Assembly: GCA_027627225.1 (NCBI GenBank)
Contig: CM051025.1
Location: 69,094,069-69,158,068, forward strand
Reading direction: 5' to 3'
DNA: 64,000 nucleotides
Source: Congeria kusceri
Taxonomy: Eukaryota; Mollusca; Bivalvia; Myida; Dreissenidae
The notes under the pieces: generated by a model
What the model was told of the DNA's origin: nothing
What the model saw: the letters and a program-made list of their open reading frames with translations, nothing else
Databases searched by the model: none
Translations under genes and position numbers: made by a program
Shown: piece after piece, positions 1 to 64,000 of the stretch
Layout of the letters: the number at the start of each line of letters is the position of its first letter
How positions within the stretch are numbered: position 1 is the first letter of the stretch

Positions 1-944
1 ACATATGTCTACATTGCAATGGAGAAAAAAAAGCTATGTATGATACATAATGAAAAGTTTGCTATTTTACGGTTGCTGTTTCTTCGATGATATCAGTAAA
101 ATAAACCCTCAAAATTGGGAGCCACTACAGTGTTGACCCTATTTATTATTTTAATTTAAGTATATATTAATTCGTATTGGATCGAAATAATATACATGTG
201 TATTTGAACTGCATTTCAGGTTGCGAATAAGAAAAGGTAAGGATACTGAAAGACAATATCGGCCAATTATTTACGAATATGAATTTACTTTGCAATTTGC
301 ATAGCAATATGTTAATATGTTTATTAATGTTTACTATCTAAACTATGTTTCAAATTCAACAAAAAGCGTGTATTGGATGTAAACCAACTAATGGTGTTGT
401 TTTTGTGAGTTTTTTTAAAATCTTAAAACATTCTTTTTAAACACGACAATGTTAACCAGAACGAAGGTCTCGGATACGCCGCAAAAGAAGACGTCAAGAA
501 GAAAAACTGCAACCTGGCCCTAACATCCGGATAAAAAGAAAGAAGTATGGACATTATTACTGTAGATCTTTATAAATCAATACTCGCTGTAAATTAGTGA
601 GGTAATTTAGCTAAACTATATATGTTTAGTAGTTATTAAATCGCTTTGTCGGGTATTGAATCTCGGTTCTGGATGTATCTTTGAAAGTTGATTTACGTAT
701 GGAGGCTCAAGCCTTGTGACTGTCAGTTTACTTTTAGGCGTGTATTACATTTTAAGCGTTCAGACTACTGACCGTGGTACTCTGGGGAAAGTAATTTAAA
801 TGTTTCTTGCGCTACAGTCGCGTTTAAACTAATATTTTCAGATATCCATACACCCCACACACCTCTCACACTACTCATCCCACATACCCCCCCCCCCCCC
901 CCAAAAAAAAATTTCCACACACCTCATACATCCAAGTCTTGCAG
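1..944. other. Intron or upstream part of gene A, no firm exon
   Basis: AT-rich sequence upstream of the first supported exon of gene A. A splice-like pair at 220-236 (an acceptor ending in TTTCAG, then GTAAGG) would give a 17-nt exon. A Lys/Arg/Ser-rich open stretch at about 459-515 could be another exon but has no good donor. A run of 16 C followed by 9 A lies at 887-911. The counterparts of gene B's N-terminal exons are not visible here and probably lie before the window start. Confidence 0.3.
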
Positions 945-3900
945 AAAACATGACGTTGGTTTGCAAACGGACATATCCATCCCACAAACAAAGGATTTCA
1001 ACAAGGGTCTAGATACGCGTGATACTTCTATACAGGCGAAACCAGAAACCAAAAAAATTGGGACTCAGTATTGCTTCGCCATAAAGCGAACCAGTTCCTC
1101 GCAGACGATTCCAGAAACCAAAACAAGTGAAACGCAAAAATCCCTTTTCCTCGACAAAGACGTACAGACGGACCCACCTACGCGTCGTTCTCCTGAACGT
1201 GAAACGGTATATAACTACTAAACATTTACGGATTACATAACACATTAATTATAGCTTATATACTTCAGTTTGTATATTTATAACAAAAGAACGTGTTTTG
1301 AACCAGTGTAACCAAATGTCTTAGAATGTTATGTGCACATTCTATATGTAGTTATATCGTACACAACAACATGTGGCCAGTAATGTGTGACAAATTAAAT
1401 AATTTATTATTATTATTTCATTTACTTTTTAATATTCATCTAAACCATTTTGAAAAACACGAACAATAAATCAATTGTCATTATTGAATGTCCCCTCCAA
1501 ATGCATTATAAAAAAGTATGTACTCATGAACCTTTGTGTTGATCAAGTTCATCTAATAGTTTAAAACACGGGTGGATTTATGATTTGCTTTCGATTTACA
1601 CAGAGTTATGCTTATTTGCTTCTTTTAAGGAGAAACGTTTACCATCTCCAGTGCCAGAGCCTGATATAATTGGTGAGAACCATTGTTTTGCATTGTCTTG
1701 TTTAAAATATAAGGTAATTCGTTTTTTTGGCCACCTGCCCTTAATACCTTACAATGGGCATCTCCATTGGTAATGCTTTAAATTTATAAAACGTATTCTG
1801 TATGTTTAGTTCATTTCCTATATACTCGTATAATTGCAATGTTTATTACGTGACAACTGTGTAATGTTTAAGATTGTCATATCAAACCGTTTGTAATTTT
1901 AACTTTACTAGGTCGTCTTTGTTGCAAATTACTGAACACTTGTGATGGCAACGAATATTCTAATAATGAAAGCTATTCGACTTACCTGTTTATGAGTATA
2001 ATTTAATTACGCGTATTTAATACAGTATTTCTCAGTTTTGGTCAGTACCTTCTCAAGTACACATAATAGTTGATCAAAATCAAAATGGACCCATCAGCAT
2101 ATTTTTTAAAAGATGACTGTTGTTATTGTTAATCCCGTTAACACCTATGTCATATTTGTTAAATGATCTACCAAGACTCTACTTTCTTCAAAGGCAAGCA
2201 GGTGTTAGCCCGTTGGTCTGACGACAGCTGCTATTACGCGGGAACGATTGTACAAGCGGACAAAGGTGATAAGTATTTCGTTTTTATTAAAGGAAACTAT
2301 AAACATAGCAAATTATACATACACGCTATTATATATAGAGTCCTGATCAATTTCTTGTGCAGCTTATTGAAATTTCGATGTGCTTGATTTAAAATTGAAA
2401 GTGTTAAGTCAGATAAACATTTTTACCAACTGAATTTCTTTAATATTTCATCTCACGCAAAACAGATGTCTACCACGTTCGAGACAATATTGGAAATATA
2501 TGTAAGCGGAAACGATTCCGAGAAAATGTCCTTTTCGAAGATGACAAAGTAGAGGTACTGTACGTAAGGGCAACACAGATTGAGAACAGTTTGTGCATTT
2601 GTGCTATTTAAATTAATACTAAACACGTTATGGTTTCCTTAGCCATTGTGTAGGTACAATCTGAATATACAAAGCTAACATGGTGTTATTTGTATCTAGT
2701 TGCTGATGTTTTGACAAAATATTTGAAGATGCCCTCTTAAAGGAGCGTATCGATGGTAGGTCGCAATGACATTGCCAAAAATATAGTTCATTTACAGAGA
2801 ATTAATATTGAAGCTTAGTTAAATGCAACGACATTGTTTCTATAAACAGTAGCCAGATGTATATTATTTTAGTATATAAATAGTTATTTTTGTCATCTGA
2901 GGCACTTTCGCGGGCGCTCAAAAATTAGTAATAGTTAAATCGTTATAAATGAAATGTAGACGATGCATAGCGCGGGAAGGTTTTTATTGAAGTACGCGAT
3001 TTAGTAGGGCATAAGCTCGAATCCTACGTTCATCTTAAAATTTATTTATGTCCTTAAAATTAGATTTTTCTTAACGATTCCATAAATATATTGGTACTAA
3101 TTGAAAAATGTATCCGAGAAAAATAGGAACTTTGTCTTGTTTTAATATATGAATGTGGGTATGAAATATACCGTCGATATGCCCCTTTAAGACAAGATAT
3201 TAGTTTAGGTCTAAATGCTATACAGTAAATCTTTTCTGAACACATACGTGCAGGGCGTCACAATTGTTTATGCATTCAATAGCAAAACACATTAATATTC
3301 TTGTTTTGTTTTAGTTGCAATGGTAGAAATGCCAACTGTGAGAGTATAGTGATGGATGTGAAGAAATAAACATTATATGCATGTATTGTGTTTTGGCATT
3401 AGTACAAAATGTAAATCAGATGCTAATAAAATAGTGATTGTATCCTAAACAAAACATTCGAATGCAAATACATTCGCTGTAGGTATAACTGATCACATCG
3501 CTTTATTGCAAGGCTGACCTTACGTTGGGCGACTGCACTCTCGCGACGGATAGCGAATTGATGCAATGCTCGCGTGGGGATTACTGGGTTTATTTCGGCA
3601 GGATCATCAGTTTGAGGACAAAACGCAACGGTCAAATTGCATATGAAATACAGACGGAAGTGGGTGATCGTTCTTTGGTTGAACACACAAAGAATGAAAT
3701 GAAAAACATGCGGTATTCCATACGAGTGAGTATATTTACGTAATTATGTGATAATAACTAATGTATCCGTATGTAACAAAATAATGTAATTCTTAAATGA
3801 ATAATAACAGTTTGCCCATTACAGTGTTCAGACCTCCATTTTACAGATGTATTTAAAAGGATATGTTTTTGACGGCACAATTTAAATAGAACATAATGCA

Positions 3901-6182
3901 TATTTGTGTATTTGAAGCCATTTGACTACCGGTACGTGATAGCCTTACACCCAAACCACGTGTATAGCTATGCCCCAGCCAAGGTCAACACAGTGTTCAA
4001 ACAGAGTTTTACCGTCCGATGTGCAGATTTAGAATTCTTTGATGGGGCAGTCAGAACACTGTCGTGTTCAGATATCTATAAAATATCAAAGGCTAAGTAT
4101 GAAAAGGTGGTTAAGAAGATTCAGCGTTGTGAACGGAAGAAGTGTGATTATGATGCCTTTGTTTTGAATCCAGTAACCGGAATGTTTGAGTTTGGTAAAT
4201 AATATTTTGCCTTCCTTACTGATGAGTTGAATGAAATGTTGCATACATGATGCTCATTTAAGCGGTTGTATTTTTTTCTATCTTTCTTTATGCATTTCCT
4301 CCTTTGAGTTTTTTTTTATTGATTTTATGTTATTGCTGCTTTGTCAAGCGTCCGTCAAGCAACCAGAGGACGGCCAGCGTTTTCTTGTAGTTTTACGTTC
4401 AAGTGGAATATCTATCACAATAAAAGGGATACACGTATTTTCTACAAAGAGAATGACATTTAAAACTGAAAACATGGTTTGTATACGTAACTATAGCATC
4501 TTATGTGTGAATGTATCTGTATTTACTCGCGAGTGCAATGTTCTAGATGGAAAAGCATAAGAAAACATATCTATCTGTTTTAAAGGAGATGAAATACCTT
4601 TATAAGGCATTGTACTAAGATATGATACTGAAATCATTTGCGATAAACACATTCCCTTTTCTCGTTGATATGTCCTGCGTATAAAGCTGGGACAGATTAA
4701 TCTGACACTGACCTTTATGCATGAAATTACAAATCCGTAAAAGTATGTTTCTTTCCATACTAAAATCGAGTCAAATCAATGAAAAAGAAGACCAAATGCA
4801 AATATGGTATCAATAAACACGTCAAACACGTACGCGAAGAAACAAAACCGAATATAAATATATAAAAAATTTAAAGCGCGTAATTCTGCTAAAAGAATTC
4901 ACGAGTGTTCTGTTAATGTGTTCGAGCTGCATTTATGTATGCTTAAACATCAAATACGCGCGAAATAAAACATTTATTGGGTGTATTCATGGCCCATAAT
5001 TTGTCTTATAACCAAATGGCAACTAACACTTTCTGTCAAATACTCTGCATGCTTTGCTTAACAAAACTACTATACCAACACGTATACTAATAATCATCCT
5101 CGGTAACCCAGTGTTGATTCATTACGTATACTACATTGATAATAGAGAGTATCACACGTGGGTATTCGCCGACGACTTATAATGCCATAAAACAATGACG
5201 ATAGTAACGTATACAATATATGCTATTTTGCAAACCTATGCCTGACGTTTAAGGTATGGCGGTTTGCACTTGTTCGTGTGGATACCACAAAGTCTGAAGA
5301 TTGCTATCTACCAGCATCACTACACCCGGTAGTGGACGGAGACTTTGACCACTACAATGCAAAGTTCATTGACGGTACAAGGTACATCAGGAACTTCCTT
5401 TTAAAAGAATTGGTTCTTTGACTATAATTTCACGGTACATTATGTGAATAAAGTTTATTTTCTGATGAATCATTAACCGAACGCATGGTGTAACATACTA
5501 TATTTTGTAACGCATGGCTCTTCTGAAGAAAATTTAATATGCTTTTCGCACAAAGAACAGTACAAACAGTAAGTAAGATATAATATTTGTTTGAAATGTG
5601 TTGACATTCATACTTATATCCTTAAATATGCGCATAAACTGCAGTTATTTTTTTTTTCTCAACATTGACAAACTAAAATTATCCTTAAATTAATATAAAT
5701 GTCAAATTATAAAGTTTAGTAAATCCGGAAAGTTTCTTGACCGAGCGACGAGCCCCTATTAATCTTATTTGAGCCTTAGTATCAAACGTCAGACTTGTTC
5801 AGTTTCTTTGCCTCTGCTACTAACGGATTTTGTACATGTGTACTAAATGACATCGGTTAGGCTTACAGTTTTATTTTGTGCACAAATGCTCAGTGTTCGG
5901 TGTTCTTTTCTCTTTCGTAATTTTGTCAATGTTGTGTTTGGGTGTATTGATATGACAGCTCATATGTACACTGAGTTGAATGTTAGATGGGTTAATTATT
6001 GTGATATCTGTTAAATTTACAGCAAAAAAAGGATCAACAAAAGTGAGTGTTTCTACCTGAATGACCGGTATTTCGAGTATGCGTGCTATGTTTATAAGAC
6101 GGAAAACCTGGTAAAGATTACAGAATTGTCAGAAGTCAGTAACGGACCATCCCCGCGGCGTGTCATGCAGGTTCCCGCATAA
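945..6182 (+). CDS. Gene A: DUF4537/Tudor-like multi-domain protein (5' part missing)
   Basis: Nine exons read as one protein with compatible phases: 945-1206, 1630-1672, 2194-2265, 2466-2554, 3513-3725, 3918-4194, 4349-4476, 5254-5381 and 6023-6182 (stop TAA 6180-6182). The first exon is polar with repeated QTD motifs. Next comes a Tudor-like strand set (VLARWSDDSCYYAGTIVQ), then a second module (YVIALHPNHVYSYAPAKV, EFFDG, SDIYKISKAKYEKVV), then a third ending in DGT and SECFYLNDRYFEYACYVYK. This order matches genes B and C, and resembles the DUF4537 region of C11orf16/VWA3-type proteins, a family of unknown biochemical role. Tudor folds often bind methylated Lys or Arg, but no binding cage can be judged here. 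The exon at 3513-3725 replaces sequence that in B is contiguous with the first module. The N-terminus lies outside the window or is not recognised. The gene stops 2.2 kb before the large transposon. Confidence 0.75.
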
Positions 6183-8369
6183 CCAAACAAATTGTCATGT
6201 GTTACAGGCATGTGTTTTCGGCAAGGAAGTGAAATTGCTGCTACATACTGTAGTGCATGATTTGCAAAATAGAAATCAAAGCATCCGTGGATTCAACAAC
6301 AACGTCAGCAACAGCAGCAATAACAACAACAACAACAGAAGGAAAAACAACAATAAAAACTACAACGATATACTATAGTCGATTTAAATTTAACTGAAAA
6401 TGATGGGGTAATACATTTAATGAAAATAACGGAATCGTCACGTCTTCAAACGTGTATGTTGTCAATTGTATGCTTTGATTTACCTGATTCGATTGTCCTT
6501 GTTTAATACGATTCTCACCTGCATTTTAACGGACTGAAATAATACTAATAACACTAATAAGTATAATAGTAATAATAATAATAATAATAATAATGGTTTA
6601 AAAACCTTTAATTATATTAACCGTGATAATGTGTAATTATTGTTCTAAATTAATTTAAACTTTCAATTGTTTTACTACTGTCGTTTTTTAATAATTTTCT
6701 ATCATACAACTACGTAAAAACTGTCGAATAATATTAGTTAACCGTAATGTTGTTTTTTATTATTTACATCTGCAGAAGACAGATATGTGAAAGCAGACCG
6801 TGTAAACTGGACTTTATGTGTATGTGGCACGCAATAGTAATAGACCTTTCCAGTTGTTGTCCCTAACATTTTTAACTCCTCACAACTATTGTTAAAGGAT
6901 TAAGTTTCATTCATCGAATATCGCAAACATTACCACGTGCTGTTTTGTGCCAAATAGTTTAGCCGTTGAACACGTAATATCCACGTGCAATGATTGGATA
7001 AAATTGCAGATTGCTTTGCATTTGATTGACATTTGTGGAAAGGTCTATAATTGTAGCTGTCACATGATATGGGATTGGATGAAAACGCTGTTTCAGTTTG
7101 AATGCTATTCATTTTGTATTTGTGTTCTTTATAGAGGTTTTATCTTATTTTTTTATAGTTATATATGTATGTTATGTGTTTGGAAACATCGTTATCGTGT
7201 GTCATATCAAAACCGGAATAAAACTTATCTTTATGGTTCATTTTTCGATTACTGCATGATTAAAATTCTATATTCGTGCGTTATTTTATAAGTGTGATGT
7301 CATGTACTAGTATTCCATTAAAAAAAAAAGATTCACTGATCATAAATAGTAATCAGTAAACGCTTCATTAAAATCATCATATTCAATATATGGCAGACAG
7401 ATAATAGTTCCAAAAGATGGTATACTACATTTAAGAAATGATTTTCGATTTAGAGTTGTTTATGTGCTAATGAACAACGATTTGGTGTTCTGGTGCGCTG
7501 AAATTAAACCACGAGTGTGTTACGGGCATTTAGTAGCTAATAAGCAACGGTATATTATTTCGATTCTTACTTGATCTAAGAACCTATATTGTCATTACAA
7601 TGCGAACGATATTTTACAATTTCGGAACAATTTGTCAGGTTGTTAAATGGAGATTTATGCCATATTTCAGAGAGTTTTATTTTTTGTGATATCAGATCGG
7701 TAAATGGTGGGCGGAGGCTAATCTGTAAGCTTACCGTGCAATAAATAGCGTGCAGTATATTGAAATTTAGTTGTTATTTATACACACGCTACTTATTGAA
7801 CTCAACCATTGGAATTGACACGCATGCCAAGCATATCAGACATCACGTGACCTCTAGGAACTGCCCATTGGGATTAGCATCGTAGAAAGTTGCGATGTGA
7901 TTGGTAAATATGGTATAATACACTCGTAGCACCCTTTGACCCCTTCGGGCTCGTTAAATAACTAAAATATTTCGGTCAAATTGTGCTACAACTATTACTT
8001 AACAACGGTAAATGTTGTTCTTTGTCTATAGAAAACTATACGCGTGACAATTTAGAATGAACATTCATACATGGAGATTGGTATCAATATGGGTTTTAAA
8101 GCTTTATAAAAAAAAAAAACTCGACGAATAATGTTCTACATAGCCACCGATACGGTAAACATATGTGTACTGTTTAAATGAGCTCTAAGATCGCCTTTCA
8201 ACAAACGAACTTTTTCACGAGCAAACAGCAAATGTCATATAAGTTTATCGCAGTGGTTTTGTGTTGTTCAACCTTTGTTGTTCTAAATTACACTTTTAAA
8301 AATTGAAAAGGACTAAGTAAGTTGCAGAACAATAACTGATACGCTACACCCTCACGGTGGTACAGCACA
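6183..8369. other. Intergenic stretch with microsatellites
   Basis: The 3' flank of gene A holds an AAC/CAG-rich tract at about 6297-6365 and an (AAT)n tract at about 6562-6592. The open frames here are low in complexity and match nothing I recognise. I see no other gene between the gene A stop and the transposon. Confidence 0.5.
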
Positions 8370-8375
8370 AGATAA
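8370..8375 (+). repeat. Left target-site duplication AGATAA of the large transposon
   Basis: AGATAA lies directly before the terminal TATGGAACGCCAT and is repeated exactly in direct orientation at 32160-32165, just after the inverted copy of that terminus. A 6-bp duplication fits a DDE/integrase-type insertion. Confidence 0.85.
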
Positions 8376-8451
8376 TATGGAACGCCATCACTGCCTTAAC
8401 ATGACAATTATTTTTATGAGCTGTGGATATATCGTAAAAAGATGTACAAAT

Positions 8452-9150
8452 ATATTATATGGTGTTCAATTTTCGTTATATGGTGCCCTTTTTCCATTAT
8501 ATTTTGCTCATGCGTCATTCTATTATGCTTGTTGTTGTCAATATTATGTCTAATTGCTATGTTCTGATGCTAGTTCATCGTTATAGGCTGCTCATTTTCT
8601 ATTATATGATGCTTGTTTGACTTTATACGAGGTGCATCTATTTGTAGATCATTATATGATGCTCATTTTTCACTATATGATGTCAGTTTGCATCTATACG
8701 AGGTGCTGTATGATAATCGTTATATGATGCTCATTTCTCATTATATGATGCTAGTTTAACATTATACGCTGCTTATTTGTAATAACATGATGCTAATTTT
8801 CCATTATATGATGTCATTTTGCATCTTTATGAGGTGTTGTATTTTTATCGTTATATGATGCTCATTTTTCATTATATGATGCTAGTTTAACATTATAAGA
8901 TGCTTATTTTTAATTACATGATGCTAATTTTCCATTATATGCTGTCATTTTGCATCTTTATGAGGTGTTGTATTTTTATCGTTATATGATGCTAATTTTC
9001 CATTATATGATGCTAGTTTGACATTATACGCAGTCATTTTTAATTACATGATGCTCATTTTCCATTATATGATGTCATTTTGCCTCTATGCGAGGTTCTG
9101 CTTGTCCATGGTGCTCATTTTGTATCATATGATGTCAGTTTTCCTTTATA
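8452..9150 (+). repeat. Left subterminal array of 21-bp repeats
   Basis: Imperfect 21-bp units built on TTATATGATGCTCATTTTNCA, with variants where CTCATTTT becomes CTAGTTTAA or GCTTATTTN. Runs of exact 21-bp spacing are visible at about 8710-8760, 8850-8950 and 8990-9065. A larger period of about 131 bp is seen in the recurrence of GATGCTAG near 8748, 8878 and 9009. The array is inverted relative to 31440-32115. It ends just before the transposase ORF. Confidence 0.85.
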
Positions 9151-9262
9151 AACGGTTTTGTCATTTAATAATATGCAATTTTCATTAACATGCGATATAT
9201 TATGCATGATGATATTGTCTTGCTCCTGCATCGTTTTGCACATGCCTTTGCAAAGAAAAAAC

Positions 9263-10606
9263 ATGAATGGAATTGTCGAAAAATTGGGTTTAAATAGTGC
9301 TATTGAGACGTTCAAACATCAGAATATTACGTCAGACATCGTAAGCAAACTATCAGCATATGAAATGGAAATGCTTGGTATTTCAAATAGATCTGTCATG
9401 ATGCAGTTGAGAATTGAATGCAACAAATATGGTGGCATTAAACCAAACAAAGACAGATCTAAAAGCGGCGCACCACAATTTTACATTCCTAAGAGCGTTC
9501 TGCAATATTTTCTAGAAAATGGTTTTAAAATAAGTGAGATTGCGAAGCTGGTGGCTGTATCTGAACGCACGATTTATCGAAGAATGGTAAGATATGGTCT
9601 TAGTCGACATGTATTTTCATTACTTACTGATGACAACCTCGACGGGCATGTCAAAAAAGTAATAAACGACTTCCCATTTTGTGGAGAGAACATGATATTG
9701 CAAATACTTCACCAAACAGGCATTAATGTCCAGCGGTATCGTTTAAGGGACAGCATTCATAGAGTCGACTCAAAAGGGGTTTCAGAGAGAAAACGTGGTC
9801 GTCTTCACAGGCGTGTGTACGAGGTAATGGGTCCAAATCATCTGTGGCACATAGATACTAACCACAAGCTCGTTCGATGGAGATTTGTGATTATAGGGGG
9901 AATAGATGGCTTCAGCAGGATGGTCACGTTTCTCTCGTGTGCAGACAACAATCGCGCAGGCACAGTGTTAAAAAGTTTCAAATCAGGTGTACACACGTAT
10001 GGGATTCCAAAAAGGGTAAGATCTGACCAAGGATTAGAAAACGTGGCTGTTGCAGACTTCATTTTGGCGAAACGAGGGACTGGCAGTATGATTACTGGAC
10101 GCAGTACACATAACCAAAGAATTGAGAGACTGTGGCGGGATGTTTTTGAAGGAGTTTTGTGTTTCTTCTATAATTTGTTTTATTTTATGGAGGACAACGG
10201 GATACTGGACTGCTTAAACATGGTGCATTTAATTGCTCTTCGCTACATATACATGGATGAAATAAATAGAAGACTTAGTCTTTGGGCTCAAGCATGGTCG
10301 ACACATAGAATTAGAACAGTGAATTCGTCTCCGCAAGCGCTTTGGTTATCGGGCCAGCTGCAGTCACCCATTGGCTTTGACTTACCTTCAGCAGATGTAA
10401 ACGACGATAGTGCCGAAGAGTCCGGCGATGAACAAACTGTTGGGATTGGAGAGAGACCAATATTTACACCTCTGGAAAAGATTATCAGTGACCATTGCAT
10501 GGAGATGGTACAAATACAGATCGCTTCCCCAAGACTTGATGTCAATCATGGGATTGATGATTACCTTACATGTGTTGATATCATTAACAGACATAATCAA
10601 AATTAA
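9263..10606 (+). CDS. SAM-HTH-DDE integrase-like transposase
   Basis: 447 codons from the chosen ATG at 9263. The frame is open from 9158, but its first 35 codons overlap the repeat array, and a possible acceptor (TTTGCAAAG) precedes 9263. Residues 1-57 look like a SAM domain ([21 protein letters not shown]). Residues 74-113 form a helix-turn-helix ([19 protein letters not shown]). The integrase core follows: [11 protein letters not shown] (D198), [21 protein letters not shown] (D255) and [11 protein letters not shown] (E288), giving D-x56-D-x32-E with all three acidic residues present. Related single-ORF proteins are widespread in fish and invertebrate genomes as integrase catalytic domain proteins. 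The gene sits immediately inside the left end and should act on both inverted ends by DDE strand transfer. The frame is intact, so this copy may be recent or active. Confidence 0.85.
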
Positions 10607-10667
10607 TGTATCTCGATTTGAAATGAAACACCCATTAAAGAGTATCACCTTTACTTTATTTTTTATA

Positions 10668-11139
10668 ATTAGGGCTGCAACGATTCATTCGATGCCTCGG
10701 TCAATCGACTGAGACTCACCGATTCGATTGTCGATATTTATTCAGTCATTTTCGATTCGATTATTTTACATGTTTACAGAAAAAAATCATAAATCAATAA
10801 ATAAAAAGTATACTTTTGCATCTTTGTCATGTAAACTGATGGCGCCATCATGTTTGCTGTTATACTGTATTAAATTTTCTATTGAAACTGTATAATCATT
10901 TTCCTTTGTTTCTTATTTAGTTAATCATGTATAAGGTACAGACGTTTACATTAACTGATACAATGACATCAATAATAATTAATATATATAATGTATATGT
11001 TCCTCTATTTCAAATATTGACTCGCTAAAATTTAGCTTATATAAATGAAAGATTAATCGAACCAAAGTAATAAGCTTAAAAATATTATTAATCGAAATAG
11101 AATCGAATCGATCCATAGATGAATTGTTGTAGCTCTAAT
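10668..11139. mobile_element. hAT-like MITE with imperfect inverted ends
   Basis: The left end reads ATTAGGGCTGCAACGATTCAT and the right end, reverse-complemented, reads ATTAGAGCTACAACAATTCAT. Both carry the AGRGCTGCAACGA-type terminus common in hAT non-autonomous elements. The interior is AT-rich with many TCGATT motifs facing each other. No clear 8-bp target duplication is visible. Confidence 0.5.
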
Positions 11140-11348
11140 ACCGACATCCATGTCTATGCGCTTAATGGTAGCTTATGGGCTTGACCTAAAACCGTCCAAT
11201 ATGGATAAAATGATGTTCATCTAACTTTTAATATTTGTTTTAACGTTCATCTTTATTTTTCTAACAACATGTTATGTCGATAGGGCGCAGATACCTCCTC
11301 CTGTTCGTGATAGTGCAAACTAGAACTGTCACTGTCGTGCCTGAAATA

Positions 11349-11363
11349 CCCCCCCCCCCCCCC
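11349..11363. repeat. Poly-C run
   Basis: An uninterrupted run of 15 C. It is a length-variable homopolymer with no evident function. Confidence 0.8.
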
Positions 11364-11601
11364 GCATGCCACGTTGTCATAGGGCATTGGCAGTTCAGTT
11401 TTAAGAACTGGGTTTCCAACAATGCTTGCTACTTATAAAGTTTCATCTTGATACCCCATGTAAAATATAAACAATGTGAAATTTCAACTGCATCAGCAGG
11501 AAAGAAAAGTCTTGCCATAGCACGAGTTCCTTTATTTATGATAAGTAACTAATAGCCAAACAATTAGGTACAGCAGAAGAACACTCAATAAACGCATACA
11601 A

Positions 11602-12968
11602 AACAAGAGCTGTCCCAAGACAGCGCGCTCGACTATTCTTCCGCTTTGATAGTATAATCTACATTTTCTGTCAGTCACCTGATATAATGACCACAAAGAC
11701 ATATATGAAGTTGAATATCTGTAGTAGTTATATTGTATATATAAACTTAAAGCTGAAAATTTATAAATTAAAACAAGAAATGTGACCATGCCAAGAAACT
11801 AGATTTTCAACTTTTTGCCAATTCATTTAGTTGAATTTAATTAACTTTGAAAACAAGGTCTGCATCTAAGCTACCTACACACAAAATTACAGCACAATAC
11901 CTCCATCCAAAACACAAGTTATTGAGCGGAAACCATTTTTCCATTTTTAGTAACAATGACCTTGACCATTTTTCCATTTTTAGTAACAATGACCTTGACC
12001 CAACTGGCCCCAAATGCAAACCCACCCTTGGTCTGCATGTAAGCTACCTACAAACAAACTTACAGCACAATACCTCCATTCAAACTAAAGCGGAAGCTCT
12101 TTTTCTATTTTTAGTAACAGTAACCTTGACCCCACTGGCCCAAAATGCAATCCCTCGCTAGATCAGCCTTTAACCTACCTACACACAAAATTACAGCACA
12201 ATATCTCCACCCTAACTGAAGTTATTGAGCGCAAACTTTTTATATATTTTTAGCAACAGTGACCTTGAATTTGACCCTACTAGCCCCAAATGCAACCCCA
12301 TGCTAGGTCTGCATGTCAGCCAGAGATAGGAGTTGTTGCACGCAAACGTTTACCTGAATTTCCTAAGTAAAAAAAGTACAATAGGGTGCATAATTCTGCT
12401 AAATTGCAGGTCAGAGTTATGGGCCTTGGTCGGTGACCTCGCATGATGATCCCGAAGACATGTGTGAAGTTTCAATTGAATATCTGTAGTAGTTACAGAG
12501 ATATGTTCTTGTTGCATGCAAACTTTAACCTGAATTTCAACTTGCACGCAAACCTTAACCTGACATTTCTAAGTACAAAATGGGGGCATAATCCTGCTAA
12601 AAGGCTGGTCAAAGTAGTAGGTCTTGGTCAGTGACTGTTTATTATGACCCTGAACACATATGTAAAGTTTTATTTCAATATCTGTAGTAGAAACAGTGAT
12701 ATGGAGATGTTGCACGTTTACCTGAACCAATTTTCTTAGTACGAAAAGGGGCATATTTCTGCTAAATTGCAGGTCAGAGTTATGGAACTTGGTCAGTGAC
12801 CTCACACAATGACCCCGAACACGTGTGAAGTTTCAATTGAATACCTGTAGTAGAAACAGTGATATTGAGATGTTGCACGTTTACCTTAACCAGAGCATTA
12901 CGCGGACGCAGACGCCGACATTTGGGTGAGTAGTATAGCTCGGACTATTCGGTGAATAGTTGAGCTAA
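11602..12968 (+). mobile_element. Pearl/Helentron-like repeat with tandem core
   Basis: The head reads AACAAGAGCTGTCCCAAGAC followed by AGCGCGCTCGACTATTC. The core has imperfect tandem units containing GTGACCTTGACCC (11.84-12.30 kb), then units of about 180 bp with CATAATTCTGCTAAATTGCA, TTATGGGCCTTGG and TGAAGTTTCAATTGAATA. The 3' end folds as a hairpin (TAGCTCGGACTATTC facing GAATAGTTGAGCTA) followed by CTAAAA. Bivalve pearl elements and Helentron-associated elements are known for such tandem cores and 3' hairpins. The same head recurs at 19770 and 62522. Confidence 0.55.
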
Positions 12969-13706
12969 AACTGAATAAAACTGGGGTCACCGCTTTGGGA
13001 CGGTCCATGCAAAGCATTGGCGGTTTAAACCGGTTTTATTGAGCTCCGAACCTCACACTTGGCCCAGATTTATTCATGTCAAATTAATGACTCTAGGTCA
13101 AATGCTTTAAGTTCTACACAAGAGACAAACTTCTCAAAGACGACAGAAAAAAAGCTAATCTACTTTAAGCCCCCACTGGAAAATGATATATATATATATA
13201 TATAATATCATTTAGAAGCTTCTCATAGATTTGTCCACATACAGCTTAATTTTATTTAGTGATCTTTATATTTGTCAAGCATTTTAACAAGTCACGTTAG
13301 ATATAAATTGTAATCTATAGATACAATGTAATCACATTTAGCACACCACACCGTAACAAAAGCTCACCACGTGCACTTCGTCAAGTGACTACTATTATGA
13401 AAACTGACAATACAAATGAGGGAAGTAAAGAGCATTTATTTAAAAATATGCATAAGATAGATAGATAGATATTTTATTTCAGACTTGTACATTGTACATC
13501 GTCTACAACACATAAAATAATATAAATACAATGTCAACGTGAAATGCATGGGTTAACAATATTTTGGATATTAAATAATATATTTAAAATTAGTTATTCA
13601 ATATATACCACATTAACCTAACATACTTGTATATACTTGTATATATGTATTTTATTTGCTATCTGAAATATATAAGACTAAACATGTTTGCAATGGAGAT
13701 GAGCAT

Positions 13707-16700
13707 TTAGACAAAAGTGTTATGGAATGCAGAACGTACACTCAAAGCTTCTTTTAAAAACATAAAAAGATTTATAAGTTCAGTTCTATTATTAGTTTTC
13801 AACAATTGGACATATTTAAAAACCGATGGGCGTGCACGGTATTTTAGTTTAACATATTTATTTCTTAGATCAGAAAAGCAGGGACAAATACAAATAAAGT
13901 GATATTCGTCTTCGACGTCAAACTTGTTATTTTGTAAACAATATAAACAGTATCTTTCATTTCTAGGTGTATTATTTCTATTATATCTACCGGTCTGAAT
14001 CCGTAAAGGATGAGCAGACATTCTCAATCTACACAGATAAAACCTTAGGCTTCTCGGGACAACATTTAAATATATTTCATATTCTATAGAAGTTTTGAAT
14101 TGTCTATAAACATCCAGCATCGAACTATTCTCGAGTAAATTAAACCATTCCTGTTTAAATGCATCAATTACTCTATTTTTAAAGGTTCTTATACATGTTT
14201 TAACATCTATGGAATGTACATTATCAAATACAAAAGATAATCCGTAATCGTTTAACAATTTTCTCAACTGAAATACCCAGTTACGATTACCATAGTCACA
14301 ATCAGCTACAGCTTGAACATATACACGTTTTAAAATAATGTTATCCGTGGATACAATTTTAAGCCAATACTTGACAATACGAACATATCTGCTTATATAC
14401 AGGGGGTATCTGCCCAGTTCACCGTAGACAGCGGCGGTGCAGGTATTAGAAGGAACATTTAACAATCGTTTACAAAATTTCAAATGAATTATTTCAATTT
14501 CTTTACTTCTGGTGTGACCCCAAAGTTCAGACCCATAGCTTAAAATTGAACCTACAAACGAATCAAACAATTGACATAATAATTTTGGTTTTAAGTCATA
14601 CATTTTACATTTAGTAAGCAAAATATTCATTGCCTTAAGAGCCTTTCCAACCAGATGCTCTTCATTTAGGTTAAAACTACCGGTATATTTAAACACCAGT
14701 CCAAGGTAATTAAAATTATCTACTACTTCTACTGGTTGGCCATTGTAAGACCAACTTTCGGTGGGCAAAAGCCCACCTCGCTTTCGGAAAACCATAATTT
14801 TTGTTTTTTCTACATTAACTTGCAATCCCCATGTATTGCAGTACTCGTATAAATAATCTAAATGATTTTGAATTTCGTTTGGAGATTTACCAACAATAGC
14901 CATGTCATCAGCAAAGAGTAAAAGTAACAAAATTATATCATCAATTTGTAGACCTGAGTCAATATCATTTTGCAAATACAGTTCTAAGTCCTCAACAAAG
15001 AGAGAAAACAACAGAGGAGACATTACCTCCCCTTGTCGTAGTCCTACTGCATATACGAAGTAATCAGAATAGGAAGACAACGATTTTACACATGATTTTA
15101 CTTTTCCGTACATATCGCGCACAATTCTTAGGATCTTGCCTTGAATTCCTGATTTGTACAATTTAAACCATAACCCATTTCTATATATAGAATCGAAGCA
15201 TTTCATCATATCGACGAAAATGACGTATAAACGCTTGTTTTTATATGAGTAATGTTGTATTAAAGACAAAAGAATGAACGCAGCATCAATAGTAGATCGC
15301 CCTTTTTGAAATCCGAACTGCGCGTCCGAAATAAGATTATTTTCATTACAAACTTGTTCGACACGGTTATTCAATACAGTTGTAAATAGTTTAGATAGGC
15401 AGCTCACAAGCGTAATCCCCCGATAGTTATTAACGTCATTAACCGGACCCTTTTTGTGAATTGGAATAATAATACCTTCTGCCCATGCGTCTGGAAAATA
15501 TCCAGAGTTAAGAACTGTGTTAAACAAGTCACATATATGCGAAGACAATATATCAACTGTTTCAATGAAATATTCATTTAACAGATAATCAGTACCGCTT
15601 GATTTGTTACGCTTCAAAGATTTAATAGCTTTTACGATTTCATCAACGCTGATCGGCCTATCAAGTTCAGGGTAAACATCATTAGGCATGTTAAAATCGT
15701 TTTGCTCGTTAAAAGTTTCTGATTCCTCATTTCTGCAATTAAAAAGATTACTGCTAATATTTTCAAAATATTCGCGAAAGTCCCCTAAGGAAATATCTTC
15801 AGAATGTTTACGTGATCGGGATTTAAAATGTTTCCAAAAATCTTTAGGTTTAGATTTCTTCATCTGTTCAAGCTCAAGCATTTTACTTTTATAATGTAAA
15901 CGTTTCTTTTTCCTAACTATATTTTTATACCTAGCTTTACATTCACATAAATTAATCCTGTTAGATTCAGTTCTCTGAGAATTAAATAATTTAAGAGCGT
16001 CAAAATAACAAGAACGCGCTGTTTTACATTCATTATCAAACCACACATTTTTAAATTGTATACTATCTTTGAAACACATTTCATCTTTAAAATAGCACGT
16101 TTTACAAAACAGGGGATCTGCTACGCTTCGTATTGTATTAGTAAAATCATTTAGCATATTATTAACAGAATCTCTGTTTGAGCAATCAACGTTGTCCACA
16201 ATAGCATTAAACTTGATCAAATTACCTATAATTCCTGAGCGAAATTGCTCCCTAGAATGCACATTCCACTTATATTTCATTTCCGCATGACTAGTTTTAT
16301 CACGTCTATTTTTATTACAACACAATGCAAAGTTTACTGGGGCGTGATCGCTCCATTCATTAAAACTATCAATACAAAAACGAGATAGTTGTGAAAAATT
16401 ACAATCGGCAGTGAGCAGATAATCAATTACAGAACAGCCGTTATGCGACAAAAAAGTATACTGATTTGAGTTTCCTAGCCGGCCATTAACAATACGCATA
16501 CCGGTTGCCTTACAAAAGTCTAGCAACTTAATACCATGATTATTGTGCCTTTGATCTAACGAGGCCCTGCTAGGAGTACAATCTGGACTATAATCGATTT
16601 CATCGATGCAAATATTCACTCTATCATGCAAAATATAATCATTCTTTTCACCAACACGACTGTTAAAATCACCGCATATATAAATTGCGCCCTTATTATC

Positions 16701-17141
16701 ATAATCTGAAATATCGTTTTCTAAAATTTGAAATAAGTCAACACTTAAATAGTTATAGACTGGCGAATCCTCACCCCAAATGTAAACGCCACATATAAAA
16801 ATATCTTGTTCCATGTTAAAAAATACATGATCTAGTCTTAACCAAATTATGGCGTCATAATGATTTTTTATAATTTCTATACCGCCCTCTAAATAATCCC
16901 TGTAACAAAGCAATAGACCGCCACTACTTCGTTTGGCATTTCTATTTTGGAAAGTCCTGTAAAAGTTATGGGTAATATAACCATTTAGTTCTACGTTAGA
17001 ATTTGATTTACACCACGATTCATACAAAAAACAAATGTCATAATTTGCCAATATCCCAACAAAATCAACACTTTCCTTCTTATCTTGCGACAGACCATTA
17101 ATGTTCCACGATAAAACAGACAGTTCATCTCCTGCGTACCC
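13707..17141 (-). CDS. Retrotransposon ORF2: endonuclease and reverse transcriptase
   Basis: About 1144 codons, fully open. The apurinic-type endonuclease domain begins with SWNINGL, which is in frame but upstream of any methionine, followed by NYDICFLYESW, ICGDFNSRVGEKND and SDHAPVNFAL. The reverse transcriptase has SSGTDYLLNEYF, YRGITLVSCLSKLF, FVDMMKCFDSIYR, GLRQGEVMSPLLFS and the catalytic LLLFADDMAI (near 14903-14914). The C-terminus has a Cys/His cluster (YCLYCLQNNKF, YHFICICPCF). The first AUG-like codon in the usual track falls inside the endonuclease, so the functional start must be earlier. The frame begins directly after the ORF1 stop and in the same frame as ORF1. It makes the new DNA copy by target-primed reverse transcription. 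Confidence 0.85.
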   Translation of the reverse strand, partial: GYAGDELSVLSWNINGLSQDKKESVDFVGILANYDICFLYESWCKSNSNVELNGYITHNFYRTFQNRNAKRSSGGLLLCYRDYLEGGIEIIKNHYDAIIWLRLDHVFFNMEQDIFICGVYIWGEDSPVYNYLSVDLFQILENDISDYDNKGAIYICGDFNSRVGEKNDYILHDRVNICIDEIDYSPDCTPSRASLDQRHNNHGIKLLDFCKATGMRIVNGRLGNSNQYTFLSHNGCSVIDYLLTADCNFSQLSRFCIDSFNEWSDHAPVNFALCCNKNRRDKTSHAEMKYKWNVHSREQFRSGIIGNLIKFNAIVDNVDCSNRDSVNNMLNDFTNTIRSVADPLFCKTCYFKDEMCFKDSIQFKNVWFDNECKTARSCYFDALKLFNSQRTESNRINLCECKARYKNIVRKKKRLHYKSKMLELEQMKKSKPKDFWKHFKSRSRKHSEDISLGDFREYFENISSNLFNCRNEESETFNEQNDFNMPNDVYPELDRPISVDEIVKAIKSLKRNKSSGTDYLLNEYFIETVDILSSHICDLFNTVLNSGYFPDAWAEGIIIPIHKKGPVNDVNNYRGITLVSCLSKLFTTVLNNRVEQVCNENNLISDAQFGFQKGRSTIDAAFILLSLIQHYSYKNKRLYVIFVDMMKCFDSIYRNGLWFKLYKSGIQGKILRIVRDMYGKVKSCVKSLSSYSDYFVYAVGLRQGEVMSPLLFSLFVEDLELYLQNDIDSGLQIDDIILLLLLFADDMAIVGKSPNEIQNHLDYLYEYCNTWGLQVNVEKTKIMVFRKRGGLLPTESWSYNGQPVEVVDNFNYLGLVFKYTGSFNLNEEHLVGKALKAMNILLTKCKMYDLKPKLLCQLFDSFVGSILSYGSELWGHTRSKEIEIIHLKFCKRLLNVPSNTCTAAVYGELGRYPLYISRYVRIVKYWLKIVSTDNIILKRVYVQAVADCDYGNRNWVFQLRKLLNDYGLSFVFDNVHSIDVKTCIRTFKNRVIDAFKQEWFNLLENSSMLDVYRQFKTSIEYEIYLNVVPRSLRFYLCRLRMSAHPLRIQTGRYNRNNTPRNERYCLYCLQNNKFDVEDEYHFICICPCFSDLRNKYVKLKYRARPSVFKYVQLLKTNNRTELINLFMFLKEALSVRSAFHNTFV

Positions 17142-18140
17142 CTACTGCTTTATCGGCTGTCCATTGATGTACAGCGTATCATACGCCAACCAAGCACGCT
17201 TGCCCTGTCGCTTTGCCTCCTTCATTTGTGGAACGAGACGTCGACGCTTTTCTTGCACTTCCGGGGGAAACTGTTCATACACATTATAATTTGTGCCCTT
17301 AAGTTGTGGCCACTGACGCCTGACTAGCTCCCTGTCCTTAAAAAATGCAAATTTCGCCACAATTGACCGTACCTTACCATGCACTGGCTGAGAAGGGGTA
17401 CGATGCACTCGCTCGAGTTGTAGCCCATCCACCGTCTCTTTAGGGATTTTAAGCTTTTCATGCATATGTTCCCTAAGCTTACGTTCGGTGATGACTTGGG
17501 ATTCATTACCCTGGGAGTTATCCTCTTCAATTCCAGTGAAGACCAGGTTGTTCCGCATTGATTGGGATTTTAGGTAGGCAACCTCGTCACTAAGCTGCTG
17601 CCGCTGCTTTTCGATATCCGCCACTCGGGAATCCAGCATACCAACTCCTACGTCGGCGGCTTCTACCTTGACTTCTAGGCGAGTTACCTTTTCGTCCGTG
17701 CGCTTACATCGGTCATCAAGCGCCAACCAGACCTTCTTAAGCTCACGCTAAAAGTCCGTAACCTTCCTTTCAAGAATATCAATAGTGTCTAGTCGCTTCT
17801 CTATTTTAGTTAACCTTTCATTGAAGCTGTCTGCAATGCTCTTCATATAGTCCATGAGATCCCTATTGGTTGGCTCTCTTCCGCTTTCAGCCATCTTGTT
17901 CTCACTACCACAATGACCATTAAACACGCTAGAATCCACAATATCAATACTACTATTACTTTCATAAAGAACTGAGTTTGCAATGCCCAAGATATCGCTA
18001 ACGCATATGCTCACATCCTCACACTCATCAGACGGGCCTCTATGTTTTGATAGTTTACACTTACTTGTATTGTCCGAAATATCCGAAGTACTTCCACTAC
18101 TATTTCTGTTTTTTCGTTTAGCCTTTCTAACTTTGCTCAT
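17142..18140 (-). pseudogene. Retrotransposon ORF1 (nucleic-acid chaperone type) with one in-frame TAG
   Basis: The ATG is at 18140. The N-terminal 130 residues are Ser/Lys-rich, then a coiled coil (about 17850-17570). The C-terminal half resembles the transposase_22/L1-ORF1p fold (SMRNNLVFTGI, RVHRTP, REEXXRRQWPQ-like helix, YEQFPPEVQEKRRRL, WLAYDTLYINGQ). A TAG at 17748-17750 interrupts the frame in the middle of the coiled coil, with coding sequence continuing in the same frame on both sides. It ends with TAG at 17142-17144, after which ORF2 continues in that same frame. The internal TAG may be a disabling mutation or a suppressible stop. Confidence 0.7.
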
Positions 18141-18439
18141 AATTAACAAACTGAGCAATTTATAAAAATAAACACATTGTATGAATCCACCACTTTTACA
18201 CTCACAAAAGCTCAGTTTATTAAGAAAAAAACAATTTTTTCACTCCCGATTCAAAAACACATCTTTACCGCGCTATCACGTGACATCCACGTAAGGTATA
18301 GCAGAACATATAGCAGAACATTTTAAATAGTTGAACTGAGAAAAAAAAACAATATTGAACAAACAGACAAACAATTGATGAAAGTCTACACTATATGAAA
18401 ATTACATATACACAAAATGCCCTTATAAAGGAAGGCAGA

Positions 18440-18960
18440 AATGACTAGAAATGTGAACACACCTATTATGCCACCATTCTGACGAAAAGTAAAATAATGC
18501 CACCATTCTGACAAAAATTAAAATAATCTATGTTTAATAAAAGATTAAACGAAGTTGAAAAACGCAAAGGGCAATAACTCGACAAAAAATGACTAGATAC
18601 AAAAAGTGTGTGAATATGCCGTACATCACATGATATAAATCATTTTGTGAAAGTTTAGTGAAAATAACATAAGAAATGTAGGAGGAGTGCAGCAGATAAA
18701 CTTTATAAGGTAAATTTAAACAAATGGCAATAACTCTTGCAAAAATGACCAAATACAAAAAGCATGATAATATGCGCTGTATCACTTGATAATAATCATT
18801 TTGTGAAAGTTTGGTGAAAATTGCATAAGAAATGAAGGAGGTGACAGACAAGCTTTACAAGGTAACTTTAAACCAAGGGCAATAACTCTGATAAAAATGA
18901 AAATCCCATAAGAAATGTAGGAGTTAACTGGAAAAGTAAGTTGGACTGACGTACGTTCTA
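18440..18960 (+). repeat. Tandem repeat, units of about 155 bp
   Basis: Two full units and part of a third share GGGCAATAACTC, AAAAATGACTAGATACAAAA-like sequence, ATCATTTTGTGAAAGTTTRG and CATAAGAAATGTAGGAG. This is a mollusc-type dispersed tandem repeat with no coding potential. Confidence 0.6.
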
Positions 18961-19369
18961 ACAGGAGAGTAATTGAGTGGCTACCTTACGTAATACAGAT
19001 ACTTATGTATCTTAAAATAGCCACATAAAAGAAAGTTTTAGCCACACAAAAGTAAAACTAACCCTAACTCTAATGATAATCAACTAAACTGTCCAAAATA
19101 ATAGCCACTTAAATACTCTCCTGTAAGTGCATAAAGAGACAGACAGTGTGCCACCATTCATGGGCATAAAAACTAAAAATATAAAACTGGTATCTGTGAA
19201 TAGTTAAACACATTCTGTAATTGTAAGATTAATAAAACATTTGACCGTATTTGCTAAAAACAATTACATGCCTTTTTATAAAACGCAATAAAGAAGAATG
19301 CATCTTTTGACTCTACAAAAAAAATAAACTTTCAAGATAAAAACAGCTGTCATAATGTTACATATTCCC

Positions 19370-19600
19370 CCCAACGGGTGCTGGCCCAAAAATTGACCTT
19401 TGACATCTAAGTGTGACATTGACCTTAATGATACAGACTTCGGTTTTGTTCACGTCACGGTGACAAAAACTTGTGCCATGTCATTCAAAAATCCATCAAT
19501 GAGTGACTAAGTTATAGAGCTGACATGGTCTCCGATAGACAGACTGACTGACAAATCACAGTTTGACTACTGTAAGGCCACCTTTGGGGCATAATAAAAG
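19370..19600 (+). repeat. Dispersed repeat fragment
   Basis: Sequence with TTGACCTTTGACATC, GTGACATTGACC and a tail of GACAGACTGACTGAC then CCACCTTTGGGGCATAAT. It resembles the ends of common bivalve repeat families. Boundaries are approximate. Confidence 0.35.
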
Positions 19601-19766
19601 GTAACGATATAACAATTAAACAATTGTAACCCCCTCAAACAGTTACACATTTTTTTTAATTATAGCAATAGGTAAAACTGACTCAAATTGAGAAATGGCT
19701 TGAATTTTATAACAGAGCAATATTATAAATCATTTAATTTTTCTATATACAGACTGACAGGAATAA

Positions 19767-20940
19767 CAAGAGCTGTCAGAGGACGGCACGTTTGACTATT
19801 TGAAATATATCAATTGGGTACATACTTTTGACAGTGTACGGGATATACAACAGTTAAAAACAGATCTGAATTAAGGCAAATCGTTCATCAAATTATTCCA
19901 AGTTTTAAGTTTTTAAGTTCAAGACTTTAGAACAAAAACTTAATCAAAGTTTATGCATAAGTGGACATACCTATGTAAATGTTTAGTGGAAAGAAGAATA
20001 TAATTCTTTTCAAAATATAAAACAGAGTTATGTGGATTGTTGCTCCGGAAACTGGAGTTGATGACAACAGTATATTCTAAGTTTCGAGTAAATAACATCT
20101 ATTGTTTTGAAGTAACAAAATTTTTGAAAATAAACTTGAACCAGAAAATCTTAGTGAAAAGGTGTGTAGCTGTCACAATACAAAACAGATTTATGGGGAA
20201 AATTGCCCTTTATACATGTACTGAAGACAAACGTGTATATCAATGTTCAGGAAAATAACAAAACTTTTGAATTTAAACTTTTACCATAAAATCTATTTAA
20301 AAGGGGGCATAACTCTTGTCACAATACAAAACAGAGTTGCGGACAATGTTGCCCCTGATACTGAAGTTCATAAAAAAGGTGGATGTCAAATTTCAAAAAA
20401 ATAACTTCTATAGTATTGAAGTAGCAAACTTCAAAACTACATAACTCTGCCAAAATACAAAACATTGTTTAATGTGGGGAATGTTGCCACTGATACTGGA
20501 TTTAATGACAAAAGTCAAAAGTGAATGCAAAGTTTTAAGTAAAAAACTTCTTAGTTTTGAAGTAACAAAACTTCTGAGTATAAACTTTAACCAGAAAACT
20601 AAGTAAAAAAGGAGGCATAACTCTGCCAAGATATAAAACCAGAGTTATGACAAATGTTTCCCCTGATACTGGAGTGGACGACAAACGTGAATGCCAAGTT
20701 TCAAGCAATAAATTCTAAAGTTTTGAAATGACAATACTTTTGAATATAAAATTTAACCAGCAAATCTAAGTGAAATGAGGCATAACTCTGCCAAAATACA
20801 AAACAGAGTTATGGAAAGTGTTGCTGCTGATACTGAAGTTGATGATAAATCATGTAAATCAAGTTTCAAGTGAATAACTTGTGTAAGTTGCAAGACTTTT
20901 GAAGGCAAACTTTTAACAAAAGTTCAGACAGACACATTTA
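19767..20940 (+). mobile_element. Pearl/Helentron-like repeat with tandem core
   Basis: The head reads AACAAGAGCTGTCAGAGGAC, related to the head at 11602. The core has about six imperfect units of 170-180 bp containing CATAACTCTGCCAAAATACA, CAGAGTTATGG, CCTGATACTGGAGTTGATGA and TTTTGAAGTAACAAAACTT. No clean 3' hairpin is visible. It lies just downstream of the HECT gene stop. Confidence 0.5.
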
Positions 20941-21152
20941 TATTAAGTATTTTATATTCCCTCTCAATTTTCATCAACAAATTCAAATGTAAAGTAATAA
21001 AATTAATTTTTTAGCAACATAAAAGTTTCTATAATCCAGTTTCCTAAACATTGGATTAACATATAACTATAAACAATCTGTAAGTGAGTAAGTCTTTAAA
21101 CATTTGAAATAGCACTTATTGTGCAGACATGCATTCGTTGGCTGGAGTACAG

Positions 21153-24100
21153 TTACACCATACCAAAAAATGTGTTTGAGAAAGCCAAGTCATAAAAATA
21201 AAACAAAGTCTGGTCTGGTGGTAAAGGCCTGTCCGTAGTTGGTCTTGGGAGATTCAAAGTGTTGGCACATGTGTTAGCTGTAGGAAGAAAGCTATTTGCC
21301 ACCTCTGGAAACCTGATTGTTGGGTGCATTCTGAAGCCAAGCAAGGGTTCTTCTTCTGCGCCAGTGCCAAATTTGAGGATCTTGTTTAAGGTGACCGTCT
21401 CTCTCCTACCACCTGAGTAAAAAAAGATGGTCGATAAAGCATAGTCTGCATCATACAAATAATAAAGTGAGATGTGTCTGCAGAAAAATTAAACAAGACA
21501 GCCCTAGGTGGCTCACCTGATTACAGAGCAAACTAAAGCACCACTGGCAGCTATATTTTTTACTTGTAGAAATTACGTATTGACCTTGTTTTTGACCCGA
21601 TATGACCCACTTTCAACATACCCACATATCGTCCCATATATCAATTTCAGGGGTGTGGAAATCCTATGCCCGACTCGTCCAACATGGGTAATTTGAATGT
21701 GAAGACTTTAATGTAAAATTTTCCTGTAAACTTCTCTGCGGACAAGAACAATTTTGATGCTATAAAACAATAATACAAGTTGTAAGCTCGAGAAAAAATG
21801 CAACAGGTCTTTCAATGTCAGATGCAAACAAAATTTTCACAGGCTCTGATTTTAAGACTAGTGACCACAACAGTATTCAAGTCAGTAAGATGTTAAACAA
21901 GAATGAAAAATAAACGACACGTCCATATTTCGGGTCAAGATTTTCAACATCTGGATTTAGGCAAGTTAATATCAGACTTGTACTGGCAGTCATTTTATTC
22001 TTCTTTTGTTCTTAAATTTAACAAGAGCTTTGTCACAGACAAAACAGAAGTCCCCTACCGGGTTAATGTTGTCGAAGTAAGAACAGGATCTACATTAAGT
22101 TTTATTAACCTAGCTTAAGTACTTTTTAGTTATGACAGGATGCAGACTTTAGCTTTCAATTATTTCTGTAACCATAGCAACCACAATTTTGGTCTGACGA
22201 AAAAACTTAAATAACGTGCATATTCACCATATGGCCCTCTATCCACGTACCGAGTTTCAGCAACCTAGCTTACTAGTAAGTACTTTTGGAGTTGTCGCAG
22301 GATCCAGATTTTAGTTTTCACTTATTTTTGTAACCATAGCAACCACATTTTTTGTCTGACGAAAAAAGTGAAATAACGTGCATATTCCCCATATGGCTCT
22401 CTATCCACATACTGAGTTTCACCAACTTAGCTTAAGTACTTTCTTCGTTATCGCAGGATCCAGATTTTTCGGACGGACAGACGGACGGACAGACGGACAA
22501 AACTGGAATACTAGTAACGTGCATATTCCCCATGTGGCCCTCTATCCACATACCGAGTTTCATCAACCTAGCTTACGTACTTTTAGAGTTATCGCAGGAT
22601 CCAGATTATAGTTTTTATTTATTTCCATAACCATAGCAACCACAATTTTTGTCAGACGAAAAACTGAAATATCGTGCATATTCCCCATATTGCCCTCTAT
22701 CCACATACCAAGTTTCATCAACGTAGCTTAAGTATTTTTTGAGTTATCGCAGGATCCAGATTCGGACGGACAGACGGACTGACAGAGAGACGGACGGACC
22801 GGGGGTAACCTATTGTCCCCTCCGGTTACACCGGTAGGGGACTAAAAATCTCAATCATGTCCTTTATAAACGTTGCTAGTATACATCAAGTGCTGCATTT
22901 AGGTGTTCATACAGTTTTAAGTTTATTTCCAAATACTTTAGGTAGAGATGTCCATGAGTAAACATGTATTTGAAATAGTACACAATGTACATATTAGACG
23001 TATATCAAGGTCACTGGTACAGTTTTGATCACTTAAGAGTTTTAAGACATAAAGTATGTACGATTATATTCAGTACAATAATAAACATTACCAAATTTCA
23101 CAGTGAATTATTTATGCAGCTAACATTAATTAATGGTCGAATAGGGCGTATTTAGAACTGAACAAAAAGCAAATCTGATTGTGATATGTCAAGATTTCCC
23201 TGTTTTTAAAAACATTATTATTTCTTACAAGAAAAAGAATTATATTTAATTTTAATACTTAATGCATTAATAGGAATTTGCAAATTACAATTTTTTTTCC
23301 ATAGCTTGAGAGCCATTTTTTACTTTACAATTGACCTTGGCTGGCGGACAAGAAGAATTTTACAATGTACTTGTCCTTGGAGAAGTGAATAATTTTTATA
23401 TATCCAGACCTCTGTCAATAAATAAGGTAATTTTTCTGCAAGTCTACCAGGTAATGCAGATTGGGTCACAAGGGTAAACAAGCCTTTTTCTGATTTGTCC
23501 TAATTTTTGACCTGAGGCAACACATTAAAGGAGCATGATTCCTCAGAAGGAATAAATGAAAGGAAAGAATTATATTTTAAAGAAGGTATAGCAGTTTTTG
23601 TTCACTTTCTTTGTTTTGAAAATATAATGTTTTATTTACCAGCTGCTTCCCGCATGTATCTTGTAAATGCTGCATAAACTTTGCTTTCACCGCCTCTACT
23701 ATTAGACCCCATTTCGGAAAAGAACGGGCGCAGCAAGTGCGTCAGGAGTCTCACCGTCATGGTAGTACTTGTTGGTCTTAGTAAATACCTAAATGACGGG
23801 AGAGTGAGTCCAACCTGTATCAGAAAAAAAAACATAACATTATACCTAAAACCATTGGTTATTTGGCAGTAATTACAACTGTCATGTTATAGGGTGTGGA
23901 CAGTAAATATAGCAAGCAATGACTCCAGAAACTCTATCAGCAGAGAAATTCTTGTTATCATCCACAAATCGCATTACAAAACACCAACCATAAACATAGG
24001 TGATCAAATCATTGTAAAGCATTGTTTTGTGTTTTGGCCTGTTCTTTGAGCAAGAAGACAGTGTCAACCTATGGTAAGGAGCAAAAACTGAATATGATTT

Positions 24101-26765
24101 TTTTGTGATTCACTGTTTAATACTTACTGTATATAGACCTAGCCAGTCTAAGCCAATCCGTAGATTCATAATGCACTCTGATCTTGTCTCTGCCAAGCTA
24201 AAGATCTGCTCTTCATAGTCATGAATGAAAAATGGAATCTTTCCATTCTGTAAGATGCTCATGCCTGAGGATAACAAAGTTTATAGCTAACCTCTTACTC
24301 AGATTTGAAATTAATATTAATTTTGTAGATAACTTTACATTTCTGTATCACAAAAAGTAAAACATTCTGCAGGTATATTAAACTGAATATCAGATATGCT
24401 TATGAAAAGAACAAATAAATATTTTACACAATTTCAGATTATTTTAAACTATGAGGAACAACAATATTGTATCCATTTGAACAAGGCAGTCCAAGAGACA
24501 GCTATATCCCCAGCCGAGATTTTTTTAACCTTGAAGTGGTGACCTTGATTTTGAGCCAGCGTGACTGACTCATGCCTTGTGCACATCGTCCCAATGACCT
24601 AAACATTGTGGCCATGTTTGATGAAAATCCTTCAATGGGTAAAGGAGATATGGACCATGCACGAAAAAAGGCTCAAACTTTTGACCTTAAAGTATGACCT
24701 TGGCCTTGAGCCGGCGTCACTGACTCGTGCCTTCTGCACATCGTCTCAATGACCTAAACATTTTAGCAAAGTGTCATGAAAATCCTTCAAAGGGTATAGG
24801 AGATATGGAGCGGACACGAAAATGGTGGCTCAAACCATTGACCATTTACCCCGTCCACGAACTTTACGGATGACCCTCGTACATTGTTGTATAAATTAAT
24901 ATTTAAAAAGTATCTTTTTGACAACATTGGTATTAGTTAACATAATGAACACCTTCTGAATTTCGGCTTTTAGGTTCATCAGAAAAAATCGCTTGATTCA
25001 ATAATGAGGAAATTTTTGTATACCATTAATATTTTTTCCCCAAAGTGATTGACAACTAAAGCCACTTACTGAAGAGCCTTCCAATTGTTATATAGTCCTC
25101 TAGCATATGTTCACGGAGTCCATTATCAAAGTACTTTTCCTTTATTGCTCCGAGTACAAGCTGGAAAAATTCTTTTCTCGGACCGCCAAGGTCATGGGCC
25201 ATCTGAAAGGGTAATACATATAAGTTTGTATTAAATAAATTGAATCATTTTTTTCCCTACCATGGGCATATTTTCGTCAATTTTTTGGGCCGAATTTTGC
25301 CCCCCCCCCCCTCCTATGAAAGAAGAAAAAAGAAATTTTAATTCTGCATAACATTACAAAATTGTGTCTACAAGTATTTTATGCTGTTAAACATTACCTG
25401 GGGTTATTTTCAATTTTTAATAAGAATATCTAATTAAAGTGATTAGATATTCATTATTTTAAATAAATTAAAAAAATATTCCTAAATTCCCCCCGGTAAG
25501 GTATTTTGCGTAAACGTTCCCCCTGGAAGGGCCCAGGCCTGATATCCGCAGGAGTGAGAATATGCCCTGCTGCAACATTTTACATCCAATTTCTTTACCA
25601 AATTAACAATGGCTGATAAAATTTTGATTTTTTACGAAATCAAACATTTAAGCCAAATCTGTAATTGAGTAGCTATAATAAATCATCTTCAAATTACCTC
25701 ATCGTAAAACTGTACCTCCAATACCAGTCTTGGGTTTTGAATAGCCTTGATTTCATCAAAGGAAGTTTCAAGGATGTTTAGCCTATCAACATTTATGAAA
25801 TTGGTTTCCCCTGCTTCCATGGTGTTTTCATTAGAGTCAATGTCAAGCTGTCTTCCAGTCACTATAACTGATTGCAGATATCTTAGCATTTCAACAGAAT
25901 CTTCTATTTTATGACTAACCATGTGTTCTATGGCCTTCTCAACCACAGTATGTACATTATCTGAATGTGGATCAAAAGCTGAATTGTTGCTGTCATTTGA
26001 CTGTTCTACAGCAGTATCAACATAAGCAGATTGCGCATCAGATTCCATATTCAAAAGAAGTTGACTGTTGTGGTCATTAGCTTCGATCACTTGATTGACA
26101 TGTTCACTTGAGACAAAGACAAAACTGTCAGTTCAAGGGTTATTGCAGTTGCTGCTTGGTCGGTTTCCAAATTTGTCTCGATCGGATCTGGATCTGCGAC
26201 TCTTGACATTCCTCTTGGCAGTGAGATCTCAGATTTTGAACTTCAATCTTTTGACTACATTGTCTACATTTTTCTTTTAGGTCAGCATCAGCCGTCTCTA
26301 TTACAACCGGTTCGGTAGATAAATTTTGTTGGATTGGTCGAACATAAATTTTTGCCTGAGTACCGAGGAATTTTTTCAACTCTTTAATGGTCCATGGGCA
26401 GTCAATAACTTTCAAACTCGGGCTATTTGCTTGACATCGAAGCAATTCAAATCCTCCGCAATTTTTCAGCTGGGGAAATCCTATGTATTCGTTGCTATCA
26501 TTCTTTTCTTCCGAACATATCTTTTCCATGATGTTGTCTTGACAACTGAACTGTATTTTTTTAGTACCCAGTCCTGCCTTCATCAGCATTTCTTTAATAT
26601 CAGCTGTTGGGACTTTATTACTGTTTTTGTCACTTAAACACACTATTGTCACAGTCCATGGTCGATGAGGCTCTTTTGAGATTGGTCTTTGTCTTGAATT
26701 TCTCCCAGTACGAGAGAATAGCAAATGTCGCTCCCATCCAGCTCCAAAGTCTCCCACACGACTGG
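21153..26765 (-). CDS. HECT-type E3 ubiquitin ligase of the transposon (SAM exon annotated separately)
   Basis: Exons in reading order: 26765 to about 26140 or 26200, about 26104-25698, 25202-25070, 24264-24128, 23814-23640 and 21445-21153. Exon 1 (VGDFGAGWERHLLFSRTGRN, FPQLKNCGGFELLRC, YVRPIQQNLSTEP, a CxxC/H cluster) matches the pre-HECT region of the G2E3-like HECT proteins scattered through fish, coral and mollusc genomes. The last exons form the HECT domain: VQFYDE joined to MAHDLGGPRKEFF, LEDYITIGRLF, SILQNGKIPFFI, and the C-lobe LPTANTCANTLNLPR with the catalytic Cys at 21267-21269, ending YDLAFSNTFFGMV. All four HECT introns have consistent phases. The first-to-second exon junction is unresolved: a stop at 26140 and a frame change need an unrecognised intron or a frameshift. 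The protein should transfer ubiquitin from an E2; the substrate is unknown. Confidence 0.75.
21497..21740 (+). repeat. Dispersed repeat (GACAGCCCTAGGTGGCTCAC family)
   Basis: Starts AACAAGACAGCCCTAGGTGG and continues with AGCAAACTAAAGCACCACTG and a run on TTTTTGACCCGATATGACCC. A diverged relative lies at 26940-27270 (GAGTTGCTCATCTGAGTATA, AACTAAAGCCCCACTTGCAG). Both sit beside or within the HECT gene region. Non-coding. Confidence 0.45.
22018..22845 (+). mobile_element. Pearl/Helentron-like repeat with tandem core and 3' hairpin
   Basis: The head reads AACAAGAGCTTTGTCACAGA. Four imperfect units of about 160 bp contain CCATAGCAACCACAATTTTT, CGTGCATATTCCCCATATGG and GAGTTATCGCAGGATCCAGA. Short GACGGACGGACA runs follow two of the units. 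The 3' end is a strong hairpin (CCCCTCCGGT, loop, ACCGGTAGGGG) followed immediately by ACTAAAAA. It lies in the long intron between HECT exons 23640 and 21445. Confidence 0.6.
24480..24850 (+). repeat. Tandem dispersed repeat in a HECT-gene intron
   Basis: Two units of about 170 bp share GACCTTGATTTTGAGCCAGC-type sequence, GTGACTGACTCATGCCTT, GCACATCGTCYCAATGACCT and TGAAAATCCTTCAAWGGGTA. It lies in the intron between 24264 and 25070. Non-coding. Confidence 0.55.
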
Positions 26766-26939
26766 AAATAAATAAACAGTTGCAAACTATGAAACAAGTT
26801 ACATTATTTAAAGTATCATAGAAAAGTTGCAAACTACTGCCATAACTGAATACACAGGTGGTAATAACATGCTCATGGTTATATAAAAATACTTTTATAT
26901 ATACGTTTGGTCGTCTATGTCAAAGATGCTTTAAAAGAC

Positions 26940-27270
26940 AGCAATGAGTTGCTCATCTGAGTATAAATCAAACTAAAGCCCCACTTGCAGCCTTATTATT
27001 TACCTTGAGCATTAACAAGATTTTTCTTTTATTTGACCTGTTGACCGAGTTTATGTCCCAAAAAGACCCACTTTGAACTCAGTCATCTTAGCATGTCCTG
27101 AACAAGTTTCATAACGATTCGGGCAAATAATATTGCCTCTAGAGTGTTCACAGAGCTTTTTCATTTCATTTGATACAGTGATCTAGTTTTTGACCCACGA
27201 TGACCCAGTTTCCACACCGTATAAGATATCCAACAGATAATTGTTATGAGCAAGTTACATGATGATGATT
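26940..27270 (+). repeat. Diverged dispersed repeat
   Basis: Diverged copy of the family at 21497. Sections such as TTGACCGAGTTTATGTCCCA and AAAAGACCCACTTTGAACTC recur in altered form. Non-coding, upstream of the pre-HECT exon. Confidence 0.4.
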
Positions 27271-27800
27271 GCACAAAAAAGTTGCTTCAAGAGTGAAAAC
27301 AAGCTTTTTCTTAAAGTTGACCTGGTGATCAATTAAACACCTTACCAGTATATAAGGTAATGCAGGAACAATATCTTCACTGCATTCCTTATTTAAAATG
27401 AATAGTGTGTTTTTATGTTTTGCTTTATTTTAATTGATTAATTGTTCATTCTAAGTTTAAAATGTACAACATTACTGTTTTAATGCACTTAGTTGAATTA
27501 TTTTGAATTTATATCATTTTAATAATTATGTTGATTAAACTAAGTTATGAAATGAAAAAAAATATATTTCAAATAAATGTAAAACAATATTCATTTCAAA
27601 AATGAGTGGCTCTAAATAAGACTAAATGTTGTTCAAGTATTATTTGTTGTTGTGTATTAATGAATTTGAATGTTTGATTTATGTATGTGTGATTCTATGA
27701 CTACACTCCTTACTTGCAATAAATGGTGTTTATTCATTTTGGCTTGCAGTACGGCTTCCTCCTCCTAAAGAACCCCTCACAAGACAATGTAGTCGTTAAA

Positions 27801-27951
27801 GAGAAATTACTACAAAATCTTCCATCACATTAAATTCAAGAAATTACTACAAAATCTTCCATCACATTAAAATCAAGAAATTACTACAAAATCCTCCATC
27901 ACATTAAATTCAAGAAATTACTACAAAATCTTCCATCACATTAAATTCAAG
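27801..27951 (+). repeat. Four-copy 37-bp tandem repeat
   Basis: Four near-identical units built on AAATTACTACAAAATCTTCC and ATCACATTAAATTCAAG, with single changes between copies. It is non-coding and lies between the SAM exon and the pre-HECT exon. Confidence 0.85.
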
Positions 27952-28059
27952 CAAAATAGACATTGGGACAAAATTCAGAGACAACAATCACACTGTGCCC
28001 ACAATAATAACAACTACAACAACAACAATCTCTGTCAAAATAAAAAAAAAACTGTTTTT

Positions 28060-28890
28060 CTTTTTTTAAGTAATGGTGACCTTGACCCCCCACCCGTCAG
28101 ATGCAATTCCAAGTGAGGTCTAAATATAAGGTACCCATGTGTGAAGTTTTATCACAAAAGCTGAATCAGCTCTCGGGACATTGAACGGAAAACTTGCCAT
28201 ATCTAGGAATGGTGACCTTGACCTGGACCCAACCCATCCTAAAGGCAATCCCAAGCTAGGTCTCCATATAAGGTATTTATAAATTAAGTTTCATTGCAAT
28301 ACTTCAATTAGTTTGCAAGATATTGCTTGGGAAACAGTTTTTCTATGTTTGGTAAGGGAGACATTGACGCCACCTATCCCAGATGCAATCCCTAAGAAAT
28401 GTCTTGATATAAGGTACCTGTGTGTGAAGTTTCATGGCAGTAACTTAACGTGTTCTCGAGTTATGAGCGAAAACTGTTTTTCTATTTATAGTAATGTTGA
28501 CCTTGATCCCATCTACACCAGTTGCAATTCAAAGCAAGGTCTCATTTCAGGAATATATAATTATGAAGTTTCATCACAAATAAAGCTTAAGTTATTTCCA
28601 AGTTATTGAGTGGAAACCGTTTTGCTATTGAAAGTAATGTTCACCTTGACCCCACCTACCCTAGATGCAATCAAAAGCGAGGTCTCTCTTAAAGTATCCA
28701 TTATGAAGTTTTATCACAATAAGTCAAATCATTCTCAAATTATTGAGTGAAAACCATTTTGCTATTTTCAGTTATGGTGACCTTGACCCTGCCTACCCCA
28801 AATACAATCCCAAGTGAGGTATTGATATAATGTATCTAAGCATGAAGTTTCATTAAGATAACGAAATGGGTTCTCAAGTTATTATCAACA
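28060..28890 (+). repeat. Tandem repeat of about 150 bp (GTGACCTTGACCC type)
   Basis: Five to six imperfect units share GTGACCTTGACCC, CCAGATGCAATCCCAAG, AGGTCTNNATATAAGGTA and TGAAGTTTCATCACAATA, ending with GAGTTATTGAGTGAAAACC. It resembles the core at 11.84-12.30 kb and is probably a pearl-like core without recognisable ends. Confidence 0.55.
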
Positions 28891-28899
28891 CCAAAATAA

Positions 28900-30216
28900 A
28901 CAATTTTGAAAAATTTAAGCAATAGTTTTTATAAATTTTTGTCCTAATGACAAAAAAGAGAAAAAATGAGGTTTCGTTTTGTTCTTGTTTTCTTCATTTT
29001 AGGCACAAAATTTCATACTTATTCAGTTGCAGCTGCAGAAGTTTGAATGATATTTAATGGAACACATTAAGCAATTTAGCAAATTGTTTTAAACAGAAAA
29101 CAAAGTAGCAGAATCACAATAAAACTTTACTACAGACAACTTAAGTTTCATCTTAAATAACAGTGACCCAGATGTATGTTTTTTAAAGGTTAAACATTAT
29201 GTTCTAAATTTAAATAAAACATAATTACACATAATAATAATACAACATTAGTACTTACAAGTGTTAACATACCTAAACAGTAGATGTCCTTATTTCAATT
29301 AACCACATGCATACCAAGTAGATGATAATTGTTGAAAATCAGCAGTGCCACATCAATGTTAATTAGCACAAGTTACTGTTAGCTTGTTTTAGCCATATTT
29401 ATTTTATTCACTTGATATGAGTTGTAAGAGATTAGTAGTTTGATTCAAGAAGTAGAGACCAGGGCCCTGTTTTACTAAGCTACTTACGCAATTCTTAGAC
29501 TTGCGCGCACAATTTAAATTCGGTATTGGCTCTTCACATTACTATTAGCTTACCGGTAAAAGAACTCATGGTTTCTATTATAACATGACATTTTAAATTT
29601 CAAGAAATGATTAATTTGCCTCAATCTGTTATTACAAAATTCCAAGAATTTAAAATATATACGTAAAAATAAGAATTGCGTAAGCTTAGTAAAACATTCT
29701 GCATTATTCTTTATAAAACGTATTATTGTAATCTCCTGTAGAAATATTTTGAACTTGTTAATATTTGCTTCTCATATGAAACCTTATACAAAAGTACCTT
29801 TGCATAACTAGCTTGCACACACTTTCAGTGTTGCTAGCAGGCCTGTTATCAGCAGTTCTATTTAACACATTTGTCTCTCTCGAAACTCTCCTATTTGATT
29901 CCTATATTTCAGAAATAAATATCTTGTCTTTCCTAAAAACCAGTTTGTCTCCATAGGAAATTGATCTGCTATACAAATGGAGTGACCCTTTCTCAGCCCC
30001 CTGTGTCTTTTTTTCTAATAAATCCAGATTAAAAACATGTGGTTTAAATTAGTGCATGGATGGTAGTTTTACTTCTTATTAATAAATCTGCTGTAAAACA
30101 AATGGGGTGGAATAGATTTTAGCTTGTAGAATTGTGTGATAAATGATATGTTTGGCTGTATTTGCTTTAATTGAAAATTGTGAACTCATCAATAATAAAC
30201 TGATTAGTAACGCCAA
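28900..30216. other. AT-rich stretch without recognised features
   Basis: Putative intron between the SAM exon and the pre-HECT exon. No open frame, repeat structure or splice-bounded exon with recognisable sequence is apparent. Confidence 0.4.
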
Positions 30217-30370
30217 AAAAAAAAAAAAATTATTATTATTATTATTAATTAAAATAATAGCATTAGAAGTAAAATTAATAATAATCAATTTATGTTGCAT
30301 CATCATCATCATCATCTTCTTCTTCTTTTATCAGCATCATTATCACTACAACCACCACCACCACCACTGC
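30217..30370 (+). repeat. Compound microsatellite
   Basis: Successive A-run, (ATT)n, (CAT)n, (CTT)n and (ACC)n tracts. The overlapping open frames are simple-sequence artefacts. Confidence 0.85.
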
Positions 30371-31076
30371 CGATTTTCAATGATTTTCATCAACAATTTA
30401 AGGAGAAAGGAGATTATGACACAGACATACAGGCACAGACAATTTTCCACACAGTCATCTTATGCAATAAAATGACTTACCATCACCAATATTTTTTACA
30501 TTAGTAAAATCTCATAAAAATGGGTTGATTTAGCTTTATTTATTGTATTATTGCTGTAGCTCTACAAACCTCTAAAAAATGTCTTGCTAACAAAAGATAA
30601 GACTGTGTTAAATAGAATGAATAGCTTTATGTCATTAGCGAAAGCATTATGTGTCCAAATGTTTGAACAACATAAAAGGCGTCAAAATAGGACAGCGTCA
30701 ATTTAGGTCACTTGAGGATATGTTAATCCCTCAGTCCCCACCTGCAAATATTAATATTTTAAAGTAGGGTTTAAAAATAGTCAGTCAGTAAATAATTAGC
30801 CCATGGATTTTGTTCAAATTTTACATAGTTTGCTGAACCAGAAGTGTGCATCAATAAATACTATACACTTACTGACCATTATCATAGGAACATATTTCTT
30901 ACGCGTGTCCGGATATACGTACTGTCCGGATTAACGTACCGCACCAGTATGGCGAATATTGAAAATTGCTAAATCGTTGTTTTACCCTAGTATTGGGCGG
31001 TTGGTGGACTGAGTCAAACATGGAATTACGTGAATCAAGGCATTAACACTGAGTTGTTAAGTTTTTTTCCTAACCT

Positions 31077-31334
31077 GCTGACAGTGGAGCCTTGGTCATT
31101 GCCAATGACACTGGTTTCGCTGGGACTTGGAGTGACGTCACGTTGTTGGATTTCCCGTACCTTCTCCCTCAGCCTTACCCTGTCACCGATTGTTGTCACG
31201 CCAAGTCGGCATAGTTCATTGTCTGACAGAGTCAGCAAATTTAAAAACTCTATTCGTTGGCTAACGAAGTTGTTTAACAGGCCATGTAGCCCTATTTCTT
31301 GCAAAACACTTTCGATTGTTTGGCGGCCCGCCAT
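31077..31334 (-). CDS. SAM-domain exon, probable first exon of the HECT gene
   Basis: The ATG at 31334 starts MAGRQTIESVLQEIGL, then LNLLTLSDNELCRLGV and GDRVRLREKVREIQQ, a recognisable SAM-type five-helix pattern (residues 1-66). The frame runs on to a stop at 31035, but a donor-like CAG|GTTAGG sits near 31076, so splicing to downstream exons on the same strand is likely. It starts about 100 bp inside the right repeat array, mirroring the transposase at the left end. SAM domains mediate protein-protein oligomerisation. Whether it joins the pre-HECT exon at 26765 is inferred from strand, spacing and the known SAM+HECT neighbours, not proven. Confidence 0.65.
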
Positions 31335-31439
31335 AACGATTTTTCAAATGGCAAGATAGCAACTAAGGGAGTTGGTGTTTTGACACCATGGTAAAAAATA
31401 GCATTTTATCAACGCAAATTACCATCGTGTATTGACGAT

Positions 31440-32115
31440 TAAGCATCATATACTGTCAAACTACCAACATATAGTGGACAATTAGCATCATGTAATGATA
31501 AACAAGCAACATATAATGTAAAACTAGCATCATATAGTGGAAAATGAGCATCATGTTATGATAAATAAGCATCATTTAATGTCAACCTAGCATCTTATTA
31601 TGGAAAATGAACATCACTGTATGGTTATAAGCAGCGCATAATGTCAAACTAGCATCATATAATAGAAAATGAGCATCACGTAGTATTAAACAAGCAGCGT
31701 ATAATGTTAAACTAGCATCATACAATGTAAAACTAAAATCATATAATTGAAAAAGACATATTGTGATGATAAATAAGCAGCGACTAATGTCAAACTAGCA
31801 TCATATTATGGACATTGAACATTATGTTATGATAAATAAGCAGTCCATAATGTCAAACTACCATCATATAATGGAAAATGAGCATCATATAACGGACAAT
31901 GAGCATCATATAATGGACAATAAGCATCATATAATGGATAATGAGCATCATATAATAGAAAATTATCATCATGTTATTATAAATAAGCAGCGTATAATGT
32001 CAAAGTAACATCATATTATGGAAAATGAGCATCATGTTTTAATAAATAGCAGCGTATAATGTCAAATTAACATCGTCTAATGGAAAATGAACACCATATA
32101 ATGAAAAATAAGCAG
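31440..32115 (-). repeat. Right subterminal array of 21-bp repeats
   Basis: The inverted counterpart of the left array. On the plus strand the unit reads GAGCATCATATAATGGAAAA plus one base, with variants containing GCAGCGTATAATGTCAAACT. Exact 21-bp spacing is clear at about 31860-31965. It ends at the terminal inverted repeat. Confidence 0.85.
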
Positions 32116-32159
32116 CGTATAAAAGTTTTTCTCATGTTAAGGCGTTATGGCGTTCCATA

Positions 32160-32165
32160 AGATAA
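32160..32165 (+). repeat. Right target-site duplication AGATAA
   Basis: Directly follows the terminal CGTTCCATA and is identical to 8370-8375. Confidence 0.85.
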
Positions 32166-33185
32166 CAAGACAAGTAACGGAAGGCGTGACATATACTGAG
32201 CAAAATAAGTTAAGCAACAACTCGAACGTTAGAAAATATAAAATGCATCTTAAAGTGAAAACGCAACATTGTGTATTGGTCGTATTTTATTATACAACAT
32301 CGTAACATTTATACCAAGCATGACGTTGATATTCACAAGTACAACTGTCTTTAAGGGATGGACCAGTACAAGATCTATAAGGAGAAATGAACTGCTATTT
32401 CTTTAATGATGACTCAATGAAATATATTAAGTTTTAGTTTTGTTTCAAAACTTATTAAATTCGTATAATGCAAGGCTTAAAACTGATCCCGATTGTCCGA
32501 TAAAACAACCCAAAACGGACTGTGTTTTGCGCGCTTTCAATGTCAACGACCGTACATCGACATGCCGCTTATATTTCCAGCAGGGAGATCCATGGTCACG
32601 TAACAGAACCGAACTCACTTCAGTGAGTTCCGCACCTGGGGATTATGATGGTCTAACCAGTTTTCGTGGTACTTACTGTGCAATCGTTTTGTTTATCAAC
32701 CAAACCAACCAAACAGTTGAAACAAGTAACTAAACTTAAATACTAAAACATATTTCAACAAAATTTGCTTACTTTATTCATATAATGACGGTTATTAATC
32801 CGTGTAGCGCCTTTTTTTTAACGTCACTGTCGGCCATTTTGAATTAAAATTAAATTTTTGTTATTTATTCTAAAACAGTTTGTTTATAGCTAATTACCAT
32901 TTGTTACATCATATAATGTATGTACTGGGGTATATCAATATCTTATAAAATTCATAAAACATAGATTGATTTGTTGCACCGTATGTATAGGTATTGTTGC
33001 ACCATATTTATAGGAAATTCAATTGTCAACTGCCAATTGGCATTTGTTTTATTTAAAAGTACGTTGGAACAAAACTTTTACAGTAGCAGTCGATCTTCAT
33101 ATCACTCATGGTAAGTCATGTACACATTTCAAACATCCTTTTTAACATTCATACAAGTAATAGATTTAACTTTTAAGCAATAATT
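32166..33185. other. Intergenic stretch, no supported gene
   Basis: Contains a 97-codon open frame at 32440-32733 with no recognisable domain, no splice context and no family resemblance. The rest is AT-rich. Confidence 0.4.
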
Positions 33186-34932
33186 TTATTCTTCAGAATG
33201 GTGTGGGTGGCATGGGCAGACAAAAGTGTCATTTCTTCTCAACACTCTCACTGTGGTACAGTATTTCAAGTGAACCCAGTGCCCACAACCATCAAAGTCA
33301 CATTGACCCCAGTTTGTAATTGATACAAACATATCTTGGTTTGTTTTTTTCTACATAAAATTTATGGCAAACACAACATTTTTCAGATTCCCCTATTTCA
33401 CTTTCAGTTTCAGAATTTGATCCAAGCAAAGCGTTTGTTGCTGCCATTCCAGAAGAACCAGGTTCAGGTATTGTACTTTTTAAGGGGGGATTGAATGTTT
33501 TCTTCTTAGTTACTTCTTTGCATTTGTCATTTTTTTGTTTTGCAGCAATAAGCTTTTCTGCCAATTCTGGGTTTGTGATTTCTTTTCCAGATGTTATAAT
33601 CTTATTTGAGCTGCATGCTCTTGTTTTCAAAGAGGGCACAAACTTTGGTACTTTTTTCTTCAAAAATATTTCCACTGGTGTTAGGTTAGTGTTATTGTCA
33701 TTTTCATGTGAGGAATCTGCTGATTGTTGTTCATTTGTAATGATATTTGGCATTAATTGTTCAGGTTCAATGACGTGTGGATTGAGTGGAACAACTCCTG
33801 CTTTTCGAAATGCACTGATGATGTTAGCTGGTGTCAATGATTTCACATATGCTTGGCAAGCCAATTTACATATGTCATATCGAGTTATTTGCCTTTCCAA
33901 CATTTTGGCGCATAAAATCTTGACATGAACTGTTGTACGCAGATTTGAAAGGTTTGAAGATGCCAACATCTAATGGCTGAAGCAAATGTGAGCTATGTGC
34001 AGGAATCACCATTAGAATAACTTTATTTTGCAATGCCCAGTTTATAAGTAAAGGGCTAAACTGAGAGGAGGTACCATCATACAGTATCAGTGTGTAGTCG
34101 GCTCCTATACCATCTGGGACATGTTTGTGAAGATGTTCAGTGATGTATTTATAGAAAATTTCACTATTAGACCAGCCCGTTTCTGACATGCAATACCCTG
34201 TACCCGGCAATGCACCTTCTAACAAATCATTGGTGAATCTTTACCCCTGAAATACAATATATGGGGGGACTGCTTTACCAGTTGCACTGCAACTTGCAAT
34301 TACTGTAGTTGTGTTGGATTTGTTTGATGTAACTGCTGGCACAGATACTCTTTTAGGCCCAATGATGTTAGTTGGCTTGTGTTCAGGAGATATCCCTGTC
34401 TCATCAATGTTAAAAATTCTGAAAGGCTTCTCAATCAAATCATATTTGTGTAATACATTGCCCAATTCTTCATAGTAATTGTTAATTACTGATTGGCTAA
34501 CTGCTTTTGCTCTCATCAGTGACAAGGATCTAGGTTTGAGACTTTTCAAACTGGGATGCCGTTTTAAGAATCTGTTGAGCCACATTTCACTAAGTAGTTG
34601 CCCATTGTTTGGTAGCTTTCCGAGAAAAATTGCAGTGTCAGTAGCTAAAAGCCTAAGTTCATTGTAGCTGTAGCCATATCCAAAGAGGGCCATTTTTACA
34701 CATGTTCAGTTATTGTTTGCTCATCTTGTTCACTAAGAAGTGATGATGGGCCTGATTTTTTTTTATCAAATTGTATAATCCCCTTGGCCCTGTCACGAAG
34801 TGTCTGCTCCGGAACACCATACTGTTGGGCAGCTTTATACACAGAAATATTGCCTTCCGGCCATGCCTTATATGCCAGTTGCAAGGCCTCAGGGTTGTAT
34901 GTTCTGTATGATTTGTGCTTTTGTGGATGAAT
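33186..34932 (-). pseudogene. Decayed pogo/Tigger-type transposase with C-terminal zinc finger
   Basis: Read right to left: a psq-type helix-turn-helix (LAYKAWPEGNISVYKAAQQY, GVPEQTLRDRAKG), a CENP-B-like DNA-binding region (LLSEMWLNRFLKRHPSLK), then DDE_1 with FNIDETGI, LILYDGTSSQ and PAHSSHLLQPLDVGIF. A Cys/His PHD-like finger follows (CCVCHKFY, then CDFDGCGHWVHLKYC, ending VCPCHPHH). The frame is broken: a shift near 34695, an in-frame TAA at 34241-34243 before FTNDLLEGALPG, a shift near 33895, and a shift near 33305 inside the finger. The family usually has DGHSSH where this has DGTSSQ. It cannot make a full transposase. A possible acceptor (TTTTAG) at 34933 suggests an upstream non-coding exon. 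Inverted ends were not identified. Confidence 0.8.
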
Positions 34933-37640
34933 CTAAAATAAAGAAAATAAATGCATGCAAATAATGTTTTTTTGCACATAGATATCTATTGAGACTTCAA
35001 TTTCTAACTTATGCAGATGCCATTTTTTATTATATTCTTTAAGTCCACTCCACCTTTTACATTGGGAATATATGTAGTTTGAGATGGCCCCTAAACTCAA
35101 ACACCTCATGAATATGCATGAGCTAAGAAGGTCAACCAACGGACTTGTTTAAATGGAAAATCATGAATGAAATACGGAGAAGATATATGGTAAAAACATT
35201 TGTGACGTGTTGTCCGGGTTTTTTTTAACCTGTTTTCTGCGCATTTTGTGCGCGCGTCTAAGCGGAAACGGTGTTTATGTAAAATACCACGAAAACTGTT
35301 TATACCACGAAAACCTATTAGTCTACCATAAACACTGCCCAGACAAATATAACGTGGCGATAGTAAAATTAATATGGGTATCATCTGTTCTATCCACAAG
35401 CGAAGATTATTTAAGGATTGAATTTAATTTTGGTTGTGTTCATGCGATTATGAACGCAATGGTCAAACTGGCAAATCCATGATGCGCGCTAGCGCTTCAT
35501 GGATAATTTGCCAGTTTGACCATTGCGTTCATAATCGCATGAACGCAACCAACATTAATTTCAATCCTTATATTTACATTATATTTGGGATGATTTCATA
35601 GCATTCCTTTACATTATTTTTGTTTAACATGCATTTTATTGCCATTCTAAGAGAAATATGACTCACAGTAGTTTTCTTATCGGAACAGCGAAGAACCGCC
35701 CCTTGTAACCGAACTACACAAAAAAGAATGCACACTACTACAATTAATAAAATAGTTCTCTACAAAAATGTCATTTCCTCCTTATTTTACATTCAATTTT
35801 CTGCGACAAATGAAATTTTGTGAAGCATTTTGAGTCATAACATTTTTATTTTCCTTGCATAAATCATATCGCTACAAAACTAAAAAAGTAACTTAAACAA
35901 ATGCAAAAATACATGTGACATCGAACTGCTATTTCGGCCGGTATAGCCAACAAGCACCAAACATTATTAATGCTTTAGAAAGATTAATAAACAAAAAGAG
36001 GTGCTTTGTTAGCAAGACAGTAAATCCACATTGGACCACATCATGAATACTTCTATACCACAGTTGAGTTCTGACACTTTAAAATCACACAATTCCTAGG
36101 CTGAGAGTTTAACAGATCCTGAATAATCCTGTTTAATTATTAACACAACAGATGGAGACTTACATGCTTTTAAATGCTTTAAATCCACACCATATATCAC
36201 AATTTTCACTCGGCGAGAAAAATGCAAAACAATCCACAAATGACATCACTAAACAAGTGATGACGTATAAGTTAGGTCATCGATCAATAGCATCCACACG
36301 GGCGTATCTAAGCTCTTTTCTTTGCCTGGACATAACTTGTATTAGAAAGGATAACATTTTAATATAAATCTCAAAATGCATTTGTTTCTTATTGTACGTG
36401 TTAAACAATTCATCACTATTAACTGTGATATAAATGCACAATAAATTAGACGATCTAAATGCATCTAGCAAATAGACACATCAATGTGAAAACCATTTTA
36501 AAGCTACGTTCCTGAACCGGTGTTACGTCATGGAGATTTTCTGTGGTCGCTTCTAAGAAAAGTAATGTTTACATTAAATACCATAACATGTACATAGTAC
36601 TTGCTAGCGAAATGGCTTTGTTTAATAATACTACTTCTAGACCTTGCATGATAGAAAACAATGAAACAAAAGTGAAAAAAAAATGTCTGATTGATTTTTG
36701 TAGAAGAAGAACTGGAACGAAATGTTCATGTATATTAATTATAAAAACATTTACTCAAACGTCAACAATAAATGCAAAAAAGAGTAACATTGAACAGTAT
36801 AAGACATCTTAGTTCATGTAAATATTCTTGTCGAAATATAATTTGCATAAAAATAGGACACACAGATATTACTACGACGGTGATAAGGCATTGCGTTCAT
36901 ACGATTATGAATGCATATCCCTTCCATATTAAAATGCCTATGGAATGTAAATATTGTATGTTGATCGTTATGTTGAACAAACATTAATTTCAAACAATAG
37001 GTTTGTAAAGAAATTAATGTGTAATGCTTAAACATGACTATTTAATAAAAACGATACTATGCCTGCTACATTCAATTTCTCTTTGAACACTCCACTACTG
37101 ATATTATTTTTTAGTTTGTAAAATAAACGTTATCTTTGTATTTATACATATTTTAACTGACTACATGAGAAAAATAATAAGTAATCAGTGGCTTGGGTAA
37201 TTACATGTATAGGCATAATAGGCACAACCGGCTTTTTATTAAAAGGGGTGCGTATCTATGGTTGCAAACAACGTATTTAAGCCTAACCCTGATAAAAAAT
37301 ATAATAAGCGTCTGTTTGTATTCATTAATTATATTTAATATTTATGTAATCGGTAGGTAAATGAAATATCAACACAGCCGACAAATATTCCCCCACACCC
37401 CTGTAAAGGCTGTTGTTTTTATCGCATTTTTTTTGCATTTTATATTTTCATCTCTGGAAAAAATGAATAGGCACGTGCCTATTCTATATTAATATAAATT
37501 TAACAATAAAAATAGTTTAATTTTTATCAAAATTTGGATGATCCACTATGCCTACCGTGGTTTAAAAAGCGAACACAATCGAATCACACAGATGGTTTGA
37601 TACAATTACGACTAATAACTTGTTTGGATTGGTCACGATG
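34933..37640. other. Intergenic AT-rich stretch apart from one hairpin
   Basis: Besides the palindrome at 35412-35570, it holds a faint diverged relative (near 36890-37000, GCATTGCGTTCATACGATTA). No gene is supported. Open frames are short and AT-driven. Confidence 0.4.
35412..35570. mobile_element. Hairpin MITE (mariner-like TA ends)
   Basis: A near-perfect inverted repeat with arms of about 75 bp. The left arm contains TAAGGATTGAA and TGCGATTATGAACGCAATGG; the right arm returns as CCATTGCGTTCATAATCGCA and TCAATCCTTA. The loop is a GCGCTAGCGC palindrome. The outermost TA could be the duplicated target of a Tc1/mariner-type element. The sub-block GCGTTCATAATCGCATGAACGC is itself an inverted repeat, making a nested structure. 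Confidence 0.7.
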
Positions 37641-37646
37641 CAGCAC

Positions 37647-38733
37647 TGTAGGATCATATTTTTCACAAATCATATTTTTCACACGCCTGTGAAAAATAGG
37701 ATCTCATTTGTCACATTTATAAGTGTGAAGAATGTGATTGGTCAAAAACGGGGTATGCGTACGGTTCATATTTTTCACATATTTTATGGTGAAATTGTAT
37801 CGCAACAATCGATCAAATTATTATTTGGAGCATAATTATACAGTTCTCATCATCATTATTATTATCATCATCATCATCATCGTCATTATCGTCATCATCG
37901 TCATCAATTATTTCCGTCATCACCATTATATCATTATAGTTAACGTCATCATCAGTATTGTCATCACTATGAGAAACTAAGCACTATTTAGGAGCTATAT
38001 ACTAACGTATGCATGCGCTTAATCGTTATTCAATTCGATTGTACGGTCTAATTATGATATAGAAATGCATACTCACGTACGTCCATACGAATGTACACCA
38101 TTTTATTGAGATATTAACAAATGCACGCACCAGAACGTGCGTACAAAAAAACGTCTTATTTTGGATTATTAAAACCAAAATAACCATGCATATGTCCGCC
38201 CGAACTAGCATATACGTCTAGACACGGACGGTAATACATGTATATTGACCTTATTAGAACCTCCGCATATGTTGGTACGTACGTTTCGACAGTACAGTAT
38301 CGTACCGTGCCGTACCGTACCGTACCGCACCGTATCTAACCATACCGTACCTAACCGTACCGTACCGTAACTTTCCATACCATAGCATTACAAACCATAC
38401 CATACATGCCATGCCATGCCATGCCATGCCATGCCGCACCATATCGTACCATACCATGCATACCGTACCGTACCGTAAATCATACAGTGTGACAAATAGG
38501 ATTATGTTGTAACAAATTCACTTTTTTGAAAATTTGAACACGTTTTTTCATGTGTGAAGAATATGATTTGAGTGCTTATCAAAAACTGGACTCGATCCCA
38601 ATTTTCACAGAAAATGTGAACAATGAGATTACGAGCTGTGAAGAATGAGATCCTATTCTTCACATCTGTGAAAAATGAGATCCTATTTTTCACACCTGTG
38701 AAAAATATGATTTGTGAAAAATATGGTCCTACA
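37647..38733. mobile_element. 1.09-kb TIR element with 6-bp target duplication CAGCAC
   Basis: The left end begins TGTAGGATCATATTTTTCAC and continues AAATCATATTTTTCACA. The right end reverse-complemented begins TGTAGGACCATATTTTTCAC with the same continuation. CAGCAC occurs at 37641-37646 and 38734-38739. The ends, about 100 bp, are rich in TTTTTCACA and TGTGAAAAAT in both orientations. The interior holds an (ATC)n tract (about 37843-37915) and a pentanucleotide array (38283-38480). No transposase, so non-autonomous; superfamily not recognised. Confidence 0.7.
38283..38480 (+). repeat. Pentanucleotide array (CCGTA / CCATG types)
   Basis: Runs of TACCG and ATGCC pentamers inside the 1.09-kb TIR element. 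The 67-codon frame of Val/Arg/Tyr/Gly residues opposite it is a simple-repeat artefact. Confidence 0.85.
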
Positions 38734-39569
38734 CAGCACCAATCTGATTAAAATCATCTCATAACTTACAAGCTAAGAATGGAAAAAATTTTACTTCGCC
38801 GTCAAAACATTGCATAATTTCTTGTTATACAATTCAGCATAGTTTATTATTGGCTTATGTTCGTGCCATTGGCATTAACAAAGAAACGTCGCCCGTAAAA
38901 AAAATTGATTGTGCAACCTTGCAATTTTGCACAATAAATATTGATCTACACGCATAACTCTCAAATAGGAGCGTTCGAAACGCTTATTTTCAGCCTATGC
39001 GCGCTAATTAAATAGAGACAGCTATAGAATCACTTTAATTTTTATCTTACTCGTTCCTCGCCTTGATTTTAAATTTGTCGTTCGTTTTTTAAAATTGTCT
39101 TTTAAGAGTCAACGAAGCGCGTGTATGTGCTACAATGCACATGACCCAAAGAGTGAACAGTTAAGTTTTCAGAAGGCACATGGAAATGCTTAATAAAAAT
39201 TCCATTATAAACATTCATTGCATTGGTACTGGACTTTTTAATAATATATGAATGTGTGTGACTTTTGCTATATTAAATTGCAGTCCAAAAACAATCGAAG
39301 TGCACGGTATAACATTCCGTATTCCTTATTCGTATCCGTTATGTTATTGATTCATGTTACAAACACGTTTAATGAAATCTAATCTAGCCCAGAGAGAAAG
39401 GCACACAGAGTAGAATTTTATCTAACCTTGGCGAATGCGTAACACTGGGTATTTAGACTGTGTAAACACGAACGATTATGGTTTCGAGAGTTAGTTTCCG
39501 TATCATAATCTAATCTTGACTGAAAAAAAACGCGTACTGTATATTTGGACAGTGCAAAAACAATCCAGT

Positions 39570-42500
39570 ATGGTTTCGAGAGATTTAATTGTAATTGCGA
39601 GAAACTCTGTCGACGGGTTTTATTATCCAGGTAAGAACTTTCTGTATCTGATTAAAATAACTAGTACTAGTATGATAATTGTATATTAAATCTATAAATA
39701 TGAAGAATGCACTCCTCTACTAAATGCAGTACCAGACTTTGCTATGGGCTCATTTGCATGGTAAGGAATACATAATCTCACGGTTGGGCTAGCTATTTAA
39801 GTTCACAGTTAAACCCAGAACATGGCATTCTAGGTTCGAGCAGGATATTTGGGAGTGTGTGAAGTGGGACATGACATAATTTCAATGGATCCGTAATTGT
39901 ATAATTTTAACATTCTTGTATGTTATTCATTGACCTATTGGTAAATGTTGTTCCTGGTGGATACAGGAAGTGTTCTGCGGTATTATGAAGTGAATTCTCA
40001 GCATTGCTAGTTTGTCACATTTTCACATTTTTTGTTTCTCTTATTAGAAACAGACATTACACATAATATACAGTGTTTAATTATTCAAATAATTTACTTT
40101 TCTTAAAGCCAGATAATCTATGTACCTTTATACAAGACACAGGCGATTCTTATGTTGGGGTTAAGATCGTTATTTCGAAGAATTCGCAATGTTATGATCA
40201 ATAATTGGTTCCGTTTGCAGGCTATAAAACTGGCCCAATTACTGACGTGGACGTGAAAGAAGACAGTGAAATTCTTGTCAACTTCTGGGCCATTCGCCCT
40301 CAACAGGTGCCTCAGCCTGAAGTGATACCTATCCGCGGGGCTATACCGTGGCCGGAACCTACGGTACGGGTCAAGATTTCTAAAATATTAAGTACATGTA
40401 TGCAATAGCATTAGATGAAGCTCGTTACATTTGTGTATTTTCATATTGTAATAATGTGTATTGTATACAAAAACGTATTGCATTTTGAATGACGATTGTA
40501 AATAAGATATTCACAATACATAATAATTTGTGTTGAAACATCGTTTTAAAAGTTGTAATTTTGATTGATAAAATAAGAGACTTAAGCATGTTATTCTTAT
40601 GAAGTTTGACCCAGATAATCAGTTCATATGCAACATTTGAAAACAACGTAATCAGCACAAATGCAAATTCAGGACCTGTCCATTCATCTCAGTCATATTA
40701 AACTTTATACTTCATTGTTTTCTTACTTATTGGCTGATTAACGTTAACATTGTGGACTCGAAAAATGCAGTCCCTTAGTAATGTTTGTGTTTGTCGGGCC
40801 CGGCTAGCTCAGTTGGTAGAGCGCTGGACTGTCAATCCGGGGATCGTGAGATACGGTTAAAACGGCGAAAAATCCAAACAAACAAAGAAACAGTAATGTT
40901 TGTGCAGCATTTGCCACATCAACGAATGGAAATTCATCGCCTTAAATTAGCTTAAGACGAGCATATTACATTAATAGTGGTAAATACGCTTACTGTATAA
41001 GTCTATTTACAAGCATAGCTACTGGATTATTCATATGCGGATCGACATCCACCTTCTGTTTGTATTTTTTGTCTGTATATTATGACTTGATCTGAATCAA
41101 ACTGTCCGATGTCATGATTGTTGTTTTCAAATAACATCCTGCAGACTATGCGTTGCCGAATAGCCGGGTCCGGCCAGCTCAGTTGGTAGAGAGCTGGACT
41201 GTCAATCCGGGGATCGTGAGTTCGAATCCCAGCCCGGCCATATAGCTTGTGTGGGGATTGGTCATAAAATTATTTCTTCGGCCATTCTCCCCGTACCTCT
41301 GATTCAAGTATGGCAGTTGTCAGTTACTGGCATAAGTATGTGTACTTAGTACTGGTAAACCGCTTAGATCGGCTAAGCTTGCCCAGGAAAAGTGTGAGTA
41401 GGTTAACTGACCGCCTTGATATGACTGAAATACTGTTAAAAATGGCGAAAAATCCAAATAAGCAAACAAACAAACAGATTGTCGTAGTAATCTGGTTGCA
41501 TTGTTATCTTAGTCTTCTTTATTTGTTTGCTATTTGTTCAACTTGTAATGCTGCGCGCAAGTTTGACAATACAGAACGACTTTCTTATGTACTTAATTTA
41601 TCATATTTTACTCTCTTAATTCGAGAATCAAAATATCTGTCATGATTGCATTATGAATTGAAGATATCTCCATTTCTTTTAAAGTGGTAGTAAAATTACT
41701 GTCAGTTGATGAACGCATCAGATGAGACTGGATCTATAGACTGCACGTTTGCAAAATGTAGTTGAACCGTAGTTAAATAGTCATGCCTGGAATTCTTGTT
41801 TTAATATATTGTTTTAGAAAGGAAGTTTCGTGCTAGCGGATATAAAATGTCGCTCAAGCAAAATTGAATGCTATCTCCCCGGGATTGTGATCGGACTGCC
41901 CATTAATCTAGGCATAGAGCATCGATTTTACTCTATACGTCTCTTCAATGGAAACAGGGTAGGTATCCTGACACTATGAAAGCAGTAGAATAAAAGCGAC
42001 GGTTAAATAATTGAACATTACTTGTTTCATTCAGTTCTAGTGCGAATAATTAACTTCCTAGAGAGGATGCTTTCTACAAATGACAATGCAAACAAAAACG
42101 GAAAGCCATTAAAGAACTCACATCTTGTAAAAATACGTTGTTTAGACATATGCTATCATAACTAATACAATATGGTCACTTGCAAGTAGTTGCTAAACGA
42201 GTAAAACAATAGCATTATATAGTACCGGTATTTATATATAAAAGCATGATGCAGTATATAAAAGAAGATGAAGGGTGATATAGAACAATAACTTTGGCAG
42301 CATTAAAAAAAAGCCTTAACATTAAAAACAAACCATATATATATTATATATACAGCGAAGGCGCAGCTTTTTATCTTACAGAACAATTTGTTCGTAATAC
42401 AAACTAGAATGGTAGAATGGTAAATATATATACATACATTGAATAGATTTCCTTGGAAACAAATCGATACGTGTGAACACAGGCCATTCGCGTTGACATT

Positions 42501-45500
42501 CTACTGCTTATTTGTGACTAAAGAAGAATAGAACATAAGTTAAATAATTCTTCAACTTAATGACACAAAATATATTTTGTAATTGCAGGTTACCAAGATA
42601 AGAAGAAATTTTATAGTTATCGGCAAGGAGAAACATGACCGCATTGTCAGTTACATCGACAATCAGAGGAGAATACGTCATTGTCACATGTGAATATATA
42701 TATGATCAGTCTAATGATAAGAAGAGCTGGTATAAATTGTATTATCTTTTTTCGGAGAAACTTAGGCTTGAACATTTTTTCACTAAACGACCTCATAAGA
42801 ATATCAAATATACATTTATTTTAGAATACTATCAAGTTTGTAGCTTATTTCGCTCTGAACGCGTTATCGTCATCGTTACGCTGGAATGCACGTTTGATTT
42901 ATTACATATGACAAATTATTTGACGTTGTTCTGTGAGTTCTCTTTGTTGACTTCAGACTACGAGAGGTTGTGCAACCACCATTAGCATGCGAGAGGGGTA
43001 AAAAAGGTAACCTTGTTGTTATAGCTATGTCGGCAGTCGTATCAGTTGAAAGGGACATTTCCTTTTAAAATCATGATAAATTAAAGAAAATAAATGTAAC
43101 GCCTCGTATAATTAGCCAGAGGATATAAACTTTCTATAATTGTGTATGTGAAGTACCGGATAGACATTAAACGGATATAGTGTTAATATAGTGAAAACAA
43201 CTTGCATGCAATGTTTGTAAAATTAATAAAAAAAACGTTAAAAAGCGACCCATATATTTTATAAGTGAACTCTCTTGGTGCAGGAGGCCTCTTATGCGTC
43301 GTCCGTCGTCTGTATTCCATCGTCAACAGTTGACCGTTATCGCTATAAGAACATCATTTTTTATTCAATCTCGACCTAACTTGCGCAGTTTGTGCATGAC
43401 CACACAGTTTGACTACAATCAGGCAAAAATATCGGTCGTTTTTCCACGTAATTCTGAAAATTAATGCAAAAAAGGACTTTATGAAGGATAGCGACTTCAT
43501 TTTTCACCCAATCAGGGCCGAACATATGATGTCATATACTTATTTGAATATAAAAGGGTAGAGGGTAAACACCTACATTCTGTTGAATACGCACAACAAG
43601 CCGGCAAGCATGACTTAACCTTTGCACAGTTGTCGCCATTATTTTTCCGAACTTCAGCATTAACACTATTCCTCCAAACTGCGAAAAAGTGTAGAGAAAA
43701 TATACCCGAGTCGTTACTTGTTTATAACCATGGTTATGTTTGTTTATTTTTGATACGCAAGGGTAAGCTAAGGATCAAAGAAATATGTCAGTCAATCGGC
43801 TAGACAAATCACCAAACCGAAAGATGAAACTAAGCGGTTAATAGCATAAACCTACACAGAACCTGGTGCCAATGTATTCCTACGTGTCTACTAATTGTTT
43901 TTGTTTTTGTTCCATGGTTCGTGTTCAGCTCGGTCTTCCCGGTTCCAACCACGGGTCTCACGGTCCCTTTCCTCCATAACTAGCTCACAGCGCACAGCGT
44001 CCTCGGCGACCTCAAGTCGTTCTTCCATGTCATCAATCGTCCCGCCGAAAAAGCCTGTTCTGGATAGAAGGAAGTCGCAATCGCTGTCTTCGACAGCATC
44101 TTCGAGTACATCATATAAGGTATCGGATCCTTCATGCAATTGTTTCTATCCTGCAAAATCATCGTCGCCATTGTCTTGGGTATCGTGTACGTCATTATTA
44201 CGAGCAGAAGGATTAACGAAGATATCTACAGTTTAGTATTAAATAATCTGCATCGTGATCAACACCATCAATGTGGTCATCCTGATCACATTTTTGGTCA
44301 TCTTTATTTTTCACCATCATCTTCATTGAGATAAGTTATTCATTTCATATATGGCCGTCGCATGATTATTACGGCATAATAAAACATCAATACATTGTTG
44401 TCGTTCCAGATTAATCAGCATGACAGGTTCATCACCGCAACTGTTAAATAAATGTATATAAGATAGTGATAATCATGTGTTTAATTATTTTACAGAGCAC
44501 GTCTTCCTCCCGCCCAAGTAGTAAGTTGAAAGATTGTTATTTGTGAAGCGACAACTAACAATAAGGGAAACCCATTCTTTCCAGCATTTAATTATTTAAC
44601 TTTTTTTGGTATGTCATTCTATTATAGCGATTACTACTATTTTTTTAAATATAGACACATGCAAAACTATGTAACAGTTTAAATGAAGTACTACAAAATG
44701 TCGATAGCTAACAAAAAATGTTCTTTGAGCAAACACTAAATACATTTGGATGTCATCTGTGGTATGTCATCTGTGATCTAAAGTAAACATATGAACGGAA
44801 TGTGTTACAAAATACAAAAGTTAATGAAACTCCAGCTGTAGAGAGGAATTACCCTATAAAAACCTTGGATCTTTAATGACAGGTAGTAGGCGCATTTTGA
44901 GCCCAGGAACTGACGTGCTGGCCCGCTGGTCTGACGACGGCTGGTACTACTGGGGGCGGGTGGACGGCAGGGCGCCGGAGGCTGAGGATAGTTACATGGT
45001 GCGGGACAGTACGGGCTTTGTCACTCCAATCGCGGACGATGATTTGTTGACTGAGGAGCAGCAGAAATTTCAGGCAATACAGGTCAGTTACGTATAATTA
45101 ATAATTGTCAATATGCCTTATCATATAGGGGAATTAGTTTGTATACATTGAGATGGAAATATAAGTATTAGGGGGTGTTTAAATTACAATTGTTATCTCT
45201 AATCAACTAGACACTTTATATGTCTGAAACACCGATTTGACAACTTTTTGGTTATCATAAACAAAAAACGTATGTGGAGTAACTGAATTCGTAAACAAAT
45301 GTTTGGCAGACTTTTTATAAAATAATCAAAGTATTACCAAGTTTATATATTATCGATAACCGTATGTTTTGTTACATGCAGATATTTGTTCACTAGTCAG
45401 CTCACAATCTTGCAACTCTGATTCCAGCCGAAGAACCATGTGATTGCTCTTCACCCCGCGTATGTGTACAGCTACGCCCCTGCAACTGTGGGCAGCACGT

Positions 45501-47715
45501 ATACACACGGTGCCATCGTCCAGTTCTACGATGGGAAGTCGTGCAAGCGACCTTGGTCCGAACTGTACAAGATCACAGGCGAAAAGTTCAAACAATGTGT
45601 GGAATATATCATACGGCGTGAAAATCAAATGACTTCATTAAATGCCATAGCATTAGATGGATCAAGTGAATATTATAAATTAGGTATGCTTCTGAGACAA
45701 TATCCACAAAGCTCCAACTAAAAATCTTTATCTAAGTCATACATGCATTTAATTAAAAATATCCTAGTGAAATCAATATTTGATATTTGAAATATTGTAA
45801 AATAAGAAGTATTATGCTCATTCGTCATCAAATTAAAACCATTTAAAATAAAATCTTAAACAAACCCAAGACTAAAGGAGTTTTCAGGAAGCAATTCTCA
45901 GATTTAACTGTTTTTGTGCGCATCGGAAAATTGTTTCTGTGTAAACGTTGCAATGAGATTTTATTGTTAGTTTCCTATAGGAGGGCACCATGGATATAGG
46001 ACCTAGTTATTTTCAATATACGATGGTAAAATATTATGGTTTTGTTATCGTATTTTACACATTCTAGTACAAATTGAGGGCGAGGCAGACAGGCAGCAGT
46101 ACTTCGTGCCAAGCTATCAAAACTACTACATAAAACAGAAAGCCATCCACATTTTCCCCTTGCAGCGTATGGGCGTATCCAGTCATCATATGCAGGTACA
46201 AGTATCACAGGATGATCAAAATGAAGCCCCTTATCGTACAGTATGCCTAACTTCCTAACCATTTAACTACTTTATTTTTAGTTTAAATTTCATTGCATTA
46301 TTTGTTTTCTTGTTAAGATTGAATAGTGGCTTCTTAATTAATTATCTCGCAACGAAAATTCGATTTGAAATTGTCATTTAATAAGATCAATGTTTCCCTA
46401 TTAATTTTATGAAAACAGGGTCTAGTCTGAACATTTAAGAACCGTTCGCTGATTCTCAATAAGCGTCATATTATTTGCTGTAATTACAGATGTAATAAAA
46501 TACAATGCAAACAGTATAGGAGCAGTGCATACAATTTCGGATTCCATTGTGTTTGACCTACATTTTCATTCAATACAGAGCTCAATTTGATTTGTTTTAC
46601 TATATGTTATACCTTTTGCAAAAAGATTCTACATAAGTAAAGATAATAGCAGGGAAGTATACTGACAACGTACATGGACATTGTTGTATGTTATGATGGC
46701 CTCATTACAACCTACCACACAACACTATTGAAATGAGTATCGATATGTGTCTGTTTACTCCAGTTGTAAGTACGCAATGCGTAACTAGTTGTAAGTACGC
46801 AATGCGTAACTAGTTGTAAGTACGCAATGCGTAACTAGTTGTAAGTACGCAATGCGTAACTAGTTGTAAGTACGCAATGCGTAACTAGTTGTAAGTACGC
46901 AATGCGTAACTAGTTGTAAGTACGCAATGCGTAACTAAACTGTGTTTATGCTCTTAGACCTGTCGTTATATCCTTGGACCCAAAGACGACCAATGTACAC
47001 GGTACCTCGCCGCAGAAGTCCATATAGCTCAACGTCCCGGAGACAACGTTGACAACAGAGAAAACAACTCTGCCGTGTACACTATCAACTTCTGCGACGG
47101 GACTACGTAACTGTTTTTGATTATGTTTAACGTTCTCGTAATTGTACAATTGTTCTTTTTTTCAAATGACGTCTTCGAATTTTAAACAACACTTTTGTTT
47201 TAGAATTATGATCGATGAATTTGTGTAGAAAGGAATTTGTTTGAGATTCTTCATTGTCGAACAAAGACAAATTTGACTAATAACAAATGTCTATTGCTTT
47301 GCTTATAAGAATCATGTGAAAAAATCCGTTTGAAAAGCCTTTCTGTGAAAACCTTAAGATTACCACACGAATGGTTAAATGGACACAATTTGTTTTTAAC
47401 ATTTCATTGTGAACACAACTATGTTTATCCATTTGAGATTTATTTTAGCTTAAAAAAATAATATATATATATTTTATATTTCTTTGCTGTGCCGTATACC
47501 CACAGGGGTGGCTCAGACTTTGTCTAATATTCTGTTTTCAGGAGAACGCTGGACAGTTTAGAGAAGTGTTTCTATCTGAGCGAGGACTATTTCCAGTACG
47601 CCACCAGTTTCTACCAGCACCAAACATCTCAGAACTGGAGTTCACCACAAAGTCTCATTTAAAAGAAAATAACAAACAACAGATTCAGCAAATTGTAACT
47701 GATTCACTGACTTAA
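39570..47715 (+). CDS. Gene B: DUF4537/Tudor-like multi-domain protein (apparently complete)
   Basis: Exons: 39570-39630, 40221-40363, 41818-41958, 42599 to about 42685, 43929-44119, 44496-44520, 44883-45082, 45428-45683, 46068-46195, 46958-47106 and 47542-47715 (TAA). Phases agree at every junction except the donor of exon 4, which I could not fix. The N-terminus starts MVSRDLIVIARNSVDGFYYP, the usual opening of DUF4537 proteins, followed by a second strand-rich block (KGSFVLADIKC, FYSIRLFNGNRVTKIRRN). A Ser/Arg-rich linker covers exons 5-6. Then come a Tudor-like module (VLARWSDDGWYYWGRV), a second (HVIALHPAYVYSYAPATV, VQFYDG, PWSELYKITGEKFKQCVEYI) and a third (IHIFPLQRM, INFCDGTT, LEKCFYLSEDYFQYATSFY). 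The architecture matches C11orf16/VWA3-like proteins. Function is unknown; a Tudor-type ligand is only inferred. Exons are GC-richer than the introns. Two SINEs lie in intron 2 and a 25-bp array in intron 9. Confidence 0.8.
40790..40891 (+). mobile_element. Internally deleted tRNA-derived SINE
   Basis: The tRNA-like head (GGCCCGGCTAGCTCAGTTGG with a CTGTCAA anticodon-type loop, Asp-like GTC) joins directly to the tail GGCGAAAAATCCAAACAAAC. It is flanked by a perfect 13-bp target duplication AGTAATGTTTGTG at 40777-40789 and 40892-40904. Compared with 41163-41477 the central body is missing. It lies in intron 2 of gene B. Confidence 0.8.
41163..41477 (+). mobile_element. Full-length tRNA-derived SINE
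   Basis: The tRNA-like head at 41166-41240 has an A box (AGCTCAGTTGGTAGAG) and B box (GAGTTCGAATCCCA). The body contains GGCAGTTGTCAGTTACTGGC and GTACTTAGTACTGGTAAACC. The tail GGCGAAAAATCCAAATAAGC ends in (AAAC)n. It resembles the V-/Meta-core SINEs reported from molluscs (for example RUDI), an assignment from memory. A 111-codon frame inside it is not a gene. It lies in intron 2 of gene B. Confidence 0.75.
43270..43480 (+). repeat. Dispersed repeat fragment in gene B intron
   Basis: Contains CGTCGTCCGTCGTCTGT and TCGTCAACAGTTGACC, a pattern seen in common mollusc repeats. Boundaries and family are uncertain. Non-coding. Confidence 0.3.
46762..46936 (+). repeat. Seven-copy 25-bp tandem repeat in gene B intron
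   Basis: Seven essentially identical units of 25 bp containing GTAAGTACGCAATGCGTAAC. The core TACGCA-ATGCGTA is an inverted repeat. The last copy ends about 20 bp before the acceptor of exon 10, and each unit holds a GTAAGT 5'-splice-site-like hexamer. Confidence 0.9.
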
Positions 47716-48525
47716 GAAAACGAAAATAAATAGTGAATGCGCCTTAATGAGTGACGTCCCCGAAGAAGTTGTAGTAACGGTCTGACGTTTTTTCCTGGAT
47801 GAATGAAGACAGTCTTTAAGGTCTTTAAACTAATTACTGTACAAAGTGTTCCATATGGAATTAAATTACATGCATTTATAGTAGGTTTATTTGCAAGCGA
47901 AATGTTGCTTCTATAAGGTGACTTGGGACATGTTTTGATCTAGTAATCGATGCGTGCGCACCTAACAATTGGCATACTGCAATGTCTAGATTAATTATGA
48001 TTTTCATGGATCTTCTATAAATAGAAGACATATATGTAACGTTTAATAGCACAACATACGAAGGTCTTACTCCCATGCTCTAAGACTATTTCACCGACTG
48101 CAAATTCGCGGTTGTTTTTGCTTGTGAACGTGACAATTCGATTGTAAGTTGCCATACTGAGAAGCTTATAACTTAAAATCAATTTGTCACATTTTCAACA
48201 AAACAAACTTCAGCAGCATCGCAAGCGTCATAATGATCTTTGAGCAGAGGGAAGAAACATTCGTATGTTGTTCAATAAAAATATCAGAAACCTGTATCCT
48301 ATTTCAAAATATTCAATGAAAATCATAGTAAATCGACACTTCGCAGTATATGAACTTCGGAATGCGTGCGCATCGATTTTCACCATTGTAAATACTACGA
48401 GTATAGATTAGATTCTGCATGAACGCAGAACATGCGAGTACAGTCTGTGTCAGTATAGATATACGGCAGGTGATTGTGTTAGATACTAGACGCTAAACCC
48501 ACGTGCGTTTATTCAATTCACCCTG
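47716..48525. other. 3' flank of gene B, no supported gene
   Basis: AT-rich sequence after the gene B stop. Short open frames only. An AATAAA-type signal (AAAATAAATAG) at about 47724 could serve gene B. Confidence 0.4.
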
Positions 48526-48531
48526 ACGTTA

Positions 48532-49040
48532 TATGGCGTACCAGTAGGTCCGAAATTAGCATGACCTGGTCCGATCAGGTTGTATCTGAGGTAAGGGCAG
48601 GTTCTGCCTCCTAATGAATTTCGACCCTTTAGGGCACAGTGTAAGAACCTGTGGTATCATTAGGTCCTAAATTGGTAAGACCTGGTCCGACCTGGTAGAA
48701 GCAAGTCCGACTGGTAGAGGCTGGTACGACCTCAATTAAACAGTAACTAACCGGTAGGACCAGCCACTACTTCAGATCCGACCTGGTCGGACCTCGTTTG
48801 TTAAAATTATGACCGACCTGGTCGGACCTGCTTTTACCAGGTAAGACCAAGTCCGACCAGATCCTAAAAATTAAGGACCTTATTTAACATCAGAAGCCGT
48901 CAATAGTAGCGGCGTACTGGAGGGTCATAAATGTCACAAACGAGGTCCAACCAGGTCGTTCCTGCTTCGAATAGGTCCTACCAGTCCCGGCCTCAGGTAC
49001 GACCTGGTCCGACCAGGTCCTATCAGTTTGGTACGCCATA
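48532..49040. mobile_element. 509-bp TIR element with internal palindromic motif array
   Basis: The left end is TATGGCGTACCAGTAGGTCC and the right end reverse-complemented is TATGGCGTACCAAACTGATA then GGACC. Flanks are ACGTTA at 48526-48531 and ACGTAA at 49041-49046, a 5/6 match to a 6-bp target duplication. The interior repeats GACCTGGTCCGACCAGGTCC-like blocks, each close to self-complementary, at least eight times in varying completeness. No ORF; non-autonomous. Confidence 0.65.
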
Positions 49041-49213
49041 ACGTAACGTAGCAGTGCAATGACGCATGTCGAAGCGAGACAATCCTTGCCGTTTCATCAG
49101 CCGCGCTATAACATGCACTGTCACCGTGATTATGATAACTTTAAAACAATCATTTTTTATTAACTCAGACCATTAATAGATAAAGGTTAATTTGATGCGC
49201 TTCGTGGGAAACT

Positions 49214-49436
49214 CGGGCGTAATGCATGTGCGTAAAGTGTCGTCCCGGATTTGCCCGTGCACTCTGCACAGGCAAATCCGGGACAACACTTACCGCTTTT
49301 ATGGTATTTTCTGTTTCGATGTATAGTCTCTTTTAAACATAAATCCACTGTAGGCGGAAAGTGTCATCCTGGATTCTCCTGTGCGGACTGCACAGGCTAA
49401 TCCAGGACGACACTTTACGAACATGCATTAAGCACG
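49214..49436. mobile_element. Double-hairpin MITE (GTGTCGTCCCGGAT family)
   Basis: Outer ends GCGTAATGCATGTGCGTAAA and TTTACGAACATGCATTAAGC are inverted repeats. Inside are two hairpins, at 49237-49290 and 49360-49415, each with GTGTCRTCCYGGATT on one arm and its complement on the other, around a GCAC/GTGC core. From memory this family is very abundant in dreissenid mussels. The overlapping open frames on both strands are palindrome artefacts. Confidence 0.75.
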
Positions 49437-49449
49437 GATTTCCCAATGT

Positions 49450-50660
49450 ACGCGTCATTTCATTTTTCTGTCGTAGATTTTCTTTGTATGTTATTAAACC
49501 TGGTCCAAACGCTTGTACCGTTTTCTTGAACATTCTTCTAAATGTTTATATACCACATTAACTTCGTGTAGAATGAACAGAATTAAATTACATTTGATAC
49601 GTTTGTTGTTTAAAACTTTTTTCTGAAACCATTTATAGATATATAGATTACAATCAAAGCTTTATACTGACTAATGCCCATATTAGCATCTTGTTTACTA
49701 TAAATTGATCTTGGAGATTTTGATTGAAAAAAAGTATGGTATATTAAGTTTGCTTTAGTCTCTTTCGTTACATTTAGTTGTGTTGTAATATATATTGTTG
49801 AAGTTGCACGTTTACTATGTTGACTGTCTTTAGAGAATAAATAAATTACCTGTTATTAGTTGAGCATTGTGTCACCCGCTAATTTTAATATATACAGTGA
49901 GAATGGGGTCATTAGGGGCCGTGCGCGAGCCCAGTAAAGTGGCGAACGTCGACGGTAATTATTACGTCAACGACCTTGGAGGTATAGATTTTCAGGCATG
50001 CGCGGCATATTGGGCGCTGTCTGACATTACAAGTTCTGTGATTCTAGCTCTTATAATTGTATTACGGGATGCATTCGTAACGTACTATCAACGTCAATTC
50101 ATAACGTTACGACGAAGGCGGGATATTTTTGTTGGCACGCGCAGACCATTTGTTCGTACAAAATTACCACGAATCGTCACGAATCTAGCTAATATACGTA
50201 TACATAAAATCTTGTAGGAACCTTTTGAAAACATAGGAATATACATTGAAATACTGAAAACAAGTATATTGAAATAATGTTCAAACTTTATTATAAAGAT
50301 AATTTTATCACAGACAATGCAAAAACATGTTCCACCATGTAGTTATTGTTAAACAACATTAAATATTACATTATCTTCCACAGGTTAAGTTGCACTGTGC
50401 AAAAAAAGCTCGTTCTGGGCGAATATTCACAAAGCTCCTTAGGGAAAACTTAATTCAATGTCTTAAATCCATACAATTCCTTAAGTCTGGAGCTGTTTCT
50501 TGTATAGGTCTTTTTACCTCAAAATGTTACAAACGTTTAAATATTGCTTTGATATTTATTATGTGTCCTTTTGTAAATAGAAATAATTGAATTTCACTTT
50601 GAAAATTTGAAATGCAATTTTCACTCAAGTCCAACTGAAGTTAAGATTGCCCTTAGGGGC
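49450..50660. other. Intergenic stretch, no supported gene
   Basis: Between the hairpin MITE and the 30-bp array. A 116-codon frame at 49867-50217 starts with Met-Cys and has polar, Arg-rich content (TLRRRRDIFVGTRRP) but no recognisable domain or splice partner; it is probably chance. Confidence 0.4.
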
Positions 50661-50662
50661 TT

Positions 50663-50999
50663 TGTGAATAACAGTCTAGAGATGACAGTCGTTGTGAATA
50701 ACAGTCTAGAGCTGACAGTCGTGGTGAATAACAGTCTAGAGATGACAGTCGTTGTGAATAACAGTCTAGAGATGACAGTCGCTGTGAATAACAGTCGAGA
50801 GATGACAGTCGCTGTGAATAACAGTCTAGAGATGACAGTCGCTGTGAATAACAGTCTAGAGATGACAGTCGCTGTGAATAACAGTCTAGAGATGACAGTC
50901 GTTGTGAATAACAGTCTAGAGATGACAGTCGCTATGAATAACAGTCTAGAGATGACATGACAGTCGTTGTGAATAACAGTCTAGAGATGACAGTCGCTG
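50663..50999 (+). repeat. Eleven-copy 30-bp minisatellite
   Basis: Units built on GTGAATAACAGTCTAGAGAT then GACAGTCGCT recur every 30 bp from 50663 to 50933, then one further copy after a 5-bp insertion (TGACATGACAG). Because 30 is divisible by three, a repetitive frame stays open (NNSLEMTV), which I regard as incidental. Confidence 0.9.
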
Positions 51000-51428
51000 A
51001 ATAAAGCAGGTCTTCATTAGTTATTACATCTATATGCCTTAAAAATATTCAAATCTTTCAGTATTTCTAACTGCGATATAATGTCTTTTTAAATTGAAAA
51101 CTGTTCATCTAAAGTTTGTCTATCGAACATTTCAATACTATATTTAAAACATATTAATGCAGTAATGAACATATATACGATGCGGGCAATCTCCTTTAAG
51201 ATTAAGCAAATCCTAAAAAGCATACAATAAAATGTCTACTTTCGTTAACAAATAGAAAAATATATCACAAATTTATGTAATCATTTATAACAATAATTGT
51301 AAACAAGAATGCAACGCCTCTCGATATAAAAACATGTAACAAACAAACAAATCAATAAATTAACTAACTTAAATACATTGTTCTAATCTACACGAAAATG
51401 AGACAGAAATATCCTGGAAATGGGCAAA
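51000..51428. other. AT-rich spacer
   Basis: Nothing recognisable between the two tandem arrays. Confidence 0.4.
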
Positions 51429-51548
51429 ATCTGTTAGTACACAGTAGTACAATCTGTTAGTACACAGTAGTACAATCTGTCAGTACACAGTAGTACAATC
51501 TGTCAGTACACAGTAGTACAATCTGTCAGTACACAGTAGTACAATCTG
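51429..51548 (+). repeat. Five-copy 23-bp tandem repeat
   Basis: Units of 23 bp containing ACAATCTGTCAGTACACAGT. The first two copies have TTAG where the rest have TCAG. Confidence 0.9.
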
Positions 51549-51605
51549 CGATTAAGAAAATCGTATGTACTAGAGCGAGGTTTCAAAATCTTGACATTTA
51601 CTGAA

Positions 51606-52406
51606 GCATTTCTGAACTGTGCTACCGGAGTACTATGCATTAACTCTCTGGTTGGTCCGTTTGCCAGCTCTACCATAAGCATTTCTGAACTGTGCTACCG
51701 GAGTACTATGCATTAACTCTCTGGTTGGTCCGTTTCCCAGCTCTACCATAAGCATTTCTGAACTGTGCTACCGGAGTACTATGCATTAACTCTCTGGTTG
51801 GTCCGTTTGCCAGCTCTACCATAAACATTTCTGAACTGTGCTACCGGAGTACTATGCATTAACTCTCTGGTTGGTCCGTTTGCCAGCTCTACCATAAGCA
51901 TTTCTGAACTGTGCTACCGGAGTACTATGCATTAACTCTCTGGTTGGTCCGTTTGCCAGCTCTACCATAAGCATTTCTGAACTGTGCTACCGGAGTACTA
52001 TGCATTAACTCTCTGGTTGGTCCGTTTGCCAGCTCTACCATAAACATTTCTGAACTGTGCTACCGGAGTACTATGCATTAACTCTCTGGTTGGTCCGTTT
52101 GCCAGCTCTACCATAAGCATTTCTGAACTGTGCTACCGGAGTACTACGCATTAACTCTCTGGTTGGTCCGTTTGCCAGCTCTACCATAAGCATTTCTGAA
52201 CTGTGCTACCGGAGTACTACGCATTAACTCTCTGGTTGGTCCGTTTGCCAGCTCTACCATAAGCATTTCTGAACTGTGCTACCGGAGTACTATGCATTAA
52301 CTCTCTGGTTGGTCCGTTTGCCAGCTCTACCATAAACATTTCTGAACTGTGCTACCGGAGTACTATGCATTAACTCTCTGGTTGGTCCGTTTGCCAGCTC
52401 TACCAT
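51606..52406 (+). repeat. Eleven-copy 73-bp satellite array
   Basis: Units start GCATTTCTGAACTGTGCTAC and end CCAGCTCTACCATAA, exactly 73 bp apart. Copies differ at very few sites: the first base is A in copies 4, 7 and 11, TACGCA replaces TATGCA in copies 8 and 9, and TTTCCC replaces TTTGCC in copy 2. The homogeneity indicates recent amplification. Confidence 0.95.
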
Positions 52407-52975
52407 GAAATATTTTCAGGATAAGTATATAACATATAACTGCATTGCAGTCCTCTGTATTTTTACATGTTTGCATTTAACTGACCCGAAAGCACTTTAA
52501 GTCAATTAGTAGATTTATTGGGTTTGTTCTTGAAACAGTTAAACGTGTGAAACCCGAATACACTTAAGGAACATATTGTAATTAAGAAAATTATACAATT
52601 CTATAACAATGAAACTGTGGTAAAACCGTGGGGAGTATTTGAAACCACTGGCTTGTCTGTCTCTTACTCAACATAGCCATTGCTGGTCTTCACGCTGTAA
52701 ATACGTGCACATTATATGTATTGTCCAAAAGCTATATTTCAAAACTAATATACTAGTATTTGACAAATCTGAAAATCTATTCGAAATACTGGCATGTACA
52801 TCGAACAATAAGACCAACTTTTTTAATTAAAGCATACAGAGTACATTAAACTATGCTATGATAAAAATATAGCTTAACAATGACAGAGACGCTACTGTAT
52901 CTTAAGGCAATTCAGTATCTGAATATCTTAACGCGCAACTGTTGTAGCCTTTGACAGAAAAGTTTGAGGCCAACA

Positions 52976-55900
52976 TTATGCCGCCTTAGATCTGAGGTAG
53001 CTGACAGCATTTTCGTAATATTGCTTGCTGAGCCAGAAACAGGCGTCAAGTCGGATTTCGGAGGAGCTGAAATGCAAATATATCACATGTATTCATTGTA
53101 ATTTCGGTGAAATTGATGATATCCCAGAGGCTTTATAACCACGCCTACTTATGTCAAACTTCGATGATATTTCCGGTAACACAATTATAAGCTTTCTGAA
53201 TGACTTAACACATTGTCACTCAAATCACGTGGAATGGTCAGTTGTATTTGAAATATTCTCAATAATAAATTTTGTATGGTTATTTGAATGATAAAGTGTG
53301 CTTGCAATATATACATTTGAATGAATTACATAATTTATTGTAATAAAAAACATAAGGCATTAATTGTATTTTTAAACGGTCGTATGCTTAATGGTTATAT
53401 GCGCTAAAAAATGAAACAAAGAGCACATGAACTATGTGAAAACATTTTGTCTAACGACAAAACGTGCTCCAATAAGAAATGTATACTTAAGTATACTTGT
53501 GTAAAAGGTACAGGTAAGCTTCACTTTGTTATAAACATTCAAAATAACAGAACAAAGAGATCTTTTTCAGTAAATGAAATTAAAACACACCTGGGTTTAC
53601 GACCATCACATAATTCTAAATGAAGCGGTGACTGAGATATAACTTTTGCGGGCAGGAAAGTCTTGTGCCGGTGGTCGGTAGGTGCCAGCACATATAAGCA
53701 GGTGTCGTGCTTGTTCTGTCGCAACCCCACTTCAAAGATGTGGTGCGTGTTCTGCTTGCTCATGTCCCCGTCCAGCCACTTGACGTAGTACTGCTGCCCG
53801 AGACCAACCCGGGAGTCCACGATGCCTGCGAACATCACCATGGTAACAAAAGGAAGCCGTGGTATAAGGTATATCCTACGTGTAGTACTAGTATCCCAGA
53901 ACGCGATACATAAAGTACCACAGATATCTATATAATTTACATTGAGTAATAAAGTTTCGACGACACACAGTTAGCGTTGGTATTGACTGTTAATTATTAA
54001 AACAGTTCACTTTCCCTAACATTTCGCTTTGGTTTAACGACTAGACAATGGGCTCACTTTAGTTGATTTATATATGTTCAAAATAAAACTACCCTGATTT
54101 AAGAAATAACTAGCATGTACATGTCATAATACATGACTTTTAGAACTCGCACATTTTTGGCCAAATTATACCCCTCGACGCCACAACTACATGCAAACTT
54201 AAAATCGCAGTGTTATTCCGCATGCGCATGATATTGAATAAACCTATAATAAACCAAAACAATCAAACATAATTGAAAAGCATTGAATTATTATTACCTA
54301 ATTTGTATATTCCTATGCAATCGTCTCTGGCCACGACGGACTTGCCAACCAGTTGCTTCTCCTTCCATTTTATGTAATCCACGGTTTCCTCGTACTTCGC
54401 CTTGCTGATCTTGTACACGTCGCCCCATGGGACGCTGTCAATATTGCCGTCGTAGAACTCGACCTCGATGTGCCCGTTTCCATGGAGACTGAGCACCTCC
54501 CCCGGGGCATAGCTGTATGTGTACTTGGGGTGTAAGCCTATCACACAGTCCTGAGGCTGTAAATAAAATAAATTATTATTAACAGTAATAAAGAGGTTTT
54601 ATCATAGGTTTCTGCGTTTTGTAAGACAGTTAATGAAATAACCCAATTTCCTAACCTTTTACATGACTAAAACCTCAAAATACACAATCGTTCGTTGTTG
54701 TTAATTTCTTGTTATGATGAAACCAATTATAAGATGTATTAAACAACACTTTAGATAAGAACATTCATTTTATACAGAAATACAAATAACATGAACGCAA
54801 GATCATAACCTACCTGTACAACACCAAATAGCTGCTGCCCGTCACTAAGTATATCGCTCCTCTCTATGTCCTCCATATACCCCGTGGCGTCGATGACCCG
54901 GTACCTGCCACCCGAGTCCTCGGAGCTGACACGCCCACGATAGAACCACCCATCGTCCGTCCACCGAGCCAGCACCTCCTCGTTCATTTTCACATCGGGG
55001 GCCGATTGGAGACCTGTACGGGGGGTACGCTTATGGTTAGCAGGGATCAGAGTACCATTAACTAAATTGGCTGTGTGTCTGTGGTAATTTTGTTAGTTTG
55101 GTTATGGGGGATAGTGCAAAATAGAGAGGCAATCCTGGGTCTTTTAGTGCCTTGTGTGAAGCACCTAAAACATCGGTTTAACGTCTCATGCGTTTGACGA
55201 GTTAGTAGGTTTACATAGAGTGAAGCTCATTGTATTGACCAGGAATCAGAGTACCAATTGCCGAATTGAGGAATTGATACCGGGTTTTCTAGTCAAACCT
55301 ACATAGTGAGCGATCTCCGACAAGTACTCGTACTGTTCATAGAATGTGCTTCTTTTTTGCATCTCCGAAAGTAATACATACTGTCTTTGCGAATGACAAC
55401 GCATTCTGTCAGTCAAATTTCGTTGACTTGTCAATTAACCAATGGCTACAACAATAAGAATTAAACTAAAGTAAACGGCTGCAACTTTTTTGTATGGAAA
55501 ACTACATAAAATGTTTAAATTTTTTATGATAAACTTAACCGGAGAGGTAGGATAGCCAGTAAATATCTTGATTTGGAGACTTGGAAGGAACAAAACATAT
55601 TCTCTGCCACTATTATTCAACAAACAAGTAGGTAAGATTGTTTGAAAATGATATCGTTTACCAGATATAAAGATTGATATTTTTAATAACATTATGTTTT
55701 TGACAATATCTATATGCACATTTAAACTACAGTTGCATGGACAATGTTCATTCAGTTTTAGAAAAGGATGTGCAAACTGTATGTTTATGACAATTTGACT
55801 AAAGTACATGATCTTTCTAAAGGAAGCGTATTTTAGGATCTGATATGATTGTCATCAGTTTGATGTTTCTAACAAATGTTTCTAACAATAAATGTTAAAC

Positions 55901-58900
55901 ACTAGTTAATAAATAGTCAAACAATATACAAAAATATTCATAAACAATGTATAATTAGGGAAGTGTGCCACACACTGCTTCTGTTTGGTTCCACGTTGCT
56001 GCCACTCTCTGCTCTGGGTTAGTCAACACAGGAATGTTGAATATCACTTATAACTCAAAATACAAATTTCCAAAGATAAGCCAATGAAATATGCTTACAA
56101 ATGTCCATTGGAAGCAATTAACTGATAAAAACATTGGATTTGCCAAATGGTTAAGCTGCCAAACTATCCCCTGCTCCTTTTTAGCAGCACCCAGTACCAG
56201 TTCAGTTCCTATTTCATATCTTATATAATATAGTAAATTTAAGAACATATCGTAACCAAAAGAAAGTACATACCCCTGGATACTTCTTGCCTCAGATGCT
56301 TTCCCTTATCAAGATCAGAGGTGAGATGGATAGCCTGTAAGAATTATGATTAAATACTTTAAATAGTTACACATCATATAATTATTTGAAATGATATTTA
56401 TTACAAGGGTATGTGCCTGTTTTCATAAAACTCCTACATAGTGACTTAACTTAAGACATAACAAAGTGATAAATCCAAATCAACAGTTATTTGCACAGGT
56501 TCAATAATTTATGTCACATTAGGTTTAATTAGATAAAAAAGTAACTCTTTGTGGACAGGGCACACAACAATTTCAAAATATACATAAATAACAAAAAAAC
56601 TGAACAAGATCGTGAGCAGAATGTGCTATTATATTCAAATTTCATTCAACCACACACTATACTTACAGATCTGTCAGACCGGTTTGACATTCTCGACTCA
56701 TTGTAGGATGTGTCACTTTCTTTAAGTTTCTGTGATATTTTATTGATCTTCCTTGCCTGTCTAACCAACCTCTGTAGAACAAATATATAAATAAATAAAT
56801 AGATGAATAAATATGTTTGATCTTCCTTGCCTGTCGAACCAACCTCTGTAAAACAAATAGAAATATAAATAAATAGATGAATAAATATGTTTAACCAGAG
56901 ACCTATAAACTGTTTATTGATAGATCTTTGGTTGTGTAACCTTTATAAATTCTGTAGGATATGGGAGTTCTTACAAATATATTAACTTTCAATAAAGATG
57001 TGGGTGTAAAATATGTGTATGTGGAATATGAGTTTCATTTCTATACTCGTATCTGCTGAATATTTAGAATGGACAGTCACAAACAATATTCAGGGTAGAA
57101 AAATAGACAATACAAAGATCAGGGGAGGTAATCAGGTTATAACAGATGGGAAGACAGGTTTCGTCATTTTCATAGAGACATACCTTCCATCATCATAATT
57201 CTTATCATTCTGTCATGTAATATTCTTGAAAACAAAACCTACACTGGCTAGTGTTAGCAACATACAAGTTCAATGTCTGAACATTCTGTTATAATGTCGA
57301 CATCCAGCCAAGTGCGAGGAAACCACAGAATTTGGTTCAATTGCCACAACTGCTCTTGTTTGACTTGCTTGGGCTTCTGTTTCTCGCGCTGGGTAACAAT
57401 GTACCCAACTAGATAGGTATGAAAGAATTACAGCAGGACGGTCACAAAGTAGCACAATCTACACACCTGTTCTTGTCTGAGTTGCTTGCGCTTCTGTTTC
57501 TCCAGTTGGGCTTGCAGCTGCTGTATCATCTCATCCTTCTCATCGACGTGCACATGACGCGAGTCCTTGCTTGGGTGTGATTCTGTGTGCTCTGAATAAA
57601 TGTCTACAGAAAAGAAATAGATGGGTTTGAAATATAAGGTAAAACAAAAGTACTGAGTACAAAATTGCTGATATTTCATAAGCATTTTGATGTTTTCACT
57701 AAAAAAAATACATAGCTGAACTAAAAATCTACATTCAGAATGAATAATTACTTTATTGTGAGTAAGGATTCAATTCTTACGTTGTACAAAATGTTTTCAA
57801 TGCTAACATGAATTAATAATACATAATTAGTTCAACAGAAAAACAGACATTTAAGATCATTTTATCTCAACTCACCAGATCTTGTCACCGGACCCACAAC
57901 TGACTCAGAGCGAGGCAGGATGGGAGATTTAGGGCGTGGTTTGGGCACTGGTGTCTCGGGGCGATTGTACGGCGACTGCCCTCGTGGAGTAGAACTGTCC
58001 CTGAATGGTTTGGTATTATTTGAGAATTATGTGGCATATAATGTAGAGAAATTTTAAATTGGACAACGGTTTCTTTTGAACTCTTTGCAATTATTAGTGA
58101 TATGAATTGGAAAAAAAATTCTAATAAATATGTTAAATTACAGGTCTCTACAGTAGTTTAAGTCAGGAATTAGTTTAATATAAACATAATTAAAATGTCA
58201 TAATCTACACCATGCAATACAATTCAATAAATCACTAGAGTGGTAATAAATTACTATTTTAACAAACAGTTTCATAGGTTAAGTCCGTGAATGACAGAAA
58301 TTAATGAGTTTCAGCCTATTAGTGTTCATAAACTAAATGCATTTACAAACTTTGAATATCATTCTACACACCTTGAACACTCTGAACTGGATCTTGAACT
58401 ACAATATACAGCACATACAATATACAAAATATGCAAATAAACTTCATGTTCTTTATTAGATAAAATTTAATTAATACTTATTAAGATTGGACCAAGAAAT
58501 GGGGTTTTTCATGTTTAATTCAAAATTACAATAATGTTGCCATCAATAATAGAAATCTATGCTATCCAACATTACAAAAACTTAGCTGATCAGGTACAAT
58601 TATAGTTATCTAATGTATGTTTAAAGCAAATAATATTGCATATTAATATAACTAGTAGTTACCAGTCTAATAATAGTAGAGGAAGACTCGTGAATTCATG
58701 AAAATAACAATTAATTTTGTAATTGATAGTTGATTAAGTGTATTTCAGATTAAGTCACTGATTGGTAGATATATTCAACCTGTTGCTACGATGAGCACAG
58801 CGTTGCTTTGGTGACCTTTCCCATGACCTTGTGCGCAGTGTGGATGCTGAGGATGACCTTGACCTTTATGTAGCAAAAGCAAAGAGAACTACATTATCCA

Positions 58901-60635
58901 TGCACTACACTAGAGAAATGTTAAAAGATGAATTAACTTTATAAGGCCTAAACTACAGCCATGCAGATGAAAAGGACTTGCTCAGACTGATAAATTAACA
59001 ATTTTATTTTCTTAGCAAGAGTGAAGAGAACTATATTACCAGATCCATACACTTCCTACTAGTATTCAGCATTATGATGATAGAGAAGCAAGATATGTTA
59101 AAAGTGCCCATTATTAGTAATAAAATACAAAGAAGTTTAAAGAGCCTGTTCACAGATTGACAAATCACAATGTTTATTTACACAATTTGATACATTTTCC
59201 AATGTTTACAACAATCTGTGAAGCTGAAAAAGATGATCAAAAAATTTAATGTTATACATTAAACAGCAAGTATTAGTACACAGTAGCGAAAACTACAACA
59301 ACACACATGCAAGAAAAAATGCAAAGACCATCAAACAACTACCTTGCACTTGAACTCTGTGACCTTGATTCTGGTGAGCGTGACCTTGACCTTCCAACTT
59401 TTGAGCTCTTAGCTTTTCGAGACTTTAATTTAGATTTGGACTTTCTTGCTGTTTTATTCTCTGTCCTTGACCTTGGGGATGCATTTGATCTGGATCTTGA
59501 TCTTGATCTTGAATTTGATCTAGATCTTGACCGTGTGTCTGAATGAGACCTTGATGTAGACCTTGAGTCTGAGTTTGACCTAGTTTTGGATTGTGAACTA
59601 GATCTTGAACTGGATGCTGATCTACTATAAGTAGATCTAGATCTAGAAGAGTTTGACTGCGATGAATCTGATCTTCCATTGTTCATCCTAGATTTTGCCC
59701 CTGATCTTGACCTTGACCTGTGCAACCAAACACCCACAAAATGAAACAAGTTGCATACGCAAGAAATAAGCGGTGCAAGAACACACACAAACTATGCATT
59801 TTATAGAAATATACAAACTTGTAGTATTACTTAAATCAATGAGTCAGTGAAATTATATCATCAGAGAACTAATAAGGTCTTACAATAATATCTTACTGAA
59901 AAATGTTTCAAAAGAACCTGACAAATGCAATAGAGTAACTATTATTGGCAGCATGATTTCACTTAAATATAATGTGCAGTTCTTCTATTGCCACATCCAT
60001 TATAAAATGATGTTAAACTCTGAATAAGATTTTTAAATCATATCAATATTGTATTTGCATTCAAATATAGTGACCACATAAATAATGAATGAATTAAAAA
60101 AAAAATAGTGAAGCAAATGAAAACATACTTCAGAGAATGAAACACAATAAACTAGAAAGGAGAAGAGTGCAGTGATATAAACAATGAAATTATATCTGGC
60201 TAAATAGATATTAAAGAAAAATATTCTTGTGCGCAAGTTAAGCACTATTAATACAATTAATAATAGTATAACTTGTTATATCAGTGCTTTAAATTAAGAA
60301 ATTCAAAAAGATTTAATTAAATATGTTTGAGAAACAAGGCATGTATTGTATATTGTAAATAATATGCATTAACATTTATGCTACATAGTAACAGACTAAA
60401 AGAACAGTTTCAAAAGTTTGAACATATGAAATTAAATCATACTTGCATGTTTTTGTGTAGGTTTTTCCAATTATCTATCTGCATGAGATTGCACAATAAC
60501 CCTTTTTCCTTTAAAAATGTTCTACCATTACCATTCTCAGTGACAACCATCAGTTGTCACTATGCATACCTGGATGACCTTGAACTGCCACTGCCCTGTG
60601 GCCTCTGTGACTGACTGCCCCCTGAGCCTGTCCTG
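52976..60635 (-). CDS. Gene C: SR-rich, coiled-coil, DUF4537/Tudor-like protein (5' end not found)
   Basis: Exons in reading order: 60635-60570, 59717-59343, 58863-58816 (borders tentative), 58398-58372, 58000-57876, 57603-57467, 56771-56667, 56334-56274, 55013-54814, 54556-54298, 53825-53591 and 53066-52976 (TAA). Phases agree throughout. The N-terminal part is dominated by Ser/Arg repeats (about 125 residues in the second exon), then a Pro-rich stretch (RPETPVPKPRPKSPILP), a Gln/Lys coiled coil (MIQQLQAQLEKQKRKQLRQE) and a second helix (LVRQARKINKISQKLKE). The C-terminal half has the three DUF4537/Tudor modules: EEVLARWTDDGWFYRGRV, VIGLHPKYTYSYAPGEV with PWGDVYKISKAKYEETV, and QQYYVKWLDGD to ACFWLSKQYYENAVSYL. 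SR domains usually place proteins in nuclear RNA-processing complexes, which is suggestive only. It converges on gene B. An initiator exon was not recognised upstream of 60635. Confidence 0.8.
56819..56890 (-). repeat. Tandem copy of an exon edge and its flanking AT repeat
   Basis: The block GATCTTCCTTGCCTGTCTAA plus ACCAACCTCTGT and (AAATA)n at about 56745-56818 is repeated at 56819-56890 with few changes. It duplicates the first codons and acceptor region of the exon ending at 56771. Confidence 0.7.
57350..57404 (-). pseudogene. Relic of a duplicated coiled-coil exon of gene C
   Basis: The minus strand reads REKQKPKQVKQEQ, matching LEKQKRKQLRQEQ of the live exon at 57467-57603. The live exon is followed by a GTGTGT donor, whereas the relic is followed by TTGTGG, so it should not be spliced. 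It lies about 65 bp downstream of the live exon. Confidence 0.65.
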
Positions 60636-62514
60636 CTGCAAGTAGGGGGACAATAGCACTGAGCTGTCATACAAAGACGTTGATTACATTATTGTTATAA
60701 CAATATCAAATTCAGGACAGCCATGGGAGACCCAGGCTTAATGCATGTGCGTAAAGTGTCGTCCCGGATTAGCCTATTAATTATGAAATCAAAGCACTGA
60801 AGGCACTGCAGTTGTTTGCTATTGCGTAACAGTGGGCACAACATAGACAGTCTGGGCAATTAGATAGGGATGATATACGTCACCTTAAATACAGTGGTTG
60901 TAAATGTTTACAACAAGAATATTCATTTACATGTTTACTTTAACATTTAATCTATATTATAAATATGACTTGAACATTGCTAAGCGCTATATATACTATT
61001 TAAAATGGCAAGTTAAAATACAATATTGCCTCGTAAACATGTAAATCAAATTTTAAAATAAATATATCATTATTGTGTAATTATGTTCTTTTTTTCTTGA
61101 ATTGTTTCAATTCAATATGTGTAGCTAAGGAATTTAGGTCCATTGTAAATCGTACGCCACTATTTAAAACGTAATCAGGTATAAAAACTGGATAAAGTCA
61201 CTTTCAGCAGCTTAAAGCTCTGTATGAGTACACTATATTTAAAGCCTTTCAAAAAAAAAAATTCAAAATGAAAAAACAATGTCGGGCAAGAAACCGAATG
61301 AGAAAAATTATTTGTCCGATTTTCAATTGCATGCTCTTTCTTTGGGCTACAAACACATATTAATTTAATGACATTCCTATTTGACATTCAGACATTAAAC
61401 GTTCATTACTAACACACATAATCTGGATATACATGTATAATTATAGTAAAAAACGATACTCTCTGTGGAAGACAGATGATTACGCTGTCGAAAATCAAAA
61501 GCTGTGGAGTTGAACAAACCTCAATATTAACCTTATAAACAAACAAGATGATGAATATTAAAAATATTAACCAGTATATCAATGCAAAGACTGTGCTACA
61601 AGCTTTCAATTGTATTAGCAAGTGTTTTAAGTTATTTGAAGGAAGTTACTATCAAAATATTGTTGGTTTCTTTTGGAAATGTCTTAGAATGTATTCCCTT
61701 TCAATTAAGTAAGCATCTGGAGTAGCAAAAGTGTAAAAAAGTATATGAAAAAAATCTCATCCCATGCCGGGAATCAATCCGGGTCCTTCAGAATGCGATT
61801 CCGACATGCTATCCACTATGTTATTGATGCTACAACATACCGCGTTTAAAATTCTGCTTATTGTAGATTCTGATATGATTAGTGTATCCAACATTAATCG
61901 TGATACATCGACTATATCCGGAATGCTCCGTAAAAATCAACCGCTACAGCATAATAATCGCTTAACTGTTCTTTATCTTTATTATGATAGTCATGTAAAT
62001 AATAAAATGAGTAATAAACATTCCCTACTAAACAAATTCACTACTCAACAAATAATCTTTACATGAGTTGGCAATAACGAAATGAATAGGTAAGGGTTAG
62101 ATTGTGTCTATTCGGCTCGCCTCGTGACCTAAGACTTTTATTCATTTATGTATTAGGACGTTGCATAACGTACTATTTATTGTTCTTCTGCGAGTACAGT
62201 CATATATGATCCAACATTGAAAGTTGTTGCCTTAAGTTTACCCAACATGTCATGTTCTAATTAAATTCATATCGTACTGATCGCCATTTGACAAATTAAA
62301 CGATATTCAAAACGGCATTTCTTACTTGCGCGTAGTCGACTGGCCTAAAGCTGTTAGGATCATAGTTCTTAGACTGTTCAATTTTGGAATTGCGATATCT
62401 TTAGTTGTTCTGTGAACAACTAAAAACTGTGTTAAAAGACACTTAACTTTGAATTTCTAATTTAAAATTTAACAATTATTCATCAATTAAGATGTTAAAG
62501 TATGCTTGCAATTA
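60636..62514. other. Upstream region of gene C with MITE fragment and tRNA-like sequence
   Basis: AT-rich. It holds a truncated copy of the hairpin MITE at 60732-60775 (ATGCATGTGCGTAAAGTGTC then GTCCCGGATTAGCCT, one arm only) and the tRNA-like sequence at 61766. No further SR-type exon was identified. The gene C promoter or first exon may lie here or beyond. Confidence 0.4.
61766..61826 (-). tRNA. Degenerate tRNA-like sequence (pseudogene or SINE head)
   Basis: On the minus strand an A-box-like TAACATAGTGGATAGCATG is followed by an anticodon-like stem-loop (TCGGA, ATCGCAT, TCTGA) and a B-box-like GGATTGATTCC. The anticodon-position triplet would be CGC (Ala-like). Stems contain mismatches and there is no clean acceptor stem, so it is not a working tRNA gene. 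Confidence 0.35.
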
Positions 62515-63245
62515 AGACCACAGCTGTCACAGGACAGCGCGCTCGACTATTCAAGCCGCTTTGTCGGAGTTATGGGCCTTTGTCAGTACAAAAAAGGGGC
62601 ATAATTCTGCTAAAATGCTGGTCACAGTTATGGGCCTTGGCCAGTGACCTTATATAATGACCTGAAGACGTGTGAAGTTTTAATTTAATATCTGTAGTAG
62701 ATCTATATACAGATATGAAGTTGTTGCACTCAAACTTTAACCTGAAGTACAAAAAGAAACAAAATTCTGCTAAATTGCAGGTCACAGTTATGGGCCTTGG
62801 TCAGTGACCTAACATAACGACCCCGAAGACATGTGTGAAGTTTCAACTGAATATCTGTTGCAGTTACAGCGATATGTACTTGCAAGCAAACCCTAACATG
62901 ATTTTCTTAAGAACAAAAAGGGGCATAATTCTGCTAAATTGCAGGTCAGAGTTATGGGCCTTGGCCAGTGATCTAACATAATGACCCCGAAGACATGTGT
63001 GAAGTTTAAATTAAATATCTGTAGTAGATATAGAGAAATGAAGATGTTGCACGCAAACTTTAACCTGAATTTCTAAGTAAAAAAAGGGGCTTAATTGCAG
63101 GTCAGAGTTATGGACCTTGGCCAGTGACGTCACATAATGACCCCGAAGACATATGGGAAGTTTCAATTGAATATCTGTAGTCGTTTAAACAGAGATATGC
63201 ACTTGTTGCACGCAAACCTTAACCAGAGCATTGCGCCGACTTGCA
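62515..63245 (+). mobile_element. Pearl/Helentron-like repeat, 3' end lost
   Basis: The head CACAGCTGTCACAGGACAGC then GCGCTCGACTATTCAAGCCG matches the element at 11602. Four tandem units share GCATAATTCTGCTAAATTGC, GTTATGGGCCTTGG, GACCCCGAAGACATGTGTGA and ATATCTGTAGTAG. It stops after CCAGAGCATTGCGCCGAC without the 3' hairpin seen in the copy near 12.9 kb. Confidence 0.6.
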
Positions 63246-64000
63246 AAGGAATAAAATAAAACATACAGAATTACCATAATAGTTACAGGGCCTTGACAAG
63301 AACATTATTTACAATACTACTGTACTTGTATATAATAATTAAATGTATTCTGGACACATTGGTTCTAAGAAGCTAAAGGCTGTAAACCCTGCACTGTTTA
63401 ATTTTGAACTGGGCTTGCTCAGATTCTCACTTTTTAGACTGTTGGTGAAAGCCAACGGTCTTATGAGAGCGTAATTTCCAAAACAGGTATCCCGGAAACC
63501 TACTTCTTTTCTTTGCAGGCTATTACCGGTCGTTAGTAAATCGAAACCAGCAAGGGTCCTACATCGACTCAGCAAAACTGCACACCTGTTTTCATACATT
63601 TTAATTATTTAAGATAATGTACGTAATCTTTATTATAACATGTGTGTCAAGTTTTTTATTACAATTACAGTTTGTAAAAAAAAGTGAATTTATAAAAAAT
63701 GTAATTTTAAACTAATTACACCCTTTTTACTTGTATGTGACTGGAATATCCCCGAGTGTCCTGGAATAAGACCATCAAATTAATGCACTAAATCGGTTAT
63801 TTTTGACTCGTTGTGAAAGTGTTTTTTCTTGTTACCGATTCTCATTCTGAATGTTTTCACAACAAATTACTGCAATTAATTAATTATTAACTGTTGTATG
63901 GAAAATCGAGAGCTTTCATTGTATGACCTACTTTTGACTTTGACAGTAGGCTACAAAGCACTGAAAATGGATGCTCCTAGCCTCCTAACTAATATGCTTT
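63246..64000. other. AT-rich stretch, no supported gene
   Basis: An 86-codon minus-strand frame at 63339-63599 lacks a recognisable domain and splice partners. Nothing else stands out. Confidence 0.4.

Follow-up and report, generated by a model that had tools for sequence, protein, structure and literature searches.

The window analysed here, a stretch of 64,000 nucleotides of the Congeria kusceri genome, contains a real, recently active DNA transposon, which is almost certainly a two-gene integrase-like element of the IS3EU/GingerRoot type. One gene codes for a DDE transposase and the second one, facing it, for a predicted HECT ubiquitin ligase, with a SAM domain common to both proteins. As read from the genome sequence, this HECT gene occupies the same position in distantly related transposons of C. 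kusceri.

Structure and gene content of the element

The element extends from position 8376 to 32159 of the window and is bounded by inverted ends of about 29 bp, TATGGAACGCC..., with AGATAA on both flanks. The left end is TATGGAACGCCATCACTGCCTTAACATGA and the reversed right end TATGGAACGCCATAACGCCTTAACATGA, with one mismatch and one single-base indel across 29 bp. A preliminary description of the window had claimed matching inverted termini with identical AGATAA flanks, and the coordinates and the 29-bp end comparison agree with it. The features are as follows.

8370..8375, no strand: left target-site duplication AGATAA, identical to 32160-32165
8376..8404, plus strand: left terminal inverted repeat, begins TATGGAACGCCAT
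8453..9143, plus strand: left subterminal array made up of 24 units with a 21-bp period; the scan used CATTATATGATGCTCATTTT as unit
9263..10606, plus strand: transposase of 447 aa counted from the Met at 9263, inside an open frame of 484 codons that starts at 9152
13460..18300, minus strand: nested LINE, endonuclease and reverse transcriptase, ORFs 13707-18239; foreign to the transposon
21153..21412, minus strand: HECT gene exon 6, HECT C-lobe, motif TANTCANTL, Pfam HECT E 1.3e-8
23640..23814, minus strand: HECT gene exon 5
24128..24264, minus strand: HECT gene exon 4
25070..25202, minus strand: HECT gene exon 3, part of the HECT N-lobe
25698..26761, minus strand: HECT gene exon 2, which codes for the middle alpha/beta region, the C2HC-type finger and the HECT start; out of frame in the window copy
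31075..31334, minus strand: HECT gene exon 1, SAM domain, Pfam SAM_1 E 4.4e-7
31415..32125, minus strand: right subterminal array, 32 units, 21-bp period as in the left array, inverted
32132..32159, minus strand: right terminal inverted repeat, finishes GGCGTTCCATA
32160..32165, no strand: right target-site duplication AGATAA

The size of 23.8 kb given previously is correct as a measured span but includes a LINE of about 4.84 kb, which interrupts the window copy and occurs in none of the ten longer copies that were read completely. Because this LINE inserted later into the window copy, the unit that moved measured about 18-19 kb. The two inverted repeat arrays already noticed were recovered as 24 plus-strand units at 8453-9123 on the left and 32 minus-strand units at 31415-32105 on the right, counted allowing up to 6 mismatches of 20, with one opposite-sense unit at the right end and none at the left.

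The DDE transposase is intact, as previously claimed, with an open frame (9152-10606) strongly matched to Pfam rva_4 (7.7e-74). The protein exhibits a SAM-like domain (residues 1-60), an HTH (about 77-111) and a DDE core (185-369) with D198, D255 and E288 as DDE residues. Matches to rva_4 and rve, with the HTH upstream, were obtained with Pfam in 40/40 transposases, and no HHCC zinc family was present among the Pfam matches listed for them (25 of 52 families). The best VIA-align matches were retroviral integrases; the VIA-align matches listed were taken up by the catalytic core and have no bearing on the SAM fold, which was called from Pfam and profile comparison. IstA (IS21), TnsB (Tn7/CAST) and retroviral integrase have the catalytic core fold in common with the transposase, with 8-17% identity among the matches listed, and SAM or HECT is not known from any of them.

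The HECT gene is composed of six exons on the minus strand, from 31334 down to 21153, facing the transposase. The ligase gene of the preliminary description is real, but it is split and exon 2 disrupts its frame in the window copy, whereas the frame is open in 5/10 longer copies read. The ligase protein gave a Pfam HECT match of 4.6e-8 and also matched the HECT fold. The Cys of TANTCANTL, which is taken to be the catalytic Cys of HECT enzymes, was invariant in 17/17 aligned relatives, and HECT residues are retained across molluscs and corals. With its HECT domain and conserved Cys, the gene would encode a HECT E3 with predicted ubiquitin-transfer activity. The HECT catalytic domain is in common with AREL1, E6AP and the NEDD4 family, whose N-terminal parts differ; unlike them, the transposon ligase combines SAM with a middle alpha/beta region and with a C2HC-type finger. 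Profile comparison showed the ligase SAM to be homologous to the transposase N-terminal SAM. The best named relatives were bivalve proteins, and a DUF4537-like frame of the window matched one unnamed protein.

The integrase-fold enzyme, the large size, the 6-bp duplication and the retroviral integrases found as best VIA-align matches could recall a Polinton/Maverick or other virus-like element, a reading that is hardly credible from the frames scanned. Polinton/Maverick elements are recognised by a type-B DNA polymerase and capsid genes, and none was recognised among the subset of element frames scanned, in which split genes could escape detection. Leaving the LINE aside, the frames of at least 120 codons between the ends belong to the transposase and to HECT exon 2, with one more lying antisense to HECT exon 1; the search for further genes in the element gave ten other frames of 87-110 codons, with no Pfam match at E up to 0.01. 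Neither the transposase profile nor the HECT profile found relatives in viral contigs.

Copies in the genome and mobility

Paired ends were found at 27 further genome locations, giving 28 copies of 1.65 to 23.8 kb including the window one; left-only or right-only ends (for example C173, C50, C45, C29, C5:10771950 and C5:13045924) were excluded from this count. The first 13 bp of the terminus were matched at 12-13/13 positions, at both ends, in all 28 copies. Exact 6-bp duplications were present in 26/28 two-ended copies, while identical 6-mers occurred in 2/754 non-partner flank comparisons used as a control. The exceptions in this first family were C11c, without duplication, and C275, with one mismatch. 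C3 and C150 are a single insertion, which reduces the 28 copies to 27 insertions, of which 25 have exact duplications. In the assembly, the joined flanks of the window insertion matched only their own two flanks and, over a partial 41 bp, a sequence elsewhere, so that no empty-site allele came to light.

Full reading of ten longer copies showed an interior that is co-linear save for deletions, with both genes or their remains. At least one further locus having the two ends together with the two genes was found in the genome, and the sequence comparisons support that the whole unit is mobile as one piece, as had been claimed: 28 two-ended copies, 26 exact duplications and ten co-linear longer copies all point this way. 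Four short copies that were read retained both subterminal arrays and little besides. In 3/4 of them, window positions 8376-9284 (or 9336) were fused to 31373-32159, in C16a with a 148-base piece between the joined end segments; all look like internal deletions. C4b exhibited an exact duplication although the count at its right end gave no more than 2 array units. The existence of 1.65-2 kb copies with the same ends might suggest a composite, in which two short inverted-repeat elements mobilised the intervening DNA by chance. This is very improbable given the single co-linear interior of the ten longer copies, with both genes or remains, and the appearance of the short copies as internal deletions.

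Relation to known transposons

IS3EU/GingerRoot elements are defined by TA..TA termini, a usual 6-bp duplication and a DDE integrase-like transposase without HHCC (PMC10045372). The termini, duplication and transposase type of the C. kusceri element are the same and fit this superfamily, IS3EU being compared by published description only. The preliminary IS3EU-like guess is in line with these features, namely the TA..TA ends (present in all 28 copies, the window one included), the 6-bp duplication, the integrase-like transposase and the absence of HHCC among the families listed. The transposase SAM and the 21-bp subterminal arrays, both in the C. kusceri element, are undescribed in the available part of that account. 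Its definitions led us to reject IS481EU, with target-site duplications of about 4, 15 or 25 bp, and Ginger1/Ginger2, with duplications of 4 or 5 bp, as compared to 6 bp here (PMC10045372).

The fungal TET-bearing IS3EU elements have TAYGG..CCRTA ends, a 6-bp duplication and an alpha-kinase gene that faces the transposase across a TET/JBP gene (PMC12730594). The TATGG..CCATA ends of the window element fit this pattern and a second enzyme gene also faces the transposase, but there it codes for an alpha-kinase and here for a SAM-HECT ligase. HECT or ubiquitin terms were absent from PMC10045372 and PMC12730594, and HECT in the IS3EU/GingerRoot superfamily was not found in the literature searched. 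Two leads were discarded, the matching word being a personal name in PMC4284660 and absent from the main text of PMC4255032; a Mimivirus HECT protein (PMC6027436) is unrelated to the question. Helentrons with VTD-family deubiquitinases, for which later domestication was suggested, are likewise DNA transposons bearing a ubiquitin-pathway enzyme; they differ by being rolling-circle, by removing ubiquitin and by having the domain inside the element's own reading frame (PMC9741609).

The HECT-transposase pair and a proposed role for the ligase

A second family, 48-49% identical in the catalytic part, exhibited the same two-gene plan, with an exact duplication in 2/4 copies with both ends found. 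Among 19 divergent HECT loci, retained from 78 matches after first-family rows and same-locus second exons were dropped, 13 face a transposase 11.6-12.6 kb away, compared to 0.02 expected, and 6 have no facing transposase among the best-scored candidates listed. This count drew on 92/95 transposase matches, the remaining three being second fragments from copies that were already in the list. Eleven of the 13 facing pairs belong to the second family, and the 13 come from about three families and are thus not 13 independent cases. The transposases of the families with the same HECT gene, place and orientation have about 48-57% of compared residues in common.

Selection was compared in the window copy and 8/10 longer copies (C4b and C13b were omitted for missing exons). 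The pN/pS among these recent copies was 1.29 for HECT and 0.57 for the transposase, at a divergence of about 0.8-1% that gives little power, and no purifying selection is therefore visible on HECT among recent copies. HECT coding divergence was 0.80%, versus 1.30% for introns 2-4. This pN/pS above 1, the HECT frame open in only half of the copies read and the movement of short copies without HECT would agree with a captured host gene, carried as passive cargo with no role in transposition. The short copies are also without transposase, and so could use both proteins in trans. Against passive cargo stand the constancy of gene, place and orientation beside such divergent transposases, the SAM domain common to ligase and transposase and the HECT residues retained in molluscs and corals, and we regard it as unlikely.

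The explanation that we favour as a whole, and hold to be probable, is an IS3EU/GingerRoot-type two-gene transposon working as follows. Integrase-fold DDE enzymes cut ends and join them to a target with a stagger. In the present element, the transposase HTH would bind both inverted 21-bp arrays and pair the ends; the transposase would then cut at the TATGG ends and join them to the target with a 6-bp stagger, presumably by cut-and-paste rather than copying. With two helical turns between successive array units, many transposases would lie on one DNA face, where they could polymerise via their N-terminal SAM domains. Once the ends are coated with transposase, the ligase may attach to them through SAM-SAM contacts and ubiquitinate proteins at that site. 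Its targets would be host proteins of silencing or repair, or else the transposase, whose ubiquitination would lead to disassembly of the complex. This docking role at the transposase is put forward tentatively. Against the explanation as a whole count the HECT frame open in half of the copies read, the HECT pN/pS above 1, the 6 divergent HECT loci with no facing transposase listed, the missing or inexact duplications in the two families and the exact one of C4b with its few right-end array units.

The ligase might also act as a brake, ubiquitinating the transposase and limiting copy number without helping transposition. The shared SAM would bring it to the transposase, and the first family is modest, with 25 transposase loci in the genome. 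Nothing specific speaks against a brake, and the sequence does not distinguish brake from helper; we find it rather unlikely, slightly less so than passive cargo.

Transposase and ends are usually considered sufficient for cut-and-paste elements. A second enzyme in the same place beside half-identical transposases, with a common docking domain, points to a built-in modification of host or transpososome proteins. We suggest, with reserve, a transposon lineage that may possess its own dedicated ubiquitin ligase, targeted by SAM to the transpososome, where the two-turn 21-bp arrays would provide the surface on which a SAM polymer lands. SAM binding and the catalytic Cys offer an experimental handle on how an animal transposon may evade silencing or dismantle its own complex. 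As a caution, annotated invertebrate HECT genes may belong to mobile elements. If the proposal is true, many of the annotated HECT families of bivalves, corals and other animals would be transposon genes, and animal transposition could depend on element-encoded ubiquitination.

Copies, ends and interior of the transposon

The assembly (1.549 Gb, 1071 contigs), in which the window is G000:C2:69094069-69158068, was searched with both ends of the element: the leading 125 bp gave at least 40 matches and the last 140 bp at least 238, array units included. Left and right matches were then paired into copies by contig, order and strand. The preliminary description had proposed a transposon with a perfect 6-bp target duplication, and the search with both termini bore this out, with at least 27 further copies of this first family carrying both ends (1.65-19.5 kb; 14 between 16.1 and 19.5 kb, a single one at 14.0 kb and 12 between 1.65 and 7.9 kb). 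After alignment on the 13-bp terminus, identical 6-mers were found on either side in 26 of the 28 copies, the window's included; the flanking 6-mers of copy C275 had one base different, and comparison of those beside the 13-bp terminus revealed no target duplication in copy C11c. Between non-partner flanks, 2 of 754 comparisons matched, both being copies C11b and C9b (one in each direction), which have GAAAAC in common. Because their flanks are the same, copies C3 and C150 were taken as a single insertion. The 25 distinct sites showed a mild target preference tending to S-W-W-W-W-S, with G or C at position 1 in 16 and at position 6 in 18, and mostly A or T at the inner four positions. We also observed five truncated first-family left ends (query 1-88) at G000:C9:30929, 206600, 220774, 396489 and 410663, whose regular spacing (14.2 kb and about 175.7 kb) suggests either a large segmental repeat or a repeat of assembly origin.

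The window copy has 24 units of 21-bp period at the left end and 32 at the right end, in opposite senses. Four short copies (C14a, C6, C5a and C16a) have kept the ends and arrays and little else, all four with exact target duplications, and this marks ends plus arrays as the cis part that is retained. Only two right-end units were counted in the longer copy C4b, which has an exact duplication all the same; its right array may have been lost after insertion or may be dispensable.

Ten longer copies read from end to end were aligned against the window copy, and most blocks showed 96-99% identity, with 91.7-95.7% in others, which include arrays or tandem repeats. The DNA of window 13460-18300 was absent from all ten: nine are uninterrupted at this point (six checked letter by letter), and a deletion in copy C8a spans it. 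This segment is a LINE nested in the transposon, with open frames of 1144, 201 and 163 codons in a row, the first containing the endonuclease and reverse transcriptase. An ATAG run lies at its left junction. The unit reported earlier stands, other both-ended copies having 6-bp duplications, but its length of 23.8 kb is inflated by the LINE; the remaining length of about 18.9 kb is near that of copies C17, C15 and C13a (18.2-18.6 kb). One internal deletion (window 11050-12952) is common to copies C8b, C9a, C3 and C150.

Further features of the window, with the LINE
13460-18300, minus strand: nested LINE encoding endonuclease and reverse transcriptase
33298-34705, minus strand: transposase remains, which we take to be of pogo/Tigger type (DDE_1 E 7e-13, HTH_Tnp_Tc5 9.2e-4)
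12375-12892, 20019-20868 and 62585-63224: tandem repeats, units of about 155-166 bp, partly alike and of GGGGCATAATTCTGC type
51604-52406: 73-bp tandem repeat, eleven near-perfect copies (98% match)
53539-53970, minus strand: exon-like frame, DUF4537 match below threshold

The pogo/Tigger-type remains, with broken frames, lie directly outside the right end. The repeats of about 155-166 bp, occurring within the element and 30 kb off, are probably a dispersed minisatellite, and the exon-like frame is possibly a host gene.

Transposase and HECT ligase

The transposase (447 residues) comprises an N-terminal SAM-like domain, an HTH and an integrase core (rva_4 7.7e-74). In its aligned relatives, Pfam matches (E up to 0.1) were obtained to SAM_1 in 21 of 40 and to SAM_2 in 16 of 40; among the matches listed for the window's own protein there was none to SAM. 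Residues D198, D255 and E288, invariant in 40 sequences, are placed by a predicted model (mean pLDDT 82) on strands 194-200 and 251-255 and helix 285-311. The likeness to IstA, TnsB and retroviral integrases lies in the core, which matches all of them. No stop was found in 12 of 17 first-family genome matches covering query residues 1-446. A homologue search gave 1504 sequences with E no higher than 0.001, with bivalves, a coral and a hydrozoan named among the 120 listed and Dreissena polymorpha as the best named relative (72% identity).

The HECT ligase gene noted earlier between the ends is present, with six exons, but the window copy has lost its frame inside exon 2. In copy C8b, six minus-strand exons with GT-AG borders give a single frame of 676 codons, encoding a SAM domain (Pfam 7e-6), a middle alpha/beta region, a C2HC-type finger identified by eye and a HECT domain (4.6e-8). 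All 17 aligned relatives share the cysteine of its TANTC motif, presumably the catalytic residue of HECT enzymes. A HECT profile search of the PDB retrieved AREL1, E6AP, ITCH and others, whose likeness to the transposon ligase, by profile and fold, is in the HECT domain. The best named relatives are from Pinctada and Saccostrea (46-48% identity). Five of the 10 longer copies read have an open HECT frame, and two of the 10 have both frames open; C3 and C17 have a shift close to the end, C13a has one stop and one shift, and HECT exons are missing from C4b and C13b.

Profile comparison of the two N-termini aligned 60 columns (Prob 98.4, E 4e-14), with 0.31 at most in 30 column-shuffled controls. 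Both profiles found the SAM domains of tankyrase and ANKS6 in the PDB; that of tankyrase reportedly polymerises (PMC4980433).

Pairing of the two genes across the genome

In a second family, the transposases are 48-49% identical to the first across query residues 145-442, the ends are TATGGAACGCCTAG... and the arrays, of different sequence, have a 21-bp period too. Here also a HECT gene faces the transposase, and a SAM domain was recognised by eye on both proteins. Both ends were present within the fetched stretches in 4 of 7 copies tested, two having exact duplications (CAAGAC and CATGTC; 21.1 kb each) and two having none. Across families, 26 of 58 SAM residues were alike between transposases, 23 of 58 between ligases and 11-17 of 58 between transposase and ligase; since each SAM is closer to its own protein type, the split between transposase and ligase SAM predates the two families.

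Matches to second-family transposases on contigs C459 (step 20.80 kb, inside each of two oppositely directed groups) and C741 (20.06 kb) recur at even steps, head to tail, as if whole elements stood in tandem. Such an arrangement may come from tandem insertion, from circles or from the assembly. At C7:39089.6 kb, a second-family left end adjoins right-end sequence with one base between.

Among the best-scored transposase candidates listed, 13 of 19 divergent HECT loci face a transposase at 11.6-12.6 kb, where random placement expects 0.02; as 11 of them are second-family pairs, they are not independent. Outside that family, the pairs at C8:36.4 Mb and C3:42.6 Mb combine HECT matches of 34% with transposases that share 50% and 57% identity with that of the first family. 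Together with the second family, they place a HECT-transposase pair in at least four element groups of the Congeria kusceri genome, the first family included.

We found no report of HECT in IS3EU/GingerRoot or bivalve transposable elements in the accessible literature, with Repbase and subscription papers outside the search; an earlier description of a HECT-bearing IS3EU may exist there. The enzyme family implies DDE-catalysed transposition with a stagger of 6 bp. The sequence does not tell apart helper, brake and passenger roles for the ligase; because SAM is common to both proteins and the gene pairing is conserved, the ligase may act at the transpososome through its SAM domain.
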